Below are positions 1-64,000 of a DNA stretch of 64,000 nucleotides, one piece after another. The notes under the pieces were generated by a model. The model had not been told where the DNA came from, did not search any database, and saw only the letters and a program-made list of their open reading frames with translations. Made by a program: the position numbers and the translations under genes. How positions within the stretch are numbered: the first letter of the stretch is position 1; each line of letters starts with the position of its first letter. Origin of the DNA: Tribonema minus (Eukaryota > Sar > Xanthophyceae > Tribonematales > Tribonemataceae); the NCBI GenBank assembly GCA_017506865.1, contig JAFCMP010000060.1, forward strand, positions 124,001-188,000. Direction: 5' to 3'.

Positions 1-560
1 CGCTGGCGAGGGTCACCGGACAGCAGGTTTACACACGCCCGCCTGCCTATGGACGGCAGGGGGGGGCACTGCTGACTCCACGTCCATCGTTGAAGTGTTG
101 TTGCTGAGCACTGGCACTGCTGCACTGCGTGTCGCCTGCTGTGAATATCACCATCTCGCATCCGTGATCTCGGGTGCGCAACTGCCCGCCAGCGTGCCTG
201 CTACCGACTCCTCAGGGCAGAGTGTGCCCTGTCAAGCGCCGCGCTCTGTGCCTCCGGCGGCGCACCGCTGCGCGCGCGTCGTTAAGCGGCAGCATCGAGC
301 AGCGGCGCGCGCGCGAGATGGCCCAAGCGGTTTAGGTTACGGTTCGCCTGACCCTAATCCGAGCCCTAACATCAGAAAGCGTAAGGCTTCATACAGCACG
401 TACACGCCCACATGCCCTAGGCAGCACGACACGAGCACAGCAGCGCTCGGCCCGACGCCGCAGCGCCGCCGCCGCCGCCATGCCCTAGGCAGCAAAACAC
501 AAGCACAGCAGAGTTCCGCCCAACGACACAGCGCCGCTGTCGCCGCCGCCGCTAGCGCAC

Positions 561-2383
561 CTGTCCGCGCCGCGCACGTACAGCTTGCCCGCCGCAGCGG
601 GCGCGCGCACGGCGGCCGGCGCCATGGCCACCGCGCCCATCTGATCGCGCCACTCGACCGTGCGCGCAATGACGTCGACGAGTCGCGGCCCCGCGTCCCC
701 GTCCTTTTCGACACGCCAGTACGAGACCTCCAGGAAGCGCAGCAGCGTGAGCTCCGTGAGCTCGTGCTGCGTCGGGGGGGGGAGAGGGGGGCAGGGGGGA
801 GGGGTTGTGTCATCGTCATTGGTGAGATACTGATTGCGTGCGTGCCTTGATCCGTCCTCATTGTCAACATCAACTTTAGTGGCGTCACCGCCACCAGAGT
901 TCACTTCGGTTCCAGGAATGCTGGCGCTGCGCGCTGCGGAAGCTGCGGCTGTTGCTTTGCAAGGGTGCACTGCCAGGCGCGGTCGCCCGTGTCTCGAAGG
1001 AAACACCTGTGAACTGCAGTTCTCGCCACCGCGAGCACTTTCAAGCATACTGAACGGAGGACACCTTGAGTCAAGGCATGGCGCGCACGCGAAGGTAAAT
1101 CAGTGGTTCAACGCTGGGTACCTGGTGCGATAGCACGCGGCATGTCGGTTGAAGTTGCCTATGCAATGTTGAAGTGGCTGTAACGCGCGCACTTGGCAAC
1201 AGCCACACCGCAGGAGGACACTGTTGGATGCACTGGGGGAGGTCTGTTCCACTTGCCCCTCACTCGCCGCACATGAGAGCCCCCGCTTCAGTGCGGCTGG
1301 GCGCACACGCACACACCCGCTATCCCTTTCTACAGTTTCTATAACGATGTCCAACCACTCGCACACATGCTGCCTAACCCATCCCCGAGTATGCTGTACT
1401 CCGAAGACAGCAAGGCAGTGGACCGATGAGAGCGCGTGCTGCAGAACCTGGAGAACTGACCTGGACTTCTCGTGCGTGCCGTCTCAGCTCCGGCCGCGCA
1501 TCGACTTCCTCCTTCAGCTGCCTCAGCGCCGCCCATTTCTGATCATTCATCTGGTAGTACCCATACAAAAGGACGCCCCCATCAGCGCCGGGTGCTTTCG
1601 CGCTGCGCCCCAGCAGCTTCCGTTTCATGGCGCTGCGCGAAGACGGCAGCGGCGACAGCGGCAGTGCGCAGTGCGATGTCACGGGCTTGACTGTAGGTTG
1701 TTGGTGTGCGGCAAAGGGGACATCATCGAGGTGTGTGTGGCGTGCCTTTGTGGGCAAGTGCGGTGTGTCTCGCAGCAAGAGGCGCATGACATCAGCTCGC
1801 TGCGCTCGCTGTACGCCGCAGTCCGCGATGCAGCACAGCAGGGAGTGCAACAAGCAGCAAAGCAGGATGTGCAACTCGTGTCAAAACAGTGTCTGCGGCA
1901 CGGATTGGCTCTCACACATGCTCACCTGAAGTTGAGCTTCCACAGTTTCCTGTCGCGCTTCGAAGGCGGCTCAGCAGCTGTTCGTTCGGCAGGCGGCTCC
2001 GTCACGGGAGTATCGGGCACGGGGGACGACAGTAAAGCTGTGAGGGGGGCTGGCAAGGAGCTCTTGATGGTAGGAATAAATGTGATGAGGGCTCCGTATA
2101 GCAGGCCCATAAGCACAACTGCACAGGGCCCTAAAAGAGGTGCTCTTATGGTGCGAGCTGGCCGATTGGCAAGCTCCTCAGGCGGCCCCATGAAAGAAGC
2201 TCGCTTGAAACTGCTACTGCTGCGATGCAGGGCCGCGCCGGGAAGCGTCGTTGGCTCCGGCAGTGCATCGCCATTGCGCGACCCTGCTTCCGCTGTGGAC
2301 GCAGGGGAAGTCGCGCTACTGTTGGAGGACTCCTCGGGCAGAGGGTCCAGGGCGGATATGCGGCATTGTTGCTGCACCGCCAT
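561..2383 (-). CDS. Membrane-anchored SEC14-like (CRAL-TRIO) protein, 5' exons only
   Basis: Partial gene running off the left edge. Three exons join in phase: 2383-1926, 1632-1461 and 766-561, giving about 278 residues. The ATG at 2383 opens a Ser/Ala/Pro-rich leader, then one hydrophobic segment (about residues 83-108, core VVLMGLLYGALI) that should anchor the protein. The second exon carries WAALRQLKEEVDARPEL and the third LTLLRFLEVSYWRVEKDGD, then ARTVEWRDQMG and KLYVRGADR. This order (W..L..LKEEV, LLRFL, EWR, GxDR) matches the CRAL-TRIO N-terminal region of SEC14-type lipid-transfer proteins, which bind phosphoinositides or other hydrophobic ligands. The ligand-binding lobe should lie left of the window. 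A possible next exon starts at 42 (acceptor after a C run; phase fits), but it is too short to confirm. The intron after the third exon holds a 69-bp tandem duplication (411-540). Family call is moderate; ligand is unknown. Confidence 0.6.
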
Positions 2384-2640
2384 GCTGTACGCTGGTCGCT
2401 TAGGTCAAGCTGCTGGGACTCTAGAGCGAGCGAGCGAGAGAGTGCCAGGTGGCACTCTTGGCCCGAGCAGTGGCTTGCAGCCTCAGCTAGCAGGAGCTCA
2501 GCGGCAGCACCTCGTCAGCAAGACGGTAGCGCGCAGCCAATACTCCACCTGCAATCACTGGCATAGGGAGCTCGTCACAACGCTGAACTACAACTTCTTC
2601 CGCTTGAAGTTTTGCCAAAGTGTGGTGGTGAGGCGCCAGG
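2384..2640. promoter_or_regulatory. Divergent intergenic spacer between the SEC14-like gene and MED10
   Basis: The two ATGs lie 257 bases apart and point away from each other, so both promoters and 5' UTRs must share this spacer. I see no convincing TATA box. A short GAGCGAGCGAGAGAG tract lies near 2425. The regulatory call rests only on gene layout. Confidence 0.35.
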
Positions 2641-4604
2641 ATGGCACAACAGAGGGCGTCGCCTGCTGCAGCCACAGGAGGAAAGCCCCCGCCATCGTCT
2701 CGCAAGGAGCCGGCGCAGCTGCTGCAGGCGATGGTGGATGTGGTGCTGACCCTGGATGAGCTGGAGAACAGGATCGAAAACTTCGTAGAGGAGAAGCCCC
2801 TCTTTTCGCAGATGTGAGTGGGGATCAAGTACCGCTCAGGCAATCTCGCATAGCGGCAACTGTACATCGAGCTGTTGTGTCGGCAATTTCTGTTGCGGCA
2901 ACTCACATCATGTACTCGTGCTTCCAGTGCTTGTGTGCCTTCTATACATAGAAGTAGGTGGCTGAGAGCGTGTCCACCGGTACCAAACTGAATCGGCTCG
3001 CGGCACCTTTTGGCTATGAAGAGACGCTGTTACACGGCACGCTGCTGCACCGGCACGAACTTAACGCCGACTATAGCTGATGTCATGCGTCGATTATCTT
3101 TCTTGCACTCCAAGTTGGACGCCGCCATAGTCGCCATCTATGGGGCTGCGGCATTTGTTGCGGGCTCCATGATCCTCCGCTTCAACAGCGCTATGTAAGC
3201 TGCAGCACCTAAATACTGCACGCGAGCACAGTTGTCCACCTTCAGCATATCGTTCAGCAGAGTAGCAGCAGCGCAATACAGGCAGGCTTTCGCTGCGCTC
3301 TATCGTAGCCGCTACGTTGCAAGATCATGCTGCAGATTGCACCAGCAGCGCACAAAGTGCTACAGCTGGCATAACATGTTGTGACGGCGGTCCTGCGAGC
3401 AAAATTGCTGGGCATCAGCAAACGCTCCTGGTGCAGAGTTTTGCGGGGAAGCGTGTTATGTTAGCCGCCAGTGCAAGCTCGACGACTATTTACTGATTCT
3501 CGGTGCACACGTCCATTCTCGGGCGCCAAGGGGTCGCCATAGACGGCGATTAAGTTGCTACCGGTGGACATGCTCTGAAGGCGCCAATGCTGCCAGACGC
3601 TTTAGTAAGATGAAAGGGCAACATGATTGGTGCCTGATGACTTGTCCAGGTCAAGCGGCGCTTCAAACCCATTTCACTTGCATCCCAGAGCTGTTCAGGG
3701 ATCTACACCACTCAGCGCGCTCACCTTGCGCCCACACCGCCACCGCGTGCGGTGATGTCAGTGTGCTGAAGTAACCTGCGCAACGGCTCATACGGTCCAT
3801 CCACCCATCCGACTCGGCTCAGAGCGTCTTTGCTCGTGCCGCAGCACTGCCACTGCTCCTGCGACCGCAATCTGCGCAGCCCACCTCCACACAACCAATA
3901 GGTGCACAGTGGCGCGGGCCCTGCAGCCGTCTTTGTGAGGTTGGGTGGGGCTGCGAGTGCCTCGTCTTCGTCCGCAGTTCTGCGGCAGGAGTGGAGACGC
4001 TCTTGCGCTGCCGCGTACAGCCATAAAGTCAATGGGCTCAGCAACAGCGTGGGCCACGGACTCCGAAATGCGCAAGTCCATTCACCTCATTGTGGTCGTG
4101 CGCAACGCTCGCCGCCGCCGCCAGCCACGCCGCAGCACCGTCGCTAACACCCTCCCCCCCCCCCGCCCGGTCCCAGCTGCCTGCGCATGTCGTGGTTGCA
4201 CGCTGTATCACCCGCCGCCGCCCGCGCCGCACCATCCACGCTCAACACCCCCCCCCCACCCCCCACCCCCCTCACGCGCCGCGCGCAGCAACGCGTACGT
4301 GGACAAGCTCCAGGCGCTGAGCGATGCGCGCGAGACGTGCGACGCGGACGTCCCCGTGCAGGCGCTGGAGCGGCTCGACAACAACTTCAACAACAACCCG
4401 GAGGTCTTCAGCCTGGAGCTGCTGCAGCGCTGCCGCGCGGAGTTCGACGCGGTGCGCAACAAGGCGGAGGGCATACGCCAGCTCAGGGAGGGGGTCGCGG
4501 ACTGGCGCGGCGGCGGAGGCGGCAGCGGTGGCGGCGGCAGCGGCGGCGGCGGCGGCGGGGGCGGTGCTGGCGGCGGTGCGGGCGACGCCATGACGGACAC
4601 ATGA
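2641..4604 (+). CDS. MED10: Mediator complex subunit 10
   Basis: Two exons, 2641-2813 and 4289-4604, join in phase (AT|gtgagtg ... gcgcag|C AAC) to a 162-residue protein. Exon 1 carries LLQAMVDVVLTLDELENRIE, and the join reads FSQINAYVDKLQALSDARE. These match the MED10 pattern of an N-terminal helix followed by INxLVxxLQxxxxL. Exon 2 continues VPVQALERLDNNFNNNPEVF (MED10: VPxEVxxYIDxxxNPxxY), and then VRNKAEGIRQLREGV (MED10: VKGKxEGLxxF). MED10 sits in the Mediator middle module and links activators to RNA polymerase II. Unusual points are a Gly/Ser run of about 30 residues near the C-terminus and a 1.48-kb intron. The intron ends in C-rich sequence (4155-4270) and contains no gene I can support. 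Length is close to the family norm of 135-190. Confidence 0.8.
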
Positions 4605-6955
4605 TGCGGTGTTATGTTACGATATAGAAGAGAGTAAGGTGGAAAAGCTGCAACGGCGGTGGCCCTGCCCCACCCACCGGCAGCAGGAGAAGTGGTGCTG
4701 CATTGCATGCTGTATAGTTGTGGTGCAGCTCGCCGCTGGCGCTGCTGCAGCTGCACCAAGGACCAACGCCAGGGCCACAAACAATGTGGCGCCTCAGCAC
4801 CAATATAAGGATATCGCAGACGGCGTCTGCGGCGACCATGAAGCCGCAGCGCGGCACAGGCACGCTGAGCCGTGCTGCAGTGCAGCGGCTCGCGCGCCGC
4901 ACCTCGCTCTGGCTGCACTCACCATGTAGCCGGCAGCGCGCACTCGCGTTCGGTGCACGCAGGCAGGGCACCGCGCCGGGTTACCGCCGTGAGCCTCTGT
5001 CCGTTCGCGCGCACGCGCTGCATGTTGTCTGCGGCCGCTGGCCATCGGAGGCGCGCGGTGCCGAAAGTAGGGTTATACCTACTGCTGGGGCTTGACGTCC
5101 CGGGGTGATGAGCGTTGATGCACGCGCGGCTGTCATGAAACACACCCATGCATATCCTGCGACACTTGCGCTCGAGGCTTTGTCACGCTGCGTGCGCGCA
5201 TGGTGATGCAGCTTGTGCATTAAATGCATCTTGCTGGATCATGCCGGCAGCATGGGGATGTTTATCATTGATTGATGTTGCAGTTGTGTTGTGTCGGTCA
5301 GTTGATGTTGCAGTTCTGCTGTGTGGGTCAGGTGCTGTGCGGCTTGTGCGCTTCATCAACGCCTCGCAACATCAAGCTGCTGCAGCGCTCATGTGGCTAT
5401 GGCATGTTGCATTGTGATCTGGAAATTGCATGAGAGATCTGGGAAATGCATGAGAAGAGCCTCAACAAGACTTCCAGGCAATTGCTGGCATGTCACCGAT
5501 GCACGTGGCGCGATTCATGCGCCCTCTTCCTGTGTCAACTGCAACTTGCACCATACCTACATGTGCACCAGAGTGCCGCCCTCTTCCATCATGCATGGAC
5601 CCTAGTGCGCATGTTCATGACAGCTTGTGTGGCAACATGTAATGGTTCAGACCACGAACACTCCTTTTGCTTTTTCAGTCGCTCCAAGATAGGCCTGCTG
5701 TTTCACGCACACCATCAGGGGACTTGATGCGACAGTGTAGATGCTGCGTAAGCCTTCGATTCAAGCGGCGCTCGCTGCAAGCGGTGTGGCGCACGGCGCA
5801 CGACAGCGCATCAGCATATGGCGTGTCAGCGCATACTTCAAAGTCGTTGTATCCCCATGGTGCTTGAAGTTGAGTACATGCACGTACATATGCATACTCC
5901 CAAGGCATCCATTTTCATGCCAGACTCTGCGGCAATGGCTCTTTTTGATCATCAACATCCACTCAAAGAGTTGGCTCTTGATGGAGGATGAGGTGGTACA
6001 TGCATCACGCAAGCACGCCAAGCAGTCAGGCGAGGCGCAGGGTCTGTCTCATTGCGTGCGCCGGAGCATGGCAACGCAGAGTGCATAATAATGGCGTGAC
6101 CTCGCGTTGTCGACGGTCTGCTGCTGCAAGCCATCAGCAGCCATGCCAGGGCAGCCCATGTACACGCATTGCACGCAAACACACACAGCTGTATCTACGT
6201 ATGTGTTCGCAGGCACCATATGCGACAAACAGCATCCATCAATGCAGGCTCGTGAAACAGACAGAGCAGCAGCATCTATTACGGCGCCGGTGCTGGCGCA
6301 GCAGCACTCGCAAATGGGCGGCGCGGCAATAATATGCCTCCTCGCCCCCCCCCCCCTTATCGCACTGCCTCAGATGAGCACCCACACCAAAGCATCCTAC
6401 GCACTACGCAGCACTTACCAAACGGCGAACTTACAGACATGACCGGCGCACGCCGGCCCTCGCGCGCATTGCGGCACTCCAAACAGTAGAGTGAGCCTCA
6501 GCGTCACGGTCCCGATCACCCCCCCTTCCAAACCCCGCACTATCTGCCGCACACACGGAACTGGGGTCGGGCAAAGCGCATCTGTACATCGCGACGACGG
6601 CACTGGCGCACTGGCACTGCCCCTGTAGCGGCGCTACGCGCATGCGCTGCTTGCGCGCTGCACGCACCACAAGCAGCGATGCGCACTCAAAATTGGTTTC
6701 CGCGTGCTGCCACGCCCCGTGTTTGTTTCAGAGCAGAAGGTGCTGTGCTGCCGCGCGCCGCGCCATGCGCAGTGCTGCGGCAAGCACAACTGCCGCAGAC
6801 ATCGCCTGCCACAGCTGACACTGAATCGCGCGTGCAGCCCCGCCAGATTGCCCCTGCCGCCGCTGCACGCGCCGGGGTTGGCGCTGCCGTTGACAGCAGC
6901 AGCAGCGCCCGCTTTGAGCTGCTGCAACGGCAGCGGCGGCAGCACGGTGCCCACC
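4605..6955. other. Gene-poor intergenic region
   Basis: No exon chain could be supported on either strand over 2.3 kb, and short open frames here have no splice partners or recognisable motifs. It lies between convergent genes, MED10 (plus) and the kinase (minus). A short direct repeat of cagttgatgttgcagtt type occurs at 5275-5335 and a C run at 6348-6357. Composition is less GC-rich from about 5100 to 6250 than in the flanking genes. Confidence 0.4.
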
Positions 6956-9096
6956 TCAGCTTGAGAAGTGCGCGGCGTCGCGCGCGGGCGTGATGGTGGC
7001 GCCGGTGTGCGTGGAGCCGTCGAGTATGAGCGATGCTGCGGCGCTCTCCACAGCCTCGTCGAGGCGCGCGCCCCCCTTGTGCGGCTTTGTCTCTAGCTGC
7101 ACCAGCGCCTGTTGACGGAGGTGGCAGGGGGGGAGCGGGGGGGGGGGGGGGGGTTGAGTACTTTTTCAACTTGAAGTATGGGCGTTCGGTACGCGAAGGG
7201 ATCACAGCACTGCGTGACAGAGCAGTCGTCTGTTGCTGCCACTATGCACGTCATGAGCACAGCAGCGCGGTTGCGTCGCATGCGCACGGTGGAGGCGCCG
7301 CAGTCCGTTGCAGGCGGGACCTCGCATGCAGCAACGACGCGAACCCAGAGCGCGCCTCAGGGGCTGACGCTTTGGAGGCACCATGGAAGAGACATGCAGG
7401 CTGAAGACACGGCGGCTTTTGCAGCGCAGCACGCAGCAACGCGCGGCTCACCGGCACTCAACCAGCTGCGGCTTGCGCGGCCGCTACAGATTGCAAGCAG
7501 GGCTTCGCTGCCGTGTCAGCTGCTCTGTTTCTTGCAAATGCGTGCAGTTCATCATGCGACTGGACGGCGCCACTGCGCTGCGCGCGGCGGCGGCGGCGGC
7601 GGCGGCGCACCTGCAGCAGCAGCGCCTCGATCTCCTGCACGGAGGCGCGGTCGCGCGGCTCGTGCGCCCACGCGCGCCGTATCGCCTCGGCGAACGGCGG
7701 CGGCCACGACGGCTCGATGAGCGGCCTCTCGCCGAGCACTGTGATGCGCTGGTGGAACGCCACGTTGGACAGGCGCGGGAACGGCGGCGCGTTCGACGCC
7801 AGCTCCCACATGACCATGCCGAGGCTGCGCGCGCGCACGCGGCGCGGGAAGCGGCGGTGCGGGGGGACGGGGGGGGGGACGGGGCGGAAAGGGGGGCGCG
7901 TCAGGCGGGGGGGGGGGGCAAGGGTGCAATGGGGTTCAGAGGGTGCTGCTGTCGCACATGGCAGCGCTCAGAGCGCAGGCAGCCAATGCCCATGGAGCCG
8001 GGTGCGGCACTGGCTGCTGTGGAGCGATCCTTTGCAGCTGATATAATGACCAGCGATGGGTATTGGAGCCTTCGCCAAACCTAATGCTTCAAAGTATGGC
8101 GCAACTTGCCGCGCATGGGTGCAGCATCAGGCGCCGCTGCTGCTGCGCTGACCTTCACGGCCTGCTCAAGCACAAGCCTGGCTTCAGGCACGTAAAAGCG
8201 AGCGTTGACGGGCTGTGCTCCACTTCACACGGCAATACGCCAGACTACTGTGCCATCCTGCATTACCATGGGCGAGGGCAGACCGCGTGCGGCGCGCACC
8301 TGTAGATGTCGCTGGACGCAGTGTAGGGCTGGTTGGTCACCACCTCCGGCGCCAGATACCTGCGGCGGCAGCAGCGGCGGCGCAGCGCGAAGCACAACGG
8401 CAGCTGCTTGTGAGCGCTGTGGCAATGAGCAGTGGAGCGCTGAGGCAGACTGATGGCGGCGATACCACAGGAGTTAAGGACATGTCGCACGCGCAGAGGT
8501 GGTGCTCAGGGAAGCGTACGGCAGCAGCAGGCGTGCAGCCCCTCCTGTCTGTCTACCCTTCGTCCCTACTTGCAAGCTCGTGGGCGTCACACACGCGTGG
8601 TGGAGCGCTGACGCGAACTGATGGCGGCGCTGCCACAGGAGTTGCAAAGGCGACCCGAGTGCACACAGGCCGGCGGTGGCGTGCAAGGGTGCATATGGCA
8701 GCAGCGCTACAGCAGGCAGCCCTCGTCCCTACTTGCAAGCTTGAAGAGATTGGACGGCGCATTTGCAAGAAGTCAGAACTTGTCGGTAGGCGAACAATTG
8801 GTGGTATCGCTCAGACAGCAGCAGCGCTCACCGCATGGAGCCCAGCTCGGACGTCATCGGGAACGCCTCCGTGATGCTGTCGCCGGCGTCCAGTATCCTG
8901 CGGCACAGGCGCAGCGGCGGCAGCAGCGGCGGCGGCGCGACGGAGCGGAGTCAATCGTTGGAAGGGCGAGGACTTGTGCGCATGGCATGAAAAGACGTGA
9001 CTCGGATCAGATTGCGGCGGACGGAGGCACGAGCGCGCGTGTGCCGGCGCCGCTCAATAAGCCCCGATGCTGCGTACGCGAGGGGTGTGCGGTGCC

Positions 9097-9141
<45 letters not shown>

Positions 9142-12100
9142 CGGGAGACACGCATGTGGCGCGCGCCACGTCAATGGTCGCAGCGCGCTGGAAAGACTGT
9201 TCAAGCATTTCTCGACTGAGGCCGCGCATCGGAGTGAATGGCAGCGTAACAGGGCGTGACCGCCTGCCGCCGCGGCGCGCCGTGGATCGTCTCGCAGCGC
9301 CCAGGTGCGGGGCAGCGGCGCGACGCAGAGCCAGGCGCTCACACGCGCAGACCGCGGCTGCTCCTGGGCTTGCTGCTTAACAGCGGCATTGAGTTGCCAC
9401 CATGGGCAGGAATGCGGAGGCGACTGGCAGTATTGCGTGCTGATGGCAGCGCGAGCAGGCCAGCCCAGCGCGACAGCCCCTGCGTCGTGACGCAGCGCCC
9501 CGATAACGTCACACGCACCGCTCGATTGCTGCACTGTGAGCCAGCCACGCCGTGACTGCTGCCGCCACCGCTACAGCCCCCCGCGCCTCACAGCCACGAG
9601 CACATACTGCTGACGCACACACAGCCGGAAGCGCGGCATTTGCACCGTCGCCGCATTTGCCCCACACCATGCGCACGCTATACAGGTGTTGCAACCAGGC
9701 CTCGGAAAAATGTACCCACCTGGCGGAGCCGAAGTCGAGCAGCTTCACGATGCCCTCGCTGTCCAGGCCTGGGTAGGGTAAGGGTTAGGGTTAGGGTTAG
9801 CATAGTGGCCAGACACTTGCAGACCACATCGATTCATTTTGCAGCTGTGAGGGCCCTGCATCACGTTGGCAGGCTTTGATGCGAGCATGCACAGCATCAT
9901 CATTGTGGCCGCAGCGCTGCGCCGTGAATGGCCGCTGCCGGAAGCACGCCTGAGGCTAACAAAGTTGCCATAGCACGTGCAGTCGCAGTGTACATCATTG
10001 TACATGGAAGCTGGAACCACCGCACTATTAAGCACAAGGTGCGTAGAAACGACAACAAGCGCTGCGCTTTTTGCATGGTTCACTCTCACCCAAATTGTCG
10101 GGGCGGATGTCGCGGTGGAGCACGGACGCGCCCGGCAGCGCCTTCAGCTGCAGGTACTCCAGACCCTGCGCGACCTGCAGGGGCGCGCGTGAGGAACAAG
10201 AAGCGCAACTGGCGATGTGAGGCCCTGCTCATGTGACTCGTAATGAGCCGCCGCGCTGCTGCGGGCGCGCAGCAAAGATGCACAGCAGCGGCCCCCGCCC
10301 CGGGTCCGCTTTCCCTACGGGTGTAGGAGTGCGCGCGCCATAGGTAGGCATGCAAAAGACAGGACGCCTTGATGCGCATGCGCAGAGGGTCAGCGGCGCC
10401 ACGGCGCTGCAGTGGGTACCTGAGGTCACGGCGCCTCAATGCGCAGGCATAGAGGGTCAGTAACACCGCGGCGCCGCGTTACGAGCACTGCGGCGACGCG
10501 CCGGCGCCGCGACCGCCGCATCAAGCGCCCTGCACGCCACCAGCATGCCCTGCCTCTCTGGACGGCCGCGCCAGCGTTCAGTGCATGCCCTTCAGTGTCC
10601 CGCATCTCTGCTTGCGCACGAAGCGCGGCACACATCTGATGTCACACCTCACCCTGTGCGCGATCGGCGGCGGCGCCGCCGCTGCCGCCGCCCTGCGCCG
10701 CCGCCGCTGAAGCCATGCACCGCCGCCGCTGTCCTGGCACCGCGCGCCGCCGCCGCCGAGCTGCGGCAGCGCTGCCGAGACCCGCGCAGCGCCCCGCCCT
10801 GCGCCGCATCGCGCAGGGCTGCTGCGCCGGAGCGCTGCCGCAAAGCACACACGCAAGGCGCGCCTGCCTTCCATACCCACCTACATGTGTACTGACTTCA
10901 CTGACGGCGCCGCGCGCTCACCTGCAGAGCGCGCTCGACGGCCTCCGCGAGCGACGCCGCCGCGCGGCGCCGCCGCATCGCGCCGAACAGCGACAGCGCC
11001 GACGAGCTCAGCGCGTCGTCGCACGTCGCGTCCGCCGCCGCGCTGCTGCCGCTGCGGCTGCGCGCCGCCGCCTCTTCCCCCGCCACCACGCCGCCCCCCA
11101 GAATCCCCCCGCTCAGATGCTCCAGCAGCAGGAAGAGGCGCCCCTCGGGCGTGTGCCCCGCGCCGAGCAGGCGCACCGTGTTGGGGTGGTGCAGCTGCGC
11201 GAGGGTGCGCAGCTCGGACGCGAGCTGGCGCGCGGACGCGCCCGCGTCGCCGGCGTCGCCGACGCGGCCGCGCGCCGCTTTGACGACGACGCGCTTGCCG
11301 CTCCAGTGCGCGACGAACACCTGTGCGCGGGGAGGGGGGGGAGGGGGGGGGGTGTCACTCAGCGCGTCAGCGTCGTGGGGGGGGGGGAATATCAGTTGGT
11401 GATGCCCCAAGTCATGGGGCAAGCATCGCATCTGTGGTGCTGCGAATGAGCCGCAGCACGCGGACTTGCACGCGGAGCGAGCGCAGGCATAACGACGACG
11501 CGCTTGCCGCGCCAGTGCGCCACGAGCAGCGCGCACGGGGTGGGGGGGAGCTCAGCGCGTCAGCGGCAGGGGGGCGCGCACCGCGGGGCGTATGGCGCTG
11601 ATCGGTGACGCTCCAAATCATGAGGCGAGCAAGGGGGGCAGTGGAAACCGGGGTGGGTGGGGGGGATACGAGCTTGTGTCATGGCTTCGCGATCAGTCGC
11701 AGACAGGCGCGCTACGGCGGGCGCAGCTGCCGCAAAGTTTTGCGCAGGCTCCACAGCAGCAGCAGCAAGTCGGGGGGGCGTGATACCACCACCATGAGCG
11801 CTGTCGCGAAGGTGTGCGCGGCGAGCTGCGCACTGCCGGCAGCGCCGCGGCCGCGGCACCGGTGGGCGACGCCTGCGGCGCAGCGGCGGCGGCGCGAACA
11901 CGTGGCCGCCGATGTCGTGTGACGTATGAATAACCCCCCCCCCCCCCTACCCCCCTACCCCCCTACGCCTCTTCCACATCTGCCGAAATACCCCTCTTCC
12001 ACATGTGGCGACATGCCTACTGGGGAGGCTACAGTGGAAAGAACCTGCATGGCCGCAGATATGCGCCGCATGTGCGACAAAGCTTGGGTGCGACGCGCGA

Positions 12101-13668
12101 CAGGGAGGTGCTGCCCGGTACGCGGACGTCCAGGCATGGGGCGTCACACATTGAAGCGACTCATCATCAACTCAGAGGACACTCCACTTCGTAAGTGCTC
12201 AGTAGCCGATCGACGTCTCGCGCTGCATGTGCGCATGAAGCGTCACTTTTTGCGCTGTTCACCTCAGAAGAACACTCCGCTCTTGAGGAGCCGCATGTTG
12301 TGCAGCTCTGACGACCGGTCTACCAGTCTTTGTGTGGGAGTTTCACATGACACTGGAGCGTCGAGTGGTGCAACCGCTCACCACAGTAAATGAAGTAACG
12401 CGTGTCATGCAGCTTTGACCAGTTGACGTTCGTGTTGAAGCGTCACATGATGTTGAGTTGATGCTCACCTCGGAGGACACTCCGCTCTTGAAGTGGCGCG
12501 TGTCGTGCAGCTCCGACCAGTCTATGTTGGTGTCTATCTGCTCAAACGCCTGCTCCCCGAGGTGCTCCTTGGCAGCGGCTTTGCTCCACCCCAGGTAACC
12601 CACCAAGTGGTTATACATGTGCTCCATCTTGTGGCCGAGATGCATCCCCGCCCGATCGTCCGTGCGCCGCAGCGAGATCGAATTCGCCTTGGGCCGCTGC
12701 TGCTGCTGCGCCTCCCCGCCATCGCCGCCGCCGCCCGCCGCCGCTGCTTCCGTCGCCGCCGCAGCGCCGTTGCTGTGGCCTGTCGGCTGCGCATCCGCTT
12801 GCGACGTAGGCGTCGATCGGGCACCGTCGGGCGTGCCCTCGCGCGAGCGCTGCGCATCGATTTTCCAGCCATGCTCGCGCTGTATTTTGAGCGTCTGTGG
12901 AAAGGGGGGGGGGGGCATGTGACATGTCGCGAGCACCCTGTCTGTGAGAGACAAAGCCCTGCGCGTTCACGCTATCTGGCTGCAGTTTTCGGCTTGCAGT
13001 ATAAACGAATGAGGGCAAGAACGGACATATGGAGGGACGTGTGCGTTGGGTAAGGTTCAGGATGTGTGTTTTTGTGCTGGACTAGACCTCAATTGTTGCA
13101 TGATTCACACCTGTGCTCGACGGCTATGTGTCTTCAGTGATTGCACGATGCACGTCATGGCGTCAAGGGCCATGGCCCCGGTGCAGGTAAACGTGACCCT
13201 CCGTGAACCAGATGCCGACCCAGCACACTTATCGCCGAAAATCGCCCTGCGCAGTCATGGCCGTGCTACCAAGAAGTGAATAATGCAAGACGGTGAAACG
13301 TGTTCGAACACTGCTTTTGAATGGTGCTGTGTTGCTGTAAGTAGTTACTTTACTGTCAACGGCGCTATACTGCCGAGAATTGCCGATGCTACGAACAAGC
13401 GCGCGAACCAGCCGTCCTTTTGGTTTGTAGCCAGTAGCAAAGCATCCGATGCAAAGCCGTAGCAGAGCATGGCACAATCTTCAACAGCAATGGTCTCGGA
13501 ACTCGTCATCTATTGGTTGCGCAAGCTTCAATGCGGCAGAGATACAGTAGCAGCGGGAGTGACCTTCACCTGCAAGTGTTCGTGCAAATCGTGACTGATG
13601 AACTCCTCGTCATCGTCAGTGCGTCTTAAAGAGATGGATGGGTCGCCATTCGTGTCGCCAGCAGACAT
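6956..13668 (-). CDS. TKL-type protein kinase, nine exons
   Basis: Nine exons join without a phase error: 13668-13570, 12894-12469, 11320-10922, 10174-10090, 9768-9720, 8897-8832, 8359-8300, 7824-7611, 7108-6956 (516 residues). Residues 1-165 are a non-catalytic leader in which SISLRRTDD occurs twice. The kinase domain follows. The glycine loop is degenerate (SGVSSEVFVAHW), with ATP-anchoring Lys about 189 (VVVK) and the C-helix Glu about 211. The catalytic loop is HRDIRPDN (Arg where most kinases have Lys), followed by LLDFGSAR, MRYLAPEV, DIYSLGMVMWEL and the C-lobe Arg in PRDRASVQEI. DIYSLGMVMWEL is typical of tyrosine-kinase-like (TKL/Raf-like) kinases. Catalytic Asp, metal-binding Asn and DFG are all present, so activity is likely. 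The C-lobe ends in a short tail after exon 9 rather than another domain. Substrate is unknown. Confidence 0.8.
8425..8750. repeat. Two-copy tandem repeat in a kinase intron
   Basis: Two diverged units, about 8425-8580 and 8600-8750, share blocks such as tggagcgctga, gatggcggcg, ccacaggagtt and tcgtccctacttgcaagct in the same order. The pair lies in the intron between kinase exons 6 and 7. Unit length is about 170 bp, and divergence is visible throughout, so it is not recent. Confidence 0.7.
9098..9140. repeat. CAG/CTG microsatellite
   Basis: About 14 uninterrupted cag units (ctg on the kinase strand) lie in the intron between kinase exons 5 and 6. Similar tracts occur at 46203-46235 (intron) and 59238-59262 (coding, polyglutamine). 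Confidence 0.9.
9769..9801 (-). repeat. Telomere-like repeat tract used as splice-acceptor tract
   Basis: On the kinase strand the intron ends with three CCCTAA-type units, then ccttaccctacccag directly before the DFG exon. The tract supplies both pyrimidines and several CTAAC sequences that fit a branch point. A similar tract at 27484-27511 is in another intron but not next to an acceptor. A degenerate one lies at 57046-57090. Confidence 0.75.
11491..11640 (-). repeat. Duplicated 5' edge of kinase exon 3
   Basis: The unit around the acceptor and first codons of exon 3 (11281-11430) is repeated upstream in the transcript. The copy encodes VAHWRGKRVVV against VAHWSGKRVVV in the real exon, and both are preceded by related G/C-run and ctcagcgcgtcagcg sequence. 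The copy then loses the reading frame, so it is read here as an intronic pseudo-exon. Confidence 0.7.
12150..12445 (-). repeat. Decayed copies of the 3' edge of kinase exon 2
   Basis: At least three segments, about 12155-12190, 12256-12335 and 12385-12440, resemble the last 75 bases of exon 2 and its donor at 12460-12535. Shared blocks include gaggacactcc, ccgctcttga and gtcgtgcagctc. They lie downstream of the true donor within the intron. Confidence 0.7.
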
Positions 13669-14039
13669 GGTGATCGTTGCGCTCTTATCCTTTCCCCGTC
13701 CCGCCTGCGCTCTCGTCTTGACTGGCAGCGGCAGGTTGTCGAGCGGAAATGCTGTGCAACAAAGCGATTGAAGATGCAGGCGCCGCTGGTGTTGAAGCCT
13801 TGTGTGCGCGTCGAGACGAAGTTCCGCGTCCTTCTTTTCCTCAGCAGCAACTGTAGCTGTCGTACGGTGCACTGCTGATGTGATCCGCACGGAAGCTCAC
13901 AGGTGAAGTTGGAACGTCACTACTGCAAACGTGAAATAGCAGTGCGAGGCAAGATGAGGGGGCTTGGTGACGTTCCTCACCAGCAGCACGTGGTCGGCAT
14001 GCTGCGAAGGAGGACGAACTGCCTGCTTGCACAGATACC
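13669..14039. promoter_or_regulatory. Divergent spacer, kinase and ankyrin genes
   Basis: The 371-bp spacer separates the kinase ATG (minus) from the ankyrin-gene ATG (plus). The kinase ATG has A at -3 (accATGt). No core promoter element is obvious. The call is positional. Confidence 0.3.
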
Positions 14040-15682
14040 ATGGATGTCACCAGACTACAGCCTGTCGGCCCTGACGCCCGCAGGTGGGTTCGGGACACCT
14101 CGAACATGCTCAGCGTCTTGTCCAGCGTCACCTTGTACAGCACCGCTTGCAAGTCACCCTTCCCTGTGTATGCTTGCCTGCCACGCAGAGCGATCACAGC
14201 GGCGGCGGAGGCGGTTAGCCTGGCAGCGGAGCAGGAGGCCATGATGCTTGTCTTGGATGACATATGCCCATCCTCCGACAATTGTGTGAGAGTTCTCGCC
14301 TATGCCCTGGAGGCCATGGGGACGCGGCTCTCTGAGGTGATGGAGGCGGCTAGGAGCGAGGATGTCAGGGCGAGTGCCCGCTCGCGCAGCGAAGCCGAGG
14401 GCGATGGACCCCGGCATGCTGTACTGGCGAATCCCCAGCTGCTGGCATCAATCATGACCTTCACGGGGTACGGCCAGTGGCTCTACTTGGCCTCAGTTGC
14501 GCCCTCCTGGCGCACGGCGTACATGTCTGTCACGGCGCGGCGGCAGGGCGTGCCGTGGGTGTGCGCGACGTCAGTGCCTGCAGCGGCGGAGTCGCTTGAG
14601 CGGCTGGAGACGGCGCTGGCGTGCGGGCTGGTGGAGCTGGCGCTCTCTTCCACACTGTGCAAGCCGCGATCGGCGCATCGGGATCGTTGGAAGTCACTCG
14701 GCGCGCGCACCAGCTCCGCTTGACGTCGCTGAGCAATGTTGCCAGCGGCGCCATAGCCGCGCGGCGCACAGACATTCTCTACATGGCGCCGGCGCTGGCG
14801 CAGGAGGCCGGCGCGCTGGTGGATCTCACCACTTGGACTCGTGTCGCGGCGCATATGGTCTGCGCGGCGCCTGACGAAGACGAGCGGACAGCCGCGATCG
14901 CCTGGCTGTCGCAACAGGTACGGGCGTGGCCGGTGTGGTTCCGCACGTACTTGTGCCACTGCGCTGCGCAAGGCGGCCAGCTAGCAGCGCTCAACTTCCT
15001 TGTGCGCGATGACCACGGACAGGCGCTGTTCGGCCCTCTTGTTTGGGACTTGTCGCGTGTAGATTCCAGCAGTCATCCATGGGCGACAGCGCTCAGTCAG
15101 CACTTCACGGTTTACTGTGGGCCCACTTGGGCAGGTCACATTTGTACGCTGATGGACAGGGCTGCGGCGGGCGGCAGCGTAGAGGTTCTGCGGTGGCTGC
15201 ATCAGGAACATGACCTGCCTTTGACGCCTTTTACCATGAGATTCGCAGCTGATGGAGGGCGCTTGAGTGCTCTGCAGTGGCTGCATCAGGCAGGCTGCCC
15301 GTGCGACTTAAACGGTCTCTGTAGGAAGCGCCTGGGCGCTCCATTGCGCGTGACTCCAGAGCAGATGGAGTGGCTGAGAAGCGTGGGCGGCAGCTGGAGC
15401 CGCGAGACGCTTTCTAACACACTCAAGCGCCTAGTGGGGCACCTCCCTGCGAAAGACATGATTTGTTGGCTGCGCCGCGAAGGCGCGGAGTGGCCGCAGC
15501 TCGCTGCTGCAGTCGATGATTATTGTCACGATGAGGACGGTGCCGAAGCCATCTTGTGGGCGGCCCGCGAGGGCTGCCCCTGGGGCGACTGGACGCCGCG
15601 ATGCTGTGCGCTGGTGTCGCATGAGCGCTACAGCATCAAGAGAGCGCTTCACGGCGCCGGTTGCCCATGCCAGTGCTGCTGA
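14040..15682 (+). pseudogene. F-box-like/ankyrin-repeat gene with a 2-nt frame break
   Basis: An intronless reading frame starts at accATGG (14040). After about 125 residues an F-box-like segment appears (LASIMTFTGYGQWLYLASVA, then PSWRTAYMSV). Ankyrin-type repeats follow, for example GSVEVLRWLHQEHDLP, GRLSALQWLHQAGCPC and EAILWAAREGCPWGDW. The spacing of WLH/GCP elements is that of a large ankyrin family in brown and yellow-green algae and their large DNA viruses. Frame 1 runs through GLVELALSS and then loses similarity. The frame shifted by 2 nt resumes with HTVQAAIGASGSLEV and stays open to the stop at 15680-15682. The break falls in gcgctctcttcc near 14640-14660, where one extra TC dinucleotide would explain it. 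It is therefore either a recent pseudogene, an allele, or a sequence error. The partner of the F-box-like region is unknown. Confidence 0.6.
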
Positions 15683-16986
15683 AATATGTGTCGATGACTA
15701 GTCTAAGTGTATCATGCTCTGCGGATCTCTATCTTTTGTGCTGATGCTTGCCCTGGTCTGCGCTGCTGACGCCTTTGTAGAGTTGTCGCATCGGACAAGG
15801 AGATGGGCAGTGCTCTGCAACCAGAAATTCATCGAGCGCACATCAGTGATGCATATTTGCCAACATCATTTGGTCATGTATAGTAAACGTGAGCAGCTGG
15901 TATCGTACATGTGAGCAGCAAGAAGTTGTGCGATTTCAATCTGCTTGCACCGCCTAGAGGCTGCATCCTCCCCGTCCGTTGGACAAGCAGCTGCTCTTGA
16001 AACCACTCTCGGCTGCTCAGTACATCGTGTGCAGTGTTTCTGCTCTTGCATCGCTTTCATTTGGCACTGCTCAGCAAACCCTCAGCATAGGATACACGCG
16101 ATGCTACCACAAACCCCCCCACGACTCCTAGCAAGTCGCGAAGAACTAGCGAGTTGCATAGGGGACGCTCAAACTAGCCATCGTGCCAAATCCTGAATGT
16201 GCCTATGCTGGGCTGCTAGCATGCAACCTGTAGCATGTCCAGAACACCTACAGCAGCCAGCCGTCACTACCAAGCCCGATGCCACTGCTACTATGACTAC
16301 CGCCGCGTGCAGCGGCAACATGAAAGTCGTATGAGCAGTATGCATGAAGTCGCAAAAACTCAAGTGCGACAGCGCGTGAGCGCGCCGCCGCCTGCCTGTG
16401 CTGTGTGCGCAGCGACGCGTAAGCGCGCCGCCGCGAAAAGGGCAGCGACGCGTGTGCGCGCCGCCGTCAGACTCCAAGGCATGTGGCAATTTATGTGCCA
16501 ATGTGTGGCCGATACAATTGTCTTTGCCCGTTCGCTCTCCACTCGTGCTCTGCGCATCCCTCTCCCCGTTTCTCGGCGCTTTGGACACTGCTACCTAGTT
16601 GTTTATTCTAGATTACGACAAATCCTGAGGAAATCCCGGGAAAAAAGCAGGATCTTTTCAGAAAATCCCCGAGACTCGAAATTTTTGAAGACACGACAAC
16701 GCTTCCTATCTATCGAGTTGATTCTGTCACCACACATGCAGCTCTCATTCGAGCGTTGAGTGCTGAATTGGCACATGTCATAAAGCAATGCCCACAAAGC
16801 AATCACGTGGCACACAGCCTAAGACTAGGGCGGGCAACCTCGGCGCGCCATCTGCCGCCGCAATGCCAGCAGCAGCAAACACAAACCAGTCACAAACAAG
16901 CAGCACAAATTCTTCCAATCTACGATGTCATTGACGACGTTCTCTTGCGTCCAGCACCGCGCCGGCCCGCAGCAGCTTTTGCGCCG
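15683..16986. other. Intergenic region between convergent genes, with a short tandem repeat
   Basis: No gene is supported here. At about 16368-16470 three imperfect copies of a roughly 33-bp unit sharing gcgcgccgccg are arranged in tandem. The rest is of mixed composition, including an AT-richer patch at 16600-16740. Confidence 0.4.
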
Positions 16987-19900
16987 TCAGCGCGCAGCCG
17001 AATCTTGCCAAAAATCATCATCGCCGTCGTCTGCGTCATCCGCGTCATCGGCGACGTGCGCGCGCCGCGACCACCGCTGCGCCCACGCGCGGTACCGCGC
17101 GACATTCCGCGCGGCGTGCATCGATGTCGCATTCGCGCGCTCCAGCGCCTGCTCGAAGCACGCGGCATCGATCACCAGGTCAGCGACCGCGCCGCCGCCG
17201 CCGCCAGCGGCGCCGCTGCCATCGCTGCCAGGGCATGTATCTATACCCACGGCCTCGACGCTGCTGCCGACGGCGCCACTGTCGCCAACACCGCCATCAC
17301 CGCTGCCGCCGCCGCCGTCGTCCCGACCCGCTGCCGCCGCCGCGCCGCCGCCAGCACCGCCGTCGCCACCGCCGCCGCCGCCGCCGCTGCTGCTGCGGAG
17401 GCGCGCGGGCTCGGCCTCCGTCACCGCGCGCTGCAGCGTCGCCGCCGCGGCGCCGCGCACGAGGCCCGCGACGTCGGCGCCGCTGAACCCGTGCGCGCGC
17501 CGCGCCACGGCCGCCGCGTCCACGCCGCCGTGCCACGGCGCGCCGGCGGCGGCGGCGGCGGCGCGCGCGGCCTCGAGCATGGCGCGGCGCGCCGCCGCGG
17601 TCGGCAGCCCCGCGTAGATGACCTCGTCGAATCTGGCGGCGCGGCGGCCGCAGCGAGGGAGAGGTGACAAGGGAACAGAGGAGGAGGCATGTCAGATGGT
17701 GCCAACGCGTTTCGTGCTGTTGGGGCGGTTGTGCTCTGAGCTATAGAGGTGGCACAGGTGCGTACGCGGCGGCGGCAGGGCAGCAGTAGGTGCCACGAGT
17801 TGCGCGACGTCGCTCTGCATTGCTGCCGGCACGTGCGCCGTGTTCACCGCGTGCTGCGGCTTGCGACATGGGGTGCTTGACTCTGAGGCAACGGCGAATG
17901 ATGGCCGTCATCCTTTACCTCGCTGTGATTCTGACCCTACCTCCAACCGAGCCGTGTTCGAGTCCGAGCCGCTGCAAGGATGGCGCCGGACAACGCAATC
18001 CGTCCATGGGCGTCTTTACGGTGCAATTCCGCGCGCCTCCTTTCCATCTCGATGTGACCACGGCCAGGCATCCGCTTGAAGCATACATAATGTTGATGAG
18101 CACACAATGTTCATGAGCACACGATGTTGTTGAGCGCACAGTGTTCACGAGCGCAGCCAGCCTGTCCACATCAACGCGCGCCACACGCCACACGTACCGC
18201 GCAGCAGCAGAACGCCAAAAAGCGCGCACGCACCTGCCGGGCCGTAGGAACGCCGGGTCGATCGACTCCGGGCTGTTGGTGGCGGCGAGCACGACGACGT
18301 TGCCGCCGCCGTCGGCGCCGCCGCCGCGCCGCGCGCGCCACGCCGCCAGCTCGTCCATGCTCAGCAGCAGCTGCGACGCGAGGCGCGAGCCCACGGCGCC
18401 GCCGTCGCCGGCGGCGCGGTCCGCAAAGAGCGCCTGTGTGTGTGTGTGTGTGTGAACCGCAAGAGAGAGAACAGGCGGTGCGGGTTCTTGCGGGGTGAGT
18501 GCGCAGGCGCAGTAGGTACTGTCGTCATTTATTCGCCTTCGGGGGCGGTACAGGGGGCGCAGGGCGCGCGACGTGCGCTGATGCGCCGCGCAGCACGAGC
18601 GCACGCTCGCGAGCGGTGAACGACTCGCGCTTTCGGTCGAGACGAAAGCCGGCGCGAGCGCATGCGCAATGCACGCGCACCGCACAATCTTACACCGGGC
18701 CTTGTGCCGGCTGCGCCACGGAGCCGCCGCTGAGGAGAGCGTCGCGGCGCGAGGCAGCAGCAGCGCTGGTGATCACTGAAACACACGCCAGCAACAACGT
18801 CAGAGCGCCCCGCCAGCAGTCACACATGCGCATTCGCTCACGCGCCGACATCAACGCCCTGCGACGCCCCGCCGCCAGCGCACCTCAAACTCGTCAATGA
18901 AGACGATGGCCGGCGCGAGCTCGCGCGCCGCGGCGAACGCGCGCGCGACCGCGCGCTCGCTGCCACCGACGGCGCCGCGCACGACGTCGGACGCGCGCAG
19001 CTCCACGAAGCGCGCCCCCGTTTCCGCGGCCGCGGCCTTGGCCAGCAGCGTCTTGCCCGTCCCCTGTTGGGGGGGGGGGAGAGGGGGAAAGGGGGAAGGG
19101 GGGGGGGGGGGGGGTCTGCTGAGCAGCGATGCAGAAAGTCAGCTGCGAGCGCGGATGGGGTGGATTGCGCGGCGCAACGCATGAGGGGAAAATATGCGTG
19201 GGGCGCGTCGCCTGCAGCAATGGCGCCCACTGCCTGGACTCTCAGTGACACTGCGCAGTCGGCGGCGCTGCGCGTGCGTGCGGCGCTTGCGCAATGCTAA
19301 GCCGGTGCGTGAGTGCCGTGCGCAGGGCAACCGCGTTTCCCATGCATCATGAGCGAGTAACCCTCGCTCGCCCTGCCCTAGGCGCGGAGGCCTGGCGCCA
19401 CCAACGATGGTCATGACAAAGTGCAGCTCCCGCTTTCAGGCCAAATTAGTGCCACGCAACCGCGGCGCGCACTCGCGTGCGCACAGAGACACTCACTCAC
19501 GTGCGCGCGTGCGCAACAAAGGGCGCTTGCTCACCGGCGGGCCGAAGAGCAGGACGCCGGCGGCGGGGGCAATGCCGAGGCGCGCGAACGTGTCCGGCCG
19601 CTGCTGCGGCCACACCACCATCTCCTGCAGCGCCGCCTTCGCGCGCTCCAGGCCCACCACATCCGCCCAGCGCACGCGCGGCACTTCCGCCTCCGCGCGC
19701 GCATCACCGCCGCTGCCGCCGCCGCCGCCGCGCGCCAGCGCCACCGCTGGCTGCACCGCCGCCACGGCGCGCAGCAGCGCGTGCTCCGCTGCTGCCGCAC
19801 CAGTGGCATCGTGCTGCGAGGGTGATGGCGGTGTGGGGCTGCTGGTGATGCCGCCACTGCCATGCATGAGCTGCAAGACGGCAGCGGACGCCGCAGCGTG

Positions 19901-21265
19901 CAGGTCGCCGGCCGCAAACCCTTGCGCCGCTGCCGCGGCCGCCGGCGCCGCCGCCGTCAGCGCGGCGCTCCACTGCAGGCCGAGGCGCCCGTGCATCGCT
20001 GCCGCTGCTGCGACGGCATCGAGTAAGATGCGCTCGCGAAGCTGCCGCGACGGCGGCGTGACTTCGAGCTCCTCCTCAAAGCAGCGGCGCGCCTCCGGGT
20101 GCAAGCACGGCAGGCACGACGTCGTGGCAACCACAAAAACGGAGTTGCCTGCTCCGCCGCCGCTGCCGCCGCTGGCGCCGCCGCCAGCGCCGCTGCCGCC
20201 TGCCAGCAGCGCAAAGGCATTGAGCAGCGCCGCATCCGCATCGCCAAGCGTCGCCGCGACGCGCCCCTGCGCTGCCGGCAGCAGGCGGTCCGCGGCATCG
20301 AGCAGCAGCACGACGCGCGGGGCGCTGCACGCGCGCGCAAAGGCGGCGGCGCGAGTCAGCGCGCGGTCACGGTCGACGCCCGCCGCCGCCGCCAGGCGCC
20401 CCGCCGCCACCGACACGACGCGGCAGCGCAGCGCGGCGGCGAGGGCGTGCACCAGCGAGGTCTTGCCGACGCCGGCGCTGCCGTGCAGCAGCAGCCGCGG
20501 CGGCGCCGCCGCGCCGCGGCTGCCGCCGCCGCCGTCCTGGGCCAGCGCACGCTCGAAGCGCGCCGTCAGCCTCGTGATGAGGTCCGCATCGTGGCAGCGC
20601 AGCACCGCAGCGAGTTCTGGCGATGCATCTGCTGGAGCCGTGTCGTAGAAGCGGACGCTGAAGGCGGCATCGGGCGTGACGACTCGTGTGTCACGAGTCA
20701 CGACTCCCCAGCCCTCCCATGGTGCAGGCGATGGATCATATGGGTCGGCTGCACCACGGCAGCCGATGATTCGCTCCGTGTCTGGCTTGACCGGTACCCT
20801 GCTGCCATCCTTTACTATACAACCCAGCAGATATGAGTGCACAGCGGCTGGCCTCACGTCAGGCCGCGGCTGACTGCCGCTGGTGCGCTCTCCGGCGGGT
20901 CCAGGCATTACCTCCAGAGCGCGCCATGGCCGCAGCGCCCCGTCCGGCACAACGGTTGCAAGCACCGTCAGCGTGCCTGCCTGCCGTTTTACATCGCCAA
21001 CGCCGCTTCTGTCCCTGCCGCTGGTAGCTGGCAAGGCTAGGATGCAGCGCTGATCGGCCTTGACATCGATGCTGACTCTTGCCAGCAAAGGTAGATTTGG
21101 CACGCAAACAGCAGCAGACCCTGATGGCGCATTCTCTGCTGCCGCTGTTAGGTGCAATATGCCATGGAGACGTACTCCCAGCGCGCCTGCCACAGCAGGA
21201 GGCAGCAGGATCTGTGCCTCCGGGCGAGGGCCCGAGGCCGGCTGCAACGAGATCTGCAGCAGCAT
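16987..21265 (-). CDS. Two-domain AAA+ ATPase of the CDC48/AFG2/PEX6 group
   Basis: Four exons join in phase: 21265-19535, 19063-18884, 18433-18234, 17632-16987 (918 residues). An in-frame TGA lies just upstream of the ATG. Residues 1-210 form an N-terminal region I cannot assign. AAA domain 1 has Walker A GSAGVGKT (about 262-269), but its Walker B reads VVLLLDAAD, lacking the catalytic Glu. AAA domain 2 is complete: VRWADVVGLERAKAALQEMV, FGPPGTGKT (574-582), IVFIDEFE, LAATNS, and AFLRPGRFDEVIY with the arginine-finger region. A Gly/Ala/Ser/Asp tract interrupts the C-terminal helical lid, and the protein ends in an Asp-rich acidic tail. An ATP-binding but hydrolysis-poor D1 with an active D2 recalls PEX1/PEX6. 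The D2 sequence is also close to AFG2/SPATA5-like proteins, so I leave the subfamily open. Such ATPases extract or unfold proteins as hexamers. Confidence 0.78.
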
Positions 21266-21572
21266 CGATCATGTGGCCAATCTCACAATCCGAGCAACAG
21301 CTCCCTTGCAGCACAGCGTCTTTCCCGCGAATAAACTTCAAGTGTAAGATCATGTTGAAGTGTTGGCAACGGAAGTGAAGTTTCAACCTTCCTGTTGTGG
21401 CAGCCCGGTGATTCGCTATGTTGCATGCATGAGTGCATTTAGCTGAAGCGTCGACCTGCAAGGCACAAGGCATTGCACGCCGGGAGAGGACGTCAATTGA
21501 ACGTGTTTCCATAGCTGGGTCAGCAACTCTCTGGAAGGCCTCTCCGGGGTTGCAGTGCCTTCGAAGGCCAAG
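21266..21572. promoter_or_regulatory. Divergent spacer, AAA+ ATPase and EF-hand/ankyrin genes
   Basis: A 307-bp spacer separates two ATGs facing outward. It is less GC-rich than the coding exons. I see no TATA box that I would defend. The call is positional. Confidence 0.3.
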
Positions 21573-24373
21573 ATGGCGTCGGTGTCCTTATATCAAACTC
21601 CTCCTCCACCCAGACCAGAGTCTCGCAGCAGTGCCAGGCGACCATTGACAGCCGGGTCCGGAGGCTATTTGCCAACCTACCCGAAGGAGTGGTCGCTCAC
21701 GAAGCAGACAATCTCAAAACATGCTGGAACTGTGCTGGAGCGGCGGGAGCGAGAGAGCGAGAAAGGAGATGAGCCGGTACGGTCATGCGGGTGTGCGTGG
21801 TTTGACAATACTCTGCAGCTCTTGCATCGGCTCATGCGTGCAGGCGACAGAGGCTGAAGTACAGGCCTCCTGTGCTCGCCGTCGGATATTCACAACCCCC
21901 ATGCATTGAGAGCAAAGGCCTGCATGACGTGTTGCGCTTCTTTCTGACGGGCGCATTGGAATCAGTTGCTGCCAACGGTTGGCGTAGACTAGGGCAAGCT
22001 GCTCACACTGCCCGTGTAATTCAGGCACAGACCCTCGCTCTGTGTTTAGCGGTGCGCGCCATTCGAGTTTGACTGCAAGTCGTCAATTGCGCTCATTTCG
22101 CACATCACTGGCTGTGTTGGCATGGATGCTCTCGCTAACGCGGGCGCGCGGGCGGCGACCCTCCGCGACAGCCAACACGCCGCTGCCCACGCTCACATGC
22201 ATGCGCAGCCGCCGCACCGTCCCCGCGCCGCTGACAGCACTAGCGAGTGCACCACCCCTAGAGAGTGCGCCACCCGGACAAGCATCATTTCCCTGACCAC
22301 CGCAAATCCACTGCAAAAACCGCTTCACGCCTCCGCACGCCACCCTACGCGCCCCATGCGCAGGCGGAGCTCACGGAGGACCAGCTCAACGACGCGCGCG
22401 CCGCGTTCGCGGGCGCGGACGCCGCGGCGGCGGGGCGCATCTCGCAGGCCGCCGCGCGCGCGGCGCTCGCGCGCCTCGGCCTGCAGCTGGACGACGCCCT
22501 GTTCGAGCGCCTCGCGCGCGCGCGCTGGGCGGAGTACGGGCGCGACGACGTCTCGTGCGAGGGCTTCGTGGCGCTGTTCGCGCTCGCCGCGGCGCCGTCG
22601 CGCAAGTACGGCGCGCAGCTGCGCAAGGCGGCGGGGCGCGGCGACGGTGAGGGCGCGCGGCGCACGCGCTGTTGTCGTTGCCGCCGCAGTTGGCGGCACG
22701 CGTGACATGTCAGGATGCTGTGAGGAGGGAACGGATGCGAGGGCGTTTACTTGCGATTGAACTTGAAGTACTTCTCGTACTTCTCGTTGAAGCTACAACG
22801 GCGGCCGCAACTCTCTCTCTCTGCTCTGCTGGTGCACTGAGAGGGATGGCTGAATGACATGCGGCAGGGGGGGGGGGAGTGCATGTTCACGGCTAAAAGC
22901 GGCGACGCCGCCAGCCTGCGGGCTGCAGTGGCTCTCCGCAGAGGTGCATGGTCAACAAGCACGTGAGCGCAGCGCTCGTGTAGCTCTTGCTGCCTGCATC
23001 GCCATCAGGCCGATGACGTGGACTGCATCCGTACAAACACAGCTGGCCAAGCTTGCACCAGGAGGAGCCACGCCCTTTACGCTCTCTCTACGCAGCCACA
23101 GCAGCAGTGCTCATCCACCCCTGGCGTCGCTACGCCCGCTGCCCACCTCTTACCCCGCCATTCCAATCACGCCCTCCGCCGCAGTGGCGGTCGTGCGCGA
23201 GCTGCTTATGCGCGGCTGCGGCGTCAACACGGCGGACGGCAACGGCATGCCGGCGCTGCAGCACGCCGCCGCGGCGGGCCTCGTCGACGTCGCCAAGCTG
23301 CTCAAGCAGTGCGCCGGCGCGGAGCTCGAGGTCAACACGGCGGACAACACGGGGTGGACGCCGCTGATGACAGGTGAGTGAGTCACTTGCTGTAGGTATT
23401 CGACTCATGACTCATGAGCGCTGCTCAAGCAGTGCTCAGGCGCGGAGCTCGAGGTGAACACCGTCACAACACGGGGTGGATGCAGCTCATGACGGGTGAG
23501 TGAGTGAGTCACTTTCTGCTGTACTCGTGTGAGCGGGTATTCGGCGTGGGTATTCGACTCACGAGTTATGAGCACTGCTCAAGCAGTGCTCAGGCGCGCA
23601 GCTCGAGGACGACACGGCGGACAACACGGGGTGGACGCCGCTCATGACGGGTGAGCGAGTCACTTGCCGCACTCGTGAGCAAGTATATGATTCATACATT
23701 TGTGTTCGACACGTGCATTCAGGGCAGAGGCGCAATGCGTGCCCATTTACCGCATGTGCCGAAGAATCTGTTTGCCGTGGCGGCGGCGGCAGCGGGCCCC
23801 ATGGGGTGCGTTGCGTGCGGCCACGGCATCGGTGCACGGCGGCATTCGTGCACCATTTAGACGCCCACGTGCACGCCAAGTCCCGTTGCGCCACCGCGCC
23901 GAAGCGAGTGCCTGCACCCATGAATCGTAGTCTGCTCGCTGAGGGTCCCACAGCGCTGAGCACTGCTGCCCCCCTCCCCCTCCCTCCATCTTACAACGCG
24001 CGCAGCGTCCGCCCACGGCCACGCCGTGTTCGTGCGCTGGCTGCTCGACGCGGGCGCCGACGCGCGCGCCGCCTCGCGCGCTGGCCGCACCGCGCTCCAC
24101 GCCGCCGCCTCCAAGGGCCGCGACGCCGTCGTGCGCCTGCTGCTGGCGGCGGGCGCCGCCGCGGACGCGCGCGACGCCGCCGGCTGCGCGCCGCTGCACC
24201 TCGCGGCGCTGCACGCGCACGTCGGCGCCGCGCGCGCGCTGCTGGAGGGCGGCGCGGACGGCGGCGCGGTGGACGCGCTCGGCCGCGGCGCCGCCGACTA
24301 CCTCGGCCCGCAGGCATGGCGGCGGCTGCAGGACGAGCGCGGCGGCAATGCGTCGTGGACGCGGCGGAAGTAG
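21573..24373 (+). CDS. EF-hand and ankyrin-repeat protein
   Basis: Exons 22364-22646, 23185-23373 and 24006-24373 join cleanly. The first exon, 21573-21776 (phase 0, gagccg|gtacgg), is less certain. Together they give 347 residues. After a polar leader (MASVSLYQTPPPP...), residues about 70-140 resemble an EF-hand pair in spacing (LTEDQLNDARAAFAGAD, then RISQAAARAALARLGL and VSCEGFVALFALAA), but the loops lack a full set of calcium-binding acidic residues. Four to five ankyrin repeats follow: GRGDVAVVRELLMRGCGVNT, GMPALQHAAAAGLVDVAKLL, TGWTPLMTASAHGHAVFVRW, RTALHAAASKGRDAVVRLLL and CAPLHLAALHAHVGAARALL. Each exon join falls inside a repeat and restores its consensus, which supports the splicing. 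Ankyrin repeats bind partner proteins; no enzyme domain is present. Intron 3 contains two further copies of the exon-3 end. Confidence 0.72.
23424..23695 (+). repeat. Two tandem copies of an ankyrin exon end plus its splice donor
   Basis: The last 75 bases of exon 3 and about 50 bases of intron (unit from about 23298) are repeated at about 23424-23574 and 23575-23695. Each copy keeps ctgctcaagcagtg, aacacggggtgga and a gtgag donor followed by gagtcact. The third copy still reads as an ankyrin half-repeat (LLKQCSGAQLEDDTADNTGW), while the middle one is out of frame. All three donors are GT. Confidence 0.85.
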
Positions 24374-24560
24374 CGGCGGCGGCGGCGGCGGCAGCAGCGG
24401 CGGCGGCAGCGGCTGCAGCGGCGGCGGAAGCGGCGCTGTCGTCGCTGCAGCGGAAGTGGTGGCGGCGGCAGCGGCTGCAGCGGCGGCGGAAGCGGCGCTG
24501 TCGTCGCTGAAGCAGAAGTGGTGGCGGCGGCGGCGCTGCGGCGGAAGCGGCGGCGGCGGC
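24374..24560 (+). repeat. GGC-rich minisatellite after the EF-hand/ankyrin stop codon
   Basis: A unit of about 62 bp containing ggaagcggcgctgtcgtcgc is present twice (starts near 24421 and 24483), within broader (GGC/AGC)n sequence. It begins right at the stop codon, so it is probably 3' UTR. Confidence 0.75.
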
Positions 24561-24618
24561 GCTGCTGCTGCCTCGCGGTCGCCATTTGCGTGTCTTGTCT
24601 GTTGTGGTGTTTCGAGCT

Positions 24619-25224
24619 TTAGTTGTGCGCCAGTGAGCGCTGTTTGTCTGTATACATTTCAATGATGTACGTCCTCTGCCTGGTGGTGCGCGCTTTCGGG
24701 GGATGCCTGGTCTTTGTTTGCCTGCTCGCTGCTGCCGTAATCCACGTGGTTACTGTCGCCAGGTGCAGCCCCCTGCTCCATAGTCCGTGCCAGTTGCTTG
24801 AGATGCACTGATGCAGGCCTGCCACCATAATTTGGCATTCCTGTAAGCGCCGCAGCAGCAGTGGCTGTGCGGCGCGTGCTGCCATGTTGGCGTGATTTGA
24901 GAGCACCACGGCAGCTCGCTCAGCTGCTGCCTGGAACTTGAACTGCTGCCCTAGCATACCGGTGTTACTCCCCAGAACTTCAACTGCGACCATAGCATAC
25001 CGGCGCAAACAACCCCCTACTTGAGAATAAATGCGCCACACCAGGTGGTTTGGATGCAGAGACATGCCCAACGTTCTTGAAAGAGGCTGCTGCATGGGCC
25101 ACACATGCAACGCCATACGACCCAGGAACATGAGCCCATTTTGCAGCAGCGGACAAGTCCTTTTCGGCCTTGACTGACTGCGTGTGCCAGCACATGACAA
25201 ACTATGGCAATTGGCACTCAGCAT
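24619..25224 (-). CDS. Unidentified 201-residue open reading frame
   Basis: An uninterrupted ATG-initiated frame of 606 bases has ordinary amino-acid composition and less GC bias than shadow frames nearby. It contains a moderately hydrophobic first half (FLGRMALHVWPMQQPL) and a basic C-terminus. No motif, splice partner or repeat is recognised. It lies between two convergent genes, and its 3' end is about 250 bases past the EF-hand/ankyrin stop. It may be a real intronless gene, a gene remnant or chance. Confidence 0.22.
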   Translation of the reverse strand: MLSANCHSLSCAGTRSQSRPKRTCPLLQNGLMFLGRMALHVWPMQQPLSRTLGMSLHPNHLVWRIYSQVGGCLRRYAMVAVEVLGSNTGMLGQQFKFQAAAERAAVVLSNHANMAARAAQPLLLRRLQECQIMVAGLHQCISSNWHGLWSRGLHLATVTTWITAAASRQTKTRHPPKARTTRQRTYIIEMYTDKQRSLAHN

Positions 25225-25598
25225 GACTCATGGCACGCATACGTGCGGTGACCCACGTTGAAACGCACCTGCGCACTGAGTGCGGATGACTGGCGGCATG
25301 CAGCAAACAATATCAGCACATTGAGCCAACACAAAGAGGACTTCATGATCATCTATGTTCATTACGAACACACATCTGAGAAACACACTGATCAGACACT
25401 AACAGTTACCCCACCACCCTCACTAGTCGCAACGGCTGAGAACAACGTGTGCATCTCCGCACGCGCACGCCCATGAGCCTTGTCTCGGCGGCGCGCGCGC
25501 AACGCATCCCATCGCAAATCTATCACACTACGGAAGTACATGCATTGGCGGCGGCGAGCGAGCGCGTGGCGCATACAAGCTGCGACCACATATCGGCG

Positions 25599-28500
25599 CT
25601 ATATCTCTATGTACATGTCCGGCAACCGCTCGCACGCATCGCCGTCGGCGCTCGCAGTGCTGCCGCTGCTGCCGGCGCCAACCGCACTGCCCCCTTCTGC
25701 ACCATCCGCACTAGCCACCGCCATCAAGCTGCCGTAGCTGATATTGCTAGCACTGCCCGCACGCGCGGGCCATTCGCCGCCGCTGCCGCCGCCGCTTTCT
25801 TGCCAGCCGCTGCTGCTGCTGCTGCTGCCGCCGCTGCCGCTGCCGCCCCCGCCCGCAGGAGCGTTGGCGCGCCGCTGCAGCAGGCCGCGCATGGCGGCGC
25901 CCGCGCGCTCGCCGGCGCTGCGCGCGCGCTCCGCCGCGCTCGCGCGCCAGGACGGCGGCGACGGCGGCGACGGCGGCTGCGCCGCGGCGCGCAGGTACGC
26001 CGCCATGGACGCGCGCACGGCGAACGCGTACGCGTGCGCGTCGTCAGCGCCATCGGCGAGCTTGGCGATCGGCGCGTCGTCCCACTTGACGGAGCCGTCT
26101 GCACGGACCGGCAGGTGCACTGACAATTAGACTCAATAATGATGACCGTTGGTGTCCACTGCTGCCAAGCACGCGCAGCGCGACGCGACGCGAATGCGCC
26201 AGTCATGGAATTTCGTTTTTGCACATGCAACAGTGCGCGACACCAGCAGACATGACCGGCGACGGGCACGCCGTCCCACTTGACTGGACCCGTCTGCGCG
26301 GGCGGCGGCACGCGCGAGTGCGGCAGGGCGGCGCGCGCGTGTGTGTGAGTCATGCGTCTTGCGCGCTGCGCTGCGGCGCCGCGCGCTTGCTGCTCTGCCT
26401 TGTGGCAATCTCCCGGACCGTTGCAGATCGGCCTCGTGCGTGAGCGAGGGTGTCGGTCAGCGTCAAGGCTAGGAGTAGGGTTGCAATCACCGCGCCAGAC
26501 TTGTTACGAGACTTGCCTATGTGGGACTGGTGGGTGTTACCACACACTTCAAGTATACACTGCAGCGGATCAAGGAGACATGGCCGCACAGCAGACGCAG
26601 TGCAATGACCGACCGTCGCACGCGGTGCGGCGATCGGCGCTGCCACTGCCGCCGGCTGACCAAAGGCGCGCGGGCGGGCCGCGCGCTTCGAACGCGCCAG
26701 CGGCGCAGTACGCGCAAGCGCTTGGACCACGACACGTTGCTGCCATCGTATCAGTGTCTGTCTGCAACAACAAAGCAGAGCGCGCTCACATGCTCCGCCG
26801 CCGCCGCCGCCGCAATCGCTTCCGCCCTCCACGAGCAGCCCGTGACGCTCCGCGCAGTCCCCCTCCCCCTCCTCAGCGCTCCCGCAGTCACAGTCGCTGC
26901 TGTGCGCGGCGCTGGAGCCGCCGCTGCTGGCGCGGATGCGCGCGGCGGCACGTGCCGCGCGCCGACCGCCGCGCCACGCCGCCGCCGACGCGGACGCGAG
27001 CAGCACCGGCACGCCCAGCGGCAGGCTGTAGGCCTGCGCGACGGTGAGGCCCTTGCGGCGCCGGCGCCGCTCGCTGCTGATGCTGCGGCGATTGGGGGAG
27101 GGGGGAGGGGGGGGAGGGGGCATAGAGGCATGTGTCAGTGCTCTGCGGTGGCGGCGGCACCAGCAGCTGCGGCCGCAGCGGCGTGGCTGCACCTGGCATT
27201 GGCGTTTTGTACAAGCCGCGTCATAGCTGCTCCCTGCCAAACTGCGGATGGCGCTGCTGACGCTGCAGGTGCCCATCCCAGTTGGCGTCAAGGGGGCATG
27301 CTCACAGACGTTGACGAACTTCAAGAAGCTGAGAAAGGTTTGTTGTGTTTCTGATGGGGTCGCGGTCGCCTAGGGCTTGGCGTCTGCTTTGCGAAAGGGC
27401 CGTCTTGACGTGGTGCAGACCTCCATTTTGGTTGAAACCGTAGAGCGTCTCGCTCCCTGCCGTTCTGAAGCGCGTGCGCTAACCCCAACCGTAACCCTAA
27501 CCCTAACCCTAAGCACGCATATACTTCTGGCCCAGTTTTGATATGGTGAGTCTTGCATGACACCGGCTCCTGCGCGCGCCTCACCAGAGTCGCGCTGCGG
27601 CAGAGGAACGCGCTGCAATAATGGTTTTTGGCCTGACTCCAATGCTGTCAGTCATGAATCACGACGCATCCCCGTTGCGCGTCCGCACACTGCATCGACA
27701 TGCCCGCCTTCGACTGCTCACCAGATGGCGCTGCAAAAGAGGAAGGTGCTGCTGAAGGCCATTCATGATATTGGCTCAACCTTGAATCTTCGAAGTATGC
27801 TGAGTCATGCACGACACAGGCTCCTGCGAGCGTGCAGCACGGCCTCGCCGAAATGCCCTGCGGGCGACGCGCGCGCGTGGTGCCGAACACTGCGCCCACC
27901 GGATGGCACTGCAGACGACGAAAATGCTGCTGAACACCATTCATCACACTCTGATATGATGAGTCATGCATGACACAGGCTCCTTGCGCGCGCCTCACCA
28001 GATGGCGCTGCAGAAGAGGAACGTGCTGCTGAAGACCATCATGCCCAGTATCGCCTCCCACGCCCAGTCGTCCGTGCACGTGTCCACGCGGCCGCACGCG
28101 CTCGTGCACGACACGCCGTCCGCGCGCACCGCCGTCTCGTTGTACAGCCACGCCGCCATGACGCACGTGCCCTGGACGGCTGCGCGCAGGGGGACAGGGG
28201 GGGGGCGCAGCGGCGGCGGCGGCAGCGGCGGTGAGGTGCCGTGCGAGTCCGAGCATGCCGCGGGCGGTGTTGATAGGGTCGCTAGCAATGGGGTGCAGGC
28301 GCTCCGTGCTCCCTTGCGCAGTGGAATCACAGCACAAGATCAGCAGATGATGCTGGCGCCCGGCGAGATGCAGCGAGCGCGCTCAGATTCAGGGGCAGCT
28401 TGCACTCATGAGCTCATAGCATGTAGCATGCACTTGTCACTGAATGTCAAAGTTCTTCACGCGCCATCTCACATTCACAGGCATCTTGCACTATTAAGCT

Positions 28501-28826
28501 CATAGCATGTAGCATGCACTTGTGTCACTGAATGTCAAAGTTCTTCGTGCTGCAGTGTGAAAGACTGTGGCTGACCTCAAGCCTTTGCGTAACGTAAAAT
28601 ATCAACTTCTCTGTCGAGAGGGATGATGCTCACATTCAATATCCCAGCACATGTAAACTCCATCGTCCCGCTGAGCGCCGTTGCCTCCGCAGTCGATGAT
28701 CCTGTACTTGGTGGAGCAGCAGTCAGCATGGTGCAGAAAAGCTTGCGCTTCCCTGTTGGATCTATGGCACGCTAGCAGCTGCAGCAGCACCAGCAACAGC
28801 GCAGGGCGGCCCACCCTGCCTGGCAT
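25599..28826 (-). CDS. Secreted/membrane protein with cysteine-rich ectodomain
   Basis: Four exons join in phase: 28826-28634, 28179-27999, 27082-26790, 26098-25599 (388 residues). The start MPGRVGRPALLLVLLQLLAC is a signal peptide; an ATG 48 bases upstream is in frame, but would bury it. Then comes an ectodomain of about 95 residues with 9-10 cysteines (CCSTKYRIIDCGGNG, MCWDIES, GTCVMAAWLYNETAV, SCTSACGRVDTC). The sequence NET is a possible glycosylation site. A transmembrane segment follows (WEAILGMMVFSSTFLFCSAI), then an RRRRRK stop-transfer cluster. A second hydrophobic stretch (LPLGVPVLLASASAAAW) precedes a long Ser/Gly/Ala-rich tail. I do not recognise the family. A receptor-like or cell-surface role is possible but is only inference. 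Confidence 0.65.
26250..26300 (-). repeat. Copy of the 5' edge of the membrane-protein exon 4
   Basis: On the minus strand, cgcgcagacgggtccagtc and the following bases repeat the acceptor and start of exon 4 (cgtgcag|ACGGCTCCGTC). They encode GPVKWDGVPVA against GSVKWDDAPIA. The copy lies about 190 bases upstream in the transcript, in the preceding intron. Confidence 0.75.
27484..27511 (+). repeat. Interstitial telomere-like tract
   Basis: Roughly four CCCTAA-type units occur in plus orientation inside intron 2 of the membrane-protein gene. They are short and imperfect at the ends. Confidence 0.8.
27555..27960 (-). repeat. Three tandem copies of the membrane-protein exon-2 end
   Basis: Segments starting near 27577, 27715 and 27890 resemble the last ~50 bases of exon 2 plus its donor (27988-28040). 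Shared plus-strand words are ctcaccagatggcgctgca, agaggaa and gtgctgctgaa. Between them lies a flank ending in gcatgacacaggctcct that also precedes the real donor. The copies lie downstream of the true exon, in the intron, and differ in decay. Confidence 0.8.
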
Positions 28827-29586
28827 TAGTGGCCCGCGCTCCTTGAGGTGCGGGACCCCTCCTATCCCTGACACAACCTCACTTTCGCCTCACGTCGGTG
28901 TGCAACTTCAATTTGTGCACCTGGCGCAAAAAGGTGACCCCCGGTTGCAGCCGTTGCAGCACGGCTGAATATTACTTGGAGATTCGTCCACTGACACTCG
29001 GTCGTTGTTTCAGAGCAGCACACACTTTGACAGCGAAGAAGGTGACCACAAGTCCGCCAGGCATGAGCTGCTGACACAGTTGTGCCCGGCATAAACAGTG
29101 CACTCCTCATGAACAACACTGCGCAAGCAGTGGGAGTGCGTATATGTGCACACTTGACAAGAGTCAGGCACGCGTCTACGCATCATGCATCTGCAGATGA
29201 GCATGTACATTGAAAGTATGCCCACACCACGATTTGAACCTCAAGGGTGCCCAATGCAGCGCGGCAAATTGGGCATATGAGCCTGCACCATGCAAAACCA
29301 GCGCTCTCTACCATGCTGCTGAGCGCGGGCCACTAGGGTAATGCATCACATGAGCGCGCAACGTGCATGTGCAACTGACTGGACCAGGCGTGCTGGCGCT
29401 GCAGTCTTCGCGATGCATTCAGACCTTGCAGATAAGGCACGTTGTGCTAGCGCATTGACAAACAGACACGTAGAGAAGAGCAGGCAAATCACCACATGAA
29501 TGTGCATGGGGAACCCATGTACAGAAGGTCGCCATTGCATGTCATCTGCCGGTCGGATGCGTCAACATCGCATGCGAGCGGAGCGC
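28827..29586. other. Intergenic region with a tRNA-like segment
   Basis: No coding gene is supported here. The two flanking genes are both on the minus strand. The only structured element I see is the pol III box-containing segment at 29224-29330, listed separately. Confidence 0.35.
29224..29330 (-). other. tRNA-like segment (possible tRNA relic or SINE head)
   Basis: The minus strand contains an A-box-like gctcagcagcatggtagag and, about 65 bases on, a B-box-like ggttcaaatc. Between them are an anticodon-loop-like tttgcat and a gcccaat...attgggc hairpin. The T stem and acceptor stem do not pair properly, and the box spacing is long, so it is not a standard tRNA gene. Confidence 0.3.
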
Positions 29587-31977
29587 TCAGGGGTAGCTCC
29601 TGAACAATCTGCGGGCAGCCATTGGGGTCCCTGGCCATACCTCTATGTGGAGCGAATTGCCATTGCCTGCCCTCCCGCGCTCCCAGCCTGGCCTCGGCGT
29701 CACGCGCCACGGACCCACCGCAAACCTCCTGAGCAGCAGCTGCAGCTTGCCCTGCGTGTCCGGCAGCGCCGTGAGCCGCTCGCAATGGCTCAGGTCGAGG
29801 AAAGTCAGCGCGCCCAGGTCGCACAACGTGTCTGGCAGGCGCGCGAGCTGCTTGCAGCCAGTCGCATCGAGCTCTTCCAGCGCCGTGAGCCCGCCTATGG
29901 CGTCCGGCAGGCTGACAAGCCGCTCGCACCAACTGATGTCGAGCTGCAGCAGCGCCGACAGAGCGCCGATCGTGTCCGGCAAGCTTGTGAGGCGTCGGCA
30001 AGCGCTGACGTCAAGCGACGTCAAGGAAACCAGGCTCCCCACGGCGTCAGGCAGCGTGGCCAGCTGCTCGAAGCTGCGGAGATTGAGGGAGGTCAGCGCC
30101 GTAAGGCTGGCAATGCTGTCCGGCAGGCGCGTCAGTGCTCTGCAATTGCCTGCATGAAGGCACTTGAGCGCCTGCAAGGTGCCGACTGCATCCGGCAGGT
30201 GCGCGAGCCGTGCACAGCCGCTGATGTTGAGAGATGTCAGCGCCGCCAGCTGGCCGATGGTATCGGGCAGCCGCTGCAGCTGCTCGGACCCCTCCATGTC
30301 GAGCGCCGTCAGAGCCGCCAGCGCATCGATGCTGTCTGGCAGGCACGTCAGCGCTCTGCAGTCGCGCAGCGTGAGCGTCTGTAGCTTCGTGAGGCTGTTG
30401 AGGCCGTCCGGCAAGTGAGAGAGCCGCTGGCACCCGCGCAGGGTCAGCTCCGTGAGCGCTGCTGCCACCTTGCCGCACATGTCTGGTAGCCCTGTAAGCT
30501 GCGCGCAGAAGCTCAAGTTGAGCACTGTCAGTGCTGCGAGATCGCTGATGCCGTCTGGCAACAGAGTCAGCGATGTGCAGTCGCTCAAGTCGAGCTGACC
30601 CAAGGCGTGCAGTTGACCGAATGTGACCGGGAGAGTTGTGAGTGTCTTGCTGGCGTCGAGCCTCAGCGTCGTCAGCGCAGCTAGGTCGCAGATGCTGTCC
30701 GGCAGGCTTGCGCAGGGCACGTTGTACAACCTCAGCGTCTGCAGTGCTGTCAAGCGGACAATGCAGTCTGGTAGGCTGGTGAAAAAGGAGCAGCACAGTT
30801 CAAGCCTGGTGAGTGCTGCCAACTCGCCAAACCGCTTTGGCAGCTGGTCTAGAAAGATGGTGCTCCTCGCATCGAGTATTTGCAGTCGCGCCAGGTTGCC
30901 GATGCTCTCAGGCAGGGACCTCAAGAGTGCGCCGCCTATGTCAAGCTCTGTCAGCGCTGCCAGACCACCGAAGCAATCCGGCAGAGCCTTAAAGTGCGTG
31001 TCGCCCAAGTTGAGGCTCGTCAGCTGCGCCAGGTCGCAGATGCTGTCCGGCGAGCTGGTCAGCCCATGGCAAGAGCCGATGCTGAGCGCTGTGAGCGCCG
31101 ACAGATCGCCGACCGAATCCGGCAAGCTCCTGAGCTCACTACAGCTGCATAAGTTGAGCACAGTGAGCGCGGACAGGTTGCCAATGGTGCTCGGCAGCCA
31201 TCTCAGCTTTGAGGCCATGCTCAGGTCCAATTCAGTGAGTGCTACAAACGCGGCGATGCTGTCCGGCAGCACCGTCATGTATGTCCATACTGAGAGCGAA
31301 TGGACCAGCATCAGCGCGTCCTCTTGAATGCCAGCATCCGTGCCGCGGCGGAGCAGTGACTGCAGCAGCGGCAGGTCACGACTGGGATCGCTCGACGCCA
31401 CGCGCACTTCCTTGCAGTTGCGCGGTATGCGGCTGAGCGGCCCGCGGTAATAGTACAAGGTGATGACACCGACGTCTGTGTACATGTCTTCGAATGCGTC
31501 GGTGGCACCTCGCTGTGTTGCTGCAGGGCCGAGACTCAGCGCTAGAAGGGGGTCGATCTCGAAGGTCCCGCTGAGCCGCAGCCGGACGACATGCTTGCTG
31601 AAGAACGCGCGAGCAGCTGCTTCCGGCGGCCAGGGCCCCAGCAGTCCCATGTGTACAGACGGACGCACCTGACGATGCAGTGACTTGCACAGATCCCAGG
31701 CACTCTTGGGAAGATTGCGACCCTGCGCCAGCACGGCGAACACCTGGACGAGTGTGTCCAGCTCCGCTGTCGGGCGCTTCCGGGCCTCTACACCCGGGCG
31801 CATCGCTGAGGCAGCAGCAGCGCCTTCGCTGCCACCTGCAACTGCAAAGGTGCAACCTGCTGCAGCTCTCCCGCCGCCACCCCGCAGCTCGTCAGACTTG
31901 CCTTCGTCTGCAGCCTCGCCACGCGCTCCAGCGGCTCCGGTGCACCCTGATTCCTCCTCTGTGTGAAATTTGCGCAT
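29587..31977 (-). CDS. Intronless leucine-rich-repeat protein
   Basis: A single 796-residue exon starts at ATG 31977. Residues 1-75 are low-complexity, and 75-240 are a globular region with no domain I recognise. Residues about 240-745 hold about 20 leucine-rich repeats of 23-24 residues of the form LPDSIGxLxALTxLxLxxC, for example LPDSIDALAALTALDMEG and LPDTIGALSALLQLDI. The repeat type (LPDS/LPDT start, C at the end) is that of plant resistance-protein-like and stramenopile LRR proteins. There is no signal peptide, transmembrane segment, NB-ARC or kinase domain, so an intracellular protein-binding role is most likely. Absence of introns in a 2.4-kb gene contrasts with its spliced neighbours and may reflect retroposition or repeat-driven growth. 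A homogeneous repeat array makes the exact repeat count prone to change. Confidence 0.8.
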   Translation of the reverse strand: MRKFHTEEESGCTGAAGARGEAADEGKSDELRGGGGRAAAGCTFAVAGGSEGAAAASAMRPGVEARKRPTAELDTLVQVFAVLAQGRNLPKSAWDLCKSLHRQVRPSVHMGLLGPWPPEAAARAFFSKHVVRLRLSGTFEIDPLLALSLGPAATQRGATDAFEDMYTDVGVITLYYYRGPLSRIPRNCKEVRVASSDPSRDLPLLQSLLRRGTDAGIQEDALMLVHSLSVWTYMTVLPDSIAAFVALTELDLSMASKLRWLPSTIGNLSALTVLNLCSCSELRSLPDSVGDLSALTALSIGSCHGLTSSPDSICDLAQLTSLNLGDTHFKALPDCFGGLAALTELDIGGALLRSLPESIGNLARLQILDARSTIFLDQLPKRFGELAALTRLELCCSFFTSLPDCIVRLTALQTLRLYNVPCASLPDSICDLAALTTLRLDASKTLTTLPVTFGQLHALGQLDLSDCTSLTLLPDGISDLAALTVLNLSFCAQLTGLPDMCGKVAAALTELTLRGCQRLSHLPDGLNSLTKLQTLTLRDCRALTCLPDSIDALAALTALDMEGSEQLQRLPDTIGQLAALTSLNISGCARLAHLPDAVGTLQALKCLHAGNCRALTRLPDSIASLTALTSLNLRSFEQLATLPDAVGSLVSLTSLDVSACRRLTSLPDTIGALSALLQLDISWCERLVSLPDAIGGLTALEELDATGCKQLARLPDTLCDLGALTFLDLSHCERLTALPDTQGKLQLLLRRFAVGPWRVTPRPGWERGRAGNGNSLHIEVWPGTPMAARRLFRSYP

Positions 31978-33679
31978 TGACTGTGGTGTCGCATCAAGAT
32001 GGCTCGAGCCTCAACTTTCTCTGCACTCTACACTTCAAGTTGAAGTGATTGCGGGAGAGGACCCACTGCGAGTGGGTCGAGTCCTGGGTGAACGTGAACG
32101 TGCGATGGAAAGTTCTCTCTTCACACGAATGATTACGCTTGGGTGATGCACGAAGCAGCACCTTCATTAGCTCACGTAATTGATTCACCGTAAACTCGTG
32201 ATTTGCAGCGTCTGCACCGCTCATGCACCCCCCCCCCGGGGGGGGGGGCGTTAACTTAGCTTGCATGTGCTTTACCTGAAACTAAAGATATGTTATCCAC
32301 CAATGAGCTGACAAGAACCAGATTTGCCGTGTCAGACCCCGCCTAGAATGCCCCCCCGTTAACTTAGCTCGCATGCACTTTACCTGAAACTAAAGATATG
32401 TTATCAACCAATGAGCTGACAAGAATAAGGTTTGCCGTGCCAGTCGAGCCCTGCCTAGAATGCCCCCCCCCCCTTCCCCCCCCCTCCGGGGGGGGGGGGG
32501 GACGTCTCTCTTCGCGCACAGCCACGGCCTGTACAACAGCAGCACCTGCTCTTATCCACAAACACAGATTTCAGATGAATACGTGCTTGACCGCTCAAAA
32601 GGTTAACCCCCCTGAAGTCATATGTGCTGTGCAGGGGCCTAACTATAGTATACTAGGTTTGCCCCCCCCTTCCCCCCCCTCCGGGACGGGGCGGGGGGGG
32701 GGCATCGCACGCAGACATGTTCTCACAGACTGCGCCTGACGACCAGATCTGCACCTAGATGTCTGAGAGGAGACTCCTGACGGTCATGGTGCAGCAGGGA
32801 ACTTGATTTGTCTACGGGTGAAATTACTTCGGAATAAATCAGTTCACCGTTGTGTTGTTTGCTAGATATTGTAAAGCACCCATTTCATTCGTCTATGAAC
32901 ATGACATAGGAAAATGCGTGGTGAACAGCACCTGCCGATTACATCCCCCCCGCGCGCTGTACTTCAAAAACCTGACTGTCCAGCCATGTGTTGTCGCGAC
33001 TCGCTAAAGTAACTTCAAGTTCTGGGGGATAATCCCCAAAGGCAAAATGTACAAACACACAAAACAAAAAGCAGCCCCTGCTGTCGTCCACAAACATACA
33101 CGCAAAGTGCTGCGTGATTGCAGTGCAACGTTGGCCAACCAGCGCGAAGTTGGCCAACATGCCCCCGATCCGGGGACCTTCCCTCCGTCTCGCTAGCGCG
33201 CACTCTCAGACTGCGCGCCTGACACACACCGAGATGAGACGCGTGATGGTGCAGCAGGGAGCTTCACCACTTGCTTCATGGACTGCTAGAAGGACGCGGT
33301 CGCGCGTGCAGCAATACGACGCAATCCCCTGTTCTTGCGAAAGAGGGCGTTTTTTTTCGGCAATCACAAATTTTCTTGGAGACCTATGAGCAGCGCCATG
33401 GTCTCACCAAGATGGCGGCAGTGGCGCTGCATCAGCCAAGGGAAGCAGTATCATAACGCAAACTGACTATCAGCGCTGCTGCAGCTTGTAAGCTTCCCGA
33501 CCGACAGCGTGATGTAGTTCGCACTTCGTTCTCACAGGCCATGTAGGGTTCTTGTGCACATCTCTTGGACAGCGCCATGGCTACAGCACGCCGCTCAACG
33601 CCGATGATGTCACGAGGGTTTCATATCAGACCGACCTGAGAACAGCTGTCAGATCGCTCGCGCGTGCAGTAGGAAAAAA
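31978..33679. repeat. Repeat-rich region with C/G palindromes and a 108-bp tandem repeat
   Basis: Two adjacent 108-bp units (32250-32357 and 32358-32466) share gttaacttagct, cctgaaactaaagatatg and accaatgagctgacaagaa. Three C-run/G-run inverted repeats flank or follow them (32228-32248, 32464-32502, 32661-32702); each could form a hairpin. A ~60-bp segment ending in atggtgcagcaggga occurs at about 32715-32798 and again at 33195-33265. No gene is supported. The layout suggests a non-autonomous transposable element, but no target-site duplication was identified. Confidence 0.6.
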
Positions 33680-34366
33680 GTGAAAGTGGCTGGTGCCGTC
33701 ATCTTGGAGATGAGTACTAACGTAAAGGCGCACGACACCATTGTCCACAATAGCGTCAAGAGGGCCACGCAGCGCCTCCTGCGGCAATACCTCAAAAGGG
33801 GACTGGTGGACGAGGACTACACGCCATTTCTGGGGTCCGCCGGGCCGCCGGGGAGTCGCAGGATGGACATCGTGCTGCCTGCCGACGCCTTCCCGGTGAC
33901 CGGCTACGACGACCCGACACGCCACCTACCGCTCATGGTGGACGTTACCTGCTTCGAGGCACAGGTGGCGTCGCGGGCGGCGAAGACTGCAGCAGACCCC
34001 GAGCGATGCTGCCGCGACCAAGAGGCCGCCAAGACTACCCACTATTCTGGTCATTGTGATCAGAATTGCTACAAACTTGCCACTTTGGCAATAGGGTCAT
34101 TTGGCAGCATCGGGGAGCAGGGGCGGAAGCTGCTGGAGCCTGTGGCGACGGAGTATGCCAGCAGGATGTCAGTGCCCGGAGGAGCGCGCCCTAAAGCTCT
34201 CAAGGGCATCGCCCTGGCGCGCTTACGCTCGGCACTGTCGGCAGCGCTCCACATGGCGTACTCTGGCCGTGTCATGACACACATGGCAGAATCCAGGGGG
34301 GGGGGGCACATGGAGGAGGACGTAGGGGAGGACCCCGAGATGCCATTTGGCGGCGGCGGCGTTTGA
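33680..34366 (+). mobile_element. C-terminal part of a non-LTR retrotransposon-like ORF (nuclease-like domain)
   Basis: An open frame of about 228 residues (first ATG at 33710) resembles the region after the reverse transcriptase in many protist LINE-like ORFs. It has SRRMDIVLP, PLMVDVTCFEAQ, a Lys-rich KTTHYSG and the block LAIGSFGSIGEQGRKLL, then ALARLRSALSAALHMAYSGR. The D...VDVT...K pattern fits a PD-(D/E)XK (restriction-like endonuclease) fold. No reverse transcriptase is visible upstream, so the copy is 5'-truncated, as LINE insertions usually are. Downstream come two copies of actaacgtacccagga (34477-34508) and T/A-rich runs (34533-34580) that could be 3' UTR or tail sequence. A domesticated host gene is the alternative, since the frame is intact. 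Confidence 0.5.
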
Positions 34367-34945
34367 GTGGCTGTCGTTGCGACACTTTCAGACTGTCATA
34401 CGACATGTAGTTTCCTTACAGCTAGATGCCAATCATCTGGGCTTTTTCGCGCCCTGAGCGAGAATTAATAAAAAGTACTAACGTACCCAGGAACTAACGT
34501 ACCCAGGAATTGTTGAAGAAAAACTTCGAGATCACTTTTTTTTTTTAATTTTTTTGAAAAAGAAGAGGTTTGCTTACTTTTCTTAATTTGTTTACAAAAG
34601 AACTACAGTAAAGCAAGTTTAAAAACTTCACATTTTTATTTTGAGGCGAATCAGCAGCAGGCAGCATCATCAACAGCAGGCGGCAGCAGCTGCTGCAGCA
34701 GCAGCAAAGCAGCAAACCGCAAACGTTGATGAGCAAAGGCAGTTGATAACCTCTGCACACCTTAACCTTGTCTGTCGTCAATTGTATAGTATTACGGTGA
34801 TGGCTGGCAAGGGCAGACCAGCATTGATGTACATGTAAGTGCATTAGCTGCTGAAGAAGGTGGCCATGTACCCGCCTCAAGAGCATGCTGAGACCGGCAA
34901 CCTTGCATATGACACTGATAAACCTTCAACCTCTGCCTGCAGTGA
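34367..34945. other. AT-rich spacer with a 16-bp tandem repeat
   Basis: This is the most AT-rich stretch in the window. It contains actaacgtacccagga twice in tandem (34477-34508), T-rich runs at 34533-34556 and a CAG-rich patch near 34660-34715. No gene is supported. Confidence 0.5.
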
Positions 34946-37528
34946 TCAGAACAACCCAAAGAACCGCTTTCTGGAGGGGACAGGAGGTACCGGCAGGCAT
35001 GGGCCTGTGGGCTCTGGATACATCAGCTTCGTAGCCAGTGCTGGGGGGCACCCCATTCTCTTGAACATGGGGGCCAGAGGCAGCAGACGACACCCTACAA
35101 GCCCGGTTGCGCCAGCTTTTGGGCAGATAAGCACGCCATGCCCGGCCTCAACCCGCTCGTTGAAATAAGTGTCAATGCCACCACCGGCTTCGATGTTGCC
35201 ATATCCCCCAATGGCGATGCGAGTCTCGCCCGAGCCCCCCACGGTGGTGGTGTGCGTGGTAACACGATACGAGGGCGTGGTGGAGCCAGGGATGGGTTGC
35301 TCTACTCGCATGGCCATCGCTACAAGCATGTCAGGCTGGTTGACAATGTGGCTTTCTACTGCTGTGGTTTTGCTGCGGGAGAGGAAGCCAAGCCTCAGAC
35401 CGTTGAATGAGGGGTTCAATGACCCCTCTCTCAACCTAGTGACATTGGGGACTGTTGGCACTTCTTCCACGCCAACCAACATATCATCGCCTGTGCATGC
35501 GTTGACCACATGCTTGTGCTTCGCCCTGCTTTTATAGTCGGAGGTATGCATCGTGGAGTCGTCATAAGGTGCACCAGTCTGTGCACTTGGATGCCCTCCT
35601 GCGCTTCGAAGTTGATGCCGAGCACATAGTCGCTGGAGCTGAGGAATCTGACAGGTGCGCCGACCTCCTGATGCGAACACCCAGAAAACACACAAAGAAC
35701 ACACAGCAACAGTTGTACTCAGCATATGTGTGACTGACGTGGTTGGGGGTCGCAGGTGAACAGCAGAGCAGCAGAAAGGCCGACACTGGTTGATTGGTGG
35801 TGGGGGGGGGCACAACAGCTGTGCTTGCTGTGGCGGGGCAGCGCTGCGAGTTATTGGACAGAGTTGAGGCTTGTGGAGGTGACACTCCAACTCGGTCTTG
35901 ACCTTAGGAGCATGTACCTGGGGCTTTGGCCCCGTATCCATATTATGACGCTCAGGTTAGACTGGTGCTTGAGGTTTGCTGGTACGCACAGGGACAACCA
36001 AAAGGTGACTACTTGGCAGCTTGAAAGAGCAACTGCGGCACACAAACTCACAAGGGCTCCTGTGTAGCTGTCCGCATGTATAAGCGGCAATTCTACTGTG
36101 ACACTTGCAACACACTGTATCCGTTTTCATTTGAACTTGCGCACCCTGCCCGAGCATGTAGGTGGTGGTATCTGCAGATGTTTAAATGAGGCGTAACTTT
36201 TCAATTCAGCGGCTAGCGGGTAGGGTTAGCGTCAGAGAAAGCATGACCTAAGGTGGACCCGTCCTCGCACAAAGTCTCTGTGCAATGCTCTTGGCAGGCA
36301 TGTCGCCTGTGCACGGCAGCGGCAGCCATGCCTGAAGTCTTGCTTGCTACCAGTCGGGTCAGGGTCAGCGTTAAGGTTTAAGTTGGGGTACGCGGCGGAC
36401 CTCAGGGTGAGAGCTAGCACTAAGAGGTGGTTAGGTATGATGCCGAGTGACACACCTCATCAGCCGCGTCATACCAGCTCCCTTCCACCTCAACCCACGG
36501 TCCACTCTTGTGATCGCGTCTGAAGATGGTGGGGGGATTCTCTTGGCAGTGATCGCACGAGCAAGCCTTGCACCTCAACTCCAGCTTCAGCTCCTTCTCC
36601 ATTGTGCCCTCCACATGCAGAGTAGACCCCCGAATCATGTAGCGCTGTCCGGAGCGACCGGTCGCTACCTGACCCAGGTCCCCCAGGCCAGTCACCTTCA
36701 CCTCTATCTGCTGCGCTGTTGACACAGCATCGGGCGGCACCACCAGCTTGACGCCACATGACTTGGCGATGAACATGCATTCGCTGCCGCTGGGCTCCAG
36801 GCCGCTGAACAGCAGTTCTTCCTCCTGTGAGTACAGCAGTGCACATGAATGACATGCGTGTCAGAACAGCCGCTATCGATTTAGTACGCCTTCGAATTCC
36901 ACCGCGTAGACAGAGTGAAAGCATTAACGTCTGCAAGGCGGGCTGTGCGTCATGAAAAAGCTGATTACTTGCACTATGGTCACTTGATTGCAAACGCAAT
37001 GCTTCAGAAGTGGTGCATCTGACGCCTGACTGTATACGTCTAAGCGGCGTGATCTGGCACATGGTGCCATCTGCGAAACAGCGAGCATGCGCTCACCTCA
37101 CACTCTCGGCCCTCGTTGCTGTCGCTCAGCACCGGGACGGGAGTGTCCACGTCAGAATCTTCCTCGGTCCTGCCAGACCAAAACCGATCGCGAAGCTGAG
37201 CGGCAACAACAGAGATCAGTCAAGCTTCAGTCCCCTGACACCAGCACACATCAGTTGTCTTGCCTTCGTGTTGTGACCAACCGCACACAGTTGTTCGCGA
37301 TTGCTGCTCATGAGCGTGCTGGCAGTATTTGGTTGATAGCAGTGCAACGTTTAGAGGTGGCTCCCTGGGAGTTGAACTCAAAGCAATCACCAACACGAGG
37401 GTGCCAAAGGTGATGCACACCGCAATGCTTGCTCAATGCGTTTGCCGGTAATGAGGACACGATACACTGCGTTAACTTACCCAGCCTGGAGTGCTGCGAT
37501 GGTCACCGTGACTGGCCCAGGGATCCAT
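34946..37528 (-). CDS. ZU5-like domain protein, last join unresolved
   Basis: Exons 37528-37481, 37195-37097 and 36824-36456, then one starting at 35667, join in phase. They give MDPWASHGDHRSTPGW, an acidic segment (TEEDSDVDTPVPVLSD) and a beta-rich region. That region begins CGVKLVVPPDAVSTAQQIEV, which resembles ZU5 domains (GxxLxVPPGAVxxxxxIxV). It continues with a short Cys cluster (CKACSCDHC) and WVEVEGSWYDAADE|EVGAPVRFLSSSDYVLG. A second long open frame (from about 35525 down to the stop at 34946) carries a plausible C-terminus (GDDMLVGVEEVPTVPN ... RKRFFGLF). It is offset by one base from the fourth exon, so a very short intron near 35530-35585 or an indel must intervene. ZU5 domains mediate protein contacts in ankyrin-, UNC5- and PIDD-like proteins. 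Function here is unknown. Confidence 0.5.
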
Positions 37529-38252
37529 TAGCTGCTAGTCTTCACGAGGGTCTGCGACAGCACAGCCGCGCAGACATGGCAAGGGCTCTTGTGAGAGGTC
37601 TCTCGCTGCTGTTTCGCCGGAACACTTGACCGAAAAAATATGACAAGACGACGCGGAGCCCGCGCATGCAGTGGCTGCTGAAGCACAGCCGGTAAAGTTA
37701 GAAGCAGCTTAAAACCACCTGAATTGGCAACAACGCAAGAATACCGACCAGAGAAGCATCTGCTGCCGTATGAAACTCGAGACGAATCACGAACTACTGC
37801 CTGCAGCTGCAGCTGCTACTGCCGCGAGCGTCGCGGCTGCGAGCTCGGCCGCAACGTAAGGCGAAAGCCAAGCGCTCCAGCACCATGTCTGCGATCCGGG
37901 GTCAAGTGCCTGCAACAGCGATGGTAGCTAAGTTGACCCGTGTGCAAGTGACCCGTATATACAAAGCACGTAAAGCGCCGCTCTATGTTGCGTTGGATAT
38001 GTGCTTACCGGTGCTCAGGGGCAGCAGCCGAAGTCGGCCTCCGTTTCCTCGTGCCTTCTCTGCTGACTTCTGCGCTACACCCCCCGCACGGCGACGACTC
38101 AGTGTGCGTGGAATGACCAACCTCCAAGTAAACATCGGGGAAGAGAATAAAATGGTTGAAGTTCAAGCTCAGGTGTTGAAGTCCTGTGAGTTGATGTCTG
38201 TGTTTCTCGGCTTGTGCGTATCAGAGGCGGTGCAGCGCTTGTCGCATATCCA
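37529..38252. promoter_or_regulatory. Divergent spacer, ZU5-like gene and COQ7
   Basis: The two proposed ATGs lie 725 bases apart and face outward, so both promoters should be here. A possible minus-strand 5' exon at 38135-38009 (arginine-rich, MFTWRLVIPRTLSRRRAG, with a gtaagc donor) has no partner exon of matching phase, so it was not added to either gene. Confidence 0.3.
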
Positions 38253-39779
38253 ATGCGCGCTCCGACTAGAGCGTGTTGCGCAGCAGCAGGCCACCTCAGG
38301 CGTGCACAAGTCGCACCAGTCACAAAAGCTGGCGCGCTGACTAAGCCAAGCACAGTGCAATGGCATTTGTCAGCTAGAGCACACGCGCCAGCTGTCGCTG
38401 CTGCAGCAGCAGGCGTGTCAGCGGCGGCAGTTATGACGTCACTTCCGTCGAGACCGCAAGCGCAGGCGGCAGCAGCGCCAACATCGGAGCCTGCCGTGTT
38501 TGCAAGATTTGATTTTAATTGGCAGGCCCTCTTTGCCGAGCGCATCTCTTGGCTGACACAGCCCAACGTTGTAGCAGACCTGCGCTCAGATCATGCGGGC
38601 GAGACTGGAGCGGTGTACATCTATCTCGGCGCCGCATGGGCCATGGCACTGTCGCCTCAGCGATACACCCCCGGAGCTCACAGCTTCGTGACAGAGCACT
38701 GTGCAACGGAGGAGGGTCACCTGGCTCTGTTCGATCGCCTGTTGCCACGCGAACACCACAGCAAGCTGCTGTTGGCGTGGAAGGCGGCGGGTTTCGCCCT
38801 GGGTGCGCTGCCCACGCTGGTGGGGGAGGCAGCACTGTTCTGCACGGTGGAGAGCGTGGAGACCTTTGTGGAGGAGCACTACAACGGTATGTAGGTATAT
38901 GGACCATGGTGCATGTATGCCCATTTTGCTCACCTGAGCAACCTGTCGCGTGCATGTGAATGGCGCGACGCAACTGGCGCAATCGAAATTGGGTCTTGCT
39001 AAAAGCGTGCCACCGCTGCTTTTGAGAAGAACGCAATTCGATCGCCGAATATTCGCCATTGCTGCCATAAGCAATGTCAAGCGCTACAGGGAAGCGGAAA
39101 ATTACATTGCGGTTTCTGGTCGCATGCGCCATGTTTATGCGCTGTTGCCCGCCCATAACCAGCGTCGACAGTGGCGCGCTGCGCAACGCTTGGCAGTGTT
39201 ACATGAGGACGCAGCTGAGTTGTCGCCGCGCACACAGTGGTGCCTTGCATGGCAGCGCTCACGACAAGAATGCGGCACTCTTGATGGTGCTTGCATCATG
39301 ACCACTTGCGTAGGCGATGCAACACTCACGTATACTTGCGGCAGGGCCAGTTGCGCAGGCACTGCAGCACTGAGCTGCTCGCAGCCCCAACGTGCCAGCG
39401 CCCAGGCAGGCTTAATCCAATGCTGTGCGCATGGCCACAGCGCTCAGCGGCGCTCCACGCCGACACTCACGCCCACCCTCTCAACAACACCGCCTGCGCA
39501 GAGCACATCGTGCCGATGGAGCGCGAAGGCGCGTACCCGGAGCTGGTGCGGCTGCTGCGCCACTGCCGCGACGACGAGGTGCACCACAAGAACGACGCCG
39601 CTGCCAGGTGGGGGGCGCCCGCTGCGACAGCGAGCGGCAGCGGTGAGAGCGGAGACGGCGGCGACAGCGGCGGCAGCGGCGGCGGCGGCGGCAGTGCCAG
39701 GCCGTGGTATGGCCGGGCTTGGGCGGCGGTGGTGGGCAGGGGGTCCAAGGCCGCCGTCGCCGTGTGCAGGCGCGTGTAG
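38253..39779 (+). CDS. COQ7: 5-demethoxyubiquinone hydroxylase
   Basis: Exons 38253-38886 and 39502-39779 join at phase 1 (AAC G|gtatgt ... gcgcag|AG CAC) to 303 residues. The enzyme hydroxylates demethoxyubiquinone in the last steps of ubiquinone synthesis at the mitochondrial inner membrane, using a di-iron centre. All ligand motifs are visible in order: DHAGETGAVYIYLGA, TEEGHLALFDRLLP, GFALGALPTLVGEAALFCTV with VETFVEEHYN, and, after the join, RDDEVHHKND. The N-terminal ~80 residues are Arg/Ala-rich and suit a mitochondrial presequence. Translation could instead start at a downstream Met (VMTSLPSRP). A Gly/Ser-rich insert of about 30 residues separates the last ligand pair from the C-terminus KAAVAVCRRV, where the family norm is short. 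The next gene on the right, in opposite orientation, encodes a bc1 core subunit that depends on ubiquinone. Confidence 0.9.
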
Positions 39780-41078
39780 CAGCAAGCGCAGCGCTCGGCG
39801 AATTTGTGTGCGCTGGCGGCGGCGGCTGCAGCGGGGGCTGCTCTTCTGACGGCGATGGTTGGCGCAGCTGCTGTTCTCATAGCGCTGGTTGACGCTGTTC
39901 TAGAGAGATCGCAGCTGCTGGTGCATGGTTCTAGTCAACATCTCCAGCGGCCACGTAATCGCACGACTGACACCTGCCCCTCTGAGCCTGCGTCTCGCAA
40001 GGCCAATCAAACCCATAGTGTTTCATTATGAAGTTCCACCACTTTTGTTGGGAAGCACTGCTCGTGCGCCTGATGTTGTGTCCCATCAACATGCGGCCAA
40101 GATGATTCACACATCGCACGCATAGCGGGCAACTTGTGTGAGCTTTTGCAATTGCTGCGTGCTGCATCAAGGCGCTTGAAAAAGATGTTTCTTGATGAGA
40201 AAGACATCAAAGTACTTGTTGGAGAAGTAACTGCATGTGGAACTAGATCACCAGTGGGAATATGCTGGGTGTGTGCAGCAGCATTCGCATGAACATCCAA
40301 TGGTTTCCCGCTGCAGCCAGTGCCGCCGGCACGCAGTACAGAGAGCTGCTGATCACACACTGTTGCGCACACCACTTCATAGCAGAGTGCTGGTGGGCAT
40401 GCATCGCGCAGGGTAGTGCTCTACAAAAGCAAGAGTGCACAAGATTCGACGTGTCAGTGCATTTTTTTTGACACGCAGCTTGGGTACAGTTGCACCCCCT
40501 AGTGTCACACTCAGGGGGGGGGCGGCACCGCCAAGCTGCAATGCACTGATGCCGCTGAAAGGCGATGACATCGCTGCGGCATGCATGAGACTGTGGCACG
40601 CCGCGCGGTTGACATGCGCGCTGCAAAGCGCGACCAGGGCCGGTACGACACGCGCCAGCTTCCATGAAACGGGGCTTGACTCGCGCATTGCGACTCAATT
40701 GTAGCAGGGCATAGACGCGCAGCGCATCATGCAGCGGCACAAGCGCGTCACGTGACGACTGCGCACCTCTCGAGGTCACGCGGCTAGCGAGCAAGCAGCA
40801 CGTTGACCGGGTCCCAAAGCATCATGAACTGCACTGCGCATATTTGTATTGAGAAAATGCCATGGCGGGATGCCACAACCGCTGCCCGTCAGCGCCTGCC
40901 CTCCCTCCCCCCCCTTCAACCCCCATCCCCATTCGCCGCTTCAACCCCCCCAGCCGTGGCCTAAACACATACTCTGTCTGCGCACGGACACACAGGCGCT
41001 GCAGTTCTTGATGCGGCCGCCACCGCAACGGGCTTGCGCCCCCGCTGCCGCCCGCGCGCGCGCGCGCGCACTCTGCGC
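39780..41078. other. Intergenic region between convergent COQ7 and bc1 core genes
   Basis: No gene is supported over 1.3 kb. There are short C or G runs at 40505-40520 and 40905-40960 and GCGCGC sequence near 41050. Nothing else stands out. Confidence 0.4.
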
Positions 41079-44001
41079 CTAGTACCGCAACCAGTACGAG
41101 CGGCGCCTGATCCAGTTGTAGTCCGGCAGCTCGAAGATGGGGCCCACGGCGGCGAGCGCGTGGTCCTGGCAGGGGTTTTGAGGGGGGGGACGGGGGGGGA
41201 AGGGGGGGGGGGGGTATATGGGTGAGGGGAGTGGATGGGGGGCGCAGAGCGCTGCTGCGGTGCAGGGCTCACCACGCTTTTGAACTGCCGTCAAGACGCA
41301 CTTAAAGGAGGCAAAATTGGAAGGGGCTTGACACATGTGCCTGCGTTGCAGGAGCCAACCACCATGGTGTTTGGGGGGTTGGCTTGCCGCGGATGGTGAT
41401 GGGTACAGGAACGTGAATGAAGCCATCCTGCTGGTACTCGGTCGTACGGTACTGACTGCGAAAACTGATGGATGGTGCGCTACTCACAATTCGTGCGAGC
41501 AACTGACATGTGTGCATGGGGTGGCGACCTAGGTACTGCGCAACTGCCGCATTGCCACTAAGCTATTCCATGCACAGCTGAGGCTCTGCGAGGTATGCAC
41601 TAATGATGATCTGATGATCATCGGCTGTTGAGCACCCCCTTGCCGTCTGGAGTGTTTCAACAATGCACTGACAATGCATACTTCTACTTCAGTTGTATCT
41701 GTGCAGTGCACAGACAGGCACGTGTTGATGTTCTCACAAGCTCAGAGGACGCAAATCGTGCAACAGTGAGCTGCTTCGCCTTGCCACGGGCGCTGACCGC
41801 ACCGAATCCCACATTGTTGTGGCCTGCTGAAAAAAGACTTGAGGGAAATGCGATTGGCGCCCCACGTTCGGCAGCCAACCAGCCTCTGGCACCACTACAC
41901 GTGCGGCACCCAGAGAAAGTAATACCACTGCGAGGCGCTCTGGCCACATTGCGGCGGTGGAGAGCGTCGCTCAATGGTGAAAACTGTTAGCCCACATAAA
42001 TATAAAGTCTTGCGCATGCCGCTGAAAGGCAGCATCGTGCCAGCCCCGCGCAATCAACTGGCGCTTTCAAGGGCGCTGCGCCGATGCGCACACACATGCT
42101 CCGTATCCGCCCCCCCACTCCCTCCCTCCCCGCCGCCCCCCCCCCGCCCCACCCCCCGAAGACACGATGCATAGAAAACAAACACGTGAACAAACGTGCC
42201 ATGGGCTGCTGCGCGTCCCGCGCCACCGCGACGCCGCAGCACGACGCCACGCCACGCACCTGGTCGTTGACAAACTCGTTGACCGTGTCGCGCACGTCGC
42301 CCGTGGTTAGCGCGTCGAGGCGCGCAAAGAGCCCCCGCTCCCCCCCCCCTCCCCCCCCCCCGCGCGCCCGCCCAAACATACAATGTACACATAACAAACT
42401 TGCAAACCAACGTCCATGTGCGCCTGCGCCCCGCGCCGCCGCCGCGGCGCGACGCCCCGCACCTGATCGTTGACGAACTCGTTGACGGTGTTGCGCACGT
42501 CGCTCGTGGACAGCGCGTCGAGGCGCGCAAAGAGCTCCGTGGCGTGCACCCTGCGCCCGACCGACAGGACCTGGCGCGTGATGTCGTCGCACGCGCCCGC
42601 GGGCGCCGCCGTCGCGAGCATGAGCTGCGTCTTGAGCGCTGTCTTGCCGCGCGCCACCTGGAGGGTGCGGGGGGTTGGGGAGGGGCGGGCGGGGAGGGGG
42701 GGAGTCAGAGCCGTGCTGCTGGCATCTCTAGTGCTGCAGATGGTGTCTGCGAGTGCGTTGCATGCAGCAAGAGCGTCTGCGCAGCGCTGCTGGCATCTCA
42801 GCTGCAGCAGATGAGTCCAACCAGCGCTGCCGGCATCTCTCATGCTGCTGGAGAGTCAAACTAGTGCTGCTGGCATCACTAGCAGGGGGAGGCAAGGGGG
42901 CGGCGCCAGTGAGGTGCCGCGGCGAGCGTCGTGGGGTGCAGCTTGATGGAAACAGTACTCACTTGTGGCATTCTAGTGGTGATATATTGCAGGCCAGAGA
43001 GCGCGCTGGCAAACGCGCTCCACGCCGCTGCATGCCTGGTGCTGCCGCGCTGAGAACGGCGCCGCGCGCTGTGCGCAGGCCGCGGGCGCTGTTGGTGGGT
43101 CATGGCAGCTGGCGCGCGCCGCGTTCAATTGCACCGGCTCACCTGTCCGCACACTTGCCAGTGTGTCGCGCCATCGTCGTCGCCTCATCATGCGCGACCG
43201 CGGCGCGCCAATGCAGCCCCCAGCCCAAATAAACAACACTGGAGAATGTTGGAGCATATGGCTGCTACATGCTCATTGCGCTTGACGGACAACACACTTG
43301 CCAGTGCAAGACTGGACCACATCCAGCAGCACACGACTGGCATCGGTCTCATGTCGCGTTGGTCGCGTCGATGCCCACCTCTGGCGGCGTGCAGCAGCAG
43401 GCCAGTGCGCAGCAACAGCTCCCCGCGCTGCATCGCGCGGTGAACTGAACGACCTACCGGAACGAGCTCTTCAACCCATCGACGCCATCACCAACACGCA
43501 CGCAAAGCACGCACGCAAAGCCGTACGCAGCCGCCGCCTCACCTCCTCGTCCGTGACCTTGTGGCACATGCGCACGAGCGCCTCGAGCGTGAACCACATG
43601 AAGTTGTCGAGCCCGACGTCCGGCGCGGTGCCCGTCACCACCAGCAGCCCCGTGTCCCGGTACGCGATCGTCGAGACCTCCGCCTTGTACGCGGCGTTGT
43701 TCTCGGCGTTGGCCAGCGCCCAGCGCGTGCCGACGTCGGTGCCGATGCCGCTCGTCCTGTCCCACGAGCCCATGGTCGCAGCCGCGAGCTGCAGCGGCAG
43801 GGCGTACTCGGAGGTCGCCGCGGGGCCCTTGAAGGCCAGCGCAACCCTCGCCAGCGGCTTGTTGTCGAAGCTGTGGGGCGCCGGGGGGGGGGGGAGGCGG
43901 GGTAAGAGGCCTGGACGCATTGGAAGATATGTGGTAGCGGCAGGGCGCACTCTGAGGTCGCCGCAGCAGCAGCAGCTGCAGCAGTAGCAGCAGCGCCGCC
44001 C

Positions 44002-44038
<37 letters not shown>

Positions 44039-46200
44039 GCGCACGCAACCTCGCACCCCCCTTGCGCTCACCGGATGCGCTTGTCGGAGCCTACGAACGG
44101 CGCGTCAGCGAGCGGCGCGTCGACGTCCGCGGCGCCGCCGCCGGGGCGCGCGCCGAGCGCCGCCGCCGCCGCCGCCACCACCGCGTCGTGCTCCACGGCG
44201 CCCGCCGCCGCGACGACGGTGCGCGGCCCCGTGTAGAAGGCGGACGCGAAGGCGGCGACGTCGTCGGCGCTGAGCGCTGACACGGTGGCGGGGGTGCCGA
44301 GCACGGAGCGGCCGAGCGGCGAGCCGAGGAAGGCGGCGTCGTGGAGGTGGTCCAGGAGGTGGTCCTCGGGGCGCAGGCGCGCGCCTGGGGGGGTAGGGGT
44401 GGGGTTTTGGGGTGGGGGGGGGTCAGCCGCTGTTTGAGTTTGAGTTGTCGTAAGCGTAAGGGGGGGGGGGGGGGGGGGGGGGGGGGTCAGGCAATGTTTG
44501 TGTTTGTGGTTTGCCGACTGCCAGGGGGTGCTGGGTGGTTGGAGTAGTGAGATGCAATTGTGCAGTGTAGTGGTGGCGAAAGGGGCTGCTCGGGGGGCAT
44601 GCGGGGCGCCTGGTAGTGGGGGGGGGAGGGGGAGGGGGAGCGTACAGAAGTAGAGTGTGTCGCTTGTGCTGCCAGAAGTGCAACGAAGTCTGTGTGGCAC
44701 TGCAACGTTGAAGTTCTGGCATTTGCACCGAGGCGCACGGGCATTGCGAGTGCACAGGAGTACACTGCGCTACAAAACGCCAGACGCACATCGTAGCAGA
44801 TTCTGTGAGGTGCCGCCGGCGCTGTGAACGGTGGTTGTGGCGCTTGCAGACGCTCGCACAGTGACAGCGAGCATCGCAGACATGACAGCAAGGCGTAGAG
44901 GCTGCGGCCAAGTACTAGAAGCGAGGGGCGCGTTAGCAGGCCTGGGCACTGGTGTCGAATGATCTGAGTGATATTCAATGATACGGGCAAGACCTCTCAT
45001 GCCGCCATGGTGAGTGAGTGAGTGAGTGAGTGAGTGAGTGAGCGAAGTGAGAGAGTGAACAACTGCTGAGTCACTGCCCGCAAGCAGTACGCCTGGCGGC
45101 GGCCTTAGCCCCCTAACAGTGGTGATAGCGGCGCCGGCACAAAGAGTTGTGGCATCCGCACCAAGCAGCGGTCAGCTTCACGGACGTCCCTATGAACGCA
45201 TACAGGACCGAGCCGACCGGATCAACCGCAGAGCGCGCTTGCGCTGTCTCGCGGCACGGGCGCGCACCTTCCAGGTCGCACAGCACCTCGCCCTTGGCGG
45301 CGGCGACGGCTGCGGCGCCCGCGTTCGCGGCGGACGCGGCCTTGGCCAGCACCGCGAGCGCAGCGTTGACGTCCTTGCGCGCGACCGTGGCCCTGAAGAT
45401 CGTCGTCTCGCGCCTTGCCTCCGCGCTGAAGTGGCCGCCCATCGCCGCCACCTGTGGAGCGACGAGGCAGGAGAGCGCGTGTGCGCGTAGCGGAGGCGGT
45501 GAGACACCGCTTGTTTCCGATGCATCGCGCGCGCAGGTGAATGTTTGTAAACAGCGTGCCATGTAGTCTGCGTACGCTGGTCCGGCGTACCGGAGACCAG
45601 CAGGCGTACCGGAGACCAGCAGTGACTTGATTGCGTAAATGGGGCATGTGGTGGTCGTGCCCTGGAGGCTGCGCATGGGACTGGCAGCGCGCGACGCCTC
45701 AAGGAGGTATGTGGCATGCTATAGCACAGAAGTGGTGCCAGCAGCGCTTCGCAGATGGAAGGCAGCAGACTCAAGATGCGAGTCATTGAGCAAGCCAGTC
45801 GTCAGTTGCGGCAACATGACGCCAGCGTGCGTCTTTGGGGTCACCGGCGGCTGGGAGCAGCAGCGATCGGCCCGCGCTGCAGCTCCCCCCCTGTCCCCCT
45901 GCCCCTCGGGGCACCAGACTCGCACAGTGCATGGAGGAATGAGCAGCCGTCAGAGGTTCTGTGAACCGTAATGAATGCTGGTCAGAGCGGTGGCTCCAGC
46001 GGAGCGCTGCCGCTTTGTTAATAGCGCACTTCTGGCGCGCTCCGGCGCCCGCATCCACCTGGGCCAAGTTGGCAGCTGCCGCTTCGCCGACAACTCCGTG
46101 CCGCGAAACAAAATGAAAGAGCCATAGCATCTGCATCTGCTCTGAAAACATGTACCGCAATTTCGAGTACAATGGCCACAATACTCGTATCCGCTCTTCT

Positions 46201-46238
<38 letters not shown>

Positions 46239-47653
46239 CGCATTCTCGCGCGCCGCTGCGCACACGGCGCACGCAGGCGCCACGCAGCGCTGCTCAAACA
46301 ACGAGTGCACGCGCTACACACACACACGAACGCGAGCTCGCACCCCCCCCCCCCCCCCTCCCTCAGCACTGCGCCGCGCGCCGCATGCACACCCCCTACT
46401 GTATGTACCTCCTTGGCCTGGCCGGCGAAGGCGAGCTTGCCGAGCACGGCGCACGTGCCGGCGGCGGCGTCGCTCTCCATGCGCGTGCCCGCGTCCACGG
46501 CAATGCTCAGGCTCGCCAGCTCGCCGCCGCGCGCCTCCGTCGCGACGCGCACGCCGTTGTCCAGGCGCGTCATCTGCGCGCACGGCGGCGGCGGCGGCAG
46601 CGGACGGCGTGGGACGGTGCAGAGATCAGTAGCGCGGTTTGCGGCGCCGGAAGCGGCGCTGGAGCGTGCAGAGGCGTGGACTGACGTGACACGAGCGACT
46701 CCGCTGTGGTGGCGAGACTGCCCTTGTGACGTTTGTGTAGGCACATGCAATGTGGGGCATGTAGGTATTGTGAGCCGTCAGGAGAATCGGAGCCCGGGGT
46801 TTGGGTCAGCGAGGCGAGCCGCTTGGCGCGGGCATGGTGGTGTGAGTGGTGCGCACGCATGGTTCACTGACTGTGAGCGTTGCGATGCCTGGAATGCCTC
46901 GCCTGAGCTCGAGCGGCGCCGGTCGCGTTGCTTCGTTGTGCAAAATGTGTATCAGCACAGTACGGTCGCCAAAACGCTACATCAACGAGAATCGCAGAAG
47001 CGCGTGTGCTGCCATCATGTGCCTGCCGCAAGTGGGGGGTGCACATGATGATGGGTTGATCTTCCGCTGGCAGCCTTAGCAGGGGGCATGGGAGCGGTCA
47101 CCTGAGGTGCTTCCTGGCATTGAGGCTGTAGGGCACCAAAACATCACATGCTTGACTCGTCATGCAAACATTGTGCATATTGCAGAATCACAAGGCAGCA
47201 TAGCTGGCTTACTCACCCAGGCATGCAATGAGTATTGCTCACACAGGTGAATAGCGTGATTCCGTGCACCAGTGTGGCATTGCATGCGCTGGGCACGGTG
47301 TCGCAACGAGTTTTAACACATTGTTGCACAAACGCTGGTCTCACGGCAATCTCGTCGCAGCATCACCTCCCTCACTCAGCTCTCACCTCGGTACCTGGTG
47401 CATGCAGCACCGAAGGAGGAAAGTGAATCTCCGCCGCGTGCGCCGTTGCCATGGTCCTGCTAGCCACTCCCTGCCTGCCCACGGCCTGCAACGCAATAAA
47501 GTCAAGCACGCAAGCCACTCTCAGCGCCAACTCGTGCTCCAAATCTCTGCTGCTGCATCCCGTTGGCGCACACACGCTGGCACTCACACGCACCTGAGCG
47601 ATATGCCTGCCGCATGCCCTGGAGGCCGCGGAACGCATCAGCGATGCGGCCAT
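41079..47653 (-). CDS. UQCRC1: Cytochrome bc1 core protein 1 / MPP-beta-like M16 subunit
   Basis: Eight exons join in phase: 47653-47594, 47485-47387, 46573-46409, 45451-45268, 44384-44072, 43870-43543, 42657-42463, 41165-41079 (476 residues, the family length). Exon 1 encodes a mitochondrial presequence (MAASLMRSAASRACGRH). Then follow APGTEMTRLDNGVRVATEA, DAGTRMESDAAAGT, MGGHFSAEARRETTIFRATV, GSPLGRSVLG, GKTALKTQLMLATAAP and a C-terminus of VGPIFELPDYNWIRRRSYWL. All of these align with MPP-beta/core 1. The zinc motif HxxEH is replaced by CAVLGK, so the protein cannot be an active M16 peptidase. This is why I favour the structural core subunit of complex III. In plants and some protists core subunits retain peptidase activity, so a separate active MPP-beta should exist elsewhere. 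The intron between exons 3 and 4 has a (CTG)11 tract, and the next one a (GTGA)n tract. Confidence 0.82.
42255..42345 (-). repeat. Duplicated 3' edge of bc1 core exon 7
   Basis: The copy reads LFARLDALTTGDVRDTVNEF against LFARLDALSTSDVRNTVNEF in the true exon, both followed by VNDQ and a gtgcg donor. It lies about 200 bases downstream of the real donor (42463). It has no pyrimidine-tract acceptor of its own, as the bases before it are G-rich, so it is probably not an exon in its own right. Confidence 0.85.
45010..45050 (+). repeat. (GTGA)n microsatellite
   Basis: About ten tandem tgag units lie in the intron between exons 4 and 5 of the bc1 core gene. On the transcript strand it is a CTCA-rich pyrimidine tract. 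Confidence 0.85.
46203..46235 (+). repeat. CTG microsatellite
   Basis: Eleven uninterrupted ctg units lie in the intron between exons 3 and 4 of the bc1 core gene. Confidence 0.85.
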
Positions 47654-47839
47654 GATGAGCTGCAGCTGAAGCACGAGCTCCAAAGTGTACACAGCACCCA
47701 ATACATACCCATCAGAGTTGAAGTTGGAAGTTCACTTCGCTTCATATCTCCCAGCTGAGGAACTGGCGCATGCGATACCGACGTGGAGTTGATGCGGCAT
47801 AGCCGACCTCCAACATGCCGTAGCCGAACTACCCTCTGT

Positions 47840-48640
47840 GGCCCACATGCTGAAACCGGCTACATGCACACGCAGGCGGTACTACATCGGCGTGTTGCAT
47901 TCCCTTTGAGCAGGTGACAGTAGGGCTGTCAACGGAGTGAAACGACGTCCCCTGCACCAGGCACATGGTGAAGACAAGGAGCACGATAAGTGCTCGAACT
48001 ATATGCCGCACCTGTGAGGGATCTCGACCAGAACTGTTCCGAGGTCTTTACACAATGAACAAGCACCTCATGTCTGCTGTGCCCAGACCAGGTAAGCAGC
48101 AGTGACCGCACCGCCGAGCTTACACCCGACTCACCAGCCCGTGCACACCACCTGATATCTCTGGCGGCGCCAAGCTGCGCACCGCAAAGATCAACTACTC
48201 CATCTACCGGGCCAGGAGGGCTGCCGGAGACTTCAACACCGCCTGAAGCCCTCCTGACCCGGTAAACGGACATGTTGATTTTGGCCGTGCGCAGCTTGGC
48301 GCCGCCGGCAATATCATCAGGTGGTAACTGAGCACCGGCTGGTGAGTCAGGTACAAGCTCGGCGTGAGGTCACTCGTGCTGACCTGTGCCCAGGCGCAGC
48401 ACAAACGAGGTGGCGTAGTTGTTCATCTTGGAAACCTCGGTGTAGTGAAGCACGAGATCACTCCCAGTACGGTGGGGCATGTGCTTGAGCGCCTCATCGT
48501 CCTCCCCTTCTTCACCATGTGTCCCCGTGCAACGGATGTTGATTGTCTCTCTGCTGACAACTCTACTGTCAACTGCGTTGCACAGCACCTGAGCAACCCA
48601 ACGACGGCCGTGGGGCGCTTGTGCCAGGGCTTCTTCTGCG
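47840..48640. repeat. Imperfect inverted repeat with ~400-bp arms
   Basis: The left arm (about 47840-48232) and right arm (about 48235-48640) are diverged reverse complements meeting almost without spacer near 48233. Matching blocks include ggcggcgccaagctgcgca, cttcaccatgtg, tgtgcccag and ctcaccagcc. Read inward, both arms encode related sequence (DISGGAKLRTAKINYSIYR on the left, DIAGGAKLRTAKINMSVYR on the right) with breaks in both. This indicates an old head-to-head duplication of a coding unit. Composition and position beside a Helitron fragment suggest a transposable element. Confidence 0.75.
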
Positions 48641-48719
48641 TGGGAATTCCTTCTCGCCGCACTGTGAGACGCTGCAGTACGCACTGCTGTTTTTTCGTGG
48701 CAGCAGCGGATATGCGAAG

Positions 48720-49180
48720 GGATGTCTCATCGACGGTATCGAGGGTGCACACACAGCTTCGTATCTGGCCGTGGCAAGGATGTCAAGTTTGTGACATCAT
48801 GCAGGCAGAGGCTGCTTATCAGCCAGAGCTTCAGCGTGTTCTCAAGGCTGGCACAGGTGTGGGCATGTGACATGTACTCAAGACAGACTCAAGCATTTTG
48901 CGACTGAAAAATGTCACAAGCCGACATGCACGGGCTGCTGTATTTGACATACTCCGAGTTGTTGAAAATGGTGACAGAGCAGGCGTAAGACCAACTTGCT
49001 GCCACGCAATTTCCATGGTCGTCCAGAGAACCGTGATCGGAAGACCAAGGAAGCACTCATAGTTGTGGTTAGGCGTGTGAAGAAGCATTTGATGATCAGC
49101 ATGACAAGCAATCCCAACTGGCCTGCAATAGAAAGCCAACTGAGGGCGCATTACCGTGCGCTGAACATTAGCCCTTAGGG
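48720..49180 (+). mobile_element. Helitron Rep-domain fragment
   Basis: The plus-strand frame at 48996-49178 reads LPRNFHGRPENRDRKTKEAL and then KHLMISMTSNPNWPAIESQL. This matches the Helitron-like N-terminal region, whose hallmark is LFITMTCNPNWPEI after LPxSFxGSPR. Just upstream, another frame carries RLAQVWACDMYSRQTQ and, beyond a stop, KMSQADMHGLLY. These match the Helitron block LFQQYxVDxYxxxExxRLxxIRxNQ. Frames are interrupted, and I see no helicase domain downstream, so it is a degraded partial copy. Element ends were not found. Confidence 0.55.
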
Positions 49181-50811
49181 CTAGGGTGAGCCCAGGTTGT
49201 ATCATACCTTTTGTGTCACTGCGATGGTGATCATCTTTGTGGTAATCGCATACTGTCGCTGCAGCAGAGCAGCGCCCTGCATATTGTCGTTGCGGCACTT
49301 TCTTCCTGTGGGCGTTCAGTTTTCCTGTTGCCCAGCATGACACGCACTGGCTGGCATCTTTCATGCGTGAACAGTTTACGGTTGAATGATGGTGTTTGCC
49401 GCTTCAATTGCTGATATTAGTGTTGATGTGTTCATCGAACATGTGGCAGGATATAAAATTAGCACACCATAATAAACAGTTGGTCTGCCGTCCAGAAACC
49501 AGAGAACATGTGTGATAAATACAGTCCATGTACAGAACATTGACATTGAGGTATGCACACGTCTTGTACATGCCAATGTGAAGCCACAGACAGGCGTATG
49601 GAGTGAGGGGCTGATGCGTGCATTAAAGTGCATAACATACATGTGATGCTTTTGTCGCACTGTGAGAGGGCGACACCTTCAAGCGAACATGTTGCGGGCA
49701 CCAGTGCTGCATCGAGGCCGCAGAGCACAGTGCAGCGTACACCGGTTCCTGATGAAGCACTGCAACTGTGCACTGATGGTGTCGTCGCTGAGCGACAGCG
49801 TCAGTGGAGGCCTTCATTGACGTACATACTTCGAAGTATGTAATTAAAGATGCAACAGACATCCGCAATGAAACGCCGCACTCACGACATCATGCATTTC
49901 CCAAGTTGTTTGGTCCACTGAGAGGTGAGCAGGCCTTAAATGATGCCTACATTACGTGCACTCTGCACACAATTGCATTCATACATCACAGCACATGTCG
50001 ACAGATGTGCCGCCATCATTCAATGCACGGTCATAGTCAATTTCACGATGCGTGCTGCTACACATCACTAGTCCACCAGCACCATAGGGATGCTGCCAGA
50101 AGCGATCGTTCCAAGCACGAGACTGACGCACCGTCTCAGAGCAAGCACCAGCACAACAACATCAAGTTCAAAACACTCCACGCCTGATGACTGCAAATGA
50201 GGCGGTTGTTTCGTATTACCATATAGTATGTGCGGTACCCATGCCATCGCTTCTCGGCACGGGCAACGTCCGGCGCACTCCCTCTAAAGTGTTACAACAG
50301 ACATGCACGCGGCGCTGCGCTGCGCACCGGATGGACGGACGCTCGCTGGCACGTCACACTTGAAGTTGAAGGTGCCGCGCCGCCGCCCAGGCAATGCACA
50401 GTAAATCACGGCCCGCAGCGGCGCAGCTGGTCCCGCAGAGCGCTGCTATTGCCAGCACTGCAGCTCGCTTGAGGCATATGTGCCGCATTACAGCGCGCAT
50501 CACACACAAAGCCCCCCTCCTTCCCCCCCCCTGTCCCCCTCGGCGCCGCCCCCCTTAAGTCAGCGCGCGCGCTGCCTGCGGCAAGCATTTACCACTCATG
50601 TATGGCGTGCACGTACAAGAAATTATCTCTTCCCGCGCCCCCCCCCTCCTCCTTGGGACACTGGAGCCGCCGACGCAGCAGCAGCAGCCATCGGCTTGCT
50701 GCAGTTCTGTCGAGGCACCTGGCAGCAGTTGAACATCGCTGCCCCCCCCGCTGCCCCCTTCCCCACATACACCCTCCATCTCCTGTTGAAGTTGCATTCT
50801 TAAGTTGCAGT
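49181..50811. other. Intergenic region right of the Helitron fragment
   Basis: Composition is near-balanced to AT-leaning until about 50230 and then returns to GC-rich with C runs. No intact gene is supported. More decayed Helitron sequence may extend to about 50190, but I could not recognise helicase motifs. Confidence 0.4.
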
Positions 50812-53611
50812 TCAGATGCTGATGTCGGCGTCAGACTCCTCTTCGTCGTCGCAGGAGAGGTCAATGTCCATGGTGGCGACGGCGCCGAACTGCTTGGATG
50901 TGAACTTGCTCCGGACGGCCCTGGCGTGCACAAAGAAAAGATTGCAGAGGCACCGCCGAGGTCAGTCAGAGAGACGACGACTGCGGTGACTGCAGGAGTT
51001 GTTTACGATCATGGTCTGGGTGCGTGCGTCCTTGTGACTGTGCCGCGGCAGCAGCAGCCGGTTGTGACAGCGTGCTGGCCATCAAGGCGCCTGTAATTCA
51101 TCGCCCGCCGCTGCTGCTGCGGCGGGCAGTCCCCGCGGTAACGACGCGGCGCACCACTGTGAGCAACCGCCGCCGCGCGCGCTGCTTGACCGACTGAAGT
51201 AATATCTACTCGTCCGCGAGGCGCAGTGCCGCCTACGCGACTGCACATTCATCGCCGCAGCGCGCGCGCGCGCCCTTGCCGGGCCCCGCAACGCGCCCAG
51301 CGCGCTTTGAAAATTGGCGAGCGTCATGGAGGCGCGTGCAGCGGCGCGCGCACGCAGCGTCGTCGCCTGCGCAAGCACAAGCACCGTCCGCGCACGGCGA
51401 GCAGCGGCGCAAGCGCGATGCAACAACGCTCAACACCAAGCCTCACCCAGAGGTGACCTCTGTTTGACTCCCAGTGCGCGGCAGCGCGCGCGGTCAATAG
51501 CAGCGGCCGGCACACACTGCGCGCGCTACTCACTGCATCAAGTCACGACCTACCGCTGACATACGGCGCATCGCGCCGCTGCGCCGCTCGGCGCGCACGG
51601 TCAATGACAGCAGCGCTCCACCACCTACACGCACACGGCGCACGCGCGCGCGCGCACGACAACTCAAGACTCGCGACTCACTTGAGGTCGCCGCACGCCG
51701 CCATGAGCTCGCACGTGTCGTGCAGGCACGCGCGGCGAGCTACGAGACGACACTCATGACTCGCGACTCACTCAAGGTCGACGACACTCACGACTCGCGA
51801 CTCACTTGAGGTCGCCGCACGCGGCCATGAGCTCGCACGTGTCGCGCAGGCACGAGGCCAGGTCCGCCTCGACGTAGCCCGTGTACTTCTCCAGCGTGGG
51901 CGACCACGCGTTGCGGCCGAGGTTGCGCCGCGCGAGGTAGATGGCCGCGCACGCCGCGACGGACGGCAGGTGGCGCAGCATGCGCGCCTCCTGCAGCATG
52001 CGCTCCGCGACGTAGCACGAGAGCTGCACGATGCGGCTGCGGCAGTGGGGGGGCGAAGGAATGAGCGGTGAGGGGGGTTGACACAAGCTGCTAGTAGTTG
52101 GGAGATGAATTGTAATTATTGTAGAAATAATGAAATGAACCAGGTGGCGCAGCTTGCGCTCCGCGACGTAGCACGAGAGCGGCTGCGGCGGCGGGGGGCG
52201 GGGGAACGAGAAGAGGGGTTGACACAAGCTACTGGTAGTCGGGAATGAATGTTTATGGATACATTTATGAAGAGGAAATCGTGGATAAAGAATAATCAGC
52301 CAGCGCCAGCCAGTCGCAGCGATGCATCATGTGCCCTCTGCACGGCCCGCGCCTAGCAGCGCGCGCGCCTCTAGCGGCGCGCGCTGTTCGACATCAAATC
52401 GCGCAGGGGCATTGGCAGGCAGTGTCGCTTGAGTACTCACGCGCGAGGCGCAACGGCGCGCCGATCGCGCACATTCTGCCGGCGGCGCTGCCTGTCAAAT
52501 CTGCCACTACAGGCGGCCCCGCCCCGGCACGGCAGCAGCAGCAGCGCGCCGCGCGCCGCGCGTCCCTCAACCACCAAACAAAAATACGGTGCTCACCTGG
52601 CCGCGAAGCCAAGAAAAAAATACGTCACTCATCGGTCCGCAACAAGTACACGTCAGTCACCGGGCCACGGAACCAAGAACACAAGTAAATCAAACACGTT
52701 ACTCACCGGTCTGCGTGCGCCGCCTTGAGGTAGCGCAGCAGGAAGCAGTACGTCGTCGGCACGGTGATGCGGAACTCGAGGCGGTTGAGCATCTCCGTCT
52801 CCATGTCCAGGATCTGCTCCTTGGTGTACGCCTTGTCCGTCATGTAGACGAGGTCGCGGATCTCGGGGGGGTAGATCTCCTCGTACTTGGACGCGAGCAG
52901 CAGCGCCGTGACGCCGACGAGCTGCAGGTTGCTGCGCGTGACGGCGGGCGTGAGCGCGAGGTAGCGCGCGATGACGTACACCGTGAGGTACAGCGTGTCG
53001 GGGACGAGGCGGAAGCGCAGGTGCACCTCCACGAGCCAGTCCACAAGGATCGCGAACATGCGCGCGCTGACGTGCTCCTGGTCCTCTATCGCCGCGGGCG
53101 ACAGGCGCGTCACCTGCTCCTGCGCGCGCAGGTACGAGTACAGATCCTCCACGTACTCCGTCACCGCCAGGGGCTCCTTCCTGTCCCGCTCGTCGATGTC
53201 GTTGGCGGAACGCGCGGACGGCACCACTGCGCCCCCCGAGGACGGGCCTGCTGCTGCGGCCTGGGACGCCCCGGCTCTGGCAGCTGAGGCCTTCGCAGCC
53301 CCTGCGGAACCCGCCTGCTGCTGTGCCGCCGCCGCAGCAGGCTTGGATGCAACCGCCGCACTCGAGTGAGGCGCCTGCTGCTGAGCATTCTCTGAGGAGG
53401 AGGACGAGCGTGCCTCTCGGCTCTTGCTGCGTGTGGCATAGACCTTCGTGGGGTGCCCAGACTGCTTGCCCCCGCCGTTGTTCTGCTTGTGCACATCGTT
53501 GGTTATATCCCCAAGTGCGGCCCTCCTGGGAGCTGCAGCCTTGCCGCCTGCCTGGGCTGCGGGCATGTCGGTCGAGTTAGTGTTCTGGCTGGCCCTCCTC
53601 TGGTTTAGCAT
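50812..53611 (-). CDS. CCNB: B-type (mitotic) cyclin
   Basis: Three exons, 53611-52707, 52036-51806 and 50920-50812, join in phase to 414 residues. The N-terminus has a destruction box, RRAALGDITN (29-38), matching RxALGDIxN, followed by a KR/Ser/Ala-rich disordered region. The cyclin box starts near 150: EYVEDLYSYL, RMFAILVDWLVEVHLRF (MRAILVDW signature), LVGVTALLLASKYEEIYPPE, then YTKEQILDMETEMLNRLEF. Exon 2 supplies the second cyclin fold (SCYVAERMLQEARMLRHLPS, AACAAIYLARRNLG). Exon 3 adds AVRSKFTSKQFGAVATM and an acidic end. Such cyclins activate CDK1 at G2/M and are destroyed by APC/C through the D-box. Intron 2 carries duplicated copies of exon-2 donor sequence and intron 1 a copy of its acceptor edge. 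No defect is visible in the protein. Confidence 0.9.
51680..51782 (-). repeat. Copies of the 3' edge of cyclin exon 2
   Basis: Segment 51680-51730 repeats the exon-2 end and donor (actcacttgaggtcgccgca, then catgagctcgcacgtgtcg). A second, shorter copy at about 51760-51780 keeps only the donor edge. Both lie downstream of the real donor at 51806, and gactcgcgactca links the units. Confidence 0.85.
52133..52245 (-). repeat. Copy of the 5' edge of cyclin exon 2
   Basis: The block gcgctccgcgacgtagcacg and the following G-rich and ttgacacaagct sequence occur both at the real acceptor (52008-52095) and here, about 125 bases upstream in the transcript. The copy encodes SCYVAERKLR against SCYVAERMLQ. 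Confidence 0.85.
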
Positions 53612-54650
53612 GGTGTGTGCTTCGGTGGCCTACTGCACCTTGCCGTGCCAGAATTGTGCAGCTGCTCGTGAGTGCCAGTTGTCGTTTGCGTGCTTGTCTG
53701 GCCAAAGAGGTCACTAGCGGCGCTGCTGGTCACTGCTACCGCACTCTGATGCTGCGATACCGTGGCCGCTGCTTGCACACACCCCAGGCTCCTTGTTGTG
53801 TGCTGTATTCGTGCAGTGTGCTGTACGTGAGAGTGCCTGTTTTTGACCAGCGCGACCTAATGCATCAACGGCGTCTTTTTTTTTGACGCGCATACCTACA
53901 GTACGATCTGAAGGCTTTGAGATTTCTGGCACATGCATATGGGTATGTGTCGTGCAAACAGATTTGTCAGCAGCAGATATACTCTTTATTTGTTGAGACT
54001 ACAACATGGTCTTCCAACGTGTGCGGCACCTCATTCAGCTGGTCCCTCCGTCAAACGCTGATTGACTGCAAGAGCAGTTGTTCACTGGTCTAATGTTGCG
54101 TTGTTGAGCATATGGAGTGCTGAAAGCAACATCACATACAGCTGCTCAATATGCAAACGCACAGCACTCTACAAGCAGGCCTGCATGTTGACCGCAATGA
54201 TGGCTACTTGGACAGGAACATGAATCAATGAAGAGAAATGCCCATGATCTGAAGTGTGTAGCGTTGCCCACATGTGTTGGCGAATTTTGTGCATGTGCGG
54301 CACGGTCACAGAGCACATGAGCAATCGATATGCCAAAGGCAGCAGCAACTTGCAGATCGTTGCATTGAAACGCTGTGACTGTTGTCAGGACACATGCGCT
54401 AATGCATGCCACTACCATGTGTCGCCAAATAAATGCAAGTGACAGTGACAGTACATACATGAAGTGCTGATCAGGCAAAGCGCACAGCGATTGACGTGTC
54501 CGCGACGACGGCGTTGCAGAACACAACTTCCATTTCATGACCAGCACAGCAACATCTAAACCCATGGCGAGTGCACCAGCGCTCAATAGGCACGCGCACA
54601 GCAGCTCCGCACGCAGCCACACAACAGCCCCACACGCGCACAAGCACAAT
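53612..54650. other. Intergenic region
   Basis: The flanking genes are both on the minus strand. The stretch is AT-leaning around 53900-54470 and holds no exon I can support. Cyclin regulatory sequence should lie at 53612 upward. Confidence 0.4.
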
Positions 54651-57600
54651 CTAAAACTCGCTGCCGCCGCTGCTGCCGCCGTCATCATCGCTCAGCAGCA
54701 GCGCGGCGACGCGCGCGGCGCGCGCGCCAGCCGCCGTGCGCGGCGCGAACGGGCACGCCGCCGCCGCCGCCGCCGCCGCCGCGCGCCGCCGCGCCGCCCA
54801 CTTGACGCGCGCCTCCGCGCCGCTGAGGCGGAACGGCTGCACGAGCGTGAGGCCGTCGCTGCCGCGCCGCTGCGCGCCGGGGCGCACGGCGAACGCCGCG
54901 GCGGCGCGCGCATCCGCGGCGGCGGCGGCGCGGCGCGCGGCGTCGCACAGCTCGAGGTGGCGCCCGAGGCCGCGCACGAGGATGGGGCCGGACGTTGGGG
55001 GCGGCGGCGTGGGGAGCGTGGGGGCGAAGGTGCACGCCTGCATCTCGGCGACCTGGTGGGGGGGGGGAATGCGCAGGGGGGGCAAAAGGGGGGGAGGGGG
55101 CAGGGGGGAGGTCAGCGAGCGCCGCGCCTGGCAAGATCTGCGCAGCGATGGGGTGAGGGGCCTAATACTTGGTGGTGGTACAAAGCACAATGAGGTGCCC
55201 GCAGCGATGCATGGCGCAAAGGTGCAACTAAGATGCGGCACTGTGGGAAGGCGGTGGGGAGTGGGAGATGGGGGGTGAGGGGGTCATTCGAACGGACGAA
55301 AGGGCAATACAGCTCTGCGCCTCATGCCTGACAGGCCCGCACGCAAGCCCGCAATCTCAAGAGGCGGGAGGGGGCATCGCAACGTGTTGCACAAAGTGGA
55401 CGGCATGAAACAGCGACGGCGGCGCACAATCAGATTGCGTGCAAGAACCGCATCACGCCGCATCACACACAGAGCGTCGCGCGCGTGCGAACGTGACAGC
55501 AGCAGCGCACCTCCCGCTCCGCCTGCGCCGTCGCCAGCCGCGCGGCGCGCTCCTCCGCCTTGTCGCGGATCCCCTGCGCGATGCGCCACGGCTCGCGCAC
55601 CGGCAGCCGGTACTTGTTGTCGGCGCCATACATGTCCGGCCGCGCGTGCCCCCCCCCGCTCCCGCCGCCCCCATCCCCCCCCCCCCCGTCTCCCTGCTCC
55701 CCCCCCCCCCCTCCCCCCGCCGCCGCCCCCGCGCGCGCGCCGCGCCTGTGCCTGCTGCTGCTGCTGCGCCGCCTCCGCCACCAGCGCCGGCCTGAATGTG
55801 AAGGCGGCGGCGGCTTCCGCGGCGCGCCGCTCGCGCCGCGCGCGCGCGCCGCGGCGTCCGGCGACGGTGCCCCGCCTGCTGCCGCCGCTGCTGCTGCCGC
55901 CGCCGCAAGCGCCCTGCTGATGGGGTTGATGTCGGGGGTGAAGGCGTGCTGGCTGGCGGCCTCGGCCTGGCGGCGCGCCGCGGCGGCGCGGCGGCGTTCC
56001 GCCTGCGACGCGGAGTTGCAGCCCGTGAGAGACAATAGGTGAGGGCCGGAGCGGCGGGAGACCCCGGAGGGGCGCGGTGTACGGGGCGCATCAGGAGATT
56101 TGTGAACCGGCGGCGCCCGCAAGACAGCGCTGCGGGGCCTTGATACGTTTCGGGTTGAGCAGGTCCGGCGGTGCGCGAGTGCCGGCACTGAGCTTGCGAC
56201 GAACCCAGACCCAGAGGCGCCCCGGTCACATTCATCCGCTCACCTCCGCGCCCATCCTGCGCCCCCATCTGTTTGTCCGCACGGTGTGCAGCACAGCACC
56301 AGCGCAGTACAGAGAGCGCCACCGCGACCTTCCCGATCACGATCCCTCCCTGCGCCCGCCGGCCAGCCAGCAGCTGCGCCACCACATAACACGCACGCGC
56401 ACGCGCACGCCACAGCGGCAGCAGCAGCAGCAGCGGCAGCGGCGGCGCTCACCTCTACCAGCGCCATGCGCGTGCAGCGCTGCTCCGGCGTCTCGCGCGC
56501 GCGCTCCGGCATGCGCCGCCGCACGAGCGCGTCCGAGCGCGGCGCCGTCGCCGGCGTGAACCACGCCGCCTCGCGCTCGCGCTCGCAGCGCAGCCGCGCC
56601 GCGCCGCGCTGCCGGCTGCGCGCCTCCAGCGCCGCCTGCGGAGGCGGCGGCGGCGCGTGCGCGCACACGTATGTGATGAGGGTGGGCGGCTGATAGAGCA
56701 GCGCGCATACGCGGCGCCGCGTACGGTGAAATGCTGCGGAGGACGCTGTGCACTGCCGGCACGCAGCGGCGGCTGCGCGCTTCAAGCGCTGCGCGGAAGG
56801 CGATGGCGCCTGGTGCGTTAATCTGCATAGAATGCCAAGGAAGGCTGGCACAAGGCGGAGTCGTCAGCGCAGAGGTGAGCAGCCCAGGCCTGTGCGGGCA
56901 TGTACATCACACAGTGCATGATTCTATCTACCTCACACACCTGCTCTCTGTACCTGTGCAGAGCACGCAGCCTTTGAAGGCGGTTAAGCCCCCAGGGCAG
57001 CGCTCGCACGCCGGCTCTGCGCACACATACGTTCACCTCACTTCACCACCTAAACCTATCCCTAAGTAGCCCTAAATGTAACCCTACCTACATGTGTACC
57101 TTCCACGCGCACCGGCACATCCGCCAGCTAACGCATGTCTCAGCGAAAGCCCCAACTCTGTTTCACTGCGACACCGCTCGTCATCATGTACTTCAAGTAC
57201 CTGACGCTCCTCAAACCGCGTGCGCAGCACGGCGGCATCTGCCGTGCTCGCGCTTCAATCGTGCTCTTTCCTCTAGTTCAAGTACCTGACGCTCCTCAAA
57301 CGGCGCGCGCAGCTCGCGCCGCCGCCGCACCAGCCGCTGCGTGCCAGCGCTGAGCTCCGGCGTGAACGTGTTCTCCGCCGCGGCCTCCGCCGCGGCGGCG
57401 GCGGCCGCTGCCTCCGCGCGCTCGCGCGCCTCCGCTGCCTCGCGCGCCAGCCGCTCACCGGGGTTTTCTGCACAACATACAAGAGCAGCAGGGTCGTCAG
57501 AGGCGATGTCTCCGTGTCCAAGTCTTACGGGACAGGGACATTGAGGAGCGATCTGCGCGGAGTGCGGCGGCGCGCGCGGCGCAGGCGATTCCGCAGCAGC

Positions 57601-59235
57601 GCTCGAGCGCCGACGGCCGCGCTGACACAGCACACCAACGGCTGCGCTGACTGCCGCGTCAGCTGCTGCCCAACACCGCCTCAACAGCGCCCCCCCCCCC
57701 CCCCCCCCAACCGCAGGCGATTTTCAAGCGCGCATGACGCAGCCGCACCTCGCGTCGGCGACCCACCGGCGCCGCCTCCGCCGCCGCCGTCGTCGCCGCG
57801 CGCGCGCGCCGCCAGCCGCGCGCTCGCGGGCGCTATCGCCGGCGCGAAGGTCGGCGCGCTCTCCGCGTGCGCGCGCTCCGCCAGCTCGCGCAGCCGCCCC
57901 TCGCGCTGCCACTGCACGTCCCAGACGCGCTCGTGCAGCGGCGGCGCGGCGGCGGCGGCAGCGGCGGCGCGCGGCCGCGCGACGAGGCGCGGGCGGAAGG
58001 AGCACTCCGCGAGCGCCGCCGCCTCGAGCTGCGCCGCTGCGAGCGCGCGGTGCGCCTGCGAGGGGGGGGTGCGGGGCGGGGGGGTGCGTCGCAGCGTGAG
58101 GGGACGCTGTGGGCGTTGCGTTGAGGGAAGCGCGGAGCCCGCCGCTGCGGCGGAAGCGCGGCATGTCGGCGCTGCGAGCACCACTGCCGAGCATCAGCAC
58201 TGTTTGCCGCGCACTGGCCGTTCGCCGTGTTGCCGACCCAGGCGCAGACGCTGAGATCCTTGCGAGGCCAAACACGCTCTGCAGTGCCGCAGCAGCGCCT
58301 CCAGAGATGCGCCTGCTGCGGCAGTGACCCGCTGCTGCGCGTCAGATCAGCAGCTCAGTCTCCACACGCCGCGCATGGGCGGTCATTCACGGTGGCAGCG
58401 CTGCCTGCAAAGAAGGGCATGGGGCGGCGGCGCACTCGCAGCCGCAACTGCTCAGTCACGCTTCCAACACTGCATACCTAAGGACCGCAATCATATGCGC
58501 TCATAGTTTTAGCTCTACCAGGACCAAGGGGGGGCAGTAACGCTGTTCACCAGTTCCTTGTCACCGAGTCGCGCTTGCAGCTCCTCGCAGCTTGTAACGC
58601 CACCTGCATACCATGCGTACAGCGTGCGCTCGCCCGCCACACAGCGCGATCCGGGCGCTGGAGAAAGCCATGATTTGAACGTACAAACCCTGTTGCAGAC
58701 CAGCCTCAGACGTCAATACACTCTCATTAGCTGTCACCTCACCTCCTGGTCCTTCTGCTGCCGCAGCAGGCGCTCGTGCACGGGCACAGCCTCCGCCGCC
58801 GCACCGCCGCCGCCGCCGCTGCGCCCCCCCCGCCGCCCGTTACTCGCACCAGTGTCCGGCGTGAACGTGCACTCCCGGAGCTCCAGCTCCTGCTTCTGCG
58901 CCGCACGCGCCGCCTCGCGCTGCCTGTAGACCGCAGACCGGTCCCGCGCCAGCTGCGTAATGCGCGACGGACGCGGCGGCGCGGTGCCCGGCCGCGGCGC
59001 CGCCGCCGCTGCCGCCACCGCGCTCTTGCCGCGCTGCTGTTGACGGTGCCGCGGCGGCGGCGGCGGCGGCGGTGATGGTGCTGCTGCAGGAGGCATATGT
59101 GCGCGTTCACGACGTTGTGATGCAGCTGGCGGCGGCGGTGGCGGCGGCGGCATACTGGCAGTGTTTACGGCGGCAATGCGTGGTTGGTGCGCGCCGCGCC
59201 GCTGTGACGCAGCATGCGCGGCGTGAGCAAGCTGG

Positions 59236-59266
<31 letters not shown>

Positions 59267-60266
59267 ACTGCTGCTGACGCGGCGGCGGCGTCAAGTGCCG
59301 GGGTTGGTCAGGCTTTGATTGCACACCTCTGTCGGCTCTACCGACACAGCCACTGAGCGCGGCATGCTGCATGCGATTGTCCATTCCCTGCGCCGTCGCG
59401 TTTGCGTATCTAGTAGGATGTGCAGTAGTACTGTATGTATAGGACTGATGCCCAAGCAGATCGCTGGCGTAGTACACGTCCTCGTTGGCAGCGGGCGCGT
59501 CCGCCGCGTCATCAGGCTCATCGTCATCGCTGTTGAGGCTATCGCCGCTGAGGTCGTCGGCAGCCGCGGCGGGCGGCGCGGCGTACCCTCCCGGTGCTAC
59601 GCCTGCACTCGTATAGTCGCCATGAAAAGCACGGTGCACCGAAGCTCCGTGTGGTGCTGAGGCGCCATTCCTCTGGGTGTTTTCGTCAGCGCCAAAAGGC
59701 GTCCTTCGCTGCTGCTGTTGCTGATGCTCTCGCTCCGCAAGCAGTCTTGTAATCAGAGCCGCTCTTTCCCTCTCGCTGCTGTACCGGCCCGCTGCGCTGG
59801 CGCCGCCGCCGCCGCTGCCGCCAGCCCCACTGCCCTCGCTGCCGCTGTCGCCACCGGCCATGGAAGGGCTTCCCCCTCCGGCCGCAGCAGCAGCAGCGTC
59901 AGGAGAGAGAGACACGTCCGCGTCCATCTGGTAGTGATCTGAGGCACCGCTGGCGGAAATGGACGAGGGCAGCATGTTGCGGAGTGTGTCCCAGTCACTG
60001 AGGGGTGTGTGATCGCTGCTGCTTGGGCGACCATACTCCCGCTCCACCCTGAGGTTGGCGAGAACATCTCGTCGCCGCTCTGCGCTCATGTCTGGCCTGA
60101 GGCTGCTGCTGTTGCTGGGCAAATGTGTCGATAATGCTGCTGCTGCACTTGAGGCGTGGTAGTGCAGTCTGCTTCCAGCCCTCTCGACTGTGTAGTACTC
60201 ATCGTCCAGCATCCTGCTGGTGTGCCGCATTTCCAGCTCCAGCTGCTCCCTGAATGCATCTTCCAT
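54651..60266 (-). CDS. Large protein with repeated CTF-x-P-type motifs
   Basis: Six exons join in phase: 60266-58743, 58055-57767, 57467-57286, 56635-56453, 56002-55511, 55052-54651 (1023 residues). The first ~400 residues are disordered, Gly/Ala/Ser/Pro-rich, with a polyglutamine run and polyproline. From about 480 a short motif recurs, each time after a charged, Ala/Arg/Glu-rich helical stretch: ECTFTPDT, ECSFRPRL, PTFAPAI, NTFTPEL, AAWFTPAT, HAFTPDINP, ACTFAPTL, CPFAPRT. HERLL and HERVW segments lie between. Similar [C/H]-x-F-x-P repeats between coiled coils occur in protist cytoskeletal and flagellar proteins, which is the best guess at a role. In exon 5 the motif FTFRPALVAEA is encoded one frame off between 55730 and 55870, while frame 1 is open throughout; long G runs follow it. 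The start is the first ATG after an in-frame TAA. Confidence 0.65.
56725..56800 (-). repeat. Copy of the 5' edge of CTF-x-P gene exon 4
   Basis: The minus-strand sequence reads ALEARSRRCVPAV after a cgcgcag-like acceptor, against ALEARSRQRGAAR in the true exon start at 56635. It lies about 150 bases upstream in the transcript. Confidence 0.65.
57180..57300 (-). repeat. Copy of the 3' edge of CTF-x-P gene exon 3
   Basis: The string caagtacctgacgctcctca occurs at about 57190 and 57279, a period of about 90 bp. It spans the end of exon 3 (EERQ) and its gtac donor. The distal copy is in the intron and diverges after about 35 bases. Confidence 0.85.
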
Positions 60267-60726
60267 GCTGCGTTCAACTGCCACTTGATCTTGCTGAGCC
60301 TTCGTGTGCAGTTACTGATGACCTAGCTGGCGCCGACAGCAGCTGAGTGGCATGCAGGGTCTTTGTGGCCCATCCATTAGCGCTCGCCCCACGCCGACAG
60401 CCCCAGGCAACCAACACAACAACTGCACTCGAACTTCAAGCAGGAGATGCCTGAGCATCGTGGCGCCTTTGGGAGAGAAAAAAGATAAATATCAGTGTGC
60501 CACGAGGCGCGTAGGGCGGAGCAGGGCGCGACTGTGCAGGCCCTGGAAACTCCACAGCAGCGCCCGTATCGCCACTCCCGCCGTGGGCTCCACGGCGCGG
60601 GGGTGCGGCTGTAACACGCACCAGATCCTGTTTGGGTGCCTGCTTTTAGCCGAACAAGCCCGGCACACACGTAGGTCGTGATTGCGGCCGGAGGGAGCAG
60701 CGGGACGCGACGAGCAGAGTAGATCC
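60267..60726. promoter_or_regulatory. Divergent spacer, CTF-x-P gene and RRM protein gene
   Basis: The two ATGs are about 460 bases apart and point outward. A short A-rich element (gagagaaaaaagataaatat) at 60474-60492 is the only AT-rich spot near either start. The call is positional. Confidence 0.3.
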
Positions 60727-62987
60727 ATGATGTCGGCCGTGGGCCAGAGACGGGAGCTGGGCTCATTTGGCACTGCAGGTACGCGCTGGTGCAGACATAG
60801 TCCTACAAAAGTGGTGTATATGCTGCCGCTGCATCGTGCGTCCCTGCTTGTAGTAGCAGCAACAGCAGCGAGTCAGAAGATACCGCTCAATTTTTCTTTG
60901 AAACGCTGTTCGGGCTCCACTTGGGAGAGCGGTGGGCTTCAGGACCACTTCACAACCTCGACAACATGCAACACGCACTTTGCATCTCTGTGCTCTTCAG
61001 CAGACGGAGAACCTCGTCAGGCAGCCACTGCACCCGGTGGGTTGATTGGCGGGTCTTGGGCGGCGAAGGTACGAGCGAGGACAGCGGACAGCGCTGGCAG
61101 TGCACTAAACGGAGAGTCCCCTGCAGAACGGCAACCCATTGGCGCCAACTCAAACGGTGTGAGCGCTGCCTCTGCCTCACCGCAGCAGCAAAGCGAGGTG
61201 GGCTCGGTGCTGCTGCAGCCGCAGCAGCAAACCTTCAACGTCAGACCCTTTGTGGGTGTGATTGGCGGCGGCGGCGGCGGCGGCGAAGGCCCTTTGGGGC
61301 CTCATCACAACGGGGTGCACCACCCGGGCATGCTAGACCAGCATCACCACTCCCCCTTCGGGCACCATCCCATGGGTCCCATCGGCATGGCGCACCAGCC
61401 CCTGGTACACGGCCTCGTCGATCTGCCGATGCTGGGGGGGGCGATGGGCGAACCTCAACTGGGGGGTCTGGCGATGGGGGGGGGGGAGCTGGACGCGGGG
61501 TACCTGGGGGCGCTCCCCAGCGTCGCCCTCAGCGGGGGGGACTTTGAGGGCGCGAAGGACGAGATGCTGGGGGTCTTCCCGTGCGTGCGCCTCAGCGGCA
61601 TGGCGCACGACACGTGCGTGAAGGACGTCCTGGCGTTCTTTGCGGGGCTCGGGCCGGTCCTGGACATAGTTCTGGACGCCGAGCCCGCGGACGGCGGCGA
61701 CGCGGCAGCAGCGGCGGCGGCAGCAGCGGCAGCAGCGCCAGACGTGCCGCCGCCGCTAGATGCGGTCGTCCTCTTCGGCAACCTCATGGACTACCACGGC
61801 GCGCTGCAGCGCTACTCGCTGCAGCTGCTGGGGCGCTACGTCGCGGTGCAGCCCGCGCTGCGCGGGGACTACTACGCGGCGGTCTCGCGGCGGCGCGCGC
61901 GCGCGCGCGCACCATGTCGTCACTCGGCCCCGAGCCCTCGCCGACGACGCCGACGTCGACGCCGCTGATCGTGGCGGCGGACGGCGCCGCCGCGCACGCC
62001 GCGGCGGCGCCGCCGGCGTGCGCGGCGGCGCCGCCGTCGCTCTCGCTAGAAGACACGTCGCCGCTGCCGCCGCCTGCGGCAATGTCCGCCGCCGGGGCTG
62101 CGCGGACGGCGGGTGCGAGCCCGGCGCTGTCGCCAACGTCGCCGCGCCGCGCGGTCCGCAAGCCCTCGCCGGCGGCGGGCAAGGCTGCGGGCGGGGGGGT
62201 GACAGGGGGTGCTGCCTCCGCGGGGACGGCGGCGGGGGGGGGAGGGGGGGTGCCGGGCGGCACAGCGCCGGCAGGCAGGGGGGGGGGCGCGGGCGCCGCG
62301 CCGGCAGCAGCGGCAGCAGCGACGGCAGCGGTGCCGGCGGCAGCAGCCTCGGCGGCGGGAGCGGCGGCGCCAGCGGCAGCCGCAGCGTCGGCAGGGGCTG
62401 CTGCGCCGCCCGCAGCGGCTGCGCCGCCCGCAGCGGCAGCGGCGGCGGCGGGGGGGGCGTCCTCGAAGGAGGACGGACGGGGGGCCCGCATGCGCGGGGT
62501 GACAGGGGGCGCCGCCTCAGCGGGGACAGCGGCGGGGGGGGGAGGGGGGGCGGCGGGCGGCGCGGCGCCGGCGGGGAGGGGGGGCGGCGCGGGCGCAGGC
62601 GCCGCTGCCGCGCCGGGGGTCATTCGCATGCGCGGGCTGCCGTATCGCGCCAGCAAGGCCGACATCATGGCCTTCTTCAAGGGGTGCGCGGTGGCGGAGG
62701 TGGGGTTCGTGGCGCGCGCGGACGGGAGAGTCACTGGCGAGGCGTACGTGAAGTTTGCGAGCCGCGACGACGCGCGGCAGGGGCTGCGGCGCGACCGCGG
62801 CATGATCGGCGCGCGGTACATAGAGCTGTTCGCGTCGAGCCCGGAGGAGGTGAGCGCGGCGCGGAAACATTTGATATCGAGTCTCATTGTCGACTTTTTG
62901 GTGCTGTAGGAGGTGTTGCAGCCAGCGGCGGCGCTGCTGCTGCTGCGGCTGCTGCCGTGTGTCAGCGCTTGGGCGGTGCAGGGCTGA
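60727..62987 (+). CDS. Two-RRM RNA-binding protein of the hnRNP F/H type
   Basis: Exon 1 (60727 to 60778; MMSAVGQRRELGSFGTA) joins exon 2 at 61001 (cttcag|CA GAC). The end of exon 2 at 62849 joins exon 3 (62910-62987) in phase. Exon 2 has a Gly/His-rich region, then RRM1 (CVRLSGMAHDTCVKDVLAFF, VVLFGNLMDYHGALQRYSLQ, GRYVAVQPA). A Pro/Ala/Gly linker of about 240 residues follows, then RRM2: VIRMRGLPYRASKADIMAFF, GRVTGEAYVKFASRDDARQG, RDRGMIGARYIELFAS. RRM2 is nearly diagnostic for the quasi-RRM of hnRNP F/H/ESRP, which binds G-tracts and controls splicing. RRM1 and RRM2 are in different frames. The shift falls at the (CG)n run around 61893-61912, so either that dinucleotide run is variable or mis-sized, or an unseen splice exists. 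Paired runs of vtGGAASAGTAAGGGGG in the linker indicate internal duplication. Confidence 0.7.
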
Positions 62988-64000
62988 GTCGAAGCCAAAC
63001 CGTCAACACTTTGTTCTATGTGGTGTAGTTATCTTGCAGCTGGATTGCTTGCCAACTCATGTATCTTAACGGTACAGAAGCATGAAGCCCATCAACCTCA
63101 GGGTGCTAACGAGCTGCCTTTTGCCGGGTCACGCTCTGATATAGTGCTCCTGTTGACATCGTACCTTATGTCTCAACACCTTTTTGAGTATGAGCCTCTG
63201 CTGAGTATGAGGCTGAGGCTGGCGCCATTGATGCGTACGCCGCTGGGAAGTGCGGGGTTTTCTTTAAATAGTTCAGTATGTGGATGAAAACGAATCAAAA
63301 GATCGTAGAGCTCTAGGTGACAAGGGATGGTTAGCCGCAAGTGCCTTCCAGCAATAACCGTGGTAGCCGCTGCTGCAGCAATACCACCGTCTTCACCAGT
63401 CGAAAAGACTTCTGTGTGAATGTTGAATTGGTCAGCATCATGTGCACAGGAATACGATACCATGCATCATTAAACTGTAGGTTTCACTGCTTACTTGGGG
63501 TTGATACTTCATCTACACCTAGCAGCTAAGGTTCTACATCTACAGATCCGAGGCCACGGATGCCTGTCAGTTGCAATCTAAGGTTAGGGGTGGGGTTAGA
63601 CTACGCTCAAGTTGTCACAAGACGCCCATGCGCCGTCTGTAGTGGTGCTCAAATGGCATGACTGCGTCACACTAAAGGTGGGGCGACATCAAGAAGTGAA
63701 CAGTTCTTCAAGTTGAAGTATGCATGTACTCTGTACATATGATGGTAACGTCCATCAGGTCTGCGGCATCATGATTGGTCGTTTACTCTGAGAGCATGGG
63801 CTCAGTGGCCACAACCCCCCCTCTTGTAGCATTCCTGTGAAGCTTCATCACAGCATGTAATAATGATGCCATGGCACACTTGACGAACCGGTAACAGCAG
63901 CACATGCTGTCAAAGACCTGAAAGTTCTTTTCAGCCTCACAGCTGCGTCCTTGTGGCAGCATCATCACAACATTCATGCACCACTGCAACGGCAGTTGTC
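62988..64000. other. Right-hand edge, no supported gene
   Basis: Two minus-strand open stretches (63463-63173 and 63989-63783) have non-random composition and could be exons of a gene entering from the right. Neither shows a family motif or a matched splice partner. A telomere-like ctaaggttaggggtggggttag lies near 63580. Confidence 0.3.

Follow-up and report, generated by a model that had tools for sequence, protein, structure and literature searches.

Short stretches at the ends of Tribonema minus exons, together with the adjoining splice site, are found again in the neighbouring intron, on the same side of the exon and more often than expected, and the copies evolve as noncoding DNA. Such copying had been claimed in an earlier note for a window of 64,000 nt (the whole stretch of DNA presented above). 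The observation is borne out and extends beyond the window, with local repeat pairs and edge copies counted in a 314 kb sample. We consider it probable that the copies stem from short local duplications, most likely made in the repair of staggered breaks, of which those straddling an exon edge are spliced out and decay and those damaging an exon are lost.

Sequences, gene models and repeat searches

The 314 kb of Tribonema minus DNA comprised the window and 25 other stretches, 26 loci altogether. The first census was a BLAST self-comparison of this sequence, in which 196 raw local repeats scored 40 bits or more, and none in shuffled sequence. Because it had overlooked several strong pairs, including a nearly perfect copy of 99 bases or more in the DDX18 gene, a second, independent census was undertaken with a seed-and-extend local-repeat search, and this is the source of the main counts. 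It returned 375 non-redundant local pairs and none in locally shuffled sequence; 144 pairs were absent from the BLAST census, and 143 of the 166 BLAST pairs were recovered.

Exon edges, 539 in total, were taken from an ab initio gene model with minimum lengths. The model was compared with database proteins for three genes, and all other edge counts are purely ab initio. Introns shorter than 120 nt or longer than 1500 nt were excluded from the 24-mer profiles, and introns longer than 800 nt from the event counts, in which copied edges are set against intron-only clusters. Simulated edge ratios draw their unit lengths from the first census. Several measures, including 24-mer profiles and simulations, were combined because none is free of bias, and they conflict on whether duplication is aimed at edges. 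The 24-mer row for exons against themselves (643/5682) has no composition control and was not used.

Copies catalogued in the window

The source exons and their copies are listed in Table 1. Donor-side copies had been claimed for six genes and were found in all of them. Acceptor-side copies had been claimed for four, and those of the kinase, membrane-protein and cyclin genes were recovered, but the one in the CTF-x-P gene is absent from the list of the first (BLAST) census. The ankyrin gene had also been credited with an EF-hand, and none is among its Pfam hits at E 0.001.

Table 1. Exons and intronic copies of their edges in the window (positions numbered from its first base)
Feature	Position	Strand	Basis
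Kinase-gene exon, head and acceptor copied upstream	10922..11320	-	Gene model; PF00069 in predicted protein
Kinase acceptor-side copy, decayed, AG gone	11492..11548	-	BLAST census
Kinase-gene exon, tail and 5' splice site copied downstream	12469..12894	-	Gene model, BLAST census
Kinase donor-side copy, 48/56 exon bases identical, GT retained	12256..12322	-	BLAST census
Ankyrin-gene exon, end ACAG/GTGAGT (/ marks the edge)	23068..23373	+	Gene model; ankyrin Pfam hits
Ankyrin tandem copy 1, exon tail and donor	23420..23505	+	BLAST census
Ankyrin tandem copy 2, exon tail and donor, 91 % identical to 23298-23390	23575..23667	+	BLAST census
Membrane-protein-gene exon, source of downstream array	27999..28179	-	Gene model, BLAST census
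Membrane-protein array, three donor-side copies (27892-27940, 27717-27767, 27539-27616)	27539..27940	-	BLAST census
Membrane-protein-gene exon, source of acceptor-side copy	25599..26098	-	Same predicted gene as 27999..28179
Membrane-protein acceptor-side copy, upstream, labelled an exon by the gene model	26258..26301	-	BLAST census
M16 peptidase (bc1 core) exon, end ATCAG/GTGCGG	42463..42657	-	Edge by eye, gene model extends exon to 42408; PF05193 in neighbouring exon
M16/bc1 core donor-side copy, 88 % identical	42242..42335	-	Sequence comparison
Cyclin exon, copies at both ends	51806..52036	-	Gene model, database protein P0001
Cyclin donor-side copy, 94.7 % identity, absent from P0001	51656..51730	-	BLAST census
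Cyclin acceptor-side copy, 77 % identity, absent from P0001	52149..52250	-	BLAST census
CTF-x-P gene exon	57286..57467	-	Gene model
CTF-x-P donor-side copy, 90.7 % identical	57189..57231	-	BLAST census

By eye, a weaker kinase copy was spotted between the donor-side copy and its source exon, and the intron heads of the copies in the membrane-protein array are partly alike. In the M16/bc1 core gene, the intron stretches that follow the copy and the exon (42122-42197 and 42338-42413) are 72 % identical, as would be expected if the two halves of a tandem repeat had each drifted. The DDX18/HAS1 gene carries copies at 6 of its 12 splice edges in the second census.

Preference for exon edges and for the side

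Among 106 local copies from exon to noncoding sequence in the second census, 77 touch a splice edge and lie on that edge's own side; with shifted annotation this class numbered 31.4 +/- 5.9, and none of 300 shifts attained 77. The own-side copies comprise 51 donor and 26 acceptor copies, representing 30 and 16 distinct edges, respectively, of the 539. Of the remainder, 13 are at an edge with the copy on the opposite side and 16 are interior, so the claim that copies almost always respect edge and side is somewhat strong. The corresponding figures in the first census were 40 of 64, versus 15.0 +/- 3.9 with shifted annotation. Outside the 106 are 73 pairs that are part-coding on both sides and 57 in which each copy is predicted to be coding, and many of these are protein repeats or copies that the gene model labels as exons.

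Equal frequency of exon-interior copies, which the earlier note had named as an outcome that would speak against it, was not seen: the proportion of copied exon bases in the second census falls from 13.1 % at 0-20 nt from the edge to 0.7 % beyond 250 nt. Compared like for like, an exon-derived 24-mer is present in 77 of 203 introns, versus 19 of 202 when introns are swapped (79 of 203 if edge-straddling 24-mers, which the swapped control does not include, are also counted). Net of this control, nearly 30 % of the examined introns bear an exon-derived mark.

Decay of the copies

In the second census, mismatches at codon positions 1, 2 and 3 number 104/976, 83/973 and 149/971. For three genes the gene structure could be compared with a database protein (P0001, P0121 and P0241), and none of these proteins contains the copies; reading by eye found no repeat in the Ectocarpus DDX18 protein P0244. 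That the copies are in use, as alternative donors or acceptors maintained by selection, is improbable. It could account for the GT kept in 42 of 45 donor copies and the AG in 19 of 23 acceptor copies (second census, ungapped alignment over the site) and for the GT in 24 of the 26 first-census copies, of 30, with both bases readable, counts that are biased upward by requiring alignments to cross the site; the splice dinucleotide is retained more often in the second census than in the first, which makes use of the copies slightly less improbable than the first census had suggested. Against it, of the 46 gaps in the 40 gapped first-census alignments, 39 have a length that three does not divide and so disrupt the frame, codon positions 1 and 2 are altered at 9-11 %, and the database protein models skip the copies in all three genes. 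Tandem exon duplication, in which a whole exon is duplicated in frame and appears in the mRNA, was rejected, as the copies are partial, have frame-breaking gaps and are skipped in the three proteins.

Origin of the copies

Under the reading that we prefer, short duplications would arise locally within genes and often be repeated into small arrays, most likely through the fill-in and rejoining of staggered DNA breaks, at times with filler added. If confined to an exon, a duplication would usually damage the protein and be lost. One that straddles an edge would spare the original splice site, with the upstream donor or downstream acceptor still usable, and the extra copy would end up in the intron, be spliced out and decay, the conserved exon keeping it recognisable. 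Respect for edges would then be largely a consequence of selection. The earlier note had proposed selection that tolerates duplications only where splicing can ignore them, and this fits, since a unit that straddles an edge necessarily copies it; the noncoding decay and the three proteins that skip the copies also agree. The purging of exon duplications is an inference, as are the break-repair origin and the splice site that the cell uses. The 57 coding-coding pairs, versus 30.2 +/- 6.8 with shifted annotation, count against purging; they include protein repeats, simple-sequence coding and copies modelled as exons.

Duplicates lie near their source within one gene, as illustrated by the 375 local pairs and the 77 own-side edge copies. 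In the first census, the copies of 29 of 51 edge-spanning pairs either adjoin one another or are separated by a spacer that is itself homologous with the flank (chance would give about 2 of the 43 gapped pairs), and the same holds for 39 of 55 noncoding pairs. Copy rates of edge exon and intron interior correlate (Spearman 0.54, P 0.012, 21 of the 26 loci), and the fall-off into the exon has the same shape as in a simulated tandem model. However, 22 of the 51 edge-spanning pairs are without tandem structure, donor copies include little intron sequence (median 16 nt versus 31-71 simulated) and offsets are long (median 269), all in the first census, and in locus L022 an exon copy is 98.75 % identical yet the intron heads diverge after about 5 nt. 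These features count against the preferred reading.

It is possible, though we think it rather unlikely, that duplication is aimed at the edges. Breakage linked to splicing or transcription (polymerase pausing, R-loops) would make junctions hot spots, with edge copies several-fold commoner than intron-only ones; repair of staggered nicks there would duplicate the splice site and the adjoining exon end, with telomerase supplying filler in some cases, and introns would grow from the edge inward through dead splice-site copies. The earlier note had offered such a process as its other explanation, and the event counts favour it, unless the duplications are old, but the positional profile does not. 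Complete predicted introns no longer than 800 nt have copies of 15 donor edges and 12 acceptor edges, versus 12 independent intron-only clusters (the donor surplus, here and among the own-side copies as a whole, may be an effect of which splice site is met first). Unaimed simulation, with ages spread evenly up to 0.3 or with a single wave at 0.13, gives 56-65 % intron-only, versus the 12 of 39 seen (P 0.00002-0.0013), but an unaimed wave at age 0.20 gives 34-43 %, which is not rejected (P 0.08-0.40). In the three genes with database models, two of which were chosen for their copies, 10 of 26 edges are copied and there are 4 intron-only clusters, one of which (L017 2605-2852) lies in exon-head copies, making 4 of 14 intron-only versus 70-81 % simulated. 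Early counts of edge to intron-only events, 22:3 and 11:1, were too high owing to gaps in the BLAST census, and the figures above replace them. Relative to the first census, the second made aiming somewhat less likely and the preferred reading very slightly so.

Interior repeats also suggest aiming, amounting to 3.2 % in introns without an edge copy, near the intergenic 3.75 %, and to 8.6 % in introns with one, even outside exon-derived stretches. Donor exon edges are copied at 1.63 (1.16-2.14) times the rate of intron interiors, versus 0.7-1.2 in unaimed simulation with even ages or a wave at 0.13; however, single ages of 0.15-0.20 yield 1.2-6.2 unaimed. Compared with a uniform-duplication model, edge events are in excess if the ages are recent but not if they are older. 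Against aiming, intron bases adjacent to edges are copied at 0.69 (0.45-0.93) of the interior rate, when 30 % aimed duplications would give 0.93-1.32, the positional profile has no edge peak, and exon-masked coverage in the BLAST-based data shows no difference between positions near and far from edges.

Telomere-like sites number 35 in the 314 kb, with 24 in introns, 11 intergenic and none in predicted exons; nine further hexamer classes matched in composition have 0 or 1 site each. Interstitial telomeric tracts are a recognised footprint of break repair (PMC7215372). Within loci, 10 of 34 sites fall inside duplication spans no longer than 300 nt (5.5 expected, P 0.021, second census; 9 of 33, 3.4 expected, P 0.0036, first census). 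The excess is not significant for spans of 450 and 600 nt (P 0.10 and 0.15; first census 0.085 and 0.16), nor is the association per intron (odds ratio 2.25, P 0.18), and a link between these tracts and duplication spans, weaker in the second census than in the first, is only suggestive.

That the introns were themselves born by tandem duplication of AGGT-bearing exon segments is most improbable. The mechanism is known (PMC4974935), and one ab initio layout (L012 8254-8900) fits exactly, its intron starting at the first GT and ending with the AG that belongs to the second copy. In the other cases inspected, what comes after the exon-tail copy resembles intron and is not the next exon; L012 apart, none of them has an exon-tail copy abutting the acceptor of a new intron. 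Introner elements were rejected, as the 24-mers match other introns at 0-0.6 %, versus 1.5-12.7 % for their own intron.

Comparison with known systems

Intron lengthening usually cannot be read because intron sequence decays. Here, the conserved exon is a fixed reference for each copy, and a single genome is therefore enough to detect duplications, locate them and estimate their rough age, making Tribonema minus introns a readable record of intron growth. Aiming at edges, if true, would tie splicing or transcription to DNA breakage and gene structure.

The earlier note knew of no description of such a pattern, and we found none in the open-access literature searched, but two related kinds of event have been described, internal gene duplication and the repeats that breaks leave in new introns. 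Internal gene duplication, in which short segments are duplicated inside genes, is cited in PMC4974935 and PMC4202315. The Tribonema minus copies resemble it as short duplicated segments within genes, but they are partial exons with a splice site, intronic, in dense arrays and apparently unused. In Daphnia (Li et al. 2014, PMC4202315), direct repeats in 55 of 90 neointrons have been read as break-repair scars that lengthen introns, and on the preferred reading the copies here would be alike in that respect; however, the repeats that Daphnia neointrons share with an adjacent exon are 4-12 bp, whereas those of Tribonema minus are mostly tens of nucleotides, include the splice site and lie in introns that are not known to be recent gains. 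Short tandem duplications also arise by fill-in at protruding ends in mammalian cells with induced breaks (PMC8355091). Telomeric inserts are shared with the horse, for which PMC7215372 reports direct duplications from a staggered break flanking the insert at a few loci; unlike these, the Tribonema minus tracts occur in introns, some of them beside exon-edge copies. Relative to all of these, the density of the copies and their inclusion of the splice site appear to be new.

Sample, gene models and censuses

The Tribonema minus assembly comprises 158 Mb in 554 contigs, and the window was taken from a contig of 368,076 bases. Twenty-five stretches of 10 kb (L numbers below), outside the window, were added. 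As these were placed by hand on contigs of the same genome, they are spread rather than random. Together with the window they make up 314 kb, or 0.2 % of the genome. A simple gene finder was trained, and it predicted 269 donors and 270 acceptors, partitioning the 314 kb into 78.4 kb of coding, 124.6 kb of intron and 111.0 kb of intergenic sequence. Splice edges are predictions except in three genes checked against database proteins, and the database gene models are themselves predictions. The predicted start of cyclin exon 1 coincides with the start of the Tribonema minus database cyclin (P0001), and the first 287 residues of that protein are identical to the window. Two more database proteins of this species map to sampled contigs, namely P0241 (DDX18/HAS1, in L017) and P0121 (isoaspartyl dipeptidase, in L022); the tail of P0121 looks like a run-on into unrelated sequence.

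A first census, a BLAST self-comparison of the 314 kb, recovered 166 non-redundant local pairs and none in shuffled sequence. Because it was incomplete, a second census of our own was made, which found 375 pairs compared with 0 in locally shuffled sequence.

Copies of exon edges in neighbouring introns

The earlier note had described copies of exon tails with their donors in six genes of the window, and all six carry them. Copies of exon heads with their acceptors, claimed for four genes, were recovered in three; one for the fourth gene was absent from the first census. The wider claim, that copies almost always respect the edge and its side, holds for the larger part: 77 of the 106 exon-to-noncoding copies do so, compared with 31.4±5.9 when the annotation is shifted. 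The other 29 do not, and the three other classes of exon-to-noncoding copy are each under their shifted mean (second census).

Pairs in the second census, by class
Class	Observed	Shifted annotation
Edge-spanning coding with noncoding copy	77	54.7±8.4
Wholly coding with noncoding	29	54.4±8.9
Noncoding	139	204.7±14.6
Partly coding on both sides	73	31.1±6.8
Coding-coding	57	30.2±6.8

A copy was found for 46 of the 539 edges (30 donor, 16 acceptor), and at least 17 of 48 predicted multi-exon genes have an own-side edge copy (first census). Matches to exon-derived 24-mers occur in 77 of 203 introns, compared with 19 of 202 after introns were swapped. The introns with such matches are longer (median 502 versus 321, P=0.0016), which in part reflects the greater opportunity that a long intron affords. 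Duplication load varies strongly from gene to gene, and L023, L024, L025 and L029 have many predicted edges with few or zero copies.

In the DDX18/HAS1 gene, local copies reach 6 of the 12 splice edges, and a seventh ends 34 nt before its edge. One copy still codes for 33 of 33 identical residues; decay is evident in others, one of which contains a stop. P0241 contains none of the copies, and no repeat was seen by eye at the corresponding place in an Ectocarpus protein. The same behaviour is found in the isoaspartyl dipeptidase gene (2 of 10 edges) and the window cyclin (2 of 4), and we note that L017 and L022 were picked for showing copies, so their edge share is not a genome rate.

Coordinates of individual features
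Stretch	Position	Feature
Window	29600-31300	Coding repeats of ~72 nt, leucine-rich-looking, with no family-search match; read as a protein repeat, not as an instance of edge copying
Window	52590-52707	Cyclin exon 1 donor followed by about three degenerate donor-region repeats (by eye)
L012	8254-8900	Tandem units; the predicted intron starts at the GT of one unit and ends at the AG of the next (ab initio only), a layout that matches intron gain through tandem duplication exactly
Window; L030	33710-34366; 7693-9330	Predicted proteins on different contigs, near-identical by eye across most of the shorter one; possibly a mobile-element gene
Window	9781, 27492	Telomere-like tracts
L010, L012, L014, L017, L021, L022, L024, L026, L027, L031		Telomere-like tracts
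Intergenic sites		Telomere-like tracts

Decay of the copies

Mismatches in the 77 edge copies fall at 104 of 976 first, 83 of 973 second and 149 of 971 third codon positions, and 39 of 46 gaps (40 gapped alignments, first census) are not a multiple of three. This mismatch distribution, together with the frame-breaking gaps, indicates that the copies evolve like noncoding DNA, and the third-position surplus is consistent with synonymous substitutions on the exon side. The splice dinucleotide survives in most copies, GT in 42 of 45 on the donor side and AG in 19 of 23 on the acceptor side, though these counts, from site-covering alignments only, are biased upward since the alignments had to cross the splice site.

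Why edges are respected

A duplicated unit straddling an edge would necessarily carry that edge, and if the unit includes a donor, the original donor would stay in place and the duplicate would land in the intron. As the unit contains the edge, the duplicating process would need no knowledge of splice sites, provided that exon-internal units are lost, and we infer such loss. The coding-coding surplus shows that this genome has many repeats within coding sequence, some of which are leucine-rich repeats or simple sequence. In the first census, 29 of the 51 spanning pairs and 39 of the 55 noncoding ones show a tandem arrangement. For a unit in the M16 gene, identity is 88 % over the exon part and 72 % over the intron part, a difference that is expected if one or both sides drift.

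Alternatively, the process itself may prefer exon-intron edges, which we consider rather unlikely, and the tests disagree. In complete introns of up to 800 nt there are 27 edges versus 12 intron-only clusters. At recent ages, simulations without a preference, in which each intron receives a single duplication and decay is simple, predict 56-65 % intron-only (P=0.00002-0.0013), which speaks for a preference; for an older wave they predict 34-43 %, which is not rejected (P=0.08-0.40). The short intron parts of donor copies (first census; median 14 nt in the second) also favour a preference, as do interior repeats at 3.2 % in introns that lack an edge copy, close to the intergenic 3.75 %. However, intron bases no more than 30 nt from an edge are covered at 0.69 (0.45-0.93) times the interior level, which resembles most settings without a preference and lies under the point values with one (lowest 0.93), and edge and interior rates rise and fall together across loci. 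Where arrays have grown from an edge copy, they add to the interior count and may mask a preference.

Telomere-like tracts and probable break repair

The telomere of the assembly is CCCTAA, a long array of which opens one contig. In the 314 kb there are 35 short interstitial telomere-like CCCTAA/TTAGGG tracts, none in predicted exons, and for each of nine hexamer classes of equal composition the count is 0 or 1. An exact 24-mer of four telomeric repeats can be placed at 3991 forward and 3071 reverse sites across the genome, a count that takes in the telomeres. When compared within loci, duplication spans no longer than 300 nt enclose 10 of 34 tracts, where 5.5 are expected (P=0.021); at wider spans the excess is not significant (P=0.10 at 450 nt, 0.15 at 600 nt). 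Pooling over loci in the first census gives 11 of 35 versus 1.8 (P=0.000001), a comparison that ignores differences among loci. The per-intron link between tracts and edge copies is not significant (9/77 versus 7/126, P=0.18). L021 has a tract positioned between an exon edge and the copy of that edge.

Searches of open-access papers on introns, duplications, break repair, telomeric repeats and this species brought up no account of introns densely filled with splice-edge copies; the closest prior work is reportedly that of Gao and Lynch in 2009.

Horse telomeric inserts that are accompanied by direct duplication of the flank have been interpreted as staggered-break repair (PMC7215372). Fill-in at break ends gives small tandem duplications in mammalian cells (PMC8355091), and in Daphnia repeats made at breaks are proposed to lengthen new introns (PMC4202315). 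Taken together with the tract data, these three cases suggest that staggered-break repair is the best-fitting origin of the copies.
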